Below, in pieces: positions 1 through 64,000 of a DNA stretch of 64,000 nt (within the stretch, counting starts at the first letter, position 1; the number at the start of each line of letters is the position of its first letter). The DNA comes from Theobroma cacao (Eukaryota > Streptophyta > Magnoliopsida > Malvales > Malvaceae), in NCBI RefSeq assembly GCF_000208745.1, contig NC_030855.1, positions 11,891,088-11,955,087 of the forward strand, written 5' to 3'. Under the pieces are notes generated by a model, which saw nothing but the letters and a program-made list of their open reading frames with translations, ran no database searches and was not told where the DNA came from. Both the position numbers and the translations under genes were made by a program.

Positions 1-1934
1 ATTTTTGGGTGATATTGGAGTAATTTGAGTTTGTTGGAATAGTTGAGCTTTCGACAAAAGGTGCCAAGAGGAAAAATGGCACACTTCAAGAGATGGGTAA
101 ATATAGTATTTTTTAATTATTTCAAATATAATTAAGCATGCCTATTCTACAACCTCGCATTAAAATGTATTTAGTCTAAAATTGTAATGTGAACAATGGT
201 TTTAAGCACATTTTATCAAATACTATATATTATTTAAATAAGTTAATATGTATTTAGTTTTGAGCATGAGGAATAAGCCTTTCAATTGTTTGATGTCTCA
301 AAATAGATGTTTATCTATGAATAATTGCTTGATTAATAATGGGATTCATCCCTAGTTTAAGAATGGACTTAAACACTTTAATTTCATTTGTTGTTGGATC
401 CTTTTGGACTTGGATGGCGAATAAATTCACCTCCTTATCAGGAAATGAATATTTCGGTATTTGGAAACATGCCATAGAAATGTTTTAGTGAAGCTTACTC
501 GAGTTATGGACCTATAGCTAGTGACAGTAGCCACTAGCCCTTGTGCACAATGATTCCCTTTGATTTGGTAATTGACAAAGTCCTACCTCTTTGATTTGCT
601 TTTGTTTGGTAATTTATACAATCCTACCACCTTTGATATATGGTTGATGACTATCATGTATCTAACCCCTTTGGTGCTATAGCACAATTTGATTTGGTTG
701 TCCATGCTACATAGTGCTCCATGATCTATTTGAAATCTGATACTATAGGATTGGTGCTAGATGTTTGTTTTGAATTTTGGACTTTGGAATTGATATTGTT
801 TCGACTTTAGGCATTGTATTTGGCATTTATTTAGACTCCGATCTTAAACTTTGGAGTGGGTATTTGACCAGATTTTTGTATTTAGACTTAATCCACTTGA
901 TGTAATGCAAATTATGTTATTTTGAAATCTATTTGTTTTCTTTAAGGATTTGCTAAAGATAACCGCATTAATTCATTTTCTTTGAAACTAAACCTACATT
1001 TTACTACATCTTTCTCAAAGCTTTAAAACCCAATATCTCTTAAATTGTTTCTTTCAAAATACTTAAATGTTTTACAAACTATTATTCTCATTTCAAAGGC
1101 TTATGAACAGGATTTCAACAAAACATTATGAAATCATTTTAAATGAGTTTGTACCATCGAGACAATGTTATGGAGGTTTGTTTTAGAAACTTGTTCATAC
1201 TTGACTTATAACTCGCGCCGTGGGATGTTGAATGTTTTTGGGAATTGAGTTCCCAGCACTCTGAATATTTGTTATGGTTGGAAAGCAAATATATCATTGA
1301 TTGAAATAGATCCCTTACATTATTTTTATATGTATTTTTGACAAACACTCTTCCATTTAGCTTATTCCCCCTCCCCGTATCTTTTCATGTAGTTATTTAT
1401 AACTCACACATGTAAGATGCACTTGTTTTGTAGATTAGTAGTTGATTAGCTTGCTGTCCTTTAGGAAGAGCCAACACTTGATAAGTCTTTGGTAGGTGAT
1501 AATATGGCATCCAGTAGGTGTCAACCCTTTTGTTTATAAGTCATACTCAGTTGGTCTTATTTGGGTTGGTTAGTTATGTCTGACTACTATGGACAATATT
1601 TTGCTTATGCCTTGTATTATATGACATGTATTTTGAGAGTTACCATGAGATGGCTACACTTTGTATTTGTCACAAAATGGCCATACTTGTTAATTTGATA
1701 TTTATTGCTTCAATATTTGAGCACGTGAGCGTGCAAACTTAATATGATATATACATATTCTTTATGATATAATATGTTCATACATGTTTGACATACAATT
1801 CCATGGCAATGAGTTCCATGAGGTAATTATGAGTATTTGTTTTACTTTGTTCATCTTAGGCTTGCATGGGTTTAGAGAGTAATTTCCATTGATACCCTTA
1901 CACCAGTCATGGCCCTTAAGTTTGGGTTGTGACA
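1..1934 (+). mobile_element. Partial LTR (3' part), Ty3/gypsy type, plus orientation
   Basis: The block has no coding content and ends in GGGTTGTGACA. That is the reverse complement of the TGTCACAACC-type terminus found on other LTRs in this window (55164, 21946). The copia gag coding sequence begins directly after it, so it is read as the right end of an LTR inserted in that gag. The left end lies outside the window, so the target duplication cannot be checked. The assignment rests on the terminal motif and on the abrupt junction. Confidence 0.55.
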
Positions 1935-2807
1935 ACATACATAAGTTCTAAAGCAATTTAGAGGATGAACCTTCTTAGGCTTAGTGCACTCTTGAGCAAA
2001 ATGTCCCTTCTTACCACAATTAAAGCATTTTAACTTAGGCTTATCCTTATTCCCACCACACTTACCTTTTTAGCACTTGGTGACTCCATCAGTTTTGGGC
2101 CTTAAATTTCTAGTCTTTCCCATTTTTTGTTATCTCTTTCGCTAGGGAACATACCCTTGGTAATTTCTAGCTTGAGATATCAGAGCAGTGCTGCGAATAA
2201 CTTTTTTACACTCTACCTCAAGCTCTAAATGGCAGGAAATGTCATCAAAAGTCTTTATCCCTTCATTGTGTGTTAATACAAGTTTAACATGTCCCCATGA
2301 GGACTAAAGGAGTGACCTGATGACAGCAAAGACTTGCTACTCATCTGTGAGATCATAGCCAGCTATTTTCATCTCTCTTATCATGGCTGACATAGCCTTT
2401 AAGCATTCAACCATAGTGTGCTTAGAGTCCATCACATATTGATTGAACCTAAGTGTCAAGGCATGAAGCCTTGTAGCCGTGGTTGCACCATACTTGAATT
2501 TTAGTTGTTCTCACAACTTTTTGGTAGTTGGGAAGTTATCAAATGCCCTAATGAGATTATCGTGCATGCAACTTAACATGGCAAAGCGCGCACTATGGTC
2601 TCTCTTATACAAAATGTCATATGCTTCTGGGTCACAGCAATGCTGGGTAATGTTTCTAGCTTCAGGTCGGTTCATTTTTTTGGTCAGATGATCAAGTAAC
2701 TCTTGCTCATTGAAAAGATACTAAACCTTCTTATACTAGATATCATAGTTTTTGCCATCAAGTTTGGCACCTTTGGTCAAATCAGCAATAATTTCTTTTA
2801 AAGCCAT
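1935..2807 (-). pseudogene. Ty1/copia gag, broken
   Basis: The minus-strand translation starts at an ATG at 2805-2807 (MALKEIIADLTKGAKLDGKN) and follows a plant copia gag of the UBN2 type. Its recognisable stretches are a YDILYKRDHSARFAMLSC block, a ...GATTATRLHALTLRFNQYVM block and, near the end, a CCHC zinc knuckle reading CFNCGKKGHFAQEC. Several in-frame stops interrupt it, so no protein is expected. The coding sequence is cut at 1934 by an LTR, and protease, integrase and RT are not in the window. The matching 5' LTR and PBS lie to the right at 4367-4930. Confidence 0.8.
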
Positions 2808-4366
2808 TTCACTTCATCATTGAATAAGATTTAATTAGGCACATACCTAATTTTCTAATCAATTAAGATTAGACATTTAATTTTTACCTATATTACTAGA
2901 TCAAAAATTTCACATACATGCTAGTAATCATCACCAGTAGTATAAGCATCAATTAAAATGCCTAATCTAATTTATCCTTGGATTATGGGAACAACTCCCA
3001 TTATCCTTAAGCATGGGAACAGCTCCCACTTACCACATAATATAATGAGTTCTACTAAAAAACCCTTTTGACATTTATAGGTGCCCATATCCAAAATAAT
3101 ATTATGCGTAAAGTAAGCGCAAATTTACATCTCTTTACATGGACTCAATAATTAATACAAACATAAAATAAGTTACATCATAAGGAACCTACTACATCAA
3201 TCTACAAAAAAAATAGAGATGTTGTGCTTGCTTGTGCATATATGTTATTTGGGATGATAAAAAACATCCATATAAATATTATGCACACAAAAATAGCAGT
3301 AAGCATGTCATATTTTCAAATGCTTCTAGGAAAAACTATATAGTTTACTCAACAAAGCACCTTACTTCTGCAATAATTTTCAAGAAAGGTTGGAGGAGCC
3401 ATGAATGGTCTCTCTTAAAACCCAGTCTCCTTTGACAAAACTATTTAGACATATAATCACCGTAATATCTTTTTGCAAACAATTTTACTTAACAAACAAG
3501 TCAAGTAGTTACATCATGCATTTTATAAATTTTATCTAACAAATAAGTAAAATCTCAAAAAATACACTTATATGGCACATAGCATTTTACAACATATATA
3601 AAACAATTGAGTCAACAAACATTTGCCAAATTCAATCAAACCATATATATGTTTTAAAAGAAAAATAATTTCTAATACACAACATATAAGCAAAAAAAAT
3701 GTGTTTAATTAACTATATTTATAATTCATGTGAATTTAATAAAATATTAACATGCCAAAAACATAAATAATATTCTAAATTTTTTGTCAAATTGTAATTA
3801 CCAAAAAATTTTAGGTTCATTTTGTAAAAAAAAGCTTATGGGGTAAAAATGCAATTTTGAAAAAATATATCTATTGGCAAAATGTGGTTGCCACATCAAG
3901 CCCTTTATGGTTGTGTCTAGACACTTTTGGTTTTTATTATTTGCCGCATTCTCATCTTAAGAATGCTTCATTGGTGTAGTGGTTGATGAATATTTTTTTA
4001 AAGTCTTAATGACTTTGTTAGTGCAAGTTCAAATCCTACTAATTGGATTTTTTCCCCATTTTTCATTTTCATTCCCCATTTTTTTTTTGTGCCATACATA
4101 CGGTGCCATGTGGCTTTAGACCAATGCACTTGTTTGCATTTGATTAAAGCCTACTCCTTTGCCATATGAGTTTAAACAAAATAAATTTGTAATATTATTT
4201 TTTTATGATATATAATACATCATTAGAAAGCTAATAAAAAATAAAACATATCTATTACAGATTTATACATAATAAATCATATACTAGTAATTTGAATTGA
4301 ATAAAATCATGACCAAAACATGCTTTCAAAATATACACAAATTAAAATGATGAAAGCAAGCCAAAA
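2808..4366 (-). mobile_element. Copia leader region between PBS and gag
   Basis: This is noncoding AT-rich sequence between the gag ATG at 2807 and the PBS at 4367. At about 1.55 kb it is long for a copia leader, so it may contain later insertions. A tRNA-like patch lies at 3971-4036. No ORF in it resembles a protein. Confidence 0.5.
3971..4046 (+). other. tRNA-like pol III promoter remnant (possible SINE fragment)
   Basis: A box-A-like string TTGGTGTAGTGG (3971-3982) is followed 44 bases later by a box-B-like AGTTCAAATCC (4026-4036) and then by a T run. This is the order and spacing of an internal pol III promoter. The acceptor stem does not pair and the anticodon arm is not credible, so it is not a functional tRNA. 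It could be a tRNA pseudogene or the head of a SINE. Confidence 0.35.
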
Positions 4367-4381
4367 CCTGCTCTAATACCA
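4367..4381 (-). other. Primer-binding site of the left copia element (initiator tRNA-Met type)
   Basis: On the minus strand the site reads TGGTATTAGAGCAGG. This matches the usual plant PBS TGGTATCAGAGC with one change. It lies one base after an LTR terminus ending in CAACA, which fixes the element's orientation as minus. Confidence 0.75.
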
Positions 4382-4382
4382 C

Positions 4383-4930
4383 TGTTGGGATGTGGGATTA
4401 CCTTTTTAGATAAACATTCCACTCCTTTTCTAATTGAAAAAGCTTGCCTTACAAATCCTCCCTCATGCACAAAATGATCTCTTCGCTCTTGTTGTTATGG
4501 AGTGGCTATTAGAGTCTTCAACAAGGAATTATACGTTCCAAAACCCTTTAGCCTTTGATGGTGTCTCAAAAATGAAGAGAAAAAAAAAAGAAAAGGGTTT
4601 TTGGTTTTTCTTACTTACAAAACAACTCAAGTTCACTTTTTGTTGTGTGTAAAAAATAGTATATCTGCTCATTATTTGTAGACATGTTAGGGATATAGAG
4701 ATAAGATGTTACTTTTAAATTTAAACAAATTAAATTTAAATGTAATTAATTTTTATTTAAATTTAAACAAATAAAATTTAAATTTATATCCTATCTCAAA
4801 AATTTTTTTAATTATTCAATGAGGAAATATTAAAATAATATCCAATATTAATTAATTGAGTATTTGTTAATTATTCACAAATAATTAACAAAGTTGCATG
4901 CCATGTGGATGCACCACATTTAAATGCAAC
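4383..4930 (-). mobile_element. 5' LTR of the left copia element (right end approximate)
   Basis: The plus-strand left end TGTTGGGATG directly abuts the PBS. The right end is put at the CAACA near 4930, because the minus strand then begins TGTTGCATTTAAATG. That boundary is a guess, as the partner LTR is outside the window. The LTR is about 550 bp and AT-rich. Confidence 0.5.
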
Positions 4931-5525
4931 ACCAGTATTATACACAACCACTGAAAATCATTCAAAAGAAAATCTTGCAAACTACCTAGATCCAAGCAAC
5001 CATCCACCACACAAGAAATCAACAAAACAAAGAAAATCTAGAAATAGGCAAATAGAGGGAAATGTAGAGTGGTTTAGTCTTGTCAAAATCCTTAGAGGAC
5101 TTTCATTTTTTATTTATAGTAAAAAAGGGGAAAAAAGATGGTTTCGGTGTTTATATAGATTTCCACTTTGGGTTGTTGTTCTTAAGAGGTTTTTGAAGGT
5201 TTCAATTGATTGAAATGGAAAGAAATGTTCAAAGGTAGGGTTTAAAAGGTCTGTGATGGCACTGTTTGCCGAAGGAGTGAGGTTGTTTATTTGGTAGGGT
5301 TTTTCAGTGGTTGATTTAGAGAGAGGAGGCACTAGCCATCATCTAGTGAGAGAAAAGAAAAAGTAGAAAATGAGGCTGTTAGAGTTAGGGTTCAAAAGAG
5401 AAGAGTGTTGAACGGCACCATTTCATAAGGATTAGACAAAAAACTCAAAACAAGGGTTTGTTGCTATGCCTAAACATCATTTTGTGGGAGAAATAGGGCT
5501 TGAAGTGGACCAAGCTTTAGTGGAA
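4931..5525. other. Unassigned sequence between two LTRs
   Basis: No conserved domain, splice structure or repeat is recognised here. Short open frames on both strands have no protein-like composition. Its right end continues across the solo LTR insertion into 8529 onwards. Confidence 0.4.
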
Positions 5526-8500
5526 TAGAATGTCACGACCCGATACTCTCTTAGAGCTCGTGACAACCGTCGCGACGTCCCGATAGACATTCATTGCCCG
5601 AAATGCCAATTGGAACCTCGCAAGGCTTTAATATCAATTTTCGCACCTCCCCTATGAGCAACAATTGTTAAGTATCATGTTTTGAGAGATTATAAACTAG
5701 TTCCAAATCAAAACAATAGAAAAATAATTTTTTTCTCACATGGGCATTTTGGTCATTTTTCCTCAAAAATCTCGAAACCAGTTAAAAATATAGTATGTGA
5801 GTGGAAAACACATATTTCATACTCAAAAATAAGTTTAGATGTTTAAAACATTCATTTAAAGTGAAACTATACCTATTTGAATATAATAAAAATATTCAAT
5901 AAAATATTCTATTTTCTTATAAAATAATATTTATAGAGTTACTAGTAAATAATTTTTTTATAGCGTAAAAGCTAATTAAATTCATACATATTGTAATACA
6001 GATAACCAAAGCATAAGATTTAATTTACAATAACAAGTGGGCCCTCGAATAACCAAAGTAATAAAGGCTGTGAACCTACAGTTTGGAGGATGCAAATCTA
6101 ATGGTAGCTCTCGATGAAATGGGCTATCTACCGACTATCCTGAGCCTGAAAGGGGTGGAAAGGAGGGTGGTAAGATTATATAATCCCAGTGAGTAAACAA
6201 ATACCATCTAAAATATCTAAAGCTGAGTAAATAGAGACAGATAAAATAGATTAGCATAAAAATGATTCATAGCATTTCGAACTCATTTTAATAGGATAAA
6301 ATAGCTTCATTTCATCCAAATAAACAACGAGGCTTATGATTTCCTGAAAAGTTTGGCTCGTGCCAAAATCATTCTCATACTCAGTTATCAAGGATACCTT
6401 GGCCGAGAGCTATCCCAACTGAGTCCGCTAAGGCTGTTAAAAAGTTATGTCCGCATAAATCCTGTTTCTATTTTGAAAACATAGTTATTCCTGGGAGTTG
6501 GCTGAGTTCACCCTCACGTAGTGGTTTAGCATGAAGTGAACTCTAAAGTGTTAACCTCAGGAGTTATCCATCTGCACCTCTCATACTGAGGTAAGAATAT
6601 AATAGGGTTACCGTGCCCCTCTAATAGGCTAGTCCACGGAACCCGTCCACTGCAGCGACCAATTTATAACCCACCAATTCAATAAAATTCAACAGCATGA
6701 CATGGTAATTATTTTATTTTACAGCCTCTCAAGGCAAATCAAAAGTTCATACTTTTTCAGCACATTTACCAAATCCAACCATTCATGCCAATATTATCAT
6801 AAGCCATTCAATTCAAACCATGATTTATAACAAAGCAAACAGTCTCCAATTACTCCATTTTCCAAGCCATAATTCAATTTCAAGACAATTTTATAAAATC
6901 ATTTCGTTTAATCACATTTTGCTTCTAAAACATAAAGATTTACCATTTAAACTCATTTTTCTATCAAATCACAAAAACGAATAAAAACTACTTTAGATAA
7001 TTAAGACGATAATAAGGTTACTCACTGTATCAGGAGTTTGAAATACTCATATTCTCAGTCCTCTGACACAACGTCTTTACCCTTGTTAGAGGGCTCACCA
7101 CCTATATACAATACATGACACATAATTTAGTATACTGTGTCATACCATTATAAATCTATTTCAAGCTCTTTACTAATGCATGAAATGGAATGCAAATTGT
7201 TCAGATTATCATCCAAACACGGTGTTCTACACAAATTCAATTGTGCACCTAAATAAAATTGTATTGGCCAAATTCGATCTATCACTCGATTAATTGGCCA
7301 ATATGTCCAATTCAACTCCAATTAACTCCATTTGTCTTCCGATTCTCCAAACCATCAAACACAAGTCAAATAGCATAAAATTCAGCAAAATCATCTTCAC
7401 AATTTCTCTTGAGAATTTCGGCCATGGTGGGTGCATCAACACTATGATTTTTCCTACTTGATTTTCTCACCATAATTCATCATTTCCTAACCAATTCACT
7501 TGAAATAAAAATCAAAATCATCATCAATATTCCACAAGGAGAATTCGGCCAATGAGGTTTATGGAAGAACATGAATTTTTCTTTCTTGATTTTCATGCTA
7601 CACATCACTAATCAACTAAAAACACTAGAATATCTTAAAATCTAACCAAAACAACCATCAAAATCTATCTCTAAGTGTTCGGCCAACAAGAGACCCATCA
7701 TGAAATCATGTGATTAAACCATGGAAAATGCAAAAGAATGCATGGGAAAGGTAGATCACAAGTCAAAATCAAGAAATTTTACCTTTGATTGCTTGATTAC
7801 TTGAAATCCACCAATTTTCTCTTGAATTTTCACTCTAGGGTTTTTGTTCTTCTTTTCTTCCTTTGTTCTTGCTATGGCTGGCCATAAGAATGAGAAATGG
7901 GCTGATTTTGTGCTAATTTATAAGGAAAATAATAAAGAAATAAAAGCTTGACACTTGTCACCTTACCATTGGTCCATTTTTAAATTCTTAACTATTAAGC
8001 TTTCTTTCTCCACCACATAAAATCCTTCAATTATCCATGACAATATTGGGTAAAATCCATGTGCTGGACAACTGTTGGGTGGTGTAAAATTACAATTTTA
8101 CCCTTGGGGTGGCAAAATGACTATTTTACCCTTTATGCTCGAAAAATGCCGAAATTAAAAATTTTCACTTCTCAAGCTCAAATTATGTTCTAAATAGTCA
8201 ATCCTAATCAAAAACTTCTTCCAACATTCCAATTTTAACCTCGGGTGGTAAAATGACCATTTTGCCCCTAGATCATGAAAATTCCAATTTGACTCCAAAT
8301 TGGTCCTCAAACTCTGAATCACCATTTCAAGTCATTCTGGGGTTTTAAAATTCTCAATTTCATCTTAAAATCTCTATTTGGACTAGTTCGAGGTTTAATT
8401 CAACTTAATTGTTCAATTTAGTACATTGTCATATTTTAACGATTTTCGAAATACCTAAGTAAGCAAACATGCATTCTTATGTAAGAATGGCATAATAAAC

Positions 8501-8528
8501 ATATTGTAGAGTTGGGCTTGACATAGAA
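5526..8528 (-). mobile_element. Solo LTR, gypsy type 2, with target duplication TAGAA
   Basis: The LTR spans 5531-8523 (2,993 bp). It begins TGTCACGACCCG and ends GGGCTTGACA. The 5-bp repeats TAGAA at 5526-5530 and 8524-8528 flank it exactly. No PBS, PPT or coding sequence is inside, so it is a solo LTR left by recombination between two LTRs. The same LTR family forms the 3' LTR at 34451-37424, where a PPT shows that the elements run on the minus strand. It shows no palindromic array, unlike the other LTR families here. Confidence 0.9.
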
Positions 8529-9551
8529 AGTCTGCTAAGCTCAGATTTTTTTTAGGTTACTGTGAGCCCAAGACTCTTGGGCTTGTTTTTGTGTGGCTTC
8601 GGTTTCATTTCAAAAATTTTGTTGCATTTATTTAATATATATATATATAATTTGAATAGTAAAAATAACTTATTAGTACAGGAAATTTATATATCTGTGT
8701 CTAGAAATGTATAAAATATATATGGTTATTTAATGCTTAGAAAAAATATAGAATATTTATCAATTGATTTATTATGTAATCAAATAAATAGAATATAAGA
8801 AAAATGCTTAGTAAATTAAAAATAAGAAAACAAAACATATTATTTGAATTAGGCCAATGATGGAATTTTCACTTGGAATTTAAAAAGTTACAATTCTAAG
8901 TGAGGAATTTGATTAAGACTCCACCATAACGATAAGAAGGTCTTCATTTTATATTTTAGTATTCTTTTATTCAAGTAATTAATTTTTTAAAATAAAGAAA
9001 ATTTCTTAGATTAAAAATATGACTATTGAATAATTAAAAGTAAATAAAATAATAAATTTTTAAGATAAAATGAATACATAATAAAAAACAAATAATAAAT
9101 ATTTTGTTAATTATGCATTATTGATATTCTTTTATGGTTTTTCATTTCATTCATTTTTGTTGTATGTCTTTGTAAATGGATTGAGAACTCCAATGATGGG
9201 TCTTTCTCAAGAAGATTGTAAGGATGAGTTTTCTCAAGGAATTCTTTATATAAGAAAGTATTTTAAAGTCCTACTAGTATGATGGGAGGATTCGGGAAAT
9301 ATTTTCAACAAAAGGTTTTCATTCAAATTTATATACACTAGACTTTGCATCATGTGATAAAGTGATTTTATACACAAATGATAATCCCTATGATAGGACT
9401 TTCTTAGGAAGCTTGTAAAGACAAGTTTTCTCAAGGAATTCCCTACATGAGAAAGTATTCTTGGATCCCACTAATATAATGGGAGGATTTCAAAAATGTT
9501 TTTAATAAAAGGTTATCATTTGTCATTTTATAAAATCGAGTTACATCATCT
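8529..9551. other. Unassigned AT-rich sequence with an internal tandem duplication
   Basis: No gene is recognised. A block of roughly 140 bp at 9198-9336 recurs at 9391-9533, with a period of 197 bp. Both copies carry TTTTCTCAAGGAATTC, then GATGGGAGGATT or AATGGGAGGATT, and then an AAAAGGTT stretch. The two copies have diverged, so the duplication is old. Confidence 0.5.
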
Positions 9552-10134
9552 TGTCACATCTCGTTTTTGGAGGATTGTGACCGATACTAGGTCATACGTG
9601 GGTATGATGCAGTAGGCCCTATAAACCTTTTATTCAACATACATGAACTTGTTATCCACTGTAACCATCCATACATAAAATCATTAAAAAAAAAAACTAA
9701 TCCATACATGGGCATCATTACACAATATGGAATTTCTCAACATAATGTGTGTACATGATTCCATTCATGAATGAAATCAGAGTAACAATAGTCTCATGTT
9801 TCATATCATATAAATATGCATATGCACCCTCAGGCATCCATAAAGGCTCTCAAGCCAATTTATAATATTTATAAATAAATTTTCATAAAGTAAATGCAAT
9901 CTCTTGGCTATATCATCATCAACATATTCATTCACGTGATCAAAATATGTTGCATAAGCATGTCATTGATAAGTTGCATAACCATGTCATTGATAAATCT
10001 CATTTGTTTCCTTTAAATTCTTAAAACATGTTGATCAAAACCTTTTTGTAATGATTTAATTGAAAACATAATTTAGAATGAAATGAAAGTTATTTTCCTT
10101 TGAAAAACCTTGTAAAAAAATTGTTCTATGAAAG

Positions 10135-10218
10135 ATGTATAAATACATTTGGCAATGTATCGATAACTTTCTATCTAAAATGCTTCTTAAGGCATTGTCT
10201 TAAATGTATTGATACATC
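10135..10218. repeat. Palindromic array, family 3 copy A
   Basis: There are three units of a palindrome close to ATGTATCGATACAT, centred at 10141.5, 10161.5 and 10210.5. The spacings are 20 and 49 bp, matching those in copy B (20, 20, 21, 50, 21). Confidence 0.7.
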
Positions 10219-10439
10219 AAGCATAAAACTCAATCTCTTGGGAAATTATCCTTCAGTTTTCAATTCTCTAAGTCCTTCTATTTAGGGGACTATCCTTTTG
10301 GGCTAAGCTTCACATGAACTAAGCTTTCTTTCATAATATTCTTGTTTATAACATATCACACTAATTCATTCAAAATACGTACATAATCTTATAGTCATCA
10401 AACCTATAGAATCTTTTCAGTAATCATAAACACATAATG

Positions 10440-10900
10440 ACTATGAGTGGTGCTTGACTCATTCAAGCGAATAGTGGTCAAATCACCACTACTTTAGATT
10501 CCTCGAGCTGTTGTGAGTGGCATCTCGCCTCACCCACATTTTTGAGTGGTGCTCATCCCAACTCAAGTGAATAATGGTCAAATCCCCACTACCTCGAATT
10601 CCTTGAGTATAGGATCTTTCATATCCATAACTTATTTCATGATCATATAATCATGCTCATCGAGTCATTTTCATACTTAGCTCATAGCATACATGAAAAC
10701 TACATCACATACAACTCATCAGCATACAATTCATGCCATAGCACATATTTCACAATCTTTGCTATGGGTGGGAATGCCTACATCCACCTAAGCATATCAT
10801 CATCATCAACATACATTTCTTGCCATAGCACATATTTCACAATCTTTGCTATAGGTGGGAATGCCTACATCCACCCAAGCATACATTTCATAATAACCAT
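10440..10900. repeat. Tandem repeats inside the family 3 LTR
   Basis: Two kinds are present. At 10446-10612 a GAGTGGTGCT...AATAGTGGTCAAATC block occurs twice. At 10730-10880 a block with GCCATAGCACATATTTCAC and GGTGGGAATGCCTACATCC occurs twice, about 83 bp apart and nearly identical. The second pair is recent judging by its identity. Confidence 0.7.
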
Positions 10901-12437
10901 GATACCTTGACTGTAACGACTTCCTCCAATGACTGTTATCGGTGTACAAGTTACGTAAGCAAGCCTACATAACTCGACAAGCATTTTTAACTATATTTAT
11001 CTTACCAAATAATTCTTTTCCTTTATATCATCTTTTTACTCCAATTATTTCACTAAACATTTGTACGATTATATCATTAATAACATACACCAAATATAAC
11101 AACTGAATTTTTCACCACACACCAAATTTTATAACAAATATTACTAAGTATTTGTGCATCCTCGTTTAGCAAACATAATTCCAAATTTGGTTGATAATAT
11201 CCAAGGGCCTTAGCCCAAGATAAATTTTTAAAAATACATCTCTCTTTTAAAACCATAAATGGACTCAACAACTAGACAATGGAGTGACACAAGGATGAGC
11301 TACGAGATGCCATTTACCTATGCAGTAAACTAACGTCCTCTTATTGCATCTATTCCCAAAACTTTTACTTATCCACCTTTTGCTTGCTAAATTACCTATA
11401 TATTTTCTTTAGATATTTATACAATTTAGCAAGAAATTAACGCAAGTACAAGTGGTCATCAACAAGTAAATAGTGATAAGAAGGGTTGTCGATCCCCTAG
11501 GGAGTTGGCTTAATAATTGCTACAAGTACTAACATTAAAACAAGTCAATTTTATCCAAGCAAATGACAATTAAGAATTGGAGGAAAAATAAAATTTAAAT
11601 ACCTACAACTAGACTAAGAATTGCAATCCAAACTTAATGAAGAAGCAATGGAATGAAGCCTAGGATTATGAGTCCAACTAATACTTTATTTGGCTGCTAG
11701 ATTGATTAATTACCTACTTTTATGGAAATCAATGTTAGTCTAGGATCTTCTAGCATATATGACTTTCTTTCAAGCTATCATATAATTGCCTAAGTTGATC
11801 CTCTATATATCTATAGGGAATTAATTCAAGCTAAGTTCGTTAAGCCTAGGTCTTAACAATTGACTATATATGGTTAATAAGTGTATGCCTACCGTATTAA
11901 CTAATCACCCATTCGATTTATTAAATGGAATTAACATACATTATCCAAATCTAGGTCTATTAACAATATCTTTGTCAAGCATCATCTAGAAACCCAAACT
12001 TATCTTGCTGGTGATCAACCAACAAAAGAGAAAAGAAATACGGATTTGAATAAACATTGATAATTTCATAAAGAGTATGTAAAAGCTAATTCAAATATCC
12101 AAACTACATAATAGCATCCACCATATTCCTAGACAAAGAAATCTAGCTGCAAATATCCATAATACAAACCAACATCTTAACAAAATAGAGCATTTCTACA
12201 AAGAGAGTTAAAGAGAGAAAATCGAATCTATTGTGAGAAAGACTTCGATTACAGCTTTTCCATGCTTGATTTTCAAGTTTTTATTTCCTTTTTCCTTCTT
12301 TATTTTCAGCCACTTTTTTTCCAAAATAAGGTTTGCTCTTTAGATGTTCTTTTCTTAGCTAAAAAACCACTTTTTTATACTCCCACTCATTACCATATGA
12401 TTAGAAATTAGATGTGCAAGATTCATTAATTCTCATG

Positions 12438-12604
12438 TTGATTTTGTGGCGCCAAAGTTACTGAGTTACCCTTGTGTGGCTATTTGTTTGGCACTGTGGT
12501 GCCACGAGGTTGGTACTACAACATCAAACTTTTTGACTTGAAAACTTAAGATGTTGGTTGGAATTAGTGCCATGATGTAGAAGGATTCGAAGTTATGATG
12601 CCAA
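12438..12604. repeat. Palindromic array in the Athila-like 3' LTR
   Basis: Five degenerate palindromes of 18 bp resemble TTGGCACTGTGGTGCCAA and are centred at 12446.5, 12496.5, 12518.5, 12573.5 and 12595.5. The spacings are 50, 22, 55 and 22 bp. The best unit has perfect arms TGGCAC and GTGCCA (12489-12504). The array lies next to the shared module, as in other LTRs here. Confidence 0.7.
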
Positions 12605-12639
12605 ACTTGTTGTGTTGAGTTTACTACAGTTTTGCTTAT

Positions 12640-12815
12640 TCTAAAATGATATCAACCACGATCCAATCAAAACTGGGCAAAGTGATGAAGACAAAAGTTT
12701 TAGCTCCTCCTTTTGTCTTTCCAATGGTCCAAGAATCACATCAATCGAACTTTTGTAGCTCGAGTTGTACTCAAAACACCACAACATGTTTAGAAATCAC
12801 TTTAAGCCAACTTGC
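12640..12815 (-). repeat. Shared LTR module, Athila-like 3' LTR copy
   Basis: Read on the minus strand this block runs CGAGCTACAAAAGTTCG, GATTCTTGGACCATTGGAAAG, ACTTTGCCCAGTTTTGAT, GTGGTTGATATC. The same ordered phrases occur at 16075-16255, 24130-24325, 55890-56065 and 63060-63225. This copy is among the more diverged. Confidence 0.75.
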
Positions 12816-13068
12816 ATCATCAATTGTTGTTTAAGCTCTATTTCCTTGCACACCATCAATAATAAAAGATTAAATAAGTAAAGGCTGAAATTACGACTTT
12901 TTAATAAGAAATTAAACTAAAATTGATTGAATGAAAATGCTAAAACATAAATTGAACTATTATTAGGAAAAGCATAAAAGATACCTATAAATTACTTAAA
13001 AACTAAAGGACTTAGATCTATTTATGTTCCAAAAATGTGCAGGATAACTCAATATAATAGAGTTATCA

Positions 13069-13081
13069 CACGCCCAAACTT
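13069..13081 (-). other. Polypurine tract of the Athila-like element
   Basis: The minus-strand AAGTTTGGGCGTG lies immediately upstream of the LTR start TGATAACTC. It is one base off the run of G usual in this lineage. Confidence 0.7.
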
Positions 13082-14456
13082 AGTATTTTGCTAGTCCTTA
13101 AGGAAAACTTAAACACGACAAAAGAATATGAAAATCGAAAACATTTAACTACAAAATGGTTGCATCAATCCAAAGATCACTTTTAATTCCTCGTAAATTA
13201 TCTTATTTCCTCAACTCAAAGCAAAAGCATAAATATTATTCAAATTCACATATCCCTATATTGCAACCTCATTTTCAAGTGGAATCCTGTGTGTGTAGTT
13301 TATTACAATAAAATTATGCTATTTAGATAAGTTTATGGTTTTGCAAAGAATTTAAATAAATCAAGAGTTTTATATGTTTGCTCTTCATCTCTCTCTCCAC
13401 TAGTGTAGACTAACACTTAATCAAGGATCCTTATGACTTTATCAAGCTTATAACGTATGTCTAGGGTCAAGGTAGTTATCGGATAACATGTAGCTCAAAT
13501 CACCTAAGCACATAACTATTTTAAGACTAATAATGAGCTTTATTTGTTTTCTACTTCTCCTACTTACACCTTTTTTTATTCTTTTCTTCATCCTTTTTCA
13601 TTTATCAGCACTTTATTCTATGTTTTGATTTTTTCCTTTTTTTTCTTTGCTGTTCTTTTTCCTCTGTTATTCACAATTTAACACCCCTCAACCCATGACT
13701 TTTTATGATGGACATTGGGGTGAATTCTATACAACTTTTTGAATTTGTCTTCAACTTCTCCTTTTTATCTTTTTGTTTATTACTTAGCTCAATATACTCC
13801 TTAAACTAATCAACGTATTTAGGAGTGATGGGTGTTAAAGTGAAAATTTTTTTATAGGCTATGGATGTTTACTAAGTGTTTAATAAAAGAAAAGGAAAAA
13901 TTTAGGCTAAAACAGGGTGACTAAGGATGAAAATATAGCATGGTAAGCTAGAAAAGCTCAAACAATCCAAAAATGGCCTAAGTCATCTCCTTAACTAAGT
14001 GTAGCCTAGGATTTTGCCTTGACAGAAATTAACACAAATTCTAGAACTCAAGACTTTATTCAAAAATTTACACTTACATAAACATTCTCTAAATATACAC
14101 AATTATTCAAAGCAAGAAATACGTGCTCAATATGGTCGAAATTCACATTTTAAAATGATGCTTAACAACAAAGTTCAACATAATACTCAAACAATATTCA
14201 CACTTACTAAGACAACAAGATAACAAGACAACTATATTTATTCATTGGATAAGTAAATCAAAGCAAATTGTGCAATTTCTCATAGTTAACATTTTCTAAA
14301 AAAAATTGATAGAAAATTAACACACTTAACTAACTTGAAGCTTTAAAACATGAAATGTAAAAACAAAAAGCAAAGTTTAAAGCTTAAACTCTCCTATAAA
14401 CTTAAATGTAACATTGTCCCTAATGTTAATAAAAGTTAGGAAAGGAATACTCCCTT
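13082..14456 (-). mobile_element. Athila-like 3' noncoding region
   Basis: This noncoding sequence lies between the env-like ORF and the PPT, in the place where Athila elements have a long 3' untranslated stretch. It includes pyrimidine-rich tracts around 13560-13680. No gene is seen. Confidence 0.5.
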
Positions 14457-15084
14457 CTAAAATGATTCACTTTCCTCATCTTCCTCGTCTTCATCATTGG
14501 TGGGATTCATAACCATGGCTGGGAAATTGGTCATGTGCATCTGCAAACGTATAACACAAACGTGAAAATATCTGCTCCATGGTTGCCATGTGACATTCAA
14601 AATGCTCCATCCTTTGTGGCATAAAAAGTTTAGCATGACGTGATGGAGGTCTTGGTAGAGCGGATGAACTCCCATCAATAACAACTTGTTCCAATGCTTG
14701 AAATCTTTAAATGATCCTAGTTTCAGTGGAGCTTTCGATTATAAAATCTCTTCATTGCTGCTCCATTGGACTCCTGCTTGCTTGTACAACACGGTGATGA
14801 GTGACGGGTACCATAAGTCTTTTTTAACTGAACCGGTAGTATGAATGATATTATTGAAAATCAATTGACCAATATTATTGGATTTACTTGACACGATGGC
14901 ATAGAGCAAGACTAATCTATCTTTAGTCAAGTCGCTCAAATGCTTGATCAACAACATCTTGGTTGCAATGAAATAGTGCCATACCTTGTATTCATTTTTT
15001 AACGCACTTGCCTTGAATGACACCGGAACCCCTCAATAATATCCAAGTAGTGCAAAGGTTACCAAGCAAATTGAGGCCTTCTTT
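14457..15084 (-). pseudogene. Env-like ORF of the Athila-like element, C-terminal part
   Basis: The minus-strand translation over 14739-15023 contains SFKASALKNEYKVWHYFIAT, then RLVLLYAIVSSKSNNIGQLI, then WYPSLITVLYKQAGVQW. It resembles the putative plant transposon protein domain that follows pol in Athila-type elements. The segment continues at 15024-15084 in another frame, so there is at least one frameshift. The N-terminal part is at 16493-16873; the two were split by the solo LTR at 15090-16487. An acidic tail (DEEDEESE) closes the ORF at 14457. The function of this domain is not established. Confidence 0.7.
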
Positions 15085-16492
15085 GATATTGTCAGTTAAA
15101 ATCCTACTACGCAAGTATACATATTGAATAGATAGTATATTAGCAAGCAAGGTATCGATCCCACAGGGAATTAATCTAAAACTTTACTAAGTACTAAAAT
15201 TAGAACAATTTAATCTTATCCAAATAATCAAAATTAAATAATTAATTAAAACTAAAATTAAAACCAACAAGAAAAATCAAAATAATAACTTGAGAAAATA
15301 TCCAATCAATAAACCTATGATTACAATATCTTCACACTTCATCTAAATCTTACCTCTCTTTCTTAACTTATTTCAATGGGTTGAATTGCTAACCTAGAGT
15401 CTTCAATTATTTATAAAGGTCTCCTGACTCATTTTATGAAAATATTTATTTTAATCAAAACACTATATGCCTATGTGAATTGAAATTAAAATAGACTCAT
15501 TAAGTTCAAGCTCTAATCTGGCTACATATGGCCTATAGGTATATTCCTATCCTATACACAAATCAATTAATATGATCATATGCTATCCCAATTTTAGTCT
15601 ATTCTAAACTCCCTTTCCCAAGTTACCAAGCAATTAAAAGCATTAAGAACAAATTGGAATAAACAATTCAAATCTCATTGAAAATAATTAATAAAGAGAT
15701 TTAAAAACTTAGACTACAAGTGAGTTCAATCGCAATCCTAAAAAAAGAAATTTAGCTACTCATAATCGCAAAATAAAATAACATTATATAAAATTCAACC
15801 ATTGAAAGTATCAAGAACGATAAAAGCTAAGGAATAAAACAAAACAATATTTGCCGTCTTGATCTCCAAGTTTCAACCTCAACTTCTAGTTTCTTGAATC
15901 TCCTAAAGGTTCTCCTCTCTAATATTGTTTAACATATCCTATTTATACTAATAACCTTAACCTAAAGTTCCTTAAGCTGGCCTAGGGTTTAATTAGGCTT
16001 AAAAGTATAATAAGAGGCCCAAAAATCAAATGTCAATTTTTACAAATTTTTATTCTCGGCATAGTACGTCTAGCTATTTTTTGACATGATTTTCTCTATA
16101 TTCAATGCAGAAATGGGCAAAGTAATCTTCATAAAAGTTGTAGCTATGTCTCTTATCTTTCCCATGGTGTAAGAATCGCATTATTTGGAGTTCTGTAACT
16201 CGAGATATAGCCAAAATACTGAAGCATATGCAAGCAGATTTTGGGTCTTTCAACAATTTACTTTCCAAAATTAAGCCCAAATCATCTTTAATCCTACAAA
16301 AGAAATATTAAAACTGATAAATAATAACCAAATTAACATGAATAACATAAAATTAAAATAACTCACTAAAAAAATTAACTAATTATAAAAACAACTAAAA
16401 TAAGTAAATTATAATTAAAAATTGAGGACTTAGCTGATATTTAATAATAAAATTGGAATAAAATAATTCTATAAAATAGAATTATCAGATAT
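15085..16492 (-). mobile_element. Solo LTR inserted in the env-like ORF, target duplication GATAT
   Basis: The LTR spans 15090-16487 (1,398 bp) with TG and CA termini. GATAT repeats stand at 15085-15089 and 16488-16492. On the minus strand it begins TGATAATTC, like the Athila-like LTR at 13068, and it is the same type as the LTR that starts at 62796 in the opposite orientation. It contains the shared module (16075-16255) and the ATCGATCCCACAGGGAA block near its left end. The host reading frame on each side meets at the duplication. Confidence 0.9.
16075..16255 (-). repeat. Shared LTR module, copy in the GATAT solo LTR
   Basis: The minus strand reads GCATATGCTTCAGTATTTTG, ATATCTCGAGTTACAGAACT, GCTACAACTTTTATG, TACTTTGCCCATTTCTG in order. 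Only one palindrome-like unit (TAGTACGTCTA near 16064) follows it, so the array here is reduced or lost. Confidence 0.75.
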
Positions 16493-16873
16493 CCACATTT
16501 CCATTCAAATACTGGGCATACTCATTGTTTTCCACCTTTGGTGCATTATAGAATTGATTAATGGTGTGGGTATCCGACAAAATTCTTTTCTGCTACAAAA
16601 TGCCACACCATTCTCATGTTCTAAAGCATTGGCATAAAATTCTCTAACAACTAGTAATATTGCGGCTTCAGGTGGAGCACAAAAGGATTGCCAATTTTTC
16701 ACCTCATTTCTATCATAAATATAGCTAAACCAGACATGAGGAATATCTATACCTCTCTTAGGGACCAAAAATTTTTTAACTAATGATTGAGTATGGCATT
16801 TAAATTCCTCAACTGACACAAATTTAGCACTATCAAACCCATTATTGCTAGCTTTAGCATTCTTAGGTGCCAT
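16493..16873 (-). pseudogene. Env-like ORF of the Athila-like element, N-terminal part
   Basis: The minus-strand ORF starts at ATG 16873 (MAPKNAKASNNGFDSAKFVS). It has FVSVEEFKCHTQSLVKKFLV, RGIDIPHVW, NWQSFCAPPEAAILLVVREF, YANALEHENGVAFC. This is the start of the putative plant transposon protein domain. A frameshift occurs near 16560, after which the second frame (NNEYAQYLNG) runs to the GATAT target site and would continue at 15084. It is interrupted and not translatable as one protein. Confidence 0.75.
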
Positions 16874-17950
16874 GGATTTCTCAAAAATTCACAATTAATT
16901 CTCCACAAATTCCAAACACCTAATGAACACCAAATATATCCACAAATAATCACAAATAACTCAATTGTCTCCAAAATCTATGCTAACAACAATAGTATCA
17001 CCAATAATAAACAAATTGTCATAAACTAGCACAATGTGCAACAAATTGACACTATTCAATGTTGATAATTATACAATTCTCACAATCCAACAACAATCTT
17101 CATAAAACTTCAAGCACAAAGTCAATACTACCAACAATATACAAAGCCCATCAAGAATTATCAACACAACTCTTTTTAAATAATCAATTTCCTCAAAAAT
17201 AGAATTTCTTGTAAAAATTTCAACACTTACTTGCAAAAATTTGCACTTTGATATAGAAAAGTTGATGAAAATTCTTGAATTTTGATTTTTGTAGCAAGAA
17301 CTTGGTGTTTTGATAGGTTTTATGAATGGGTTTGAAAGATTTTTTTGAATTTGGAAGAAAAAATTTTGGGAAATTTGGGGCTAGGGTTTGAATTCAGAAG
17401 AAGAGGGAAAGAAGGGGCTTTACATATGGGAAAGTGGCCTGACTCGATCCTGCGATGCAAAATGGTTGGTGTCGTGAGACCAAAGCTTTTGATTTGGCTA
17501 CTGAGTTTTATTAAAATGGCGTATCAGCATGAAATGATTAGTGTTGTAGCTCCAAATGTTTTGTTCCTCAATCTTAAAATGCTACATTTTTGGTGTTATG
17601 GTGTTAAGTGATTGGTGATGTGGCACCAAACTCTTTTGTTTGGCTCGTAGGTATTCAACATTATGGCACTGTGGCATAAATAAGTTGGCACTACAATGCC
17701 AAAATCTCTGTTTGTCCACCTTTGTTGCTGCATTTTGGTGTTATAGCGCAAAAAAGTTGGCGTTGCGGCACCAAAGTTTCTATTTTGCCATTATTTCTCC
17801 TACAACAATGAAAAGATAGACTTAAGAAATAATGCTTCAATACTTAAAATATGAAAGAAAGAAAGAACAAAAGATTAAAACATATAACAGATCATAAAGA
17901 AAAACTTAAAACAAGGAAATCAAGTGTAAATAACTTAGGTTGGCGCCTAA
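16874..17950 (-). mobile_element. Athila-like region between pol and the env-like ORF
   Basis: No coding sequence is recognised. The right half carries a long palindromic array (17465-17775). The remainder is AT-rich spacer. An open frame on the plus strand at 17345-17611 overlaps the array and is rejected as a gene. Confidence 0.5.
17465..17775. repeat. Long palindromic array inside the Athila-like element
   Basis: The units resemble TTGGCGTTGCGGCACCAA and are centred at 17474.5, 17502.5 (weak), 17524.5, 17546.5, 17598.5, 17620.5, 17648.5 (weak), 17671.5, 17693.5, 17743.5 and 17765.5. Good units include TTGGTGTCGTGAGACCAA, TTGGTGATGTGGCACCAA and TTGGCACTACAATGCCAA. Spacings are mainly 22 and 50-52 bp, with two of 28. 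Confidence 0.75.
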
Positions 17951-18302
17951 GAAGTGCTTTTTATAGTCACTAACTTAACAATGGCACCCCCCTTTTTGCA
18001 CTTTTGCATCCACAAAATAAGGCTTTAGGCTTAGTATATTAACCATAATTCTTGAATGGCCGCACTTTTTATCTCTCTTATCATATAAGGGCAGACTTTG
18101 ATCATTTTAAAAGGACCTAACTATCTTGATTTACGTTTCCATGGAAACAACTTGAAGTGTGAATCAGAAAGTAATGAAACTTGTTCCCTAACCTCAAAAT
18201 TGAGATAAGTGGGAGGTGGTGGAAGATGCTTTTGATGCAACTACTTGATTTTGATATGTGAAGGTCATGGCTTTAACTTAAAAGTTGGTGCTTGTGCGCT
18301 GG
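17951..18302 (-). pseudogene. Athila-like pol tail (linker and integrase C-terminus), deleted and broken
   Basis: The minus-strand translation gives APTFKLKP, a stop and PSHIK at the right. This resembles the linker found before RT in Athila elements. It is followed almost at once by YLNFEVREQVSLLSDSHFKL and GPFKMIKVCP, which resemble the C-terminal end of Athila integrase. RT, RNase H and the integrase core between these are absent, so the element had suffered a large internal deletion. The right edge is the target site of the gypsy insertion at 18303. Confidence 0.65.
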
Positions 18303-18508
18303 TGTCACGACCCGATTTCCAAGTCATGACCGGCACAAGGACTTAATGGACGTAGTCCATTAAGCCCAAGCCAGCCTATCTATATTATCCTGCTCATTAT
18401 TCCATCAAAGTTACTAAAGTCACATTTTGTAATTTCGAAGCAAAATAATGCTAACCATTTTTGACTCTTAGTGACATACCAATCCAAATATACATACATT
18501 GTCTAAAA
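18303..18508 (-). mobile_element. Remnant of the 3' LTR of the inner gypsy element
   Basis: The stretch begins TGTCACGACCCG and aligns with the first 200 bp of the LTR at 21946-24482, sharing for example CTATCTATATTATCCTGCTC and ATACATACATTGTCTAAAAT. It then passes directly into RT coding sequence. The rest of this LTR and the pol 3' part (RNase H, integrase, PPT) are deleted. The flanking GCTGG (18298-18302) corresponds to GTTGG after the other LTR. Confidence 0.85.
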
Positions 18509-19421
18509 TATGTCTTACCAATCCAAAGTCCTTCACAAAATGACGATAATAGCCAGCCAAACCCAAAAAACTTCTAATCTCTGTAACTAATGTTGGCCTT
18601 GGACACTTTTCCACTGCCTCAACTTTCTTTGGATCGACTTGTATCCCATCCTTGGAAACCACATGTCTTAAGAATGCGACACTTTCAAGCCAAAACTCAC
18701 ACTTGGAGAACTTGGCATACAATCGATGTTCTCTCAAAGTTTGGAGCACTATCTTAAGATGTTGTTCATGCTTCTCTCGACTCTTTGAGTAGATCAAGAT
18801 GTCATCAATAAACACCACCATGAACTTATCCAAATAGGGCTTGAACACTCAGTTCATCAAATCCATAAAGGCCGTAGGGGTATTAGTAAGCCCAAATGAC
18901 ATCACCAAGAACTCATAGTGCCCATATCTTGTTCGAAATGCTGTCTTTGGTATATCTTTATTTCGGATCCTTAAATGATGGTACCTAGATCGCAGATCTA
19001 TCTTAGAGAAACATTGTGCTCCTTGTAGTTGATCAAATAAATCATCTATTCTTGGAAGAGGATACTTATTCTTCACTATCATTTGATTAAGATGTCGATA
19101 GTCAATGCACAATCTAAGTGACCCATCTTTCTTCTTTACAAATAACACCGGTGCTACCCATGGTGAGACGCTAGGACTGATGAAGCCTTTATCCAACAAA
19201 TCTTCTAGCTGATTCTTAAGTTCCTTAAGCTCCGCAGGTGCCATTCTATATGGGGGTATGAATATAGGTCTAGTGTCAGGAATCAAATCTATGCAAAATT
19301 CAATCCCCCGCTTAGGAGGCAAGCCTAGTAGTTCCTCAGGAAATACATCCATGAACTCATTCACTGCTGACACTTGGCTTATATCTCTAACATTCGCCTG
19401 GGTATCCCTTACAACGGCCAA
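18509..19421 (-). pseudogene. Ty3/gypsy reverse transcriptase, truncated, with stops
   Basis: In minus-strand order the protein has the RT entry [17 protein letters not shown], then [18 protein letters not shown], then [20 protein letters not shown], then the catalytic YxDD-box equivalent [11 protein letters not shown], then the post-palm [14 protein letters not shown]. The active-site aspartates are present. A stop at 18849-18851 splits the ORF where the family has an arginine, which is one C-to-T step. Downstream domains are missing because the element is joined to an LTR remnant at 18508. Lineage is chromovirus-like (Tekay/Del type) by resemblance. Confidence 0.9.
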
Positions 19422-19906
19422 CTAACCTTGACAACCCTGTCTTAATAGCCTCCTAGTAAACATGACTGATATCAAATTAATTGGAGCATTACTTTTATCC
19501 CCTTGAATACTAATTGATGGCTCATCTGAGAAATCAAATCTAACCAATTTATGATAATAATCCACACTAGCACGGCAGGGTGATAGCCAATCCATTCCCA
19601 AAATCACATCAAAGTCCAAAGTGTCTAACACCAGTAGATTCACCAAAGTGTTTTGTCCTTGACTTGAACTACATAGGACTCATATTCCCATTCGGCCACA
19701 AATACCTCCTTTAAAGGAGTAGACACCGCTAATTGTTCTTCTCTCCTAACACGGTCTTTACCCAAGTGAGATGCAAAGCATGGAGAAATAGAAGAGTGGG
19801 TAGCACCAGGATCAAACAATACCCGAGCATTCATATTACAAACTAAGAAAATACCTGATACCACTGCGTTGGATGTTTGGGCCTTCTGCGGTGTTAAAGC
19901 AAACAC
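19422..19906 (-). pseudogene. Ty3/gypsy aspartic protease, broken
   Basis: Minus-strand frames at 19640-19906 and 19422-19646 give GIFLVCNMNARVLFDPGATH, then SISPCFASHLGK, then DFDVILGMDWLSPC. This is the retropepsin region upstream of RT. The catalytic triad position usually DSG or DTG reads DPG. The two frames are offset, so there is a frameshift. Both changes imply loss of activity. Confidence 0.85.
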
Positions 19907-21310
19907 CCTTGCTTGACCCCTACAGGTGGAACTCTAACGTCTAGACCTGAGAGGAAGTACCAGCACCTCTACCTCTGGATTCGCTAGCCTCCCAATCCGA
20001 TGAGGCAGCAACTGAGGGAGCAGACGAAGCTGGCTGGGTGGAACTAGGAGCAGAATCTTGTGATTGATGAGCCATCGGACAATTCCTCCTAATATGTCGG
20101 GGTTAACCACACCCATAGTAAACTTTTCCACCACGCAAGCATCGTCCACTATGTTGTCTCCCACAAGTATCACAAGGGTGGATAACTTGACTGCCTTGTC
20201 TAGAATCTTGTTGTTTTTCCCTACCAAAGGTTTTCTGCCCTGATCCAACACTAGCACTAACCACATCACTCCCTTTCTGGGGCAATCGTGAATCCCTTTG
20301 TGGACCCTGACGGCTAGAAGATGACATCCCACTGCTGAAATCTCTGCGACCCTGATAACCTTCTGTCTTGGCCCTTTTTGCTTTATCCCTTGTAGCCCTA
20401 ATCTCATTGGTCCTCATTTCAATCAACTAAGCACAATCAACTGCTGCGAAGTAAGTATTGAAATCTCGAGAGGCCACAACCCTAAACAATGGCTCCACTA
20501 GCCTATCCACAAACTTTTGAATTTTCATCTCCTTAGTGGACACTAGATAAGGTGCATACCGAGCCAGTAGCGTGAATTTGATGTCATATTCTGACACCGT
20601 CATACTCGACGTCTATACTAAAGCCTCAAACTCTCTGGCTCTAGCATTACGTACACTAAGTGGTAAAAATTGATCTAAGAAAGCTGTACTGAACTCACTC
20701 TAAGTCAACGGCGCTGCATCCGTTAGTCTGCCTCTACATAAAGAGCTATACCATTCCTGCGCCACGTCCTCTAATCGAAAGGTGACTAACTAGACTGATT
20801 GGACACTAGAACATCCTAAGGCTTTACAAATCTTCTCTATCTTATCTAAGAAAATTTGGGGCTTTTTCAATGCATCAAACCTTGAAAATGATGGAGGCTT
20901 AAGCTTGAGAAAATCAGGAAGAGAAATCTCTAAATAACCCCTCTCGACCTCATGATGTTGGTGATCGGCCTATCCTTGGGAGCTAGGGGATTCTCATACT
21001 ATAGGTTTCCCCTCCACTATCCTCTGAATATCATCCATACGGGTCACCATCATCTCTATAACCTGATTGACTCCCTGTAGGCCTGCAGCCAAGTCCTCAA
21101 TGGTAATGCCCCCAACTGGTTATCTATCCACATAGTTAGAAAACTGCCCCTCCTTTTGTCTACTCACAAGCGTATCCGCCCTCATTGTCCTAATGGCCTT
21201 GCCACGTCTACCTCGACCCCTAAAGGTGGATGCCCGCGGCCTATCTATCAGCTCATTGGAGCATCTTGCTCTCTCTTCCGTCTTAAGGCGGCTCATGTCT
21301 TAGGTGGCAT
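19907..21310 (-). pseudogene. Ty3/gypsy gag, broken
   Basis: The likely start is the minus-strand ATG at 21308-21310 (MPPKT, then a stop, AALRRKREQDAP). Stops recur throughout. The 3' part carries a zinc-knuckle-like [15 protein letters not shown] and CGR repeats followed by a Gln/Pro/Ser-rich stretch. Its place between the leader with the PBS (21526-21945) and the protease fits gag. Confidence 0.75.
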
Positions 21311-21525
21311 TCTTACCTAGATAAGAGTAAATGCTTGTTATTAAACACATTTTATAATTATAATCATATCTAAAGAAGAAGGTGGTTTCTAGGATAAGGA
21401 ATCTATGTGGTTCTTTGATTGTAAAATGTATCGCGGTTCACACATCACAATCGAAGTTTCCACATAAAGACTCGACACTCCGCTGGATCAACAAAAGGAA
21501 GTCCTATGACCTAAATAACCTAGGG

Positions 21526-21941
21526 CTCTGATACCAAGTCTATCACTAAGGGCGAGAGATCACGAAGCATCCAGCCTCTTCGTTACAGAGACAATAAACG
21601 GTACCTATCAAAGCACTCATAGGGTGAAAGATCACGAAGCATCAATCCCTATAAGCCCTTGGACGGAGAGTCATGCTTCACCCCTGTTAACATGTGAGAG
21701 TTCCTAAAGATCGAGTTACAACCCTTTGCTCTGATACCAACATTGTCGCTAGGGGTGGGAGATTACGGAGTACCCCCCATTCGCTACGGAGGTAACAAAG
21801 GGTAACTATCAAAGCACTCATAGAGTGGGAGATCACGAAGCACCCATTTTCTATAAACCCTTGGCCAGAAAGTCATGCTTCGTCACTGTTCACATGCGAG
21901 AGTTCCTAGGGATTGGGTTACAACCCTTTACTCTGATACCA
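21526..21941 (-). repeat. Leader with three PBS-like sites, tandemly duplicated
   Basis: The block CTCTGATACCAA, which on the minus strand is the initiator tRNA-Met PBS TTGGTATCAGAG, occurs at 21526, 21729 and 21931, spaced 203 and 202 bp apart. The roughly 200-bp sequence between them is duplicated (shared phrases such as ATCAAAGCACTCATAG, ATCACGAAGCA and AGAGTTCCTA). The site nearest the LTR (ends 21941, four bases before the LTR at 21946) is in the proper PBS position. The two others are extra copies in the leader. Confidence 0.85.
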
Positions 21942-22812
21942 ACTCTGTCACGATCTGATTTCCAAGCCGTGACTAGTGCATGGACTCAATGGACGCAGTC
22001 CATTTAGTTCAAGCAAGCCTATCTATATTATCCTGCTCATTATTCCATCAAAGTTACTAAAGTCACATTTTGTAATTTCAAACCAAAATAATGCTAACCA
22101 TTTCCGACTCTTAGTGACATACCAATCTAAATATACATACATTGTCTAAAATATATCTCTTAACAATTTACATCAGGTTTGACCATGCATATCAAAAAGA
22201 AGACTTGATTTCCAACGGAGAGACTTAGACAAATGTACAGCTACTGAATGTCAAGACACCTAACAAGGGTCGAATATACGAAGACACCTCGACCTCGTTA
22301 CCAGCTGCCTCTTGATTTGAAAACATGAAGTTGGAAACGATGAGTATAAATCGAGTGAGTGAACATATGAAGGGAACAAGCAATATAATAAGAAAAAGTT
22401 TCAAATCATAATGCACTTATTTGAAAACGATGCACTTTAGCTTAAGTCCTTATTAAAACCCTCAATTTAACCCTTGGTTGATAAATCATGTGACGAAAGA
22501 GAATTCATATTCAACATAAAATTGGAGAAGTGGAAAATATGGCAAAAACCCGCCAAATGATAAGCGAAACAGAAAGTTTCATTCTCGCTGTAATGACAAA
22601 CAGAGTAACAAGAAAGACTTCCTTTCATCTTAAATAAACCATTTCACTGCAATGCAAATCAATTTGGAACACTAAAAAAAATGGTCAAGGTTCAGCAAGC
22701 ATGATTTCACATACATTATAGTCACAAATATTATTCATAAAATCTTTATTGCATTAATACATGTGAACATATGCAAACATATATGTATATATATACATCC
22801 ACTGCCTCCCCA

Positions 22813-22995
22813 ACTCATGTGCATCCCCCCACATCGTGCACATAGCTCGAGTCATCGTGTGCATCCCCCCACATCGTGCACACCTAATGCCGTCATGTAC
22901 ATCCCCCCACATCGTGCACATGGGCAATATAATCATTCGCCTACCTCACCACCGTCATTACCGGTATGTGCATCCCCCCACATCGTGCACACACA
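22813..22995. repeat. Minisatellite in gypsy type 1 LTR
   Basis: The core CATCCCCCCACATCGTGCAC is repeated four times, at about 22823, 22862, 22901 and 22973, with variable linkers. The solo LTR at 55164 has a different minisatellite at the matching place (56395-56545). Confidence 0.85.
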
Positions 22996-23969
22996 CGGTT
23001 ATATCCATTACACAATATTATCTACCAATGTACTATACATATATATATATATATATCAACATTATACCGAAACACATTGATTCATAACACTTTCCATTTA
23101 ACAACATAAAGACATTTCTTAAGGGCTTGTTCCCAAGCACTTTTTTTTTTGAAAGAGAATTGGACAAATCATTCAAAATATTTGTCCAAATACATTCACA
23201 TATCCTAAAACAGTTTTGAAATGCAAGTTCACTCACCTGCTTTGTTGATTCTTAAAGCAGCTCCAACTTCCACTAATGCCCCGAATGGTGATGTGGGGTT
23301 TCGGTGGAGCCTATCACATATTAGCATCACAATCAACTCAATCACATAACCATAATTCTAAAAGCTACCTCCTAAATCATGTTCCACTAGTTATTCCTAA
23401 CTAGCTTCCAACTACCATCAAGTGGCTATTTATTTGCACTATTATAATCGCACCAAAATGAATAAACTACCTCAACTACACAACACTCATAAATCTAACT
23501 ATAATCATTCTCAACAACTAAAATATCAACTCAATTTCAAAGCTCACCTTGCTAGATTTGCAATTGAATATCTCCTCAAGAATTCCCAAACTATTATAGA
23601 AGGTCTTTTTTTCTCCCTCTAAAACCCTAGTTAGTGAGAGAAAGTATTTATCTAAGACATTTCAAGGGTTTTAAGGTGAAAGAGTGAAAGAGCATAAGAG
23701 GTTCTATAAAAAAAATCCACAAAAGCATGAAAATGAAGGCTAACTTAAGAAAGTTATGGAAGCTTGAAGAGTACTCCCATGGAAGGTGAAGAAATGTGGG
23801 ATGGAAGGAAGAAAAAGAAGATAAAGTGCTGGAAATTTGAGGAAGGTGCTAGAGAATGAAGATATTTATAGTTAAAACTTATCCAATTGTTCATAAAATT
23901 ACAATAATGCCCTTAGCAATGCCATTTCTCTTCTTTTTGTTCTTGTGAAATCTTTTACTCTTTTAACAC

Positions 23970-24440
23970 TAGGGAAAGGTCCAAAATCCTCTGAAAGAGG
24001 TCCTTTAAGTAGCTCCAAAAAGTCCTAGCTTCAAAAACCCCAAAATCTTGTTATTTGTAAAATTTCAATGAGGGTCGTGGCTCTAAATTTCCAGCGCCGC
24101 GGCATTCAAACATTCTACCAATTTCGGTTCTTTTAGCGCAATCTTTTCACTTCGACAAAGATTTTGACCACCTTCCCATCAACACTGGGCAAAGTGGTAA
24201 ACATTAAAATTGTAGCGTTGCCTCTTAGCTTTCTAGTGGTCCAAAAATCATGTTATTTGAACTTTTGTAGTGGGAGATAGACTTGAAAAACTGAAACATA
24301 TGCAGATAGGGCTATTGTTCATTATGCACCTTTCTTCACTAATTAAAATTATTTTTGATCCTACTCCTATAACGACATAAAATAATTATAAGTAATGTAA
24401 AACTAGCATCATTAACTCAAATTAAACCTTTAAACATAAG
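23970..24440 (-). repeat. Segment shared with the Athila-type LTR at 62930-63390
   Basis: Read on the minus strand, this follows 62930-63390 over its whole length. Matching phrases include TAGGAGTAGGATCAAAAATA, AAAGGTGCATAATG, TTTACCACTTTGC, GGTCAAAATCTTTGT and GAGCCACGACCCT. It includes the shared module at 24130-24325 and a palindrome pair centred at 24077.5 and 24099.5, 22 bp apart. The homologous solo LTR at 55164 lacks this segment at the equivalent place, so the LTR is chimeric. Confidence 0.75.
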
Positions 24441-24482
24441 TTTCATCTCGAGTTATGCGTCTATGAAGGTTGAGGTTTCACA

Positions 24483-24965
24483 GTTGGTAAGTGGAGAAAT
24501 AGGCTTACCCTTGACCTTATCAACCACATCCACTCTATAACAACTAACTGAAGTGGTAGGATACTTAATTGCTTTCAAAATATAAAACTTGACTACCTCC
24601 TCTCCAACTTTAAAAGTTATCTTGCTTTTCTTCACATAAATGATTATGCCTGCAGTCACCAAGAATAGTCATCCCAAGATTAGAGGAATTTTCATATGAT
24701 ATTCCATCTCAAGTGCAAGGAAATCCACCAAAATGTACTAATGCCCAATTTTAACCAAGACATCCTTTACAATCCCAGTGTGATGTATGATTGTTTTGTT
24801 TTCTAATTGCAAAGTAACTATAGTAGGTTAAATGTCCTTAAGTTCAAGTTTTCTAGCATCAAACAAAGGCATCAGTGACATAATTATTGGGATGAGCCCT
24901 GCAGCCAATTGGGATTGGTTAAGGCTTGATTCCAATCATGCAACAACATCATTCATGTTGAATGA
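24483..24965 (-). pseudogene. Athila-like protease region, broken
   Basis: The minus-strand translation contains PIIMSLMPLFDARKLELKDI, PTIVTLQLENKTIIHHTGIV, KDVLVKIGQ, VDFLALEMEYHMKIPLILG, PFLVTAGIIIYVKKSKITFK. This resembles the protease-to-RT linker of Athila gag-pol. Stops are frequent and the catalytic start is missing. Downstream coding sequence resumes at 18302 after the inserted gypsy element, in frame across the target site. Confidence 0.7.
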
Positions 24966-24969
24966 TTAA

Positions 24970-25980
24970 AGGTTTTCCTTCATCAATAAGACATCAATTA
25001 AAAAAAGTTATAAGTTTAATTAGATGAAGTCCGTGAGATGGTTATGCCTTGCAAGGGAACTGTAATGGGTTACAGTTATGAAATCCTTATGCATCAAAAT
25101 GTAATCTCAAAATGTTCTTGGTCAATGTATCATTGAGACTGGACATCAATGATACTTAGAGACTGGTACATTCTATGTTCCTTACTTGAGAAGTAAGTAA
25201 CCGATCTCATAGGTTGAAGTATAGATATATTTGGAACTAGAATGTAAGTGTTTGCCTAGGAGAGCAAGTTCACTAAACAAGACCCGCCATGAGAAGTGCT
25301 TATGGTATTTCACTCAAGTGTCTATGTAATACTTCTCATGTGTCAATTGTGTAAATACTCCCTATACTTGAGACACCAAGTTGTCTTATGTGTGGAGTTC
25401 TATGCTTTGATTTTATCCCTATGAGTGCCTAACTAAGGATACCGAAACAGGATGCCTTTGGGTATAGCATGAAGCATTTGATGGCAAATTAGTGGTCAAG
25501 ATAGGAATCATCACCCCAAGTGATGCAGGGGACATATCCTAGCTATTCTTAGTTGATGTTAGCTTATTAAAGTCCTTGGCCAAGGTGACTTGAAGATTAT
25601 GAAAGTAGTTTCATAAGTCTTTATAAAGCTGATGATCAAACTTTAAGAACGAATATGGAGATCAATAAGAGTAAAAACTGCACCATGCTCTTATCATCTC
25701 CGAGATATATGATGAGGGAATGAATTACACTAAAAAGCTAATCACTGAAAGGTTGAGTCAAACCATCTTGACTCTTCTTCCATTTGGGTGGCCATGATGG
25801 ATTGCTAGATCCCAATCTTGGTGTATGAACTCTACGTAGTTAACTTGATTAATGATAAATTTAAAGTAGTTTAAATTTATCTAATTCTAAGTTTAACTTA
25901 AGAATTATATGTTAAATTCATTGACCACATGTTAGAGGCCTAATGGGTCACACACCTAATATGAATGTTGAAAATAAAAT
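24970..25980 (+). mobile_element. LTR of the TGTTGGTATATG family, copy A (both ends lost)
   Basis: It is homologous to 51990-53060 and 62340-62795. Shared phrases include TATTTCACTCAAGTGT, AAGTTCACTAAACA, ACCCGC and CTAATGGGTCACACAC. It is cut at 25981 by the copia LTR and at the left by the Athila junction. It holds no coding sequence. The strand follows copy B, whose TGTTGGTATATGCCC start is visible. Confidence 0.7.
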
Positions 25981-27183
25981 TGTAGATCCCAAGTAAATTT
26001 GTTAGAGGGGGTGAATAGGATTTTTTAGCTCTTATTAAAATTGGCTCCAAATTGAGAGCAAGTTAAAGATCAATAATGACTAATTCGATGGAAGATAAGG
26101 GATGGTTTAACAATGAATGAAAATAAAACAAAAATAGAGCAGACAATACTCAACAATTTAGAGTGGTTCAGTTCAAGACCTACATCCACTACCTTGATTG
26201 TTCAACCAAGGATTTTTGAAATCAACTTACTAAAAACGGTGGAATTCTCAAGCTCCCACCAAGCTTTACAGTGGCTTTTAGCAAGCTCAACAACAACCTT
26301 TTATAATAGTTTTTCCCGGGATCAACCAAACCCCAAACTAACTTTTCTAGGCTAAGTTAGAACCTATACACCCAATCGAGCAATCCAAGCTTAAGTAAAT
26401 TCCTTTAGAGTGTCTCGCACACTCTAAGTGTACAAAGAGAAGAGAAATAAAGGTGTACCTATAATCACTTACTTGATCTAAGTGGAACAAAGTGAAGTGC
26501 TTGAATCTTTTACAAGGATAAAAGTGAAGTACGGAAAGTATGCTGAAGGTTTTTGTAGTTTTTAAGCTCTTTTTGGACTTGAAAGCCTTGGATCAATTTT
26601 TTAGCCATTGGGAGCCTCTTAAGTACTTCAAAAATCAGCTCTAATAGGTGTTAGGTAGTTTTTGACTGTCGAAAACAGTTTGGTGGCAGTTATAGCCGTT
26701 AATCTGTCTTCTAGTGCTCAATTCAAATTTTCTGACAAAATGATCTTAGTCAACTAACTGTGCTCTTAGTCGACTAAGTTGTCTCTGTCTTCTGATCTTA
26801 GGTTTTGGCAGTGAGCACTTAGTCGACTAAATTATTTCTTAGTCGATTAAGTTGTTTCTGTCTTGAAGTCCAGATTTATGGCAGTATGCTCTTAGTTGAC
26901 TAACTTACTTCTTGGTCGACTAAGTCTTCTCTATCTCTCAATCCTCTTGAGCCCGCCAACATCTTCTTTGAATTTTAGCTAACTAATACCTTTCATTATC
27001 AAATTAAGAGGCTTCTGTTTTGTTGATCAATTGTTACTCCTTATTCATATGATTTTTTATATGTGCCTTTAAATGATTGATTCATTCTTAACATACAATT
27101 TTTGTCCTTCACACTCAAGTAAAGATATTAGACACAAATAAATGGGAATGTTTTATTATCATCAAAAACTAATGAAGCCAACA
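25981..27183 (-). mobile_element. 3' LTR of the SIRE-like copia element
   Basis: The plus-strand left end is TGTAGATCCCAAG. The right end, AGCCAACA, is exact because the purine tract follows it. The length is 1,203 bp. It is homologous over its length to the LTR at 44754-45978 and carries the same palindromic array. The 5-bp duplication cannot be tested because the 5' end of the element is lost. Confidence 0.85.
26745..27008. repeat. Palindromic array CTTAGTCGACTAAG, copia LTR A
   Basis: Six units begin at 26745, 26765, 26818, 26838, 26891 and 26911, with spacings of exactly 20, 53, 20, 53, 20. One unit (26765-26778) is a perfect 14-bp palindrome; the rest differ by one to three bases. Two weaker units follow at 26974 and 26995. 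Spacers are related (TCTGTCT and GGCAGT phrases), so the unit is a 73-bp tandem repeat containing two palindromes. Confidence 0.95.
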
Positions 27184-27198
27184 GTCTCCCCCTTTTTG
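27184..27198 (-). other. Polypurine tract of the SIRE-like copia
   Basis: The minus-strand AAAAAGGGGGAGAC lies directly upstream of the LTR start TGTTGGCTTC. Confidence 0.85.
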
Positions 27199-28027
27199 AT
27201 GATGACAAAACATTCCTTGGTTAATAGCTTAGTGTCCATTGGTTCCTTTTTGTTTTGCAGAAAATGGAGGTTTTCCTTTTTCTAAGTATGTGTTCCCCCT
27301 TAGTGTGTGCATATTTTACTATTTATTTCAGCAAGTTTTTATTTATGTCATATAGATAATGAAACTATATATTCAGAATATATTTATGCAGACATATAGA
27401 ATAATCAACAATAGGTGACTGATTGGCAAAATATCATCAATATTTTAGCTAACTGTCTGTCATCAGCATATTGTTATCAGATTTTATTTATGCCATTGAT
27501 CATCCAACAGATATAGTATAATTAGCATCCATATACATTTTCAACCAAATTCCACTCACAATATCATAACAAAAATTAATTATTAGCATAACAGCCCAAT
27601 ATCAGCACCAAATCTTTAAATAGCAGCAGTTAAAATGCCATAAGCATCAAGAACAAATTTAAATGATTAACCATTAACAACTAAATAATATAAGCAGCTT
27701 AACAGCATCCATTTTTCAACACAATAACATAAACAACAAAGTTAAATTTAAATGTTCAACCGTCAATAGAACAAAAAATAGCAAAAAAACAAAAATAGTA
27801 GTCAGTGTTCCTAAATTGCCCCTAGATATTTCTACTTTTTTTCTATCTTAGGCTTTCTGTAGTTTCTCCCCCTTTTTGTCGGCATCAAAACCGAGGGGTG
27901 TTCAATCAGTTTCTGAAGAGGTTGAAGGGGTAGACTCATCAGTGCCATAGTAGACATTAAGGGGTTCAGGTGAGGGTTCAGGTGTGGGTCTTTTTGGTGA
28001 GGCTTCAAGAAAAGATTGGTCTGAAAT
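27199..28027 (-). mobile_element. Copia 3' noncoding region
   Basis: This AT-rich stretch lies between the env-like ORF and the polypurine tract. No coding signal is seen. The beginning is homologous to 45979-46080 next to the second copia LTR. Confidence 0.6.
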
Positions 28028-29848
28028 TTACAGTGGGTCTTCTATAGAGGAAATGCCTAAGGGTTTGGCTTTTTCTACTATCTTAGAGGACTTTCTTCTC
28101 TTGAGAAATTTTGTTTTTGTGGTCATGGTCTTTTTTCCTTTACTAGTTGGTTTAGCTTGATCTTTTGTTGGTGCTGTAACTTTTCCTTTGTCTTTACCAG
28201 GTTGGGTAGTCTGCCTTGCAGTGTGCATTGACTGAGGGGATATTCGAACAGATGTTTGCTTCTGAGCTTTAGCCTTTGCTGCCTCTTTCTCTACTTGTTC
28301 TTCTTAAATCATTTGATGAAAACACACCCATGATTGATACTTCCTCAGAGTTAGGAGGCGATGACTGTTCTGGCTGAGGTTCATGATGGGATGGAGAATT
28401 TTCAAATGAGCTAAGCACTTCAGTGCCTTAATCAAATTCATCTTTATTCAGAGGCTCAAGAGTTTGAGATTTCCTTGGTTGATCAACTTCTGGTTCAAGA
28501 CCCTTGGCTTGAATGATAGGACTTACAGCTTGAAAAGTGAAACCTTCTACCTAGAATGCAAGACCTTCAGCAGCCGTGCTGCTAGTGTTGAGCTTGGAGT
28601 AGCAAAGGTGTCTGCAGCAACAGGTTCAAAAGTTGATTTCCCTTTTCCTTGCATCATATTTTCAAGTTCTTCCAACTTTTCCTCAATTTTCTGCATCTTC
28701 ACACCCTGGTCAGTAAGCTTTCCATCAATTTGCATGAGTAGATTCAAAACCATTTTCATTTGAGAACTGAGAAGAGGTTACTTCCGATTGAGCAGGGAGA
28801 GAAGAGTCTCCTCCTTAAGTAACCTTAGGGGTTTTAACAAACTTTTCTCCATCAAGTTTGTACCCCATCTTAGGCAGACTTCCAAGATAGATAAATTGGT
28901 CTCTGCTTTTCACTTTATCCATTTCATACCTGGAGCTTCATATTCCTTTTTTCTGTACCAGTGAAGTGATAATGTTCCCATAAGGCAAATTTAGTTTATC
29001 CACTTGACAAGCTCCTCTCATCCTCTCAATCATGAATCGACCTAGGTTGAGTGGAGCACCATTGAAGGCATACTCCATTAGCCATAACTCTTGAGGACTA
29101 GCATAGCTAAAGGTACCACTTATCCTATGAATATTTGTAGTAATAAAGTAATGCAGAATTCTAATCTAGGGGCTTTTGATGAGATCGACATTACTTTTGG
29201 ATGAATATTTTTCTTGTTTCCCTGTCATTATCTCCCACAAAGATGAAGGGTCATAGTTTTCAGGAATTTCACAATCACCTTCTTCACATTCAATTTTAAG
29301 CAAACTTCTTAAGTCTGTAGCAGTCACAACAAATTCCTTTCCATGTAGGAAGACATTCAGGCCATCATTAATGAAATCTTTAGGATCCTTTAGTTCATTT
29401 TCATCTAAAGCTATACTAGCATAAAATTCTTTTACAAGGCTAGACTATAGGATCAGTTCTTAAAAAAGCTAAATTTCTTCAGTTTCATTTCCTTAAAACA
29501 ATCCAATAAAACTCCTTCAATTTCAGGGGTTTCATCAAAACTATTCTAGTCAATAAAGTTTCCATATGTGATCGGAGCATTTTCTATTTTCTTGAACCTA
29601 TCCTCATGGGCTTTATTTCTAAACTTTGAGGATGGAATATTATTTTTCTTGGAGGATTTTCCTTTCTCTTTCTTTTTCTTTGATCTGTGTTCCTTCTCTG
29701 TCTACTTTTTTCCAATTTTCTCAACTACAGAGGTAAACACAATCTTCTTCTTTTTCTTCTAAATTTCTGCTTGTGGACTCTCTTCCATTGGTCGTTTGCC
29801 TTTTTTCTTTTCCAGAATTTCTTTAGACAGGGAGGATTTTGCCATTTG
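28028..29848 (-). pseudogene. SIRE-type env-like ORF, broken
   Basis: The minus-strand start is ATG near 29848 (MAKSSLSKEILEKKKGKRPM). A lysine-rich region follows, then RFKKIENAPITYGNFID, then DFINDGLNVFLHGKEFVV, then SLWEIMTGKQEKYSSKSN, then a coiled-coil-like stretch at 28547-28759 (LLMQIDGKLTDQGVKMQKIE), and finally a basic tail at 28028-28228. The position after pol and before the 3' LTR is that of the env-like ORF of SIRE/Maximus copia elements. At least four stops or frameshifts break it. No envelope function is demonstrated for this family. Confidence 0.75.
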
Positions 29849-30267
29849 GTTTTGAGATGTTTTTGGCTTGGGGTTTCATGGGTTTGAGAAGAAAGGATTT
29901 CATTTTAGAAAGGGTTGGTTTCAAATGAGAGGAAAGGAAGGGAGAATGAGTTAAGAGAGGTTAACTTTTCTCAAAACCGTTTGTCTCCCCCTTTTTTAAT
30001 ATGGTTGGTAACCTCCTCTTTTCAAAATTCAAAAATTTGCCTTTCAATTTTATTTTTTGGTTAAGCGATTTTTCTCTTTTTTTTCTTCACTCGGTAGACT
30101 GTTTCTTTTTACTATTTTATTCATTCTCTCTTTATTTGACTGAGTCTTATTATTTAAAGAGATAGAATACTCTTAGTTGATTAAGAGATTATTATTCGAC
30201 TAAGTGCATACTATTTTGTGAATGAAAAACTAAAAATTTTCTTACATCTCTTGCATATTAACCATGC
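29849..30267 (-). mobile_element. Spacer between copia pol and the env-like ORF
   Basis: This stretch shows no domain. Isolated CTTAGT-like half palindromes occur near 30171-30205 (CTTAGTTGATTAAG), outside the LTR. Confidence 0.5.
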
Positions 30268-30692
30268 CTAAATTTCTCCTAATCTCATGAATCTTTCCTC
30301 ATTTAGGGGCTTGGTAAATATATCAGCTAATTGTTGTAGAGTGTTAACAAACTCAATTTTAATGTCTCCTTTAATCACATGGTCTCTAATAAAGTGATGC
30401 CTAATTTCAATATGTTTGGCTCTAGAGTGTTGGACAGGATTTTTTGAGATGTTGATAGCACTTGTGTTATCACAAAATATTGGTACATTATGCACTGTTA
30501 CTCCAAAGTCTTTTAATTGCTGTTTAATCCACAAAATCTGAGCACAACAACTACCTAAAGAAATATATTCAGCTTTAGCTGTGGAGAGTGCAACAGAATT
30601 CTGTTTCTTACTGGACTAGGACATAAGCATACTTCTTAGAAACTGACAAGTTCCACTAGTACTCTTCCTATTCATTTTGCTTCTAGCAAAGT
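30268..30692 (-). pseudogene. Copia RNase H
   Basis: The minus-strand translation includes SVALSTAKAEYISLGSCCAQ, then LWIKQQLKDFGV, then IFCDNTSAINISKNPVQHSR, then KHIEIRHHFIRDHV, then DIFTKPL. These are the standard motifs of the copia RNase H end of pol. A few stops near 30620 interrupt it. Confidence 0.9.
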
Positions 30693-31727
30693 TCACATCT
30701 GAATATCAATAAAACTAAAGGATAATTCTTTAGGATACCATATTCCTAAAGTTTGTGTATCTAAGAGGTATCTAAAAATTCTTTTAATAGCAGTCAAGTG
30801 TGATTCTTTGGGTTGTGATTGAAACCATGCACACAAGCATACACTGAATTGAATATCAGGTCTACTAGCTATTAAATAAAGCAATGATCCAATCATACCT
30901 CTATAGAGCTTTTGATCAACACTTTTTCCTTTTTCATTAACATCAAGTTTGGTGGATGGATTCATTGGTGTGCTAATTGATTTCAGCTTTAGCATGTCAA
31001 ACTTTTTTAGCATGTCTTGAATGTATCTTTCTTGGCTAATGGAGATTCCTTCCTCACTTTTTTTAATTTGAAGGCCAAGAAAGAATTTTAGCTCACCCAT
31101 CATGTGCATTTCAAATTCTCCCTATATCTCTTTAGCAAAGTTCTTGCATAAAGCCTCATTAGTTGCACTAAACACAACATCATCCACATAGATTTGAACA
31201 ACAATTAGATCATTCAAGCATTTTTTAACAAATAGTGTTATATTAATGCTTCCTCTACTATATCCTTTCTCAACTAAAAACTTAGAGAGTCTTTCATACC
31301 AAGCTCTTGGAGCTTGTTTCAGTCCATACAAGGCATTATGAAGTTTGAACACATAATCTAGTTTTTCATAGTCCTTAAATCCAGGGGATTATTCAACATA
31401 TACTTCTTCTTGATTGAAACCATTTAAAAATTCACTTTTTACATCCATTTGGAATAATTTGAAGTTCATGAAACATGCAAATGCAAGCAATAATCTAATG
31501 GCTTCAATCCTAGCAATAAGAGCAAATGTCTCATCATAGTCAATGCCTTTATTTTGGTTATATCCTTGAGCCACTAACTTAGCTTTGTTCCTAATAACAT
31601 TTCCTTGCTCATCTACCTTATTTCTAAAGACCCATTTTGTACCAACAATGGGATGATTTAATGGCCTAGAAACTAGAGTCCATACTCGATTTCTCTCAAA
31701 TTGATCAATCTCTTCTTGCATGGCCAA
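30693..31727 (-). pseudogene. Copia reverse transcriptase, split by stops
   Basis: In minus-strand order it runs: the start of RVT_2 (MAMQEEIDQFERNRVWTLVS), VGTKWVFRNKVDEQG, LVAQGYNQNKGIDYDETFA, YGLKQAPRAWYERLSKFL, catalytic VQIYVDDVVFSAT, LGLQIKKSEEGISISQERYI, then SLLYLIASRPDIQFSV. The YVDD active site is intact. Breaks occur near 31389 and 31115. Confidence 0.93.
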
Positions 31728-32062
31728 TATCTAGCTTTCTTCTTTTTTTGCCACCTCAAAGTTTTTAGGCTCAATTTGTGAGATGAAAGCTGTGAATTCA
31801 CATTTTTCTCTAATTCCTCTCCTAGTCTTAACTCCTTAAGAAATATCACCTATGATTTGCTCTTGTGGTTGATCCTTGATATACCTGCAGCTCTTTGAAA
31901 GATCATTGTGTTGATTTTCAGTCTTTTGCAAGGTTTCTAAGGGTGGAGATCCTGTTTCTCTTCCTAAGAAATTTTTTTCACTATTTTTCTTGTCATCTAA
32001 GCTCATTTCTTCCATTTCTCTTTCAAGTCATCCGTATCATCTTCATCAGTAAGAATTTCCTT
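31728..32062 (-). mobile_element. Linker between copia integrase and RT
   Basis: This is the low-conservation stretch normally found between integrase and RT in copia pol. It contains stops and no motif of its own. Confidence 0.5.
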
Positions 32063-32850
32063 TTACAAGGCATTGGATTCATAAAAAACTACATGGATAG
32101 ACTCCTCAATGGTTAAAGATCTTTTGTTAAAAACTCTATAAGCTTTTGAATTCTTTGCATATCCTAGAAATATAGCCTTATCATTTTTAGCATCAAACTT
32201 TCCTGGAGGATGTTTTCCATTGTTCAACACAAAGCATTTGCAGCCAAAGCTCTTAAGGTGAGAGATATTTGGTTTTCTACCTTTATATAGTTCATATGGG
32301 GTCTTTGATATCATGGCTCTTATTGACACTCTATTAAGGATGTAAGCTGTTGTGTTTACAGCTTTTGCCCAAAAGTACTTTGGTAAATTGTTTTCACAAA
32401 GCATAGTTCGAGCCATCTTTTTTAAGGTTAAATTTTTCCTTTCTATAACTCTATTTTGCTAGGGTGTTCTAGGTGCAGAAAAATTATGATCCAACCCCTT
32501 TTCATTACAAAAGTTTTCAAACTCATCTCCCTCAAACTCACCTCTATGATCACTCCTAATACTAACTATGACAAGTTCTTTTTCATTTCAACCTTCCTAC
32601 AATGATTCACAAGTGCAGGTAGAGCATCATCCTTATGAGCAAGAAAATAGACCCAAGTATACCTTAAGTAGTCATCAACTATCACAAAGCCATATGATTT
32701 GCCTCCTAGGCTAGTTATGTTAATAGGTACAAATAATCAATGTGCAACAGTTCAAGAGGTTTAGAAGTGGAGACAACCTTCTTGGTTTTGAAAGATGTTC
32801 TAATTTGTTTACCTAGTTGACATGCATCATAAGTTTGATCATATTTTTAA
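32063..32850 (-). pseudogene. Copia integrase
   Basis: The minus-strand translation has the core start LHIDLFVPINITSLGGKSYG, then FVIVDDYLRYTWVYFLAHKD, then a broken stretch, then MARTMLCENNLPKYFWAKAV and NTTAYILNRVSIR, then PYELYKGRKPNISHLKSFGC. These are the rve core and its C-terminal extension. Stops and frameshifts lie around 32417-32600. Confidence 0.88.
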
Positions 32851-33250
32851 TTCTTTTTCCTATCAATGAAACTTTGTTAATACTTATGTTTATCACTTCG
32901 CATTTATTTGAGTCAAAGCATACTTTAAATCCTTTATCACACAGCTGGCTGATACTTAACAAACTGTGTTTCAAACCTTTAACTAGTCATGTGCCTTGAG
33001 CAGCCACTGTCCATATACCATAGTTCTTTCAACTTTGGTTGAGCTCTTGTGCATGTGTATTTTTGGGTTGGCTTAACCTAGAAAACAAATTTTTAGTTTT
33101 TCTTAATAGGTACCCATACCTTGATGGGTCCTTGAAGGTTAACTCCAACATAAGATCCTTTTGGAACCTAAATTTTTCTTATTTTTCATATGCTTCCTTT
33201 TTTACAACAATCATAGGATAAATGACTAACTCTATCACAAACATAACATC
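32851..33250 (-). pseudogene. Copia protease and pre-integrase region, broken
   Basis: The minus-strand translation contains ELWYMDSGCSRHMT, which is the copia protease active-site block with DSG present, and downstream YDACQLGKQIRTSF of the pre-integrase domain. Between them much of the usual protease is not readable. Confidence 0.7.
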
Positions 33251-33259
33251 TAGATGATA

Positions 33260-34449
33260 CCTTATCAAAATATTTCTTGAAGTATATATTTCTTTTTAAA
33301 GTTGCTTTTCTCATATTCTTAAGAGCAGCATTTTCTTCAATTGCTTTTTGTAAAGCTTCAACACTATTTTCTAATTCTAATTTTTGAGACTTAAAATCAG
33401 TTTTTGAATGTTCTAGTTTTGTTTGAAGAATGTTTCTTTATTCAAAAATAGATTTGAAGTCATATCTAATCTTTTCTAAATCTGTTTCAAGAGATGCAGT
33501 CTTTTTCTTTAAAGTTTTGTATTTTGAAGTAAGTTTTTCAAATTCATCATAAAGACATTCATACTCCTCTTGAAGTTCATCAATAGAAATATCACAAGGG
33601 CTTAAAGATACCTCAGATTCATCATCCTTTGCCATCAGACATAAATTTGCTCGTTCTTCAACTTTTTCTTCTTCATCGTCAAAACTTGAAGTATCACTAT
33701 CTGATCAAGCCGCAACCACCATTTCCTTCTTCGATTTTTTGTTTTTCTTTGGCGTTTCTTCCTTCAGCAAAGGGCATTCTAACTTGAAGTGTCCTGGCTT
33801 CTTGCATTCAAAGCATATAAGCACTTTCTTCTTGTTGGACTCGTTTTTGTTTTTTGGTTTTCTATGAAGAGCCTTGATCTCTTCTATACCCTCTCCTAGC
33901 CAATCTCTGGTTTTTTTGGCCCATACGCTTTCTGAACCTTCTTGCAACCATAGCTAGTTCCTCATCATCATCACAAGATAGACTATCCAATTCTTCTTCA
34001 AAGATGCTAGCTTTTAAGGCAATGTTTTTCTTCTTTTCTTTAGCTTCTCTCTTGTCTTCTTCTTCTTCTTCCTTGAGTTCTAGCTTGTGAGCGAGAAGAG
34101 ACCCACAAATTTCATCAAGAGTTATGACATTTAGGTCTTTGGCTTCACAAATGGCAGTCACTTTTGGCTTCTAATTTTTAGGCAAGTTTCTAAGAAGTCT
34201 TTGGACAATTTCATGTTCGAGAATTGGTTTGCCTAATTGACTAGTTTATTTGTGATGTTCGTGAACCTATCTAGCATGTTGGTGATATCTTCACCAGGTT
34301 CCATTTTAAACATCTCGTAGTTTTGGGTTAAGAGAGCTATTTTGGGCTCCTCGACTTGTGAAGTCCCTTCATGAATAATCCTAAGTTTGTCCGACACTTG
34401 TTTAGCTATGGTACAGTTTGAGACCTGGTTGAGTTCATTGGGAGTTAAA
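33260..34449 (-). pseudogene. SIRE-like copia gag, 5' truncated
   Basis: The minus-strand translation begins inside gag at 34449 (TPNELNQVSN, then AKQVSDKLRIIHEGTSQVEE). It has YEMFKMEPGEDITNMLDRFT, a charged region, then the CCHC knuckle CFECKKPGHFKLEC at 33779-33835. A coiled-coil-rich tail at 33438-33635 (LYDEFEKLTSKYKTLKKK) follows. The first part of gag and the 5' LTR are missing, because the coding sequence meets the LTR at 34451. Confidence 0.85.
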
Positions 34450-34450
34450 G

Positions 34451-37424
34451 TGTCACGACCCAGTACTCCCTTCGAGCCCGTGACATCTGCCGCGATGTCT
34501 CGATAGACATTCATTACCTGAAATGTCAACCGAAATCTTGCAAGGCTCTCGCATCAGTTTCACATCTCCCCTGTGAGCAATAGTTACTAAATATCATGTT
34601 TTAAGAGATTATAAGCTATTTCCAAACCAAAACAATAAAAAAATAATTTTCGTCTCTCGGGGGTATTTTGGTCATTTTTCTCCAAAAATTTCAAAACTAC
34701 CTAATAATGTAGTATGCGAGTGCAAAACACATATTTCATAATCAAAAATAAGTTTAGATGTCTAAAACATTCATTTAAAGTGAAATTATAGCTAATGGAA
34801 TAAAATAAAAATAATGAATAAAATATTCCAATTTTTCATAAAACAATTTTTATAGAACGCTACGTAAATAATTTTTACAGCGTAAAAGCAAAATAAATTC
34901 CTACATACAGTAGCACACGCAGCTAGGTATTCAAAACATTTAACAATGACATGTGGGCCCCCGAATGACTAAAAGTAATGAGGGTTGTGAACCTACAGTT
35001 TTTGAGGATGCAAGTCCAACTGTAGCCATTGACGAAATGAGCTATCTACAGACTATCCTGAGCCTGAAATGGGTGGAAAGAAGGGTGATGAGATTATATA
35101 ATCCCAGTGAGTAGACAAATATCATCTAAAACTGAGTAAATGGAGACAGATAAAATAGATTAGAATAAAAATGATTCACAGCATTTCGAACTCATTTTAA
35201 TAAGATAAAATATATTCATTTCACCCAAATAAATAACGAGGCTTATGACTTCCTGAAAAGCTTAGCTCGTGCCAAAATCATTCTCATACTCGATTGTCAG
35301 AGATACCTTGGCCTAGGGCTATCCCAATCGAGTCCAACAAGGCTGTTAAAAAGTCATGTATGCATAAATCATGTTTTTATTTTGAAAACATAGCCGTTCC
35401 TTGGCGTTTGTTGAGTTCACCCTCACGTGGTGGTTTGGCGTGAAGTGAACTCTAAAGTGTTAACCTCAGGAGTTATCCATCCGCGCCTCTCATACTGAGG
35501 TAAGATACAATAGAATCTATCGTGCCCCTCTAATAGGCTGGTCCATGGAAACCCGCCTACTATAGTAAGCTAATAATTATCCCACCAATCAATAAAATTC
35601 AATAACATAATATGGAAATTATTGTAATTCCACAGCCTTTCAAGGCAAAAAACAGTTTATACATTTCAACACAAATACCAATTCAGCCATTCATGCAAAT
35701 ATTGTCATAAGCCATTCGATTCAAATCATGAATTTACAACACATGAAAACAGTCTCCAATTACTCTATTTTCAAACCATCATTCAATTTCAAGACAATTT
35801 ATAAAATCATTTTATTTAAACACATTTTGGTTACAAAATATAAAGATTCACCATTTAACTCATTTCCATAAAATCACAAAATCGGATAAAAACTACTTTA
35901 GATAATTAAGATGATAGTAAGGTTACTCACTGTACTGGGAGTTTGATATATTCCTATTCCCGGTCTTCGGGCACAATCTCTTTACCCTTGTTAAAGGGCT
36001 CCCCACCTATACATCATACGTGACACGAATTTCAATAAATTGTGTCAATTTATCATAAACTATTTTAGGCTCTATAAATCTATATGAATGCATGAAATGT
36101 GATGCAAAATGTCTGAATAGCCATTTAAATACAGTATTCGACCTAATTCGTACTATTCTCGGTGTAAATGGGCTAAAACCTCCAATTTAACTCCAAATCT
36201 ATTTCTTTCACTTTCTACACTCCAATTATACTTAAAATACCTCAATGACTGTGAATATGATTCAATTTATCAGTTCGAACCATAAATCACACATGTCTAC
36301 ACATTAGGTAAAATCCGAATTTTGATGCCAAAATTTCCCATTAAATTTTGAGCCTCGCCAATCATTAAATACCACCAAAATATCATGAAATATCATCAAT
36401 TTCAACCTCAATATCCTCCCTAGAAAATTCGGCCTCTTGTAGGTTTATGAAGAACAAAGTGATTCCTTGCTAGATTTTCATACTTTCCATTACCAAACAA
36501 CCAAAAACACTTAATTAGCTTGAAATCTAGCAAAATCAATGCTCAAAACCTCTCCTCTCAAATTTGGCCAGCATGGGTTCATCATGCAAACTTGAGTTCT
36601 AAGCATGGAAAATGAAAAAGAAAGCATGGGTAGTGTAAATCACAAGATAAAATCACAAAATTTTACCTTTATTAGCTTAATCCCTTGAAATCCCACACTT
36701 TCTCTTCAATTTTCTGACCTAGGGTTTGTGTTCTTTCCTTTCCTCTTCACTTCATGCTTTGGTCGGCCATATGGGTGAGACTAAGAGAGTTTTAAATAGA
36801 TTTTACAAGGAAATTCTAGAATAATCCAAGCTTCACACATGGCATGTTTCCATTGGTCCATGTGTAACACTTATCCATTAAGCAATCTCTCTCCACCACA
36901 TAAAATGTTTCAATTATCCACAATGTAAAATGTTAATGGCTGAAATCCATGGGCATGACAAGTGTTAAGTGGTGTAAAATTCCAAAATTTCAACTTTTTC
37001 CCTATAAACTCGTAAAATTACCGTTTTGCCCCTAGGACTCCAAAAATATTAGAATTTAAATTTTTCACCTCTCAAACGCAAATCATACTCCAATGAGTCA
37101 AATGTGATTAAAATCTTTTCTAAAAATTTCCATTTTGTCCTCGGATGACAAAATTACCATTTTGCCCGTAGAACATGAAAATTCCAAATTGACTCCAATT
37201 CAGCCCTCGAACTCCAAATCATCCTTTAAGTCATTTTGGGGTTTTAAAATTCTCAATTTCATCTTAAGATCTCTATTTAGACTAGTTCGAGGCTTAATTC
37301 AAATTAATAATACCATTTGGTACAATATCGACTTTTGACAATTTTTTGGGGCTTTCCAAGTATGCAAGCATATTGTCAATCACATGAAGGACATGGCAAG
37401 TACTTTATAAGGTCGGGCTTGACA
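34451..37424 (-). mobile_element. 3' LTR of gypsy type 2 element inserted in copia gag
   Basis: The termini are TGTCACGACCCAG and CGGGCTTGACA, with a length of 2,974 bp. It is homologous end to end to the solo LTR at 5531-8523. A purine tract (AAGGGGGGTAGTGC on the minus strand, 37425-37438) directly precedes the LTR start, so this is the 3' LTR of a minus-strand element. Confidence 0.9.
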
Positions 37425-40400
37425 GCACTACCCCCCTTAAAATAAAATTTTGACCTCAAAATTTCATTTACTGAACTTAGAGAAAATGTGAGGTATTATC
37501 TTCTTATCTGATGTTCAACTTCCCATGTCATTTCTTCCATTCGAGCATTCATCCACAATACTTTAACCATTGGGATGCTCTTATTTATTCCTGTACGTAT
37601 CCTCATATTTATGTTTACCTCACATTTATGTAGCTTCAATCTTCTTAATCATAGTAGTCCATCGCGTACGGCTTAATCGCGCTATAATTACATTTCCTCG
37701 ATACCATTTCCTTAACTATCTCCCAAAGTCTCTTATGTCCACACAACTCAGCCTCTAATGGGATTTCTTACCGTTACACTACCTTTATCACTTGTCAACA
37801 ATCAATAATTCCCACTTCAGAATACTCTTTCCATATTACAACTGCTTCCAAATCAATTTTTTTCCTAAAGGGGTGTGCACTACAATTCCTATTCAAGCAT
37901 TTCATAATACATAAGGATCAAACACTCTTTATTTATCCATATATATATTTAACATCATAGAGAATTCAAATTTGATAACCATTAGTAACCATATTCTCAA
38001 AAAAAAAAAACTCCAGTACTTTCATGATCGAGTACTTATTAAGTAGATCTCGTCTATTACCATGATATATTTAAATAAATAAACCTACTTTTGGATGTAT
38101 CCTTATGGACTTAATCAATCCTTATAATTCCTAGGTCATAACCAACTTGTTAGTTATACGTCACATACAAACATATCTAACTTGTGATTCCTCAAATTTT
38201 ACTTCAAACACTAGATCTCATGGCCTCATTAGTTTATCAATCTGAAAATGAAAATAAACATTTATCTCCCCTCAAGTACACTTTAAAATCAAAGTATCAT
38301 TTATCAAGATATTTCTGGTGTCAACTTCCTTCAGCCCTTTTTTTTACCTTAGAAGATTAAATCCATAATCATCCATTTTGAGTCATGGGCTTATGCCAAT
38401 CAAGGCAAATTTTCACACTTTCAATTGCATGAATTCGAATGCACATATTCCATTCTCATATGAGAGTTAACCACTACTCGGCATCATCCCCAAACAACAC
38501 GTATTATATAAATCAAATTTTTAGAGTCAAAGTTCATATTGGAGTAATTCAACCCTATGTCATATCTCATCACCAAACCCTTACTTGTACATGAGTACTT
38601 GAATTTTCGAATCATCATTTCTTTTCTAAGTAGATCTTTACAGTCCCCGTAGCGTATTTCTATTCCCTTACACATAATAGTGTCATTTAATCAAACCGTA
38701 TCACCCTCATTTTCTAAACATTCGAAACACAATTCAACCTTTGCCTACCATTATCAAGTACTTTGCCTTGATAATTACTTAAAAATAAATTGAAACTTGT
38801 GGGGAAGTACATTTCACAATTTATGTTTTGCATCTACAATTATGTCGAGACCAGAACCTCATCGGTCCATAAAATAGTAGGATAATCATTGCCTCGAACC
38901 AGTATTTTCAAGTATACTTATGCTTGTATCCTATCCTCATACTTATGTGATATGTCAGTCATGAGTCTAACTTGACTGTATAGCCATTTGCTCCTTAAGC
39001 TTTAATGTTTTCTCATTGCGAAAAGTCTTTCGAATTTATCACATCAGAGTATTCATAAGGTGGATACATATCCATATTTTATAGTTCAAGGTCTAACGTA
39101 GCAAACACTATCTCATCATTAAAGTTCTACCCTTATCTATCGATCATAGCTCCCTTGCACATTTACCTATACATTCCTGGGTTACTTACAAGCCACTCAT
39201 GGCCATCCAACTTTTGACCTCTTATAATAAGTCAAACTAATATATTCTCTTATGCTTTTCCATACATTTCCTTTAATAAAGTTCCATTGAGAACTTAAAC
39301 AATCCAAGGCTTATCTTCAAAGTCACTCATAACTTTAGTCGTTCATTGCATGCCCGATAACACTTTAGCTCACTAACCTCACTAGACATTATTTCAAAAT
39401 CTCCCAAGGCGTCCATGTTCTTAATTTGAATCATACCATCTAACTTAATATAATTGCATTAATTATCCTTAAGTCCTTATGCTCAGCCTATCAACATCCA
39501 TATCTCCCCCTCCTTCATGTTATTGGCTTTGTTAAAGTATATGTGGCTTTTTAACCTTTCACACTACATTATACATTTATGCCAAGGCACTCTCAATTTC
39601 ATGTCAAACCTATTGTCATGTAACCATAAATTAGCGTAAGCTCCCCTATGGAATATCTCTTTCCATATGATGCATGGGGATCACAAGATGTATAACTCCA
39701 AGTGTATGCCTACATATTGATAATCTTCATATATTTCATGATCATGGAAACCACAATTTTCAAAACTATCTTTTTATCGCAAGTTTGCGATTGGAACATT
39801 AATCTCCACATATACGTATACACGCACATTCAAATGTCCATATTCCTCATTATGTATACGGGTCTCTAGTTTCAAATGCCTTCAGACTAATTTCTCTTTA
39901 TATCCACATAATCGACCTTGTGTTGTTACTAGTCCCTTTTTATTCAACTGAGTCGAGACAAGAATTATAAATTCTCATAGCAACACTTTACATTAACTCA
40001 TTTACCATACCATACTTGTAATTCGTTATTCATACTTCATCACTTAACATTAATATTCCTTATCGATATCTCATACCTTCATCTTTCTTTACACTTATAT
40101 TCACAATCCTCATAGAATCAAAAATCCATTATAAGCGTCACTTATATCCTTTCAAATTTGTAGCTGCAACTAAAATTTCAAATTTCACCTTTTCCATAAG
40201 AAATTTTGAAGTCACTTATTAGGTATTGTAGTTGCCCTTACCATTGATGAATTTCTACGTCAATTCTCAGTAATTATTAAGGTAACTAATCACACCGCTA
40301 AGGTGAATACCCCTCCTCAATGATTATACCACTAGTCCACTTCTGTCCTACCAAAAAGGTTCCCATATACATATGTCCAGTCATTTAAACAACTACTTCA

Positions 40401-41107
40401 TTCACATTATATAAAATAAAAGTCAACTCTTAATTCCTTTATACAGGTAGTTACTATTTCCTTTGTACTACATCTATCTAGAGTTAAAGTAGTACAACTT
40501 CAACAAAACACTAAGTATCTTTAGGGTCATCATCACCTTGATCCTCTTCCAGATGAAATTTCAACAAAACACTAAGTACAGCTTTCTTCTTTTTTTTTTT
40601 ATTCTTTAATCCAAGCCTATTGGATTTTCCTACATTCCTCAATTTCTTTCAAGATGAAATTTCTTATGCCTTCATTAACGTCGTTACTATCAACACTTTC
40701 ATCAGTCTCACTAGTACTAGTGCTTTCCTTTATCCAAACCTTCGCTCCCAAATCCAATGGAGTCCAATTAATAGGAACTCTAAACGGATATCTTTCTAGA
40801 TTACTGGATTCAAAACGACATCGACTTTCAGTGGTGGAATCTATTAATCCCTCACTAGTACAATGTGAGGTATCAAAATCACTGTCTCTCCTAGGCATAG
40901 TAAGTGCAATCCGTGCACCACAACCTATATGTAACCAAATGGTAATTTCTTGATCATTTATATCCCACAAGGGCAGGTAGGTTTCTATATGCAGATGTAT
41001 CTATCAAACAAAATCTAATCTAACTTAACTTAACATGGGACCACACTGACACTGTAGTTTTTTTAAAACAACTTTAAAACCAAATGTTCTTACCTTTAAA
41101 ACCAAAT
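37425..41107 (-). mobile_element. Internal region of gypsy type 2 element, almost no pol left
   Basis: At 37465-37585 the minus strand reads PMVKVLWMNARMEEMTWEVE, the integrase C-terminal tail of chromovirus-like gypsy elements. From 37600 to 40600 no RT, protease or integrase motif is seen on either strand. The only longer ORF is at 40617-40970. The element is therefore a deleted or non-autonomous derivative. Confidence 0.65.
40617..40970 (-). CDS. ORF of unknown function just downstream of the PBS
   Basis: This 117-residue ORF on the minus strand begins about 140 bp after the PBS, in the place of gag, and is open to the stop. Nothing in it matches a known gag: there is no zinc knuckle. It is acidic and serine-rich toward the end (ESTSTSETDESVDSNDVNEG) and ends in a charged FILKEIEECRKIQ helix-like stretch. 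The middle has RYPFRVPINWTPLDLGAKVW. An open frame in an otherwise decayed element could be chance, a short gag of a non-autonomous family or a captured fragment. It is not recognised. Confidence 0.35.
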   Translation of the reverse strand: MWDINDQEITIWLHIGCGARIALTMPRRDSDFDTSHCTSEGLIDSTTESRCRFESSNLERYPFRVPINWTPLDLGAKVWIKESTSTSETDESVDSNDVNEGIRNFILKEIEECRKIQ

Positions 41108-41119
41108 GCTTTGATACCA
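41108..41119 (-). other. Primer-binding site of the gypsy type 2 element
   Basis: The minus-strand TGGTATCAAAGC, seven bases after the LTR end at 41127, matches the initiator tRNA-Met PBS with one change. Confidence 0.8.
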
Positions 41120-41126
41120 CTCGAAT

Positions 41127-42085
41127 TGTCATGACCCAGTACTCCCCTCGAGCCCTTGACAACCGCCGCAACGTCCCGGTAGACATTCGTTACCCGGAGT
41201 GCCAACCGTAACCCCATAAGGCTTTAGTACCATTTTTCTCATCTCCCCTGTGAGTAATCATTGCCAAACCTCATTTTTAAAGAATTTTAAGCTTTTTTCC
41301 CTTCAAAATCGAGGAAAAATAATTTTCTCCTCTCAGGGGCATTTTCGTCATATTTCCTCAAAATTTTTCGAACCCGACTAAAAATGTAGTAGATGAGTGG
41401 AAAACACATATTTCATGATTTCAAATAAATTTTGGTATCTAAAACATTTATTAAAAATTATATTGCAACTATTTGAATAAAATAAAAATGTTCAATAAAA
41501 TATTCTAATTTCTTGTAAAACATATTTATAGAGTCATCGGTAAATAATTTTTGTAATATAAAAGCTAAATAAATTCATACGTACTATAATATAGATAACC
41601 GGGATATGAAATTTACTTTACAGTGACTCGTGGGCCAACAAGGAACAAAAGTGCACAAAGGCAGTAAACCTACAGTTTTTTTTTTGGAGTAGTAAAGCCG
41701 ACTATAATCCTTGACGATATCTGTTATCCGCAGGCTACCTCGAGCCTGAAATGGTTGAAAAGGAAGGTGGTGAGATTATAAAATCTCAGTGAGTAAACAG
41801 ATACCATCTAAACCATCTAAAGTCTAGTAAATGGAGACAATTAAAATAAGTCATCATACTGTAATTTCATTAACTTTCAACTCATTTCAACCAAATAAAA
41901 TCAATTCATATAAATCGAGTAATCAACATGGCTTATGAATTTCTTAAAACTTTGGCTCGTGTCAAAATCGTTCTCATACCCAGTTATAAGGGATACCTTG
42001 ATCGAGGGCTATCCTAATCGAGTCCGCCAAGGCTGTTAAAAAGTCATGTATGCATAAATCATGTTTTTATTTTGAAAATATCCCA
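41127..42085 (-). mobile_element. 5' LTR of the gypsy type 2 element, truncated
   Basis: It begins TGTCATGACCCAG and aligns with the first 945 bp or so of the LTR at 34451. Homology ends near 42085 (after GTTTTTATTTTGAAAA), where gypsy integrase sequence of the opposite strand begins. About two thirds of the LTR is lost. Confidence 0.85.
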
Positions 42086-42089
42086 ATCG

Positions 42090-43238
42090 TTCTCTAAGTA
42101 CTTAATATGTCAGCAAGTGAAAGCTGAACATCAAAGAACTTAGCAATTGTTACAACCGTTTTCGATTCTTGAATGGAAATGGGAACATGTAACAATAGAT
42201 TTTGTAATGGGTTTATCATGAGCTAGGGTTTGCTATGATGCTATTCTGGTGACAATTGATCCGCTAACTAAGTATGCCCACTTTTTGTCAATCAAGATTA
42301 AGTATGGAGTAGCTTGATATGCCCAAATAAACATTAATGAGATTGTAAGCTACATGGTGTTCCGATAACGATAGTGTCCAACAGAGGATCACAGTTCATG
42401 AGTCAATTTTTGAGGAAATTTTAAGAAAGCTTTGGCATGAGATTGGATTTTTGTATGACTTTCCACTTGCCAATGGATGGCTAGTTCAAGCCCACCATCC
42501 AGACGCTTGAGGATATGTTGAGGGCAATTGCGCTTTATTTTGAGGTCTCATGGAATCATTACTTGCCATTGGCCAAGTTTGCTTATAACAATAGCTATCA
42601 AGCCATGATCGGTATGGCTCCGTATGAGGCTTTGTATAGGGGAAGATGTAGATCACCTATTGATTGGTTTAAAGTTAGGGAACAAAAGCTCTTAGGACCA
42701 GAAATGGTCTAAGAAGCTGAACGAGGTGTTCAAGTAATTCGACTAAGGATGCTAACAGCTCAAAGTCATCAAAAGTCTTATGCCAATAATAGACGCAAAC
42801 CCTTGGAATTCGAAGTTGGCGATTATGTGTTCTTGAAAATCTCGCCAACCAAAGGAGTGAGAAGATTCGAAAAGAAAGGGAAATTGAGCCCTAGATACAT
42901 CGGACCCTTTGAGGTGTTAAAGTGCATAGGCGTAGTTGCTTATCATTTGGCATTACTGCTCAACTTATTCGACATTCATCCAGTCTTTCATGTGTGCATG
43001 CTTAGGAAGTATGTTCCTGATCCTTCGCATGTGATACAGTATGATGAAGTCCAGTTACAAGACAAAAATAGTTATGAGGAACAACCCATAGCCATATTGG
43101 ATCAACAAGTAAAACGATTTTGCTATAAGGGTATTGTTATGGTGAAAGTATTGTGGCTAAGCCATTTGATTGAAGAAGCCACATGGGAACTCAATGAGGA
43201 AATGAGAAAGAAATATCCCCATCTTTTTCAATTTTGAT
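42090..43238 (+). pseudogene. Ty3/gypsy integrase, C-terminal part
   Basis: Plus-strand translation shows CQQVKAEHQRT at the left, then WKWEHVTIDFVMGL, then YDAILVTIDPLTKYAHFL, then after breaks SWNHYLPLAKFAYNNSYQAM, then EALYRGRCRSPIDW, then the C-terminal GPFEVLKCIGVVAYHLAL and HPVFHVCMLRKYVPDPSHV, ending in HLIEEATWELNEEMRKKYPH. This is a chromovirus-like integrase. The left half is broken by stops and frameshifts; the last 162 residues (42749-43237) form one open frame. Confidence 0.9.
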
Positions 43239-43285
43239 ATATGCTTTAAATTATGGTGTGCAATTAAATTAAGAGACAAATTTCT

Positions 43286-43301
43286 TATAAGGAGAGGAGA
43301 A
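43286..43301 (+). other. Polypurine tract of the plus-strand gypsy element
   Basis: ATAAGGAGAGGAGAA lies directly before the LTR start TGTAACACCCC. Confidence 0.8.
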
Positions 43302-44680
43302 TGTAACACCCCTAATTTTGGAGGTAATTTAAGTTAATGAAGGATGATCTATTTAATATGTATTATGCCTTGAAGACATCGATGATATGTTATGTATGTC
43401 AAGTGTGGAGAGTGTATACGTTTACACTTAAGTAAATTTTTTTGAGGAAATATCAAAAATGATGAATGAACTCTATGGTTTAAGGTTTTGAATTGTATTT
43501 GATGTGATAATTGAGGGTATGTATGTGTGGATTCGATTTTATAACTGATTTGAGGTTGTGGAAGACATTTTAAATGGGTTAAGCTTTAAAAGGAGAAATT
43601 TTTATGAATTGAGACTTAAAAAGTCGATCCTAGTGCATAGAGGGTCGATCTTATGAAGTAAAAAGTAGGGGAAGTAAAGCATACTGGCCAAGGATCGACT
43701 ATATGCCGTCTATAGTTAATCCTAGGAATGAAAAATGGAAGCGATATGGACTTTCTGGTACAGGATCGACTATAGACTCTCCATAATAGATCCTATGAAG
43801 CAAAAATGACTAAAAATGACATTTTGGTCAAGATCAACTATAGACCCTTTATAGTTAATCCGATGAATGGGGAAAAGGGTGAAAACAAACTTTTTGGTCT
43901 AGAATCAACTACAGACCCTCCATATTCAACCCTAAGACGCCCAATCAACTTAAAAAGCCCAAAACCAAACATTTCTTCATTTTTTGTTAACTCCACATTT
44001 CTCCACTCATCTTCCCTCAACTCTCACACCCTTCAAACCCAATAAAATTCAATCATAAATCATGGATTCTAAGTGTTAAAGGAAACAGATTTCACTCCTA
44101 ACAACTTAATTGTGTGATTTTGCTTTCTCTCTCTAGAACTCAAACCCTGACCTTCTAAAATGATTTTTGAAGGCATTTGGAGTGGATTGGAGCTTTGGAA
44201 ATGCTCCTAGAGGTAAGATTAAGCATTTTTACTGATTGGTTTTCAATTTAATTGATTAATAACTTAAATTTGATTTAGTCTAGCTTTAAAGAAATTGGCC
44301 CCTAAAGTTGACTAGGGATTTGGGGTAAATAGTTGTACAATTCAACTTCTAAGGTATGGTTTTAGCTCATTATTAAATGATTTTGAGCTTATACATTGGA
44401 TTACTAAAGATTTGTTTATTTTTATAAAAGTTGGCATTTTTCGAAAGTTAGGATTTAACTAATTTTGTGATGTTCTAATGTACTTAAGGGAAGATTAAGC
44501 AATTTGGGCACATTTGTGGGCCAAAATATGGTTGGAGGCTAAGAATCGACGTTTGGCTACGGACTACTTCTAATTTGTCACTGTGAGTAGGTTAATTAAA
44601 TGCATGTGATGCATAATGCATGGAAAATGCACTGCACTAGTACTACATTATGAATGTAGGCCGATTTGAACATGCCTAGG
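43302..44680 (+). mobile_element. 3' LTR of the plus-strand gypsy element, right end lost
   Basis: It begins TGTAACACCCCTAATTTTGG after the purine tract. Around 43618-43938 it carries a tandem palindromic array. The right end is not seen, because another LTR type begins at 44681 (TGTCACATCCC). The length seen is about 1.38 kb. Confidence 0.75.
43618..43938. repeat. Palindromic array in the plus-strand gypsy LTR
   Basis: Nine units of a semi-palindrome (AGGATCGACTAT and its inverse ATAGTCGATCCT) are centred at 43647.5, 43695.5, 43718.5, 43766.5, 43789.5, 43834.5, 43857.5, 43905.5 and 43928.5, with a weaker one near 43625. The spacings are 48, 23, 48, 23, 45, 23, 48 and 23 bp. The repeat period is 68-71 bp. 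Confidence 0.85.
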
Positions 44681-44753
44681 TGTCACATCCCATTTCCTAG
44701 AAAGATTATGACTGACGTAAGACCCAAACGAGCATAACCCATTAGGCGCAAGC
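44681..44753 (-). mobile_element. Fragment of a gypsy type 1 LTR
   Basis: It begins TGTCACATCCCATTTCC and contains CCCATTAGGCGCAAGC, comparable to the start of the LTRs at 18303, 21946 and 55164. It is cut after 73 bp by the copia LTR. Confidence 0.65.
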
Positions 44754-45978
44754 TGTTGGTCCCAAGTAAATGTGCTAGAGGGGGGTGAATAGCATAATTT
44801 GGCTCTTTCAAAAATTGACTCTAAGTGGGAACAAATGCAAGTGAAAAAAAAAGAATGAAAATAAGAACAAAAACATAGTAGACAGCATAGCAGAATTTAG
44901 AATGATTCAATCCAAGACCTACATCCACTACTTTGATTGTTCAACCAAGGATTTTCCAATTAATCCACTAAGAACGGTGAAATTCACAAGCTTTCACCAA
45001 GCTTTTACAATGGCTTTTACGAAGCTTAGTCAAAACCTTTCACAATAGTTTTTACCGGGATCAACTAAAACCCAACACCTAACTTATCAAGGCTAAATTA
45101 GAACTTATACTCAATGAAGCTAACCCAAGCTTGAGCAACCCCTTAGAGTGTCTCCCACACTCTAAGTAAACAGAAAATAGAGAAAAAATGAAGTACAATT
45201 GATCACCTAACTGATCTAAGATGTACAAAGTTAAGCTCAAACACTTTTTCAAAGGATGGGAGTGAAATACAAGTGTAAAGAGAAGGTTTTTAGTCTTCTA
45301 AGCTCAAAATCACTATGGATGGCTTCTCTATCTTGTTTTTGACTATTGGAGAGGCTTTAAATACTTGCAAAATCAATTCTGGCCGTTGGAGATAGAAACT
45401 AGCCATTTCTAGCCGTTATTTTGTCTTTTAGTACTCAATTGAAATTTTTTGACAGAATGATCTTAGTCGACTAACTGCGCTCTTAGTCGACTAAGTTGTC
45501 TCTGTTTTCTGATCCCAATTTTTGGCAGTGAGCTCTTAGTCGACTAACTTCCTTTTTAGTCAATTAAGTTGTTTCTGTTTTGAAGTCTAGATTTCTAGCA
45601 GTAGGCTCTTAGTTGACTAACAATACTTCTTAGTCGACTAAGTCTTTTCTGTTTCTAAATCGACCATCTCCATTTTTGAGTTTTAGTTGGCCAACTCCCT
45701 TGATTATTTGACTAAGTGGCTTCTGTTTGTGTCCAGCACTCGCTTAACTGATTAAATCTTATGTTAACCAGTTAAGACTAATTTGTCTTCATTAAAGCTC
45801 TTTCTTCTTTGCTTGTTTAACCAATTAACCCATTTTGCAACTGAACAAACATCTTGACTTGCTTTCATATACTAAATATATTAATTAATTTAAGCTTTCT
45901 CCTGCACACTTAAACAATATAATTAGACATCAATGAATGGGAATATTTTGTTATCATCAAAAACATATAGAGTCAACA
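44754..45978 (-). mobile_element. 3' LTR of a second SIRE-like copia element (copy B)
   Basis: The termini are TGTTGGTCCCAAG and GAGTCAACA, and the length is 1,225 bp. It is homologous throughout to 25981-27183, including the array. It is followed at the right by a degenerate purine tract (minus strand AATAAGAGAGAGAA) and copia 3' noncoding sequence. Confidence 0.85.
45462..45830. repeat. Palindromic array, copia LTR B, with a second palindrome type
   Basis: CTTAGTCGACTAAG-like units begin at 45462, 45482, 45535, 45555, 45608, 45629, 45682 and 45703. Spacings are 20, 53, 20, 53, 21, 53 and 21 bp. A different palindrome, TTAACTGATTAA or TTAACCAGTTAA, then starts at 45744, 45764 and 45817, spaced 20 and 53 bp. 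So the spacing rule is kept although the motif changes. Confidence 0.93.
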
Positions 45979-46290
45979 TTCTCTCTCTTATTTTTTATGA
46001 TGACAAAACATTCCTAGATTAAGAGTGCAATGTCTACGTTCAATATGAATGCTTCAAATCTTTACGCATAATGAGTTGTTCCCCCTTAGTCAATGCCTCT
46101 AGTTTTCTTTACATAATATTCAACAAAATCAAAACTAAGCATTACACACATAAATTAAACATGAAGATATATCAAACTCTATTTAACTTAGTCTTTCTTC
46201 TCTTCTTTTTCTTTTTCATCATTAAACAAAATATTCAAAACTCCCCCTTAATGAGTGCATCTAGTTTTTCCTTTAATTTTTAAAGTAGAC
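45979..46290 (-). mobile_element. Copia 3' noncoding remnant next to LTR B
   Basis: The phrase ATGATGACAAAACATTCC matches the corresponding place beside LTR A (27199). Homology fades by about 46290 and no coding sequence of this copia is seen. Confidence 0.6.
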
Positions 46291-46559
46291 TTTAATGAAT
46301 AAGAATCATAAACACTCATACACTTAAGTCATACAAGCTTATAGATATAGTTCAACAACTTCAAGAGTCAAGCTTGTAACTATGTAAGAACAAATGTATG
46401 GGAGTTAAATCATTTCAAGAACTTGTCAAGGATCACTCAAATAATATTCAAGCAAATTTGATCATTTTGTCATAATCAAAACTATAATAATTTTAAAGCT
46501 AACACAAGCAAGCCTTTTCTCATAACATCATCAAACATTCATCATCACATGCGAAAGCA
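46291..46559. other. Unassigned AT-rich sequence
   Basis: No gene, repeat or LTR terminus could be placed here. It may belong to the family 3 LTR that follows. Confidence 0.3.
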
Positions 46560-47260
46560 TCATATCACATCCATTAAGATACATAATCGTAATACATACA
46601 TTCTTAAAACTTATTATACAATAAAGGAACTTCTCAACTTAATTGTGTAAGCTTAACGTAATACATCTATATGTGTATTAACAAGTGCCACTGTCATAGT
46701 GCACGATAATATAAACATTAACATCATCAGCACCCTCGGGTGTCCATAATGGCTCTTGAGTCATCATCATGATCTCATACATAACATTTTTCATATAAGA
46801 TGCCCAAACATGGGCAATATCAACATAAACATATTCATAATCTGTAAACATAACATAAAGTAAAGACCGACTCATCAACGAAACGTGATTGACCCTTTAG
46901 GCATCAAGTGGTTGCTAGACACCTACTAAGGAATGAAGACCAGACACTAGTATCCGCAACACTGGCTACTATCAAAGGCTATCATTAATCTGCGACAAAA
47001 TAAATGGGAAAAATAACATGTGAGTCACAAAGACTCCGTGAATGGCTACGAGAAGGGGACAAGGCAAAGGATAAAAGTATTTCATAACCATGCATTTATA
47101 ACTAATGTCGTTCCTAACTTCCGAATCATAAAATTGATTATACGAGCCATTTAAACTCATTTAAATACCTTCTGTTTGAAAACAAACTTATATAAACCTT
47201 TAGAAATCCTTTACCTCTAAAATTCTCATCAAATTCTCCTAAACATCCTTTTCTGTACCA

Positions 47261-47407
47261 TATCTATCGTTACATTATTGAATGTATCGATACTTACAAG
47301 CATCCATCAATACATTGGTAAAATGTATTAATACATTTCACACAAAAAGCCTCCTATGGCAATCTGTTTAGAATGTATCGATACATGCTCCATATGTATT
47401 GATAATT
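47261..47407. repeat. Palindromic array, family 3 copy B
   Basis: Units like ATGTATCGATACAT are centred at 47268.5, 47288.5, 47308.5, 47329.5, 47379.5 and 47400.5. The spacings are 20, 20, 21, 50 and 21 bp. Units at 47329.5 and 47379.5 are perfect 14-bp palindromes. Confidence 0.85.
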
Positions 47408-47639
47408 TGAACACAGAGACCAAGTTTCTGAACAATTTCACCATTTTTGCCATTCCTTAAGTCCCTTTATATCTCGAGAACTATCTTTAGGGCTCAATTC
47501 TTCTTACTAAGCACATTCTCATGCCATCATAAGGTATAAACCATAAACATTACTCAAATGAACTCAACATACAACATACCATAAACATAACAACCATGAT
47601 CATTTCATTAACATTAAAACTCATACATTGTGATGGTTT

Positions 47640-47790
47640 GACCCCCATCAACCTTGGGCTGTTAAGGTACATCCCCATTACACCTTAGACTGGCAACGTA
47701 TAAGCCCATTGCACCTTGGGCTGGCAATGTATATTCAATGTATAACCCCATTGCACCTTGGGCTGCCAACGTATATCCCCATTGTACCTT
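47640..47790. repeat. Minisatellite CCATTGCACCTTGGGCTG
   Basis: Four units of about 35-50 bp share CACCTTGGGCTGGCAACGTA and CCCCATT phrases. It lies in the last third of the family 3 LTR, where copy A has other tandem repeats. Confidence 0.75.
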
Positions 47791-48364
47791 GTGCATTTTA
47801 TGATGCATCATAAGAATGAAGTCGTCACTTGCACCTCATAAGAGTGGTATCAATCGCACTCTTTGAGTTCTCATACTTATAACATGTGGTATGTGGAATG
47901 TTCTTCACAAACATGCTTACTCATCTCATAAGGTATATCAAATTCACATCATATACTTAATCTCATGGCATTTATGCTAGCTCAATCATCTTATGTAGTA
48001 TATGCAATATACATCATATACATATTTGTATCAATTTTGTATAATGGTTAATTAACTTAAAAGTTATTTCTTGAACCTTTTCCAATCGTACTTAGATGCA
48101 GTGTAAAACAAATATGAGTGAATTATTTTTCTAAAGAGAGAACAATATTGTTTTGTCACAACATTGACATATGATCATTATTGAGGTTTTTTCTCTCAAT
48201 CGCTATTTATATTTTCTGCCCAAGCCAATTGAATTGGAAATTAGACTTGTGTACCTTTCTAAGAAGCCCAAATTTGCATTTTATTTTTAACTCCAAATAA
48301 ATCAATAATGGCCTTTTAAAGTCATGTTTCATGCATACTATGGGAATGTTCATAGAATCTTATT

Positions 48365-48495
48365 TAAGTTTGCCCTAATTATAATTAGAAGGATAACGTG
48401 AGAGATAGCAATAGATTAACAAGTTCATTTAAGTATGCACTAATTACAATTAGAAGGATAACGTGAGAGATAGCAATAGATTAAGAAGTTGAACA
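48365..48495. repeat. 65-bp tandem duplication 3' of the START gene
   Basis: The block TAAGTTTGCCCTAATTATAA...GATTAACAAGTTC at 48365 recurs at 48430 with only a few changes. The shared run GAAGGATAACGTGAGAGATA is identical. It lies about 80 bp beyond the stop codon of the START gene on its 3' side, so it could be in or near the 3' UTR. Confidence 0.85.
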
Positions 48496-48575
48496 TGAAC
48501 TTATAATCGATATTATATATCAGTAAAAAAATAAAAACACTATTTTTTTTCCCACACTACAACTATTGTGCTGCA

Positions 48576-49959
48576 CTAGTTTGAACTTTGAACCAGTTTC
48601 CTAAGGTTTTCAATGATCATAACCAGCTTGGTATTAAGCCGATTCACAAAGCACTTGGGAAGCCATCCTGCAGGATCTAACTGCACATAGCAAAGAAGGA
48701 AAATAAGCATTAAAGGAATATGAACAACAATCCATTACATGCAGAAGAGCAAGTTATTTACCTGAACAACATAAGTAACAATACAGGAGTTTATATCTTC
48801 AAGCTGCTCCACAACCCATCCCGACTGCAGCAATAATCCTCTAATTGCATCATTTTGCTTTGGATGCAATCCAGCAGCAATTTCCTTTGGCAGTGAGGCC
48901 ACTGCTACAACCTGCAAATTCCCAATTGACGAAGATTATTATATTATTATATGGGAAGTGGGGGCTTTAAACTCTTGCAATCTACTTTTTTGGGAGAAAT
49001 ACTTACCAAAGTGCCATCTTCCATGGTTTCACGTCGCTCGTAGACTATGAATTCTCTTTTCCTGAAAAGAGGTTTTGATTTTTCTCCAAAACTAAGACGA
49101 ATAATGCTCAAGTTATCTTCAAGATCTTTTATGTATCTGGCTTCTACGAGGTCAGGGTCCCATTGCTGTTCCAGAAAAGAAAAAAATTTAGAATTAGAGC
49201 AACAATTTCGCAGTTATTTTAACTGAAGTAATTTGTGTTTTTAATTAATCAATTGTTATTTTCTTGCAGTCAAGAACAAAGGATGGGTTGTTATTTTGTA
49301 CGATGTTGATCTTCTAAGAAACTCAGCCACATAAATAAAGAAAAATCCAAACAAACGGACAGTGCTAGAGACAAAAGTTTTCTTTTCCAGGGCGACAAAC
49401 CAGAATGCATCTTCTTATCTACAAACCAAATAAAGCTATCAATCTAAAATGACTGTTCGAGCAATTCTCACCAGTGAGCAGCAGAAATCCTAAGTCTGCA
49501 TTCAGCTCCACAAAAATTAGTGGGGAATTAATTGATAAGGTTAATGAAAAACAAAAAATGAATCACCTTGGCAGCATCTATAGCAGTGGCAACGGTGATG
49601 AATTGTTGGGGTGAGACAGATCTAAGCAGCCAGCGACTACGGAAAATGTGAAGAGATCCAGACCTGCGCTTTGATATCTCTACTCCATTGTCAAGGGTAA
49701 GAATCTTCCATCCATCATTAGCATTCCCCAACTTGTTTGAGTCTGAAGCCGACAATAACTCCTGTATACAGCTCTCACTTGCAAATTGGACGTACCTTCT
49801 TAGAGAGTCCTCACTGATGGACCTTTCGGGAGCCAAAAGAAAATGCAAAAAATGAGACAAATATTTTGATTTTGCGAAGGTAAGTTTCAACAAGGATGGA
49901 TATATCAAAAGAGAGGGAATTTACCAAGACTGGCTGCAAGCTGCTGGACTACTGATCAT
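48576..49959 (-). CDS. START-domain lipid-transfer protein, five exons, apparently intact
   Basis: Exons on the minus strand are 49925-49959, 49567-49822, 49007-49165, 48762-48911 and 48576-48680 (705 bp, 234 residues and a stop). Every intron has GT and AG borders, and the phases fit. The start is ATG 49957-49959, with a stop upstream in the same frame at 49996-49998. The protein is essentially one START domain: VSPQQFITVATAIDAAK, QWDPDLVEARYIKDL, FRKREFIVYERRETMEDG, then GWVVEQLEDINSCIVTYVVQ and LDPAGWLPKCFVNRLN at the end. START domains bind lipids or sterols in a hydrophobic pocket. There is no homeodomain, no PH domain and no membrane segment. It resembles the short START-only plant proteins; which Arabidopsis gene it matches was not checked. 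It is the only clearly intact host gene in the window. Transcription is not proven. Confidence 0.9.
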
Positions 49960-50142
49960 TTTTTGGGTTCCAAATTTTGATACTAGGCCTCTTTTTCACT
50001 TGAAAGAAACCAGAAAGTGGAGGAGGGATGTATATCAAATATTGGTTATAAGGCTAGACTCAAGAGAACAAAATAATGCGAAGTGGGCCGAGGTGATTGA
50101 TGCATATGCACTGCCAGAAGAAGCTCCATGATTAAAACTGCA

Positions 50143-50162
50143 CCTCTCTCTCTCTCTCTCTC
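50143..50162 (-). repeat. GA microsatellite in the START gene 5' region
   Basis: Ten CT dinucleotides on the plus strand read GAGAGA on the coding strand, about 185 bp before the ATG. GA tracts in the 5' UTR are common in plant genes and can bind BPC/GAGA-type factors. Whether this one does is not known. Confidence 0.8.
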
Positions 50163-50361
50163 AAAATAGATAAATGATAGATTCTTTCCTTGCAAAAAAG
50201 GAACAAGAACCAAGGGTAGGGAAGATGTTGCACATGGAGTGTTGGTAGCTTTTGAAAAACAACAGGAGAAATGAGAAGGAGACTAAAAATCAAAGCCAGA
50301 CTAATGGAGGCTTGAACTCAATAGATTATCTCAACTTGCCTGGTCATGGGTGACACGGTGA

Positions 50362-50372
50362 CTCTATTTAAA
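50362..50372 (-). promoter_or_regulatory. Candidate TATA box of the START gene
   Basis: The minus-strand TTTAAATAGAG lies about 400 bp before the ATG, with the GA tract between. This would give a 5' UTR of roughly 370 nt. It is placed by sequence only. Confidence 0.35.
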
Positions 50373-50980
50373 CACTCTCATGGGTCATCATGAGGTCCCC
50401 AATCACGTGCACACACCCAAGTTTCAAGTTGCCTAGAAAACATCCCTAACTTCAACTTGAAAGCATATTCCACATTTTACCATCCATTCTTGGATGAGGC
50501 GGTAACCGCCTTTTGTTACTTTTGGCTTTTAATTCTACTTTATAGTAGATTTTGAAAAAGAAAATTAATAACAAAAATATCAATAAAAAATGGATGAATA
50601 AAATTTAATTGTAATTTGCGGATCTACAATCGAAACTAGAAATTTAGACCTATTTGATTTTCCTATGCTTGCATATATGGCACTAGAAGAGACAATATAT
50701 TTGAATATTTCGTTCCCGCAGTTCAATTCATTAGTTTATAAAAGCTTTCCCATGACGTTAATGATAATCAGATATAGGAATTACATTTGCTTTTTGAACA
50801 AAACAGATAGTACTCGTTGCAATAATGAAAGAACATGCCTTTTAAGGCACAAACCTTCTTATTGCATCTATGCTTGCTGACAGTTAAATAAACACAACCA
50901 AATATTGAAAATCTTTTAACAGAACATACTAAATTTCTAAGACTGTTTTACTAACAATTGGAAATCAAAGTTTTTCAATT
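50373..50980. other. Region upstream of the START gene
   Basis: No ORF of interest is present. A perfect inverted repeat GGCGGTAACCGCC lies at 50498-50510, about 125 bp upstream of the candidate TATA. The right part becomes LINE sequence near 50981. Confidence 0.4.
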
Positions 50981-51878
50981 TCTATTTAGGAGTTTTTTCC
51001 AGATTGCATTTTGAACTGTCTTGGGAGACCTAATTGGGATGAAGATGATTCATCTTCTAGTTCTTCTTATCTCTCTAAAGATTAGGAGGATATCCTTGTC
51101 AATGCTAATACTATCCTTGTGCCTTCTCAAGATGATCAGTTGCCCCTTTAGCTTGATCAACAGTGTTGTTAGCCTCTCACGGCTCCACAGATTAATTAGC
51201 CCTAAAGTTGTCTCTTCGCCTTCTCAAGATCTTCAATGGCTGTTCATCTTGAATCGTCGTGTATGCTACCGCACAATTCTAATGAGATAAGCCTTATTCT
51301 AGCTACTAATTGACCCACTTCCAAGCCCTTCTCAAGCTGGTGTTGCTCATGGGTTGAAAAGCTCAACTCATAAGATAGACTGCTTTGTTTTGGCCATCAC
51401 TTCCAAAGGCCTCTCTAAACCTTTGGATTCTCTAACCCCACTTTCAATTTATGGATCTGTTGAATCGGCCCACATCTTGAAACCCGACATTCAAAGTATT
51501 AATCTTGTTGTGGATCTTGATGGTGGTCTTCGCCCTCTTGGATGACCTAATCTTATTGAGTTATTTGTTGATGCTTCTAATGAACTTCAACCCATCTCTC
51601 AAGGCTTCAACTGTAGAGGAGCTTCTTCAATTTAGGGGTTTTTGGAAAAATCACTTTCTTCCTCCAGTGAAGACACTAGATTGGAGTTCTCTTCTAATTT
51701 TTCTACTAACCAAAGTTTATCCTTATTTGAGGTTTTTTCAATCTTATCTAAAAGGGAAATAAAGGGTTTTAAGAGCTTCAATAAGCTACAAAAGAAAGGT
51801 ATCAAGAACCTTCACCGTAAATCAAAGACAGATTCAAATGTGTCTCTTCAAACTAAGCGTGATGAGCCAAGTAATTCT
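50981..51878 (+). pseudogene. LINE, part upstream of the endonuclease
   Basis: Plus-strand frames give serine-rich and charged stretches such as LGRPNWDEDDSSSSSSYL, SKGLSKPLDSLTPLSIYGSV and FKSFNKLQKKGIKNLHRKSK. The position just before the endonuclease suggests the end of ORF1 or the N-terminal extension of ORF2 of an L1-type LINE. It has many stops. The assignment depends on continuity across the LTR insertion at 51879. Confidence 0.5.
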
Positions 51879-51916
51879 TGTTGGTATATGCCCTTGAGCC
51901 AATTGGATTGATCAAG

Positions 51917-51958
<42 letters not shown>

Positions 51959-53698
51959 CCATTTAATGCATACTTAATTGCATAACTATATGTGATAGAG
52001 GTTTTTCTTCATGTTAATGCAATAATAAGAAGTTATTAAGTATTAATTGGATGAAGCCCATGGAACATAAAGGCCTTGCAAGAGAATTGTAAAGTTGTTA
52101 CAATTATGAGATCACTATGCATCAAAGCCATGTTCCTAAAATTTGTTCCTGGTCATTGTATTGTTAAGACAGGGCATTGACAATACTCAAAAACTAGTAC
52201 ATGTTAAGCTCCTTACTTTGGAAGTAAGAAATCGATCTCATAGATTAAAAGTATAGAGATACTTAAAACNATTGTTAAGACAGGGCATTGACAATACTCA
52301 AAGACTAGTACATGTTAAGCCTCCTTACTTGGGAAGTAAGAAATCGATCTCATAGATTAAAGTATATGGGATATTTGAGGATAACGTGTAGGTGCCTGTT
52401 AAAGAACAAGTTCACTAAACATGACCCGCTGTGAGAACTCCATTTGGTATTTCACTCAAGTGTCTATAGAAAATGTTCTCATGTGATAGTTGTGCAACTA
52501 GTTCTTGGACTTAGACACCAGGTCATCTTGTATGGGGAATGACATACTTTGAGTTCACTTTTATAGGTCTAGAGGCAACCTGATGCCTAAATAGGGTATT
52601 TTTGGGTATGCCATGAAACATGTGAAGGTGAATGAGTAGTTAAGAGAGGTTTTATCAACCCAAGTGATATGAAGGGATGTATCTCACTTATTCTCAATTC
52701 TTGATTAACTTGTATAAAGTCTTTGGCCAAAGCATGATGAATTTGAGGAAAGTTAGTTTCCTAAATTCAAAAAGTTAGTCATGAATTATGAGAACTAATA
52801 TGGAATGCCATAAGCAGACACTGAGCCATACTTAATGACATATCTAGGATATTTAATGAAATGATCGTATTGCACTAAGAGGCTTATCAGTAAAAGGCTT
52901 TGTCAAATTCTTTAATTGACTCTCTAACATTTTGGTGGTCATGATGTATTACTAGATACCGCTCATGATCTATAAATATAAATTAATTATCAAATTGATA
53001 ATTGATTAAGATTTATATTTATTGCCAACATGTTAAAAGCCTAATGGGTCACACACATAAAGTGACATGATTGAGATTAAATAAGGATAATTATTTAAGT
53101 TGGACTTAATTGAAAGAGACCAAAATAAAGTGAAAAATTAATTAAGTTCTCAGAGACTTAATTAAATTAAAATACAACTATTGTTTTTAGGGTTACAACT
53201 TAGTTTAGCTATATAAATATATTATGTTAGCAAACTAAATACTCCGCCTCCAACCACTTCTCAGCTGTTTCATAAAATAAGAAAAGAAAAATAGTTTTCT
53301 TTATCTAAAAAAAATAAGATTCGGTAAGAACTTTTGGTCTTTTGTTTTAGAAACAAAACTTGCTAGCACAAGTAAAATCTTACCTTGGAGAAGGTCTTAT
53401 TCAGTCACTATGTGGATTACTATAGGGGCCAAACACTTGGGTGACTAAAGATTTGACAAATCTTAAAGGTGAAGAGCAAATATTTCATATTTAATTTTCT
53501 CTAGATTACGATATCTAGAGTAAGGTATGTAACTATTAAACTTATGTTGTTCATAATTAATGTAAAAGTTACATGTAAAATACAAACATCGATCCTAGAG
53601 GATTCGACTGTTTCCTGATTAAATATTATTTTAATTTTTTAGTTGCATTATATTTTTAATTTTTTATTATTTTCTTATTTGAGCTTGAGGTCAAATCT
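51874..53698 (+). mobile_element. LTR of the TGTTGGTATATG family, copy B, inserted in the LINE
   Basis: It begins TGTTGGTATATGCCC at 51879 and ends GAGGTCA at 53693, giving 1,815 bp. Flanking repeats are ATTCT and AATCT (four of five match). It includes an AT microsatellite (51918-51955) and an internal duplication around the N at 52270. It is homologous to 24970-25980 and 62340-62795. No coding sequence lies inside, so it is read as a solo LTR of a copia-like element. Confidence 0.65.
52160..52380. repeat. Duplicated block flanking a single N (probable assembly artefact)
   Basis: Positions 52160-52269 and 52271-52380 are near-identical (both start ATTGTTAAGACAGGGCATTG) and meet at the N at 52270. 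The other copies of this LTR family have only one such block. Confidence 0.85.
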
Positions 53699-55163
53699 CA
53701 GCAACTCTAGCTATTATACTAAAGTTGAGGATACTTGGAATTTAGGTAAGAAGTTGGGATTGGTCTCTCAATGCCTTGATAAATTTCTTTTGGACAAGCT
53801 TTTTAAGATTTAAGGAAAATCAGTTTTGTGATGAATATTTGATGCGTTTAGTGTTTCGTATGGACTACTTTCTTTGCTGACCTATTACCCCTTTTTCTTT
53901 CTATTTTGTCTTAGTCCACTGTCTCTATGATCTTATCTGTAATTTTATTCCATGCAGATATTATCTTGGAATATGCATGGAGTTGGTGGTTCTTTAAAAG
54001 CTTAGAAACTTTGCCAATAGATTCTAGCTCATAAGGTCGATATGTTGCTTTTACAAGAAACAAATCTTGAAGATATCATGGATAGCTTCATTGAACGTCT
54101 TTGGCCTGATTGTAATATTGACTGGATTTTTAGCCTTGCTATGGGGTGATCTAGTGGTATTCTTTCAATTTGGGATAAGTTAGTTTTCTCCTTGATTTGT
54201 TCTGTTATTTCTAAAAGATTCATTCTCATCCATGGCTGTTGGCTTTCTAATAAGTTTAAGTGTGCTATTTTTAATATTTATGCTCCTTGCGACTTGACTG
54301 GGAATCATGCTTTATGGGATAAATTTTGTTTTCATCATTTTAATTTTTCTGAAAATTAGTGTTATGCTGGTGACTTTAACTTTGCTAGAACTGTTGAAGA
54401 AAGGAAATGGTGCATTATTTCTAACTCTAGTATTGATGATTTTTAATAACTTTATTAAAGCATGTAAGCTTTCTGACCTTCAGCTTATTGGGAAAAAATT
54501 CACTTGGTTTGGCCCTAATTCTAAAAGAAGTAGAATTGATCGATTTTTGCTTTCATTTGAGTGGTTGTTTCAGTACAATAATCTTTCTCAAAGGTGTCTA
54601 AAGAGAGCTCTCTCTTATCATTATGCTCTATTTCTCTATAGTAAAATAATGGGTTGGGGCCCTCGTCTTTTTCGTCTCTTGGATTGTTTGCTTATGGATG
54701 GTTGTTTCAATTCCTTTGTTGTGGAAAAATGGGTTTCCTTTAATATGCAAGGTTTGTAGGTTGTTGTCTTAAATCTAAGCTTTTACCTTTTGAAATCTCA
54801 TTTGAAAAGCTGAAATAAAGATATTTTTGGTAATATTGATTCTAATATTATTGAGATGGAGAATAAAATTAATGAGTTGGATAAAATTGGTGATTTTAGA
54901 GATTTAATTGAAAATGAATATCTTTTAAAGAGGATTACTACTCGTAATCTATAGACAACTCATCTTCATCGAGAGTCAATTTGGAGGAAAAAATCTCGTA
55001 TCCAATGGATTAAAGAGGAGGATAAAAATACATGTTTCTTTCAAAGCAAAGCTAAGGTTTGCTCAAGACCCAATTTCATTACTAGTTTAAAAGTCAATGG
55101 TATATGGACCTCTAATCCCAGAGAAATTCAGCAAGCCTCTTTCAACTTTTTCTCTAATATTTT
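53694..55163 (+). pseudogene. LINE ORF2, endonuclease part, broken
   Basis: Plus-strand translation shows YYTKVEDTWNLGKKLGLVSQ, then the start of the AP-endonuclease domain, MHGVGGSLKA, HKVDMLLLQETNLE, FKCAIFNIYAPC, YAGDFNFARTVEE, then IGKKFTWFGPNSKRSRIDRF and, before the insertion, FFQSKAKV and FNFFSNIF. These are the L1 endonuclease motifs in order (QET, NIYAP, GDFN, RIDRF). Stops and frameshifts are frequent. The ORF is cut at 55163 by a solo LTR and resumes at 57668 in the same frame. Confidence 0.88.
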
Positions 55164-55858
55164 TGTCACAACCTAAATCTCAGGCCATGACCGACTCATG
55201 GGCCCAATGGGCATAGCCCATTAAGCCCAAGCAAGCCTGATTATGAAATCCCGATCATCGTTCCCAACCATCATTTCTAAAACCACATATTGTAATTCTC
55301 AACTAAAAATATTTCAGTAACATTTTATGGTTACCCAATACTCACCATTTTATTATGTCAAAATAATGTCACCTGTTTGCCAACTCATAATGGCATCAGT
55401 AATCAAATATACACATTTGACTTATACCATGGATCCTAACGGATTACATTACATATACGTGTTCACAGGTAACAGACTCTTGACCGTCAGTGGAGTGACC
55501 GTGGGTGAAGGTACAGCTCCTAAGATGCCATAGTACCTACTAAAAGGGTGAGCATATGTGGACAACTCAATCTAGGTCCCAACTACCTCCAAATCTGAAA
55601 ACATGAAATTTAAAAACGTAAGTATAAAACTCAATGAGTCAACATAAGAAGGGAATAAGCAATCGATAAGGAGAACTTGGAAATCATGATGCACTTGTTT
55701 CAAAAATAATGCAATTGATTTAATTTCTTACTAAAACCCCCTCATTTCAAACTTTTATTAATAACCTCATAATGTTACAAAAACCCATGATCAATTCATG
55801 AAGTTAAATGGGTGAAAAATATGTCAAAATCAAGCAAGGTAGCAAGCATGACAGCAAG

Positions 55859-56198
55859 TTTCTCGCTGCAGCGAGAAACATTCTCAGTTTACATATATTT
55901 TTGTATTCCAAGTATATCTCCCACTAAAAAAGTCTAATTGACATAATTTTTAAACCATTAGAAAGCTAAGAGGCTGGGCTACAACTTTTATGTTTACCAC
56001 TTTGCCCAGTTCTTACTGAAATGTGGTCAAAATCCGTGTCAAAGTGAAGGCACTACACACAAAAATTTGGAACCACCAGAGAGTTTCTCACTGTAGCGAG
56101 AATCCATTTTCGCTGCAGCGAGAATTCTTTTTTGCTGCAGTGAGAAATCGGGCTGGTTTGTTCCCCCACCATTTGAGAGTTTCTCGCTACAACGAGAT
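55859..56198. repeat. Palindromic array TTTCTCGCTGCAGCGAGAAA in a gypsy type 1 solo LTR
   Basis: The first unit (55859-55878) is a perfect 20-bp palindrome. Others are centred at 56093.5, 56115.5, 56137.5 and 56189.5, with spacings of 22, 22 and 52 bp. A decayed half unit lies near 55889, 21 bp from the first. The shared module (55890-56065) separates the first unit from the rest. Confidence 0.88.
55890..56065 (+). repeat. Shared LTR module in the ATTTT solo LTR, opposite orientation
   Basis: The plus strand reads TATCTCCCACTA, TTTTTAAACCATTAGAAAGC, GGGCTACAACTTTTATG, TTTACCACTTTGCCCAGTTC, GTGGTCAAAATCCGTGTC. It runs against the direction of its LTR, whereas the copies at 12640, 16075, 24130 and 63060 run with theirs. 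The related LTR at 21946 has no module at this place. Confidence 0.85.
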
Positions 56199-56394
56199 TC
56201 AGAGTAAATGACAATAAAGGGATTTTCGCATGCCACAAAATCCATTCCTACCATATTGCACATCAAAGTGAACACATTGACAATAATCAAGTTTCTCATT
56301 ATTCATTTCAATCACATATTATAATCATAAACTTTCTATCACATATACATATATAAACATATATAAACACGTACACCACCCCACTTCATTCATC

Positions 56395-56545
56395 ATCATG
56401 TGCACTCCTTACTCGCACACTTTAACAACATCATGTGTGGACTTCCTACTCGCACCCTCTAACATCATCATGCGTGCACTCCCTACTCACACACTTCAAC
56501 ATCATCATGTGTGCACTCCCTACTCGTATACTTCAACATCATCAC
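56395..56545. repeat. Minisatellite in the ATTTT solo LTR
   Basis: Four units of about 40 bp share CATCATGTGTGCACTCCCTA, CTCG and CACTTCAACAT phrases. It stands at the same place in the LTR as the CATCCCCCCACATCGTGCAC repeat of 22813-22995. Confidence 0.85.
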
Positions 56546-57667
56546 ACAACATTATTCATCAATGCACAACATATATTCATATATATACATACCAGCATAA
56601 TATAGGAGCACATGGATTCATCTTTTTACACATTTCACATTTTCAGAACATCAAAATATTTTATCAAGGGCTTGTTCCCATGCATAATTTAATGAAAAAT
56701 CAAGTAAAATCATTTAAATGCTTCATCCAAACATAAATGTATTTCCCAAAAACACTTTGATGCAAGTTCACTCACTAATATTTGTTGAATCTTTAATTGA
56801 CTCTAACTTTAATTATTGCTTCAAATGGACATGTGAGGCCTCGTTGGAACCTATCACACATAATATAACTATAAAAAATATTACAGCCCATAATTCTAAT
56901 TATTAGCCATCTCTAACCACCTAAAATTAACCATAACTCATCTCTTACCTTGGTGGACTTATAGTTGAACTCCTTTTCAAGAGTTTTCAAGCTACTATGG
57001 CAAGTCTCTCTTTCTTTCTCTTAAACTTTCAACTAGTGAGTGAAAGTGCTGAACAAAGACTTTTGAGGGTTTTAAGGTGGGAGAGTGAAAGAGCACAAAA
57101 GGGTCTATGAAAAAGTGCTCAAAAGCATGAAAATTGAAGCTAGAGAGAGAAAGTTATGGAAGCTTTCAGGGAGGCTTCCATGGAAGATGAAGAAACGTGA
57201 GATGGGAGGAAGAAGAACAAGAAGTTGATGGAAAAATGAGGAAGCTGCTGGAGAAATGAGATATTTATAGCCTAAGCTTATCGAAACTTCACTTAAATTA
57301 TGAAAATGCCCTTAACAAGTTGGCTTTGTCTTCCTTCAATCCTTTGTGCAATCTTTTTACTCTTTTGACATTGAGATAAAGTCCATAATGATCTAGAAAT
57401 ACTCGGGTTCATGAAAACTTAAAAATTTTGATTCAAGATAAAAAATGACCATTTTGCCCCTATCTTGGAAATCATCATTATTTCTATTTCTTTCATCATT
57501 TTATCCTAATTTTCATCATTCATTTATGTCTTAGGCCTACTTAGGCCTTAATAATATTAGGAACCTATTTTCATGAGCTCACCAGAAAAATGACCAAACT
57601 ACCCTTGCTTCACATCATAGGGTCTACCTCCGTTACATGTTTGTGAAAGTTGAGGTCTCACAATTTT

Positions 57668-59670
57668 CTCTAATGATAATTGGCCTCGCCCTCTTATTCA
57701 TGGTTAAAATTTAAAAAGATTAATAGAAATGATGTTGTTTTCCTTGAATCTCTGGTTACTATGGAGGAAGTGAAATTGATTGTTTAAAGATGTGATGGGT
57801 TGAAAACTCTTGGGCCTGATGGCTTCAACATTAACTTTTTCAAGCATTCTTGGTAGATTGTGAAGCAGGATATATTTGATTTCATCATGGAATTTATGAA
57901 TACTGTGAAGCTTGAGAAAGGTTTGAATTGTTCCTTTATTGCTCTTATTCTGAAGGTTGACAATCCCATATTTATTAATGAATATAGACCTATAAGCTTG
58001 GTGAAATTTCTTAATAAGATTCTTGCTAAATTTTTGGCTAACAAATTGAAGAAAGTTCATCCTGTTGTTATCAATGATAATCAATCTGCTTTTAATAGTG
58101 GTCAACAAATTACGAATAACATCTTGCTTGCCAACGAAATCATCCGTAGTGTGAAGAAAGGTATTCACTGTCATGGTGGTATTGTTCTGAAATTAGATTT
58201 AGAAAAGGCTTTTGATTGTGTGAATAGAGAATTTCTTCTCCAAGTTATGGAAGCTATGGGATTTGGTTCTAGATGGATATCTTGGATCAAGGAATGTATT
58301 ACCAATGTTTGGGTTGTTGTTCTTATTAATGGTTTAGCTACTAATGAGTTTGTCAGAAGTCGTGGAATCAAGTAGGGCGACCTCTTCTTGTCTTTTTTAT
58401 TTTTTTTGGCTGTAGAAGTTCTACATCTTCTTTTTTCCAAAGCTGAATCTCTATAGTTTTTTTGAGGAATTTCTTTTTGATATTAAGGTTATCCATCTTT
58501 CATTTGCAATTTGTAGATGATACTATTATTTCAATGGAGCCTATTTCGCAGCATGCTATGGTAATTAAACAACTTTTTAGCTATCTTGAGCTTACATCTG
58601 CTCTTCGAATTAACTTCAATAAGTCTTATATTTATCCTATCAGCACTTCAAATTCATCAGCTCTAGAGTTTACTTCCATCCTTCAATGCTCTGTGGTTTC
58701 GCTGCCTTTCAACTATCTCGACCTTCCTCTTAGTGCTAACCCTCATTTTTCTTGTACTAGGGGCCTTGTTATTAATAAATTTAGGCAAAGACGTGCTTTA
58801 TGGCAGCATAAGTATCTATCCTTTGGTGGTTGTCTTGCTTTAATTAACTCCGTTCTCAACTCTTTCCCATTATACTATCTCTTTATTTTCCCAGCCCCCA
58901 AGGAGTCATTCAAAAGCTTAAGAAAATTAGGAGAGCATTCTTGTGGGGGGAAGTGATCACTCTCATAAATTACATAAGGTCAATTAGAACACTGTTTGTA
59001 AGCTTGAGATTTTTAGAAGTTTAGGTATTTCCAATCTTTGTCATAAAAATTTGGCTCTTTTAGGTAAGTGGTGGTGGCACTATGGTACGAAAGAAAAAGC
59101 TTTATGGCGTCACTTAATTATTGAAAAATATGGAGTTGATAAAGTTCAGTGGATTCCAAAATCTTCTTGGAGGGATAAATTATCAACGATTTGGAAATTT
59201 ATCTCTCAACTCCCATCTAATGATAAGGTGCAAAATTTTATTAGCCTTCACGCATGAAATTGGATTGTTGGGAATGGGGAATCCATTTTTTTTTTATATA
59301 ATAGATGGCTCTTTAATGATGCTTTATGCTTTCGATTTCCTCGCTTTTTCCCTATTTTGTTGGACAAGGAGTCCAGAGTTGTTGATTAATGGAATAATGG
59401 TACATGGTTCATGCTTTTTAGAAGATCGTTGTATTCTTGGGAAAGGGATTCTTATAATGAAATTCTCTGTAAACTCGCCAATGTTTTCCTTTCTCTTAGG
59501 AGAAGTGATAAGTTGATTTGGGTGCATGACTTACATGGTAATTTTTCTGTCAAAAAATTCTGCTCATTGTTGGATTCAAACCCCTTTGATCAAAAAGTTT
59601 GGTTTCATTTGTTGTGGAAAATGTTAATCCCTCTAAAATTCAATTATGGCATTTGGTTTTCACATTAAAA
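57668..59670 (+). pseudogene. LINE ORF2, reverse transcriptase and C-terminal part, broken and 3' truncated
   Basis: Plus-strand frames give KTLGPDGFNINFFKHSW, NEYRPISLVKFLNKILAKFL, DNQSAFNSGQQITNNILLAN, VLKLDLEKAFDCVNREFLLQ, then catalytic LQFVDDTIISME (FVDD where FADD is usual), then RINFNKSYIYPIS, LPFNYLDLPL, GGCLALINSVLNSFPLYYLF, and near the end LIWVHDLHGNFSVKKF and FHLLWKMLIPLKFNYGIW (zf-RVT region). Stops and frameshifts lie around 58377 and 58456. The reading stops at 59670 without a poly-A tail, so the 3' end is lost. Confidence 0.93.
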
Positions 59671-60230
59671 TTAAGAATGAAAATGAAAATAGAGAAACCA
59701 ATAATAATATTTTCTAAAGCATTTAGTCACATATTATGATGAAATTAAGTTCGAATTGAAAAAAAAAATTCCATCCCATCATTTTTTTACCATAACACTA
59801 TAAAAATATCAATATTTATCAATTTTGCAAAGCATCAAAACTTATATTTATAAATGTATATTTATTAAATGACAATGATTGAAATATTTTTGTTATCATT
59901 ATTAGTAGGATTTTATTCAATTTATAAATAAAAATATTAATTACATTGAATGATTTCATTAAAAAATAATTTTTTAATTTTAATAGTATTGAATAATTTA
60001 AATATTAATTAATTTTTTAAAATGTAATGTTAATATTTTTTAATATTTCAAATTAATTATTAATATTTATCAAATTTGTTATGCTAAATTTAATATAAAA
60101 TTAAATTTTCTATTCTTCAAAAAATGTCATATGCCTTTCAAGACTTAAAACATTTTATTAATTTTTTATTAACTCTTAAAATATTTTAGATCAAAAATAA
60201 ATGATTTATCTTTATAACAAATCCCGAAAC
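59671..60230. other. AT-rich sequence, no feature seen
   Basis: Very high AT content with short AATATT runs. No ORF, repeat family or LTR terminus is recognised. Confidence 0.4.
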
Positions 60231-60620
60231 TCACTCCCTATGCAGCGTGTCCGTCACCTTCCTTTCGCCCCGCGTTGCACCGGTTTTTTTTTTTTTGCCC
60301 GTACTTTTCTTTCTTTTTTTTTCTATCTCTGTCCCCTTTCTTCCTCGTCTCTTTTCCTTCACTTAGTCGGCAACCCCACATCCTTCTTCCTTCTTTTCAT
60401 TTGTCTCTCCTCTTCTCTCTTCTCTTTCCCTCGCTTTGCTTTTCTCTTTCTCTTCTCTTCTTCCTTCCCTCCAATCCAAACCCACTAAAATCGAGAATGG
60501 ACAATGTGAGGCGTTAGATTTGGCATTCCAACAGCAGATCGACGCCTTTGGTGCCCTAAAGTGGCACCAAGTGTCAGATCCAATAGCAGGTGGTATTTTA
60601 ATTTAAAACAGAGTGATATG
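60231..60620. other. Pyrimidine-rich tract followed by a small inverted repeat
   Basis: 60275-60480 is almost pure C and T on the plus strand, and two overlapping frames there are low-complexity Phe/Ser/Leu. It could be a 5' UTR or promoter of a lost gene. TTGGTGCC at 60548-60555 and GGCACCAA at 60563-60570 form a hairpin with a 7-base loop. Confidence 0.35.
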
Positions 60621-62339
60621 ATGTTGAAAGTGATTCCTGACAAATATTATGATTTAGAATTATTTTATATAATGCTTGGAATTATTAAAGATAGAAATTT
60701 AATTTAAAATTTAAATTATTATTTAAATTTAAATTATTTTAATTTAATTTAATTTAATCTACTGCGTGTATGCTGCTGGCTGAGATCAGTGTGTTGTTAT
60801 GTTGTTTTGTTTGTGTCATCCCTGCTTTGTGTTCTGCATAAAGAAAAACATATAGGTATATTATTTTAAAAAAAAAACATATAGGTATTTTTAAAAATGA
60901 ATAGGAAAATAATTTTTACAAAATTATCTTAAGAATAGAAAATATTAAATTTTCATGTAAAATGTTTTCCATAAAAATAAATTTTCTTTGAAAATTAATT
61001 TTCAGTTTCCAAACTGATCATAAATTGGTAATATGATTTTAACTGTGAGAGCCACATGTGGATACAGCCTAAAGGCTAATAATAGTGACACAACCTCAAC
61101 CAATAATTAAATGACTTACAAAAGGTTAAACCTTAATACCGTTTATTTTAAATTACCGGGAAAGTGAATTTTGAAAAAGAATGTGAAGTGGTGCATATCA
61201 ACAAATTATGAAAACCTTACCATCATGTATGCATGTGAAGCTTCAGTAGGACATAGCAGAGCATATGAAATCATAAAGCTTTGATTGGACCAAACACAAA
61301 GCATCTGATAAAGATGCACATTGCACTCAATGATAGAAATGATAAAATTTATATAAAGAATCTGCTGCCATAATTATCACAACCAAGTGGAGGTCCCAAG
61401 GACCGGGTTAATGGAAGGTGTCAATTGAGAAAAGCCAAACTCCCATGAAAAGTGAAGAGGTTCTTCCAATCACAGAGTTCAAAAGGAAAAAAGTAGAAGA
61501 AAAAGAAAAAAGAGCCTGACGCATATCATCATTGGAAAAAGGAATCGAAATCCGAACGAGAGCTGCTCACAACTTTCTACATTGGAGCCATGATAAAGTG
61601 GATAAGGCAAGCAGGACATCGAAGCCATTAGAGAGTTTTAATGGAAGTAATAAGTTAACTTCACGTCCACCTTTACACCATAGTAAGTGTGATTATGACA
61701 AAATCTTCCAGGGTAATCAATTTTCTGCTCGACTTGCTCGATGCTAACAACAAAGGATTTTATAAGTAAGTTGTATTGCAGCTTTTATGGTTTCAAATTC
61801 TAGTGCTATATGTTTTTAAGTAACCCGTCAATTTGAAACTGACAGTTACCGAGTCAATTTCATCCTGCTGCCAACCAACAATTCTCAGTATATTTATCCT
61901 ATAATTAGATATACAGAGCCAGAGAGCAAGCAGACTTATCACCAAAACAACATGATGTCAGTCGCTATAAATTATTATGAGGTAAAACAACAAATGTTTT
62001 GACATATAATTTCTCTCCAAAAGGACAGTCTGTTGAAAGTTAACGTTTGCATTTCAATCAATACGTGGGAGCACCAAAACATATTTTGCTTGGTTGTACT
62101 AGTTTTATATAACTAAGCTTCCTGTTTTCCTTTAGGTTGTACGTGTATACTTGCATGTAATTGCAAGACTTTATGTTATCACTTGTTTTGCATATCATGA
62201 CAAGTGTAATGCATGTTAGTGTAAGCCCTACAAATCAATTGATTTTGTACTTGTAAAACACTACATTAGTTAGTCATATTTCATATTAAATATATTATGA
62301 ATATTTTATATAATGTATGAGGTATTTCTTTATCCATGA
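60621..62339. other. Unassigned AT-rich sequence
   Basis: No gene with a recognisable domain is found. A 71-codon frame at 61532-61747 has no family resemblance. An AT-only inverted stretch (ATTTAAATTTAAATTA type) lies near 60695-60760. Confidence 0.4.
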
Positions 62340-62795
62340 GTTTATTTATAAAGAGTTATGAGAAGCTTATGTAGATAAAGTCCTTGGAACATAATGGCCT
62401 TGCAAAGAAATTATAAAGGTTATAATTATGAGATTCTTATGCATCAAAGCCTTATTCCTAAATATGTTCCTAGTCATTGTATTGTCAAGAATAAGGGCAT
62501 TGACAGTGCTCAAAGGCTAGTACATGCTAAGCCTCCTTACTTTAAAAGTAAGCAATTGATCTCATAGGTTGAAGTATGTGAGATACTTGGAGATAGTATG
62601 TGGGTGCTTGTTAAGGAACAAGTTCACTAAACATGACCCGCTATGAGAGCTCCATTTGGTATTTCACTCAAGTGTTTATGGAAATACTCTCATGTGTCAG
62701 TAGTGTAAGTAATTCTTAGACTTGTGATACCAGGTCATCTTGTATGTAAATTGTCATGCTTTGATTTCACCTTTACAGGTCTAGAGGTGACTAGA
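62340..62795 (+). mobile_element. LTR of the TGTTGGTATATG family, copy C, truncated
   Basis: It is homologous to 52040-52580 (AACATAATGGCCTTGCAAAG, AAGTTCACTAAACATGACCC, CATTTGGTATTTCACTCAAG). Homology breaks at about 62795, where another LTR begins. The left end could not be placed. Confidence 0.7.
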
Positions 62796-64000
62796 TGATG
62801 AGTGCATCAAATACATATATGTAACGGGAGATTAAATACCTAATTAGTCTAAGTTAGACTAGATTTAGGATCGAATTTAGGTGTTTTTATTTATTTTATT
62901 AGTTTAGTTTAATTTATGTTTAAATGTTTATTTTGAGTTAATAACGTTAGTTTTATGTTATTTATATTTATTTTTATGTTTTTGTAGGAGTAGGATCAAA
63001 AATAATTTCAATTGGTGAAAAAAGGTGCATAATGGACTGGTGCTCTATTTGCATATGTTTCTGTTTTTCAACCATATTTCCCACTACAGAAGTTTAAATG
63101 ACATGATTTTTAAACCATTAGAAAGATAAAAGGCAGGGCTACAACTTTGATGTTTACCACTTTGCTCAATTCTGATCAGAAGATGGTCAAAATCTTTGTT
63201 GAAATGAAAGTACTGCACTAGAAGAACAAAATTGGGTAGAACATTTGAGAGCCACGACTCTGGAAATTGAGAGCCACGACCCTAACCGTATATTCCAAAA
63301 ATAACAAGCTTATGGAATTTTGGAAGCTAGGGCTTTTGGAGGATATTTAAAGGGCCTTTTTCAGAGGTTTTCGGGAGGAGGTAACTAGTAATTTCTCTAG
63401 AGAAAAAGAGCGAAGAACAAAGGAAGAAAGAAAGAGAATTGGAGGGAGAATCAAGATCACAAAGCTTCAACTATTAGTTTTCTCTCTCTACTTTTGTGTT
63501 TTTCTTATTTTCTTTGACTTGGATCATTGGTTAATTTTCTTTGGATGAAGTTTTTATTAGATACTATGAACTAAACTATTTTTCTAGGATTGTAATTGAA
63601 CGCACATGTAATCTAAATTTTCAATCTCTTTCTTGCTTATTTTTAATGGGATTTGAATTGTTTATTCCAATTTGTTCTTAATGCTTTTAATTGCTTGGCC
63701 ACCAATTAAATTGATTTAGAAACCTAAACAAACTTGGGAAAGAGAGTTTAGAGTAGACTAAAATTGGGATAGCATATGATCATATTAATTGATTTACATA
63801 TAGGATAGGGATATACCTATAGGCCATATGTAGCTAGATTAGAGTCTGAACTTAATGAGTTTGTTTTAATTTTAATTCACATAGGGATACAGTGTTTTGG
63901 TTAAAATAGATATTTTTGTAAGAAGAGACGGGAGACCGTTCTAAATAATTTAGGACTCTAGGTTAGCAATTCAACCCATTGAAATAAGTTAGGGAAGAGA
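62796..64000 (+). mobile_element. Athila-type LTR, plus orientation, runs off the window
   Basis: It begins near 62796 (TGATGAGTGCATC). From about 63480 it is the reverse complement of 15340-15900 in the GATAT solo LTR (for example GCATATGATCATATTAATTG and CTATAGGCCATATGTAGCTA). It also contains the shared module (63060-63225) and a palindrome pair. The LTR should extend roughly 250-300 bp past the window end, by comparison with the 1,398-bp copy. Confidence 0.8.
63060..63283 (+). repeat. Shared LTR module plus palindrome pair
   Basis: The module phrases CCCACTACAGAAGTTTAAAT, GATTTTTAAACCATTAG, TTTACCACTTTGCTC and GGTCAAAATCTTTG are followed after about 27 bp by two AGAGCCACGACTCT-like units centred at 63254.5 and 63276.5, 22 bp apart. 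The first unit has AGAG and CTCT arms. Confidence 0.8.

Follow-up and report, generated by a model that had tools for sequence, protein, structure and literature searches.

Palindromic arrays of unlike motif and near-equal spacing in LTR retrotransposons of a Theobroma cacao window

Several families of LTR retrotransposons within a stretch of 64,000 nucleotides from Theobroma cacao (NC_030855.1, positions 11,891,088 to 11,955,087 of the forward strand; the "window") carry arrays of short dyads, which differ in motif and yet follow one another at nearly the same distance. An earlier note on this DNA had listed six motif sets, and all of them were found in or near the places assigned to them, but the set of the "plus-strand gypsy" element (P) contains no palindrome in the form proposed. 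The near-equal spacing of unlike motifs is borne out in this window by a tally of steps and by a motif-agnostic scan for dyad pairs. The two steps claimed, 20-23 and 45-55 bp, do occur, but both are parts of a single repeat of 69-77 bp.

Spacing of dyads across the window

Nine arrays yield 33 consecutive steps between dyad centres, of which 20 measure 20-23 bp and 12 measure 49-54 bp, while the remaining one, of 72 bp, perhaps reflects a skipped site. The tally omits the P set, a single dyad at 55859, side hits of one Sirevirus-like array, a pair at 30172/30191 and isolated hits, and it uses a dyad-search threshold that passes about seven false hits per motif. Although the dyads are between 14 and 20 bp long, with gaps of 8 down to 2 bp separating neighbours, their centres remain 20-23 bp apart.

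The agnostic scan considered similar dyads 15-110 bp apart (score at least 19, one of six cut-offs; 30 Markov shuffles) and returned 12 pairs at 19-23 bp against 0.23 expected, spread over seven arrays, as well as six pairs at 45-55 bp (0.27 expected), 12 at 68-76 bp (0.37 expected) and one at 24-44 bp (0.83 expected). These settings had been loosened after one stricter trial, which gave four pairs compared to none in shuffles. The comparison of centre distances with shuffles that had been suggested for larger sets of LTRs thus reveals, when run on this window, an excess at 19-23 and 45-55 bp. A second scan, with up to two mismatches per dyad and 40 shuffles, agrees with the first on 20-23 bp: when similar motifs were required, eight pairs fell at 20-23 bp (0.55 expected) and four at 24-29 bp (0.53 expected), and when motif similarity was dropped, three fell at 20-23 bp (0.80), ten at 30-44 bp (3.2) and eight at 45-55 bp (1.95). 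The arrays are beyond chance, and both shuffle scans led us to discount a chance origin. AT-rich dyads in homologous segments form an exception to the spacing, being 27/28 bp apart at 8.2 kb and 27 bp apart at 37.1 kb.

Scans of the window for Rfam families (at gathering scores) and for tRNAs gave no match in either case, and the dyad-pair patterns had none in viral contigs. A scan of bacterial and archaeal genomes returned five bacterial contigs only, none of them plant. Two reverse transcriptase (RT) pieces used as queries found no relatives; the first presumably resembles a LINE RT.

Sirevirus-like arrays

Two arrays lie in Sirevirus-like LTRs on the minus strand. SIRE-A (26745..26924) comprises six dyads of the CTTAGTCGACTAAG type in steps of 20/53/20/53/20 bp, and SIRE-B (45462..45642) six dyads in steps of 20/53/20/53/21 bp; perfect dyads are found at 26765, 45482 and 45629. 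Weaker variant dyads continue from SIRE-B to about 45830, and weak side hits lie 173 bp before this array and 74 and 40 bp after it. Two extra dyads of the SIRE type, 19 bp apart, occupy a linker-like position at 30172..30204 (minus strand), with copia pol fragments on one side and the 3' LTR on the other, and Pfam places RVT_2 at 30693-31118 and 31389-31727 on the same strand as SIRE-A. The elements are decayed and hold, besides these two linker-like dyads and the weaker variants, six clear dyads per LTR.

The LTR of SIRE-A starts at about 27183 (minus strand) behind polypurine tract (PPT)-like and inverted-repeat words. The PPT-like junction is at 27197(-), with a decayed counterpart at about 45985(-), and the inverted-repeat arms are at 27168(-)/27193(+) and 45963(-)/45991(+); PMC2829016 describes such features. 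Judged by the junction with the 3' LTR (PPT, attachment site and the inverted repeat beside it), the hosts of SIRE-A and SIRE-B are Sireviruses, the attachment site of SIRE-A being AC/TG, not AT/TG. Measured from the LTR start, the dyad centres span about 266-432 bp (SIRE-A) and 343-510 bp (SIRE-B), in line with the clustering from 200-400 bp into the LTR that is expected of palindromic Sirevirus motifs. The SIRE core is GTCGAC; because it lacks the CGG-CCG signature, the arrays are filed as a variant and not as typical members of the Sirevirus repeated motifs (RM).

The SIRE dyads and their spacing are better conserved than the remainder of the LTR. Between SIRE-A and SIRE-B the dyads agree at 79/84 positions and the remaining LTR at 780/991 (Fisher P 3e-4), and a single indel event falls in the 180-bp array compared to 38 in the other 939 bp (binomial P 0.009). 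From unit to unit, dyad identity amounts to 74/84 (A) and 76/84 (B, allowing its 1-bp shift), and that of the ungapped long spacers to 52/117 (A) and 55/117 (B). With gaps allowed the spacers reach 76/107 and 79/100, values which are not decisive, because the aligner brings shuffled spacers to 72% too.

Arrays beside a shared LTR module

The A1 array on the minus strand (A1-17; 17465..17775) consists of imperfect 18-20 bp dyads of the TTGGCRCY..RGYGCCAA type in steps of 72/52/22/51/22/50/22 bp, with a unit of about 72 bp; a second copy on the same strand (A1-12; 12437..12605) has steps of 50/22/54/23 bp. The G1 array of gypsy type 1 (G1-56; 56084..56199, plus strand) is of the TTTCTCGCTGCAGCGAGAAA type with steps of 22/22/52 bp, and a single perfect G1 dyad stands at 55859-55878, 225 bp before it. 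The B-type array (B-63; 63247..63284, plus strand) is a AGAGCCACGACTCT pair 22 bp apart, and its homologous copy (B-24; 24070..24107, minus strand) is likewise a pair 22 bp apart. A weak third dyad is seen 53 bp further on from B-63.

Contrary to the description of the families as unrelated, three of them (A1, G1 and B) have in common a homologous module of about 160 bp, detected by nhmmer at five places with E values of at most 9.5e-36 and also by self-BLAST. The module lies beside the arrays G1-56 (55889..56048, plus strand; nhmmer E 5e-46), B-63 (63049..63208, plus strand; E 2.2e-47), B-24 (24146..24304, minus strand; E 1.2e-49) and A1-12 (12639..12789, minus strand; E 2e-38), and in a fifth LTR (16086..16233, minus strand; E 9.5e-36), where no dyads were seen after the module on reading the sequence. 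The first two dyad centres behind the module are at 46.5 and 68.5 bp in B-63 and B-24 and at 45.5 and 67.5 bp in G1; the motifs differ, and the distance from module to dyad is equal within 1 bp. When B-63 is aligned with G1-56, gaps of 4 bp and 1 bp open between the module and the array, so that simple homology base by base does not account for the equal distance.

Family 3 and P arrays

Family 3 is represented by two arrays on the plus strand, F3-a (10135..10217; ATGTATCGATACAT type, steps 20/49) and F3-b (47262..47407; six dyads, steps 20/20/21/50/21), and no domain indicating its class was found in the pieces scanned. The P array (43691..43933, plus strand) is made up of 33-bp inverted-repeat units of the AGGATCGACTATAGA-3-TCTATAGTCGATCCT type, recurring at 71/68/71 bp. 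Its proposed palindrome, AGGATCGACTAT (43691-43933), was rejected: it forms one arm, and the dyad is the 33-bp unit with two inverted arms.

Comparisons between copies or units revealed no contrast in conservation between dyads and remainder in B, A1 or P. B-63 and B-24 agree at 25/32 dyad positions and 367/452 elsewhere, and none of five indel events falls between the module and the second dyad (P 0.44); the A1-17 dyads agree at 76/120 and the aligned spacers at 53/89 positions, the P units at 147/198 and their aligned spacers at 134/184. The earlier argument that tandem duplication alone does not account for the arrays thus stands for SIRE only, where dyad identity and the indel contrast set it aside as the whole story.

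Pfam matches to RVT_1 and RVP_2 near A1-17 and to SH3_Tf2-1 close to P point to Ty3/gypsy, and some array-bearing LTRs are probably of this class. A scan with Sirevirus inverted-repeat words gave four hits, all at the SIRE places, and one with PPT words gave seven weak-to-strong hits, of which those near F3-b and P (47448(-) and 43984(-)) are weak and on the opposite strand. A1, G1, B, family 3 and P are not filed as Sirevirus RM members. A sequence scan for an Asp-type primer site, relevant to A1, G1 and B, had no hits. The name "Athila-like" is that of the earlier note, and a pol could not be linked to the A1, G1 and B LTRs.

Helical phase, TATA-like words and CpG

At 10.5 bp per turn, phase coherence is 0.87 for SIRE, 0.83 for B, 0.76 for G1, 0.41 for A1 and -0.01 for family 3, which reaches 0.82 at 10.0 bp per turn. 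None of 2000 rebuilt controls attained the coherence at 10.5 bp, and for the best value over 10.0-10.8 bp P was 0.002 (1000 controls). The proposal that most dyads of an array face the same side of the helix accordingly fits SIRE, B and G1 and, more weakly, A1, but at 10.5 bp does not fit family 3.

TATA-like words, chosen as patterns after the sequence had been read, lie 58-62 bp downstream of A1-12, B-63, B-24, F3-a and F3-b; downstream of the SIRE arrays they are predicted at 99 bp (B) and 120 bp (A). The P array has no TATA-like word downstream, A1-17 has one upstream and its sole downstream one at 210 bp, and in six of ten arrays such words also occur on the opposite side. A position of the arrays upstream of TATA-like sequences is suggested, and judged by these words several arrays are likely promoter-proximal.

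The observed/expected ratio of CpG is 1.21 in dyads, 0.22 in spacers and 0.32 in flanks, a contrast that is partly built in, because CG is present in most of the consensus words. CpG retention between copies did not differ significantly between dyads and elsewhere (SIRE 3/5 vs 3/9; B 2/4 vs 0/8), and was dropped as a sign of protection.

Possible origin and function of the arrays

The explanation we favour, to which we give about even credence, regards the arrays as promoter-proximal cis-regulatory elements of the U3 region, whose dyads are putative sites for dimeric proteins and whose geometry is kept by selection; U3 function, protein binding, dimerisation and co-evolution with the binding factor are what we infer from the layout. 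Each dyad would be bound by a dimeric protein, probably a transcription factor of the host and possibly a product of the element, and no element-encoded DNA-binding gene was recognised by Pfam among 30 open stretches. A unit would consist of two or three dyads separated by about two turns of the helix, and its recurrence each 70-75 bp or so may stem from old tandem duplication, and dyads and spacing would have been retained by selection on the active ancestors of the elements. In the module-sharing lineage, the motif would have been swapped and the distance from the module kept.

Alternatively, the functional form might be a hairpin of RNA or single-stranded DNA, in which neighbouring dyads pair and which either serves the element or is cut by the host into small RNAs. 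This is possible, if on balance unlikely. A SIRE pair can be drawn as a 13-bp stem with an 8-nt loop, and SIRE pairs fold at -15.8, -11.1 and -17.9 kcal/mol (z -5.3, -4.3 and -6.0); G1 folds at -36 (z -7.8), family 3 moderately (z -3.2 and -3.4), P is present only as an inverted-repeat unit, and for maize Sireviruses the available part of the literature links LTR regions rich in palindromes with hairpins and with small RNAs (cited in PMC10760457, PMC5311732). However, four of 14 units fold within about one SD of shuffles (B-63 z 0.07, B-24 -1.0, one P -1.0, one A1 -1.1), and within pairs the inverted match is not consistently better than the direct one, a comparison that does not separate protein sites from hairpins. 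Moreover, the lone dyad at 55859 and the runs of three at 20-22 bp in F3-b and G1 do not suit obligatory pairing, and the latter fit separate sites better.

That each lineage neutrally duplicated a chance palindrome in tandem, with a common spacing that reflects coincidence or inheritance combined with the selective eye of the reader, appears improbable. It would agree with the tandem repeats called in SIRE-A and SIRE-B (period 73 each) and G1 (period 22) and with the 71-bp self-repeat of P (self-BLAST), and since the module is common to A1, G1 and B, the geometry of these three families may be inherited. The missing contrast between dyads and spacers outside SIRE also speaks for it, and its absence in A1-17 and P slightly lowers our overall confidence in regulatory sites and raises that in neutral duplication. 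Yet the SIRE dyads and spacing outlast the remaining LTR, seven arrays in the agnostic scan have equal spacings, and the centre distance stays at about 20-22 bp despite changing motif and gap length.

Very improbable, finally, is that the dyads are points of recombination or template switching at which array and module travel between LTRs as a cassette: a copy at 22.5 kb that resembles G1 carries a single dyad at the place taken up in G1-56 by a dyad, the module and four further dyads (in BLAST it goes with the first G1-56 dyad, under a loose global alignment with the last), and local homology of B-63 with G1-56 ends at 63235, just short of the array, but this is a single case for which simple deletion suffices, and a cassette alone leaves the spacing unexplained.

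Relation to known systems

The earlier note knew of no description of the shared geometry, and indeed the spacing was not found in titles or abstracts of the literature searched; palindromic motifs of Sireviruses, however, have been published (PMC2829016). Six words drawn from the motifs of SIRE, family 3, G1 and P, but not of A1 or B, turned up in one paper, which is unrelated, and the accessible parts of PMC12844716 and PMC11302176 add nothing on palindromes.

The available part of the account by Bousios et al. (2010) describes RMs that are family-specific, palindromic and located upstream of the TATA box (PMC2829016). As here, these motifs are CpG-rich and concentrate in the LTR's upper half, and elements with an env-like gene carry extra linker copies. 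The Tnd-1 motif, ACAATCGATTGT, shares the central TCGA with the SIRE and family 3 motifs and is a published exception also lacking CGG-CCG. In contrast to the arrays described here, which have other cores, two to eight dyads and in part probable Ty3/gypsy hosts, the motifs of 2010 are for the most part built around CGG-CCG, occur in eight or more copies, belong to Ty1/copia and are reported absent from other Ty1/copia elements; a spacing rule is not seen in that part of the account (PMC2829016). Work on maize Sireviruses from 2016, as cited in the available portions of PMC5311732 and PMC10760457, likewise deals with fast-evolving palindrome clusters of strong predicted structure in LTR regulatory regions, but builds on small-RNA data, whereas the present arrays rest on sequence. 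Such arrays are stated to recur across TE families and organisms, with no spacing rule in the text available.

The targets of VANC proteins in VANDAL transposons (Hosaka et al. 2017; PMC5735166) are similarly short, non-coding tandem motifs, which vary among related elements and are read by sequence-specific proteins. They differ in that they belong to DNA transposons, comprise 8-9 bases and have a known element-encoded binding protein, and the part of that text available mentions neither "palindrom" nor "spacing" (PMC5735166).

Implications

What seems to be new is the layout in probable Ty3/gypsy LTRs, together with the common spacing. A general LTR control code for Ty1/copia and Ty3/gypsy elements is a doubtful extension: dyads two turns apart, repeated at about seven turns (roughly half a nucleosome core), would be bound by dimeric readers of element-specific specificity in a fixed geometry, providing each family with a private activator or anti-silencing channel. 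If valid beyond this window, the spacing would offer a sequence-independent signature for regulatory arrays in any LTR family. Were it general, it would suggest a common reader geometry behind seemingly unrelated motifs, carry the account of Sirevirus palindromes over to Ty3/gypsy elements and make it possible to test directly whether each family of retrotransposons has a private regulatory specificity.

Palindrome arrays and their steps

The window has 34% GC and is rich in decayed LTR retrotransposon pieces, of kinds that suggest a flowering plant as the likely source; it also holds plus-strand RVT_1 fragments at 57857-58953, which we take, from their look, to be LINE-like rather than LTR-type. 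Short consensus words that are symmetric and allow for C-to-T decay picked out nine arrays of palindromic motifs (dyads): the Sirevirus-like copia arrays SIRE-A (26745-26924) and SIRE-B (45462-45642), both on the minus strand; F3-a (10135-10217) and F3-b (47262-47407) of family 3; the arrays A1-12 (12437-12605) and A1-17 (17465-17775), named Athila-like; the gypsy type 1 array G1 (56084-56199); and the B-type arrays B-63 (63247-63284) and B-24 (24070-24107). All six motif sets claimed in an earlier note are present, and both of its steps occur, yet as parts of one unit of 69-77 bp. Of 33 consecutive centre-to-centre steps, 20 measure 20-23 bp, 12 measure 49-54 bp and one 72 bp, a count that leaves out a lone dyad at 55859, weak matches beside SIRE-B, a SIRE-type pair at 30172/30191 (19 bp), isolated matches and the inverted-repeat set P (43691-43933). 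A 33-bp inverted repeat recurs in P at 71, 68 and 71 bp, and the word AGGATCGACTAT, previously read as a palindrome, is actually one of its arms.

At 45743-45830 the SIRE-B LTR holds two more near-palindromes of different sequence, CTTAACTGATTAAA and GTTAACCAGTTAAG, whose spacing is 20 bp; a similar word follows about 54 bp on. This is a second motif of the same geometry in one LTR.

All results are drawn from one 64-kb window, and searches of viral contigs and of bacterial and archaeal genomes turned up no plant relatives. Four bacterial contigs contain two TGTATCGATACA words 17-21 bp apart, a spacing limited by the search pattern itself (L001 865-897, L003 6995-7023, L004 4741-4769 and L005 408-439); these are perhaps tandem repressor operators. 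At the end of a Prevotellaceae MAG contig (L002 7150-7360), ATGTATCGATACAT-type words are repeated, with two pairs 21 bp apart.

Spacing compared with chance

Two motif-blind scans compared dyad-pair distances with shuffled sequence. The first used 40 shuffles, dyad arms of 7 with up to 2 mismatches, and paired motifs that shared 10 or more of their 14 bases. It gave 8 pairs against 0.55 expected at 20-23 bp, 4 against 0.53 at 24-29 bp, 6 against 1.27 at 45-55 bp and 11 against 1.12 at 67-76 bp, and it also registered the short steps of family 3. When motif likeness was dropped (at most 1 mismatch), the excess was weaker and less specific (20-23 bp, 3 against 0.80; 30-44 bp, 10 against 3.2; 45-55 bp, 8 against 1.95). 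The second scan, with 30 Markov shuffles and a score of at least 19, one of six printed cut-offs, yielded 47 pairs against 4.0 expected: 12 against 0.23 at 19-23 bp, 1 against 0.83 at 24-44 bp, 6 against 0.27 at 45-55 bp, 1 against 0.5 at 56-67 bp, 12 against 0.37 at 68-76 bp and 15 against 1.6 at 77-110 bp. Its 12 short pairs all lie within seven arrays (SIRE-A, SIRE-B, A1-12, A1-17, B-24, G1 and B-63), and part of the longer-distance pairs are ordinary tandem repeats, e.g., of 87 bp at 10.7 kb. A stricter earlier trial scan found 4 pairs, and none in shuffles.

The spacing rule is not universal, since AT-rich dyads (AAAAT..ATTTT) repeated in homologous LTR-like segments at 8110-8290 and 37009-37190 sit 27/28 bp apart.

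The proposed spacing by helical turns holds on average, but not in every family. The family-averaged pairwise cosine peaks near 10.4-10.5 bp per turn; its value of 0.57 at 10.5 was matched by none of 2000 rebuilt arrays, whose short steps were drawn at random from 15-30 and long ones from 40-65 (best value over 10.0-10.8, P 0.002 in 1000). This control assumes independence among the families, which does not hold for three of them. Family 3 is out of phase at 10.5 (-0.01) and in phase at 10.0 (0.82), and A1 fits moderately (0.41 at 10.5).

A shared module and the number of lineages

The arrays had been assigned to six sets in unrelated families. However, A1-12, G1 and B have an LTR module of about 160 bp in common, found in five places (E 1.2e-49 to 9.5e-36) with a profile built from the same five segments, which self-BLAST connects independently. 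The independent lineages thus number about three or four rather than six: Sirevirus-like copia, the module-bearing group, the unclassified family 3 and P.

The first two dyad centres lie 46.5 and 68.5 bp behind the module in B-63 and B-24, and 45.5 and 67.5 bp behind it in G1, whose motif is unlike that of B. For A1-12 the distances, counted from where its own match ends, are 43.5 and 66.5 bp; this match ends five model positions earlier, so the dyads are 7-8 bp off the B/G1 position. The equal distance does not simply reflect base-by-base homology, because the local alignment of B-63 and G1 opens two gaps, of 4 and 1 bp, between module and array and ends at 63235, directly before the array.

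The fifth module copy, at 16.1 kb, has no dyads discernible on reading the sequence. Around it, at 14739-16885 on the minus strand, an LTR-like insertion appears to interrupt a frame for PF20167 (putative plant transposon protein): the module-bearing LTR lies between the profile start (16505-16885; weak, below cut-off) and the profile end (14739-15029). A G1-like copy at 22501-23040 retains one dyad in place of the dyad, module and four dyads of the G1 LTR (55859-56199), which looks like the loss or gain of a segment between dyads.

Duplication versus conservation

That tandem duplication alone is insufficient, as had been argued, holds for the SIRE arrays, which are more than duplication. Their dyads are identical from unit to unit at 74/84 positions in A and 76/84 in B (the shift in B allowed for), the ungapped long spacers at 52/117 and 55/117; with gaps the spacers reach 76/107 and 79/100, a blind measure, because shuffled spacers attain 72% in the same aligner. 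Between the SIRE-A and SIRE-B LTR copies, 79/84 dyad positions are identical against 780/991 elsewhere (Fisher P 3e-4), and only 1 of 39 indel events falls inside the 180-bp array (binomial P 0.009). Elsewhere this contrast is missing: B-63 and B-24 agree at 25/32 dyad positions and 367/452 others (0/5 indels inside, P 0.44), A1-17 has 76/120 in dyads and 53/89 in spacers, and P 147/198 in units and 134/184 in spacers. Family 3 was excluded, its dyads lying outside the alignment used.

Known systems and candidate function

Bousios et al. 2010 (PMC2829016) describe, for Sirevirus LTRs, repeated palindromic motifs that are specific to the family, rich in CpG and placed upstream of the TATA box, with copies also in the linker. 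The SIRE-like arrays match this description, with a putative TATA box, but lack the CGG-CCG core; the 30172/30191 pair occupies a linker-like position. A 2016 follow-up is cited in PMC5311732 and PMC10760457. Palindromic LTR arrays as such are already described. For the common spacing, of which the earlier note knew no description, and for such arrays in Ty3/gypsy LTRs, no account turned up among the papers listed by literature searches that covered few subscription papers.

TATA-like words, by patterns picked after the sequence was read, follow A1-12, B-63, B-24, F3-a and F3-b at 58-62 bp downstream. The downstream distance is 99 bp for SIRE-B, 120 bp for SIRE-A, at least 121 bp for G1 and 210 bp for A1-17; the pattern scan found none downstream of P. 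This setting is suggestive only, since such words also occur within 260 bp on the opposite side of 6 of 10 arrays. The CpG observed/expected ratio is 1.21 for dyads, against 0.22 for spacers and 0.32 for flanks, a contrast due in part to the CG contained in most consensus words.

The dyads might act as hairpins, a reading we rate second: neighbouring dyads of SIRE, G1 and family 3 are predicted to fold, whereas B and parts of A1 and P fold poorly. Rated first are the dyads as candidate sites for a dimeric protein. The VANC targets (PMC5735166) serve as a functional analogy for these arrays.
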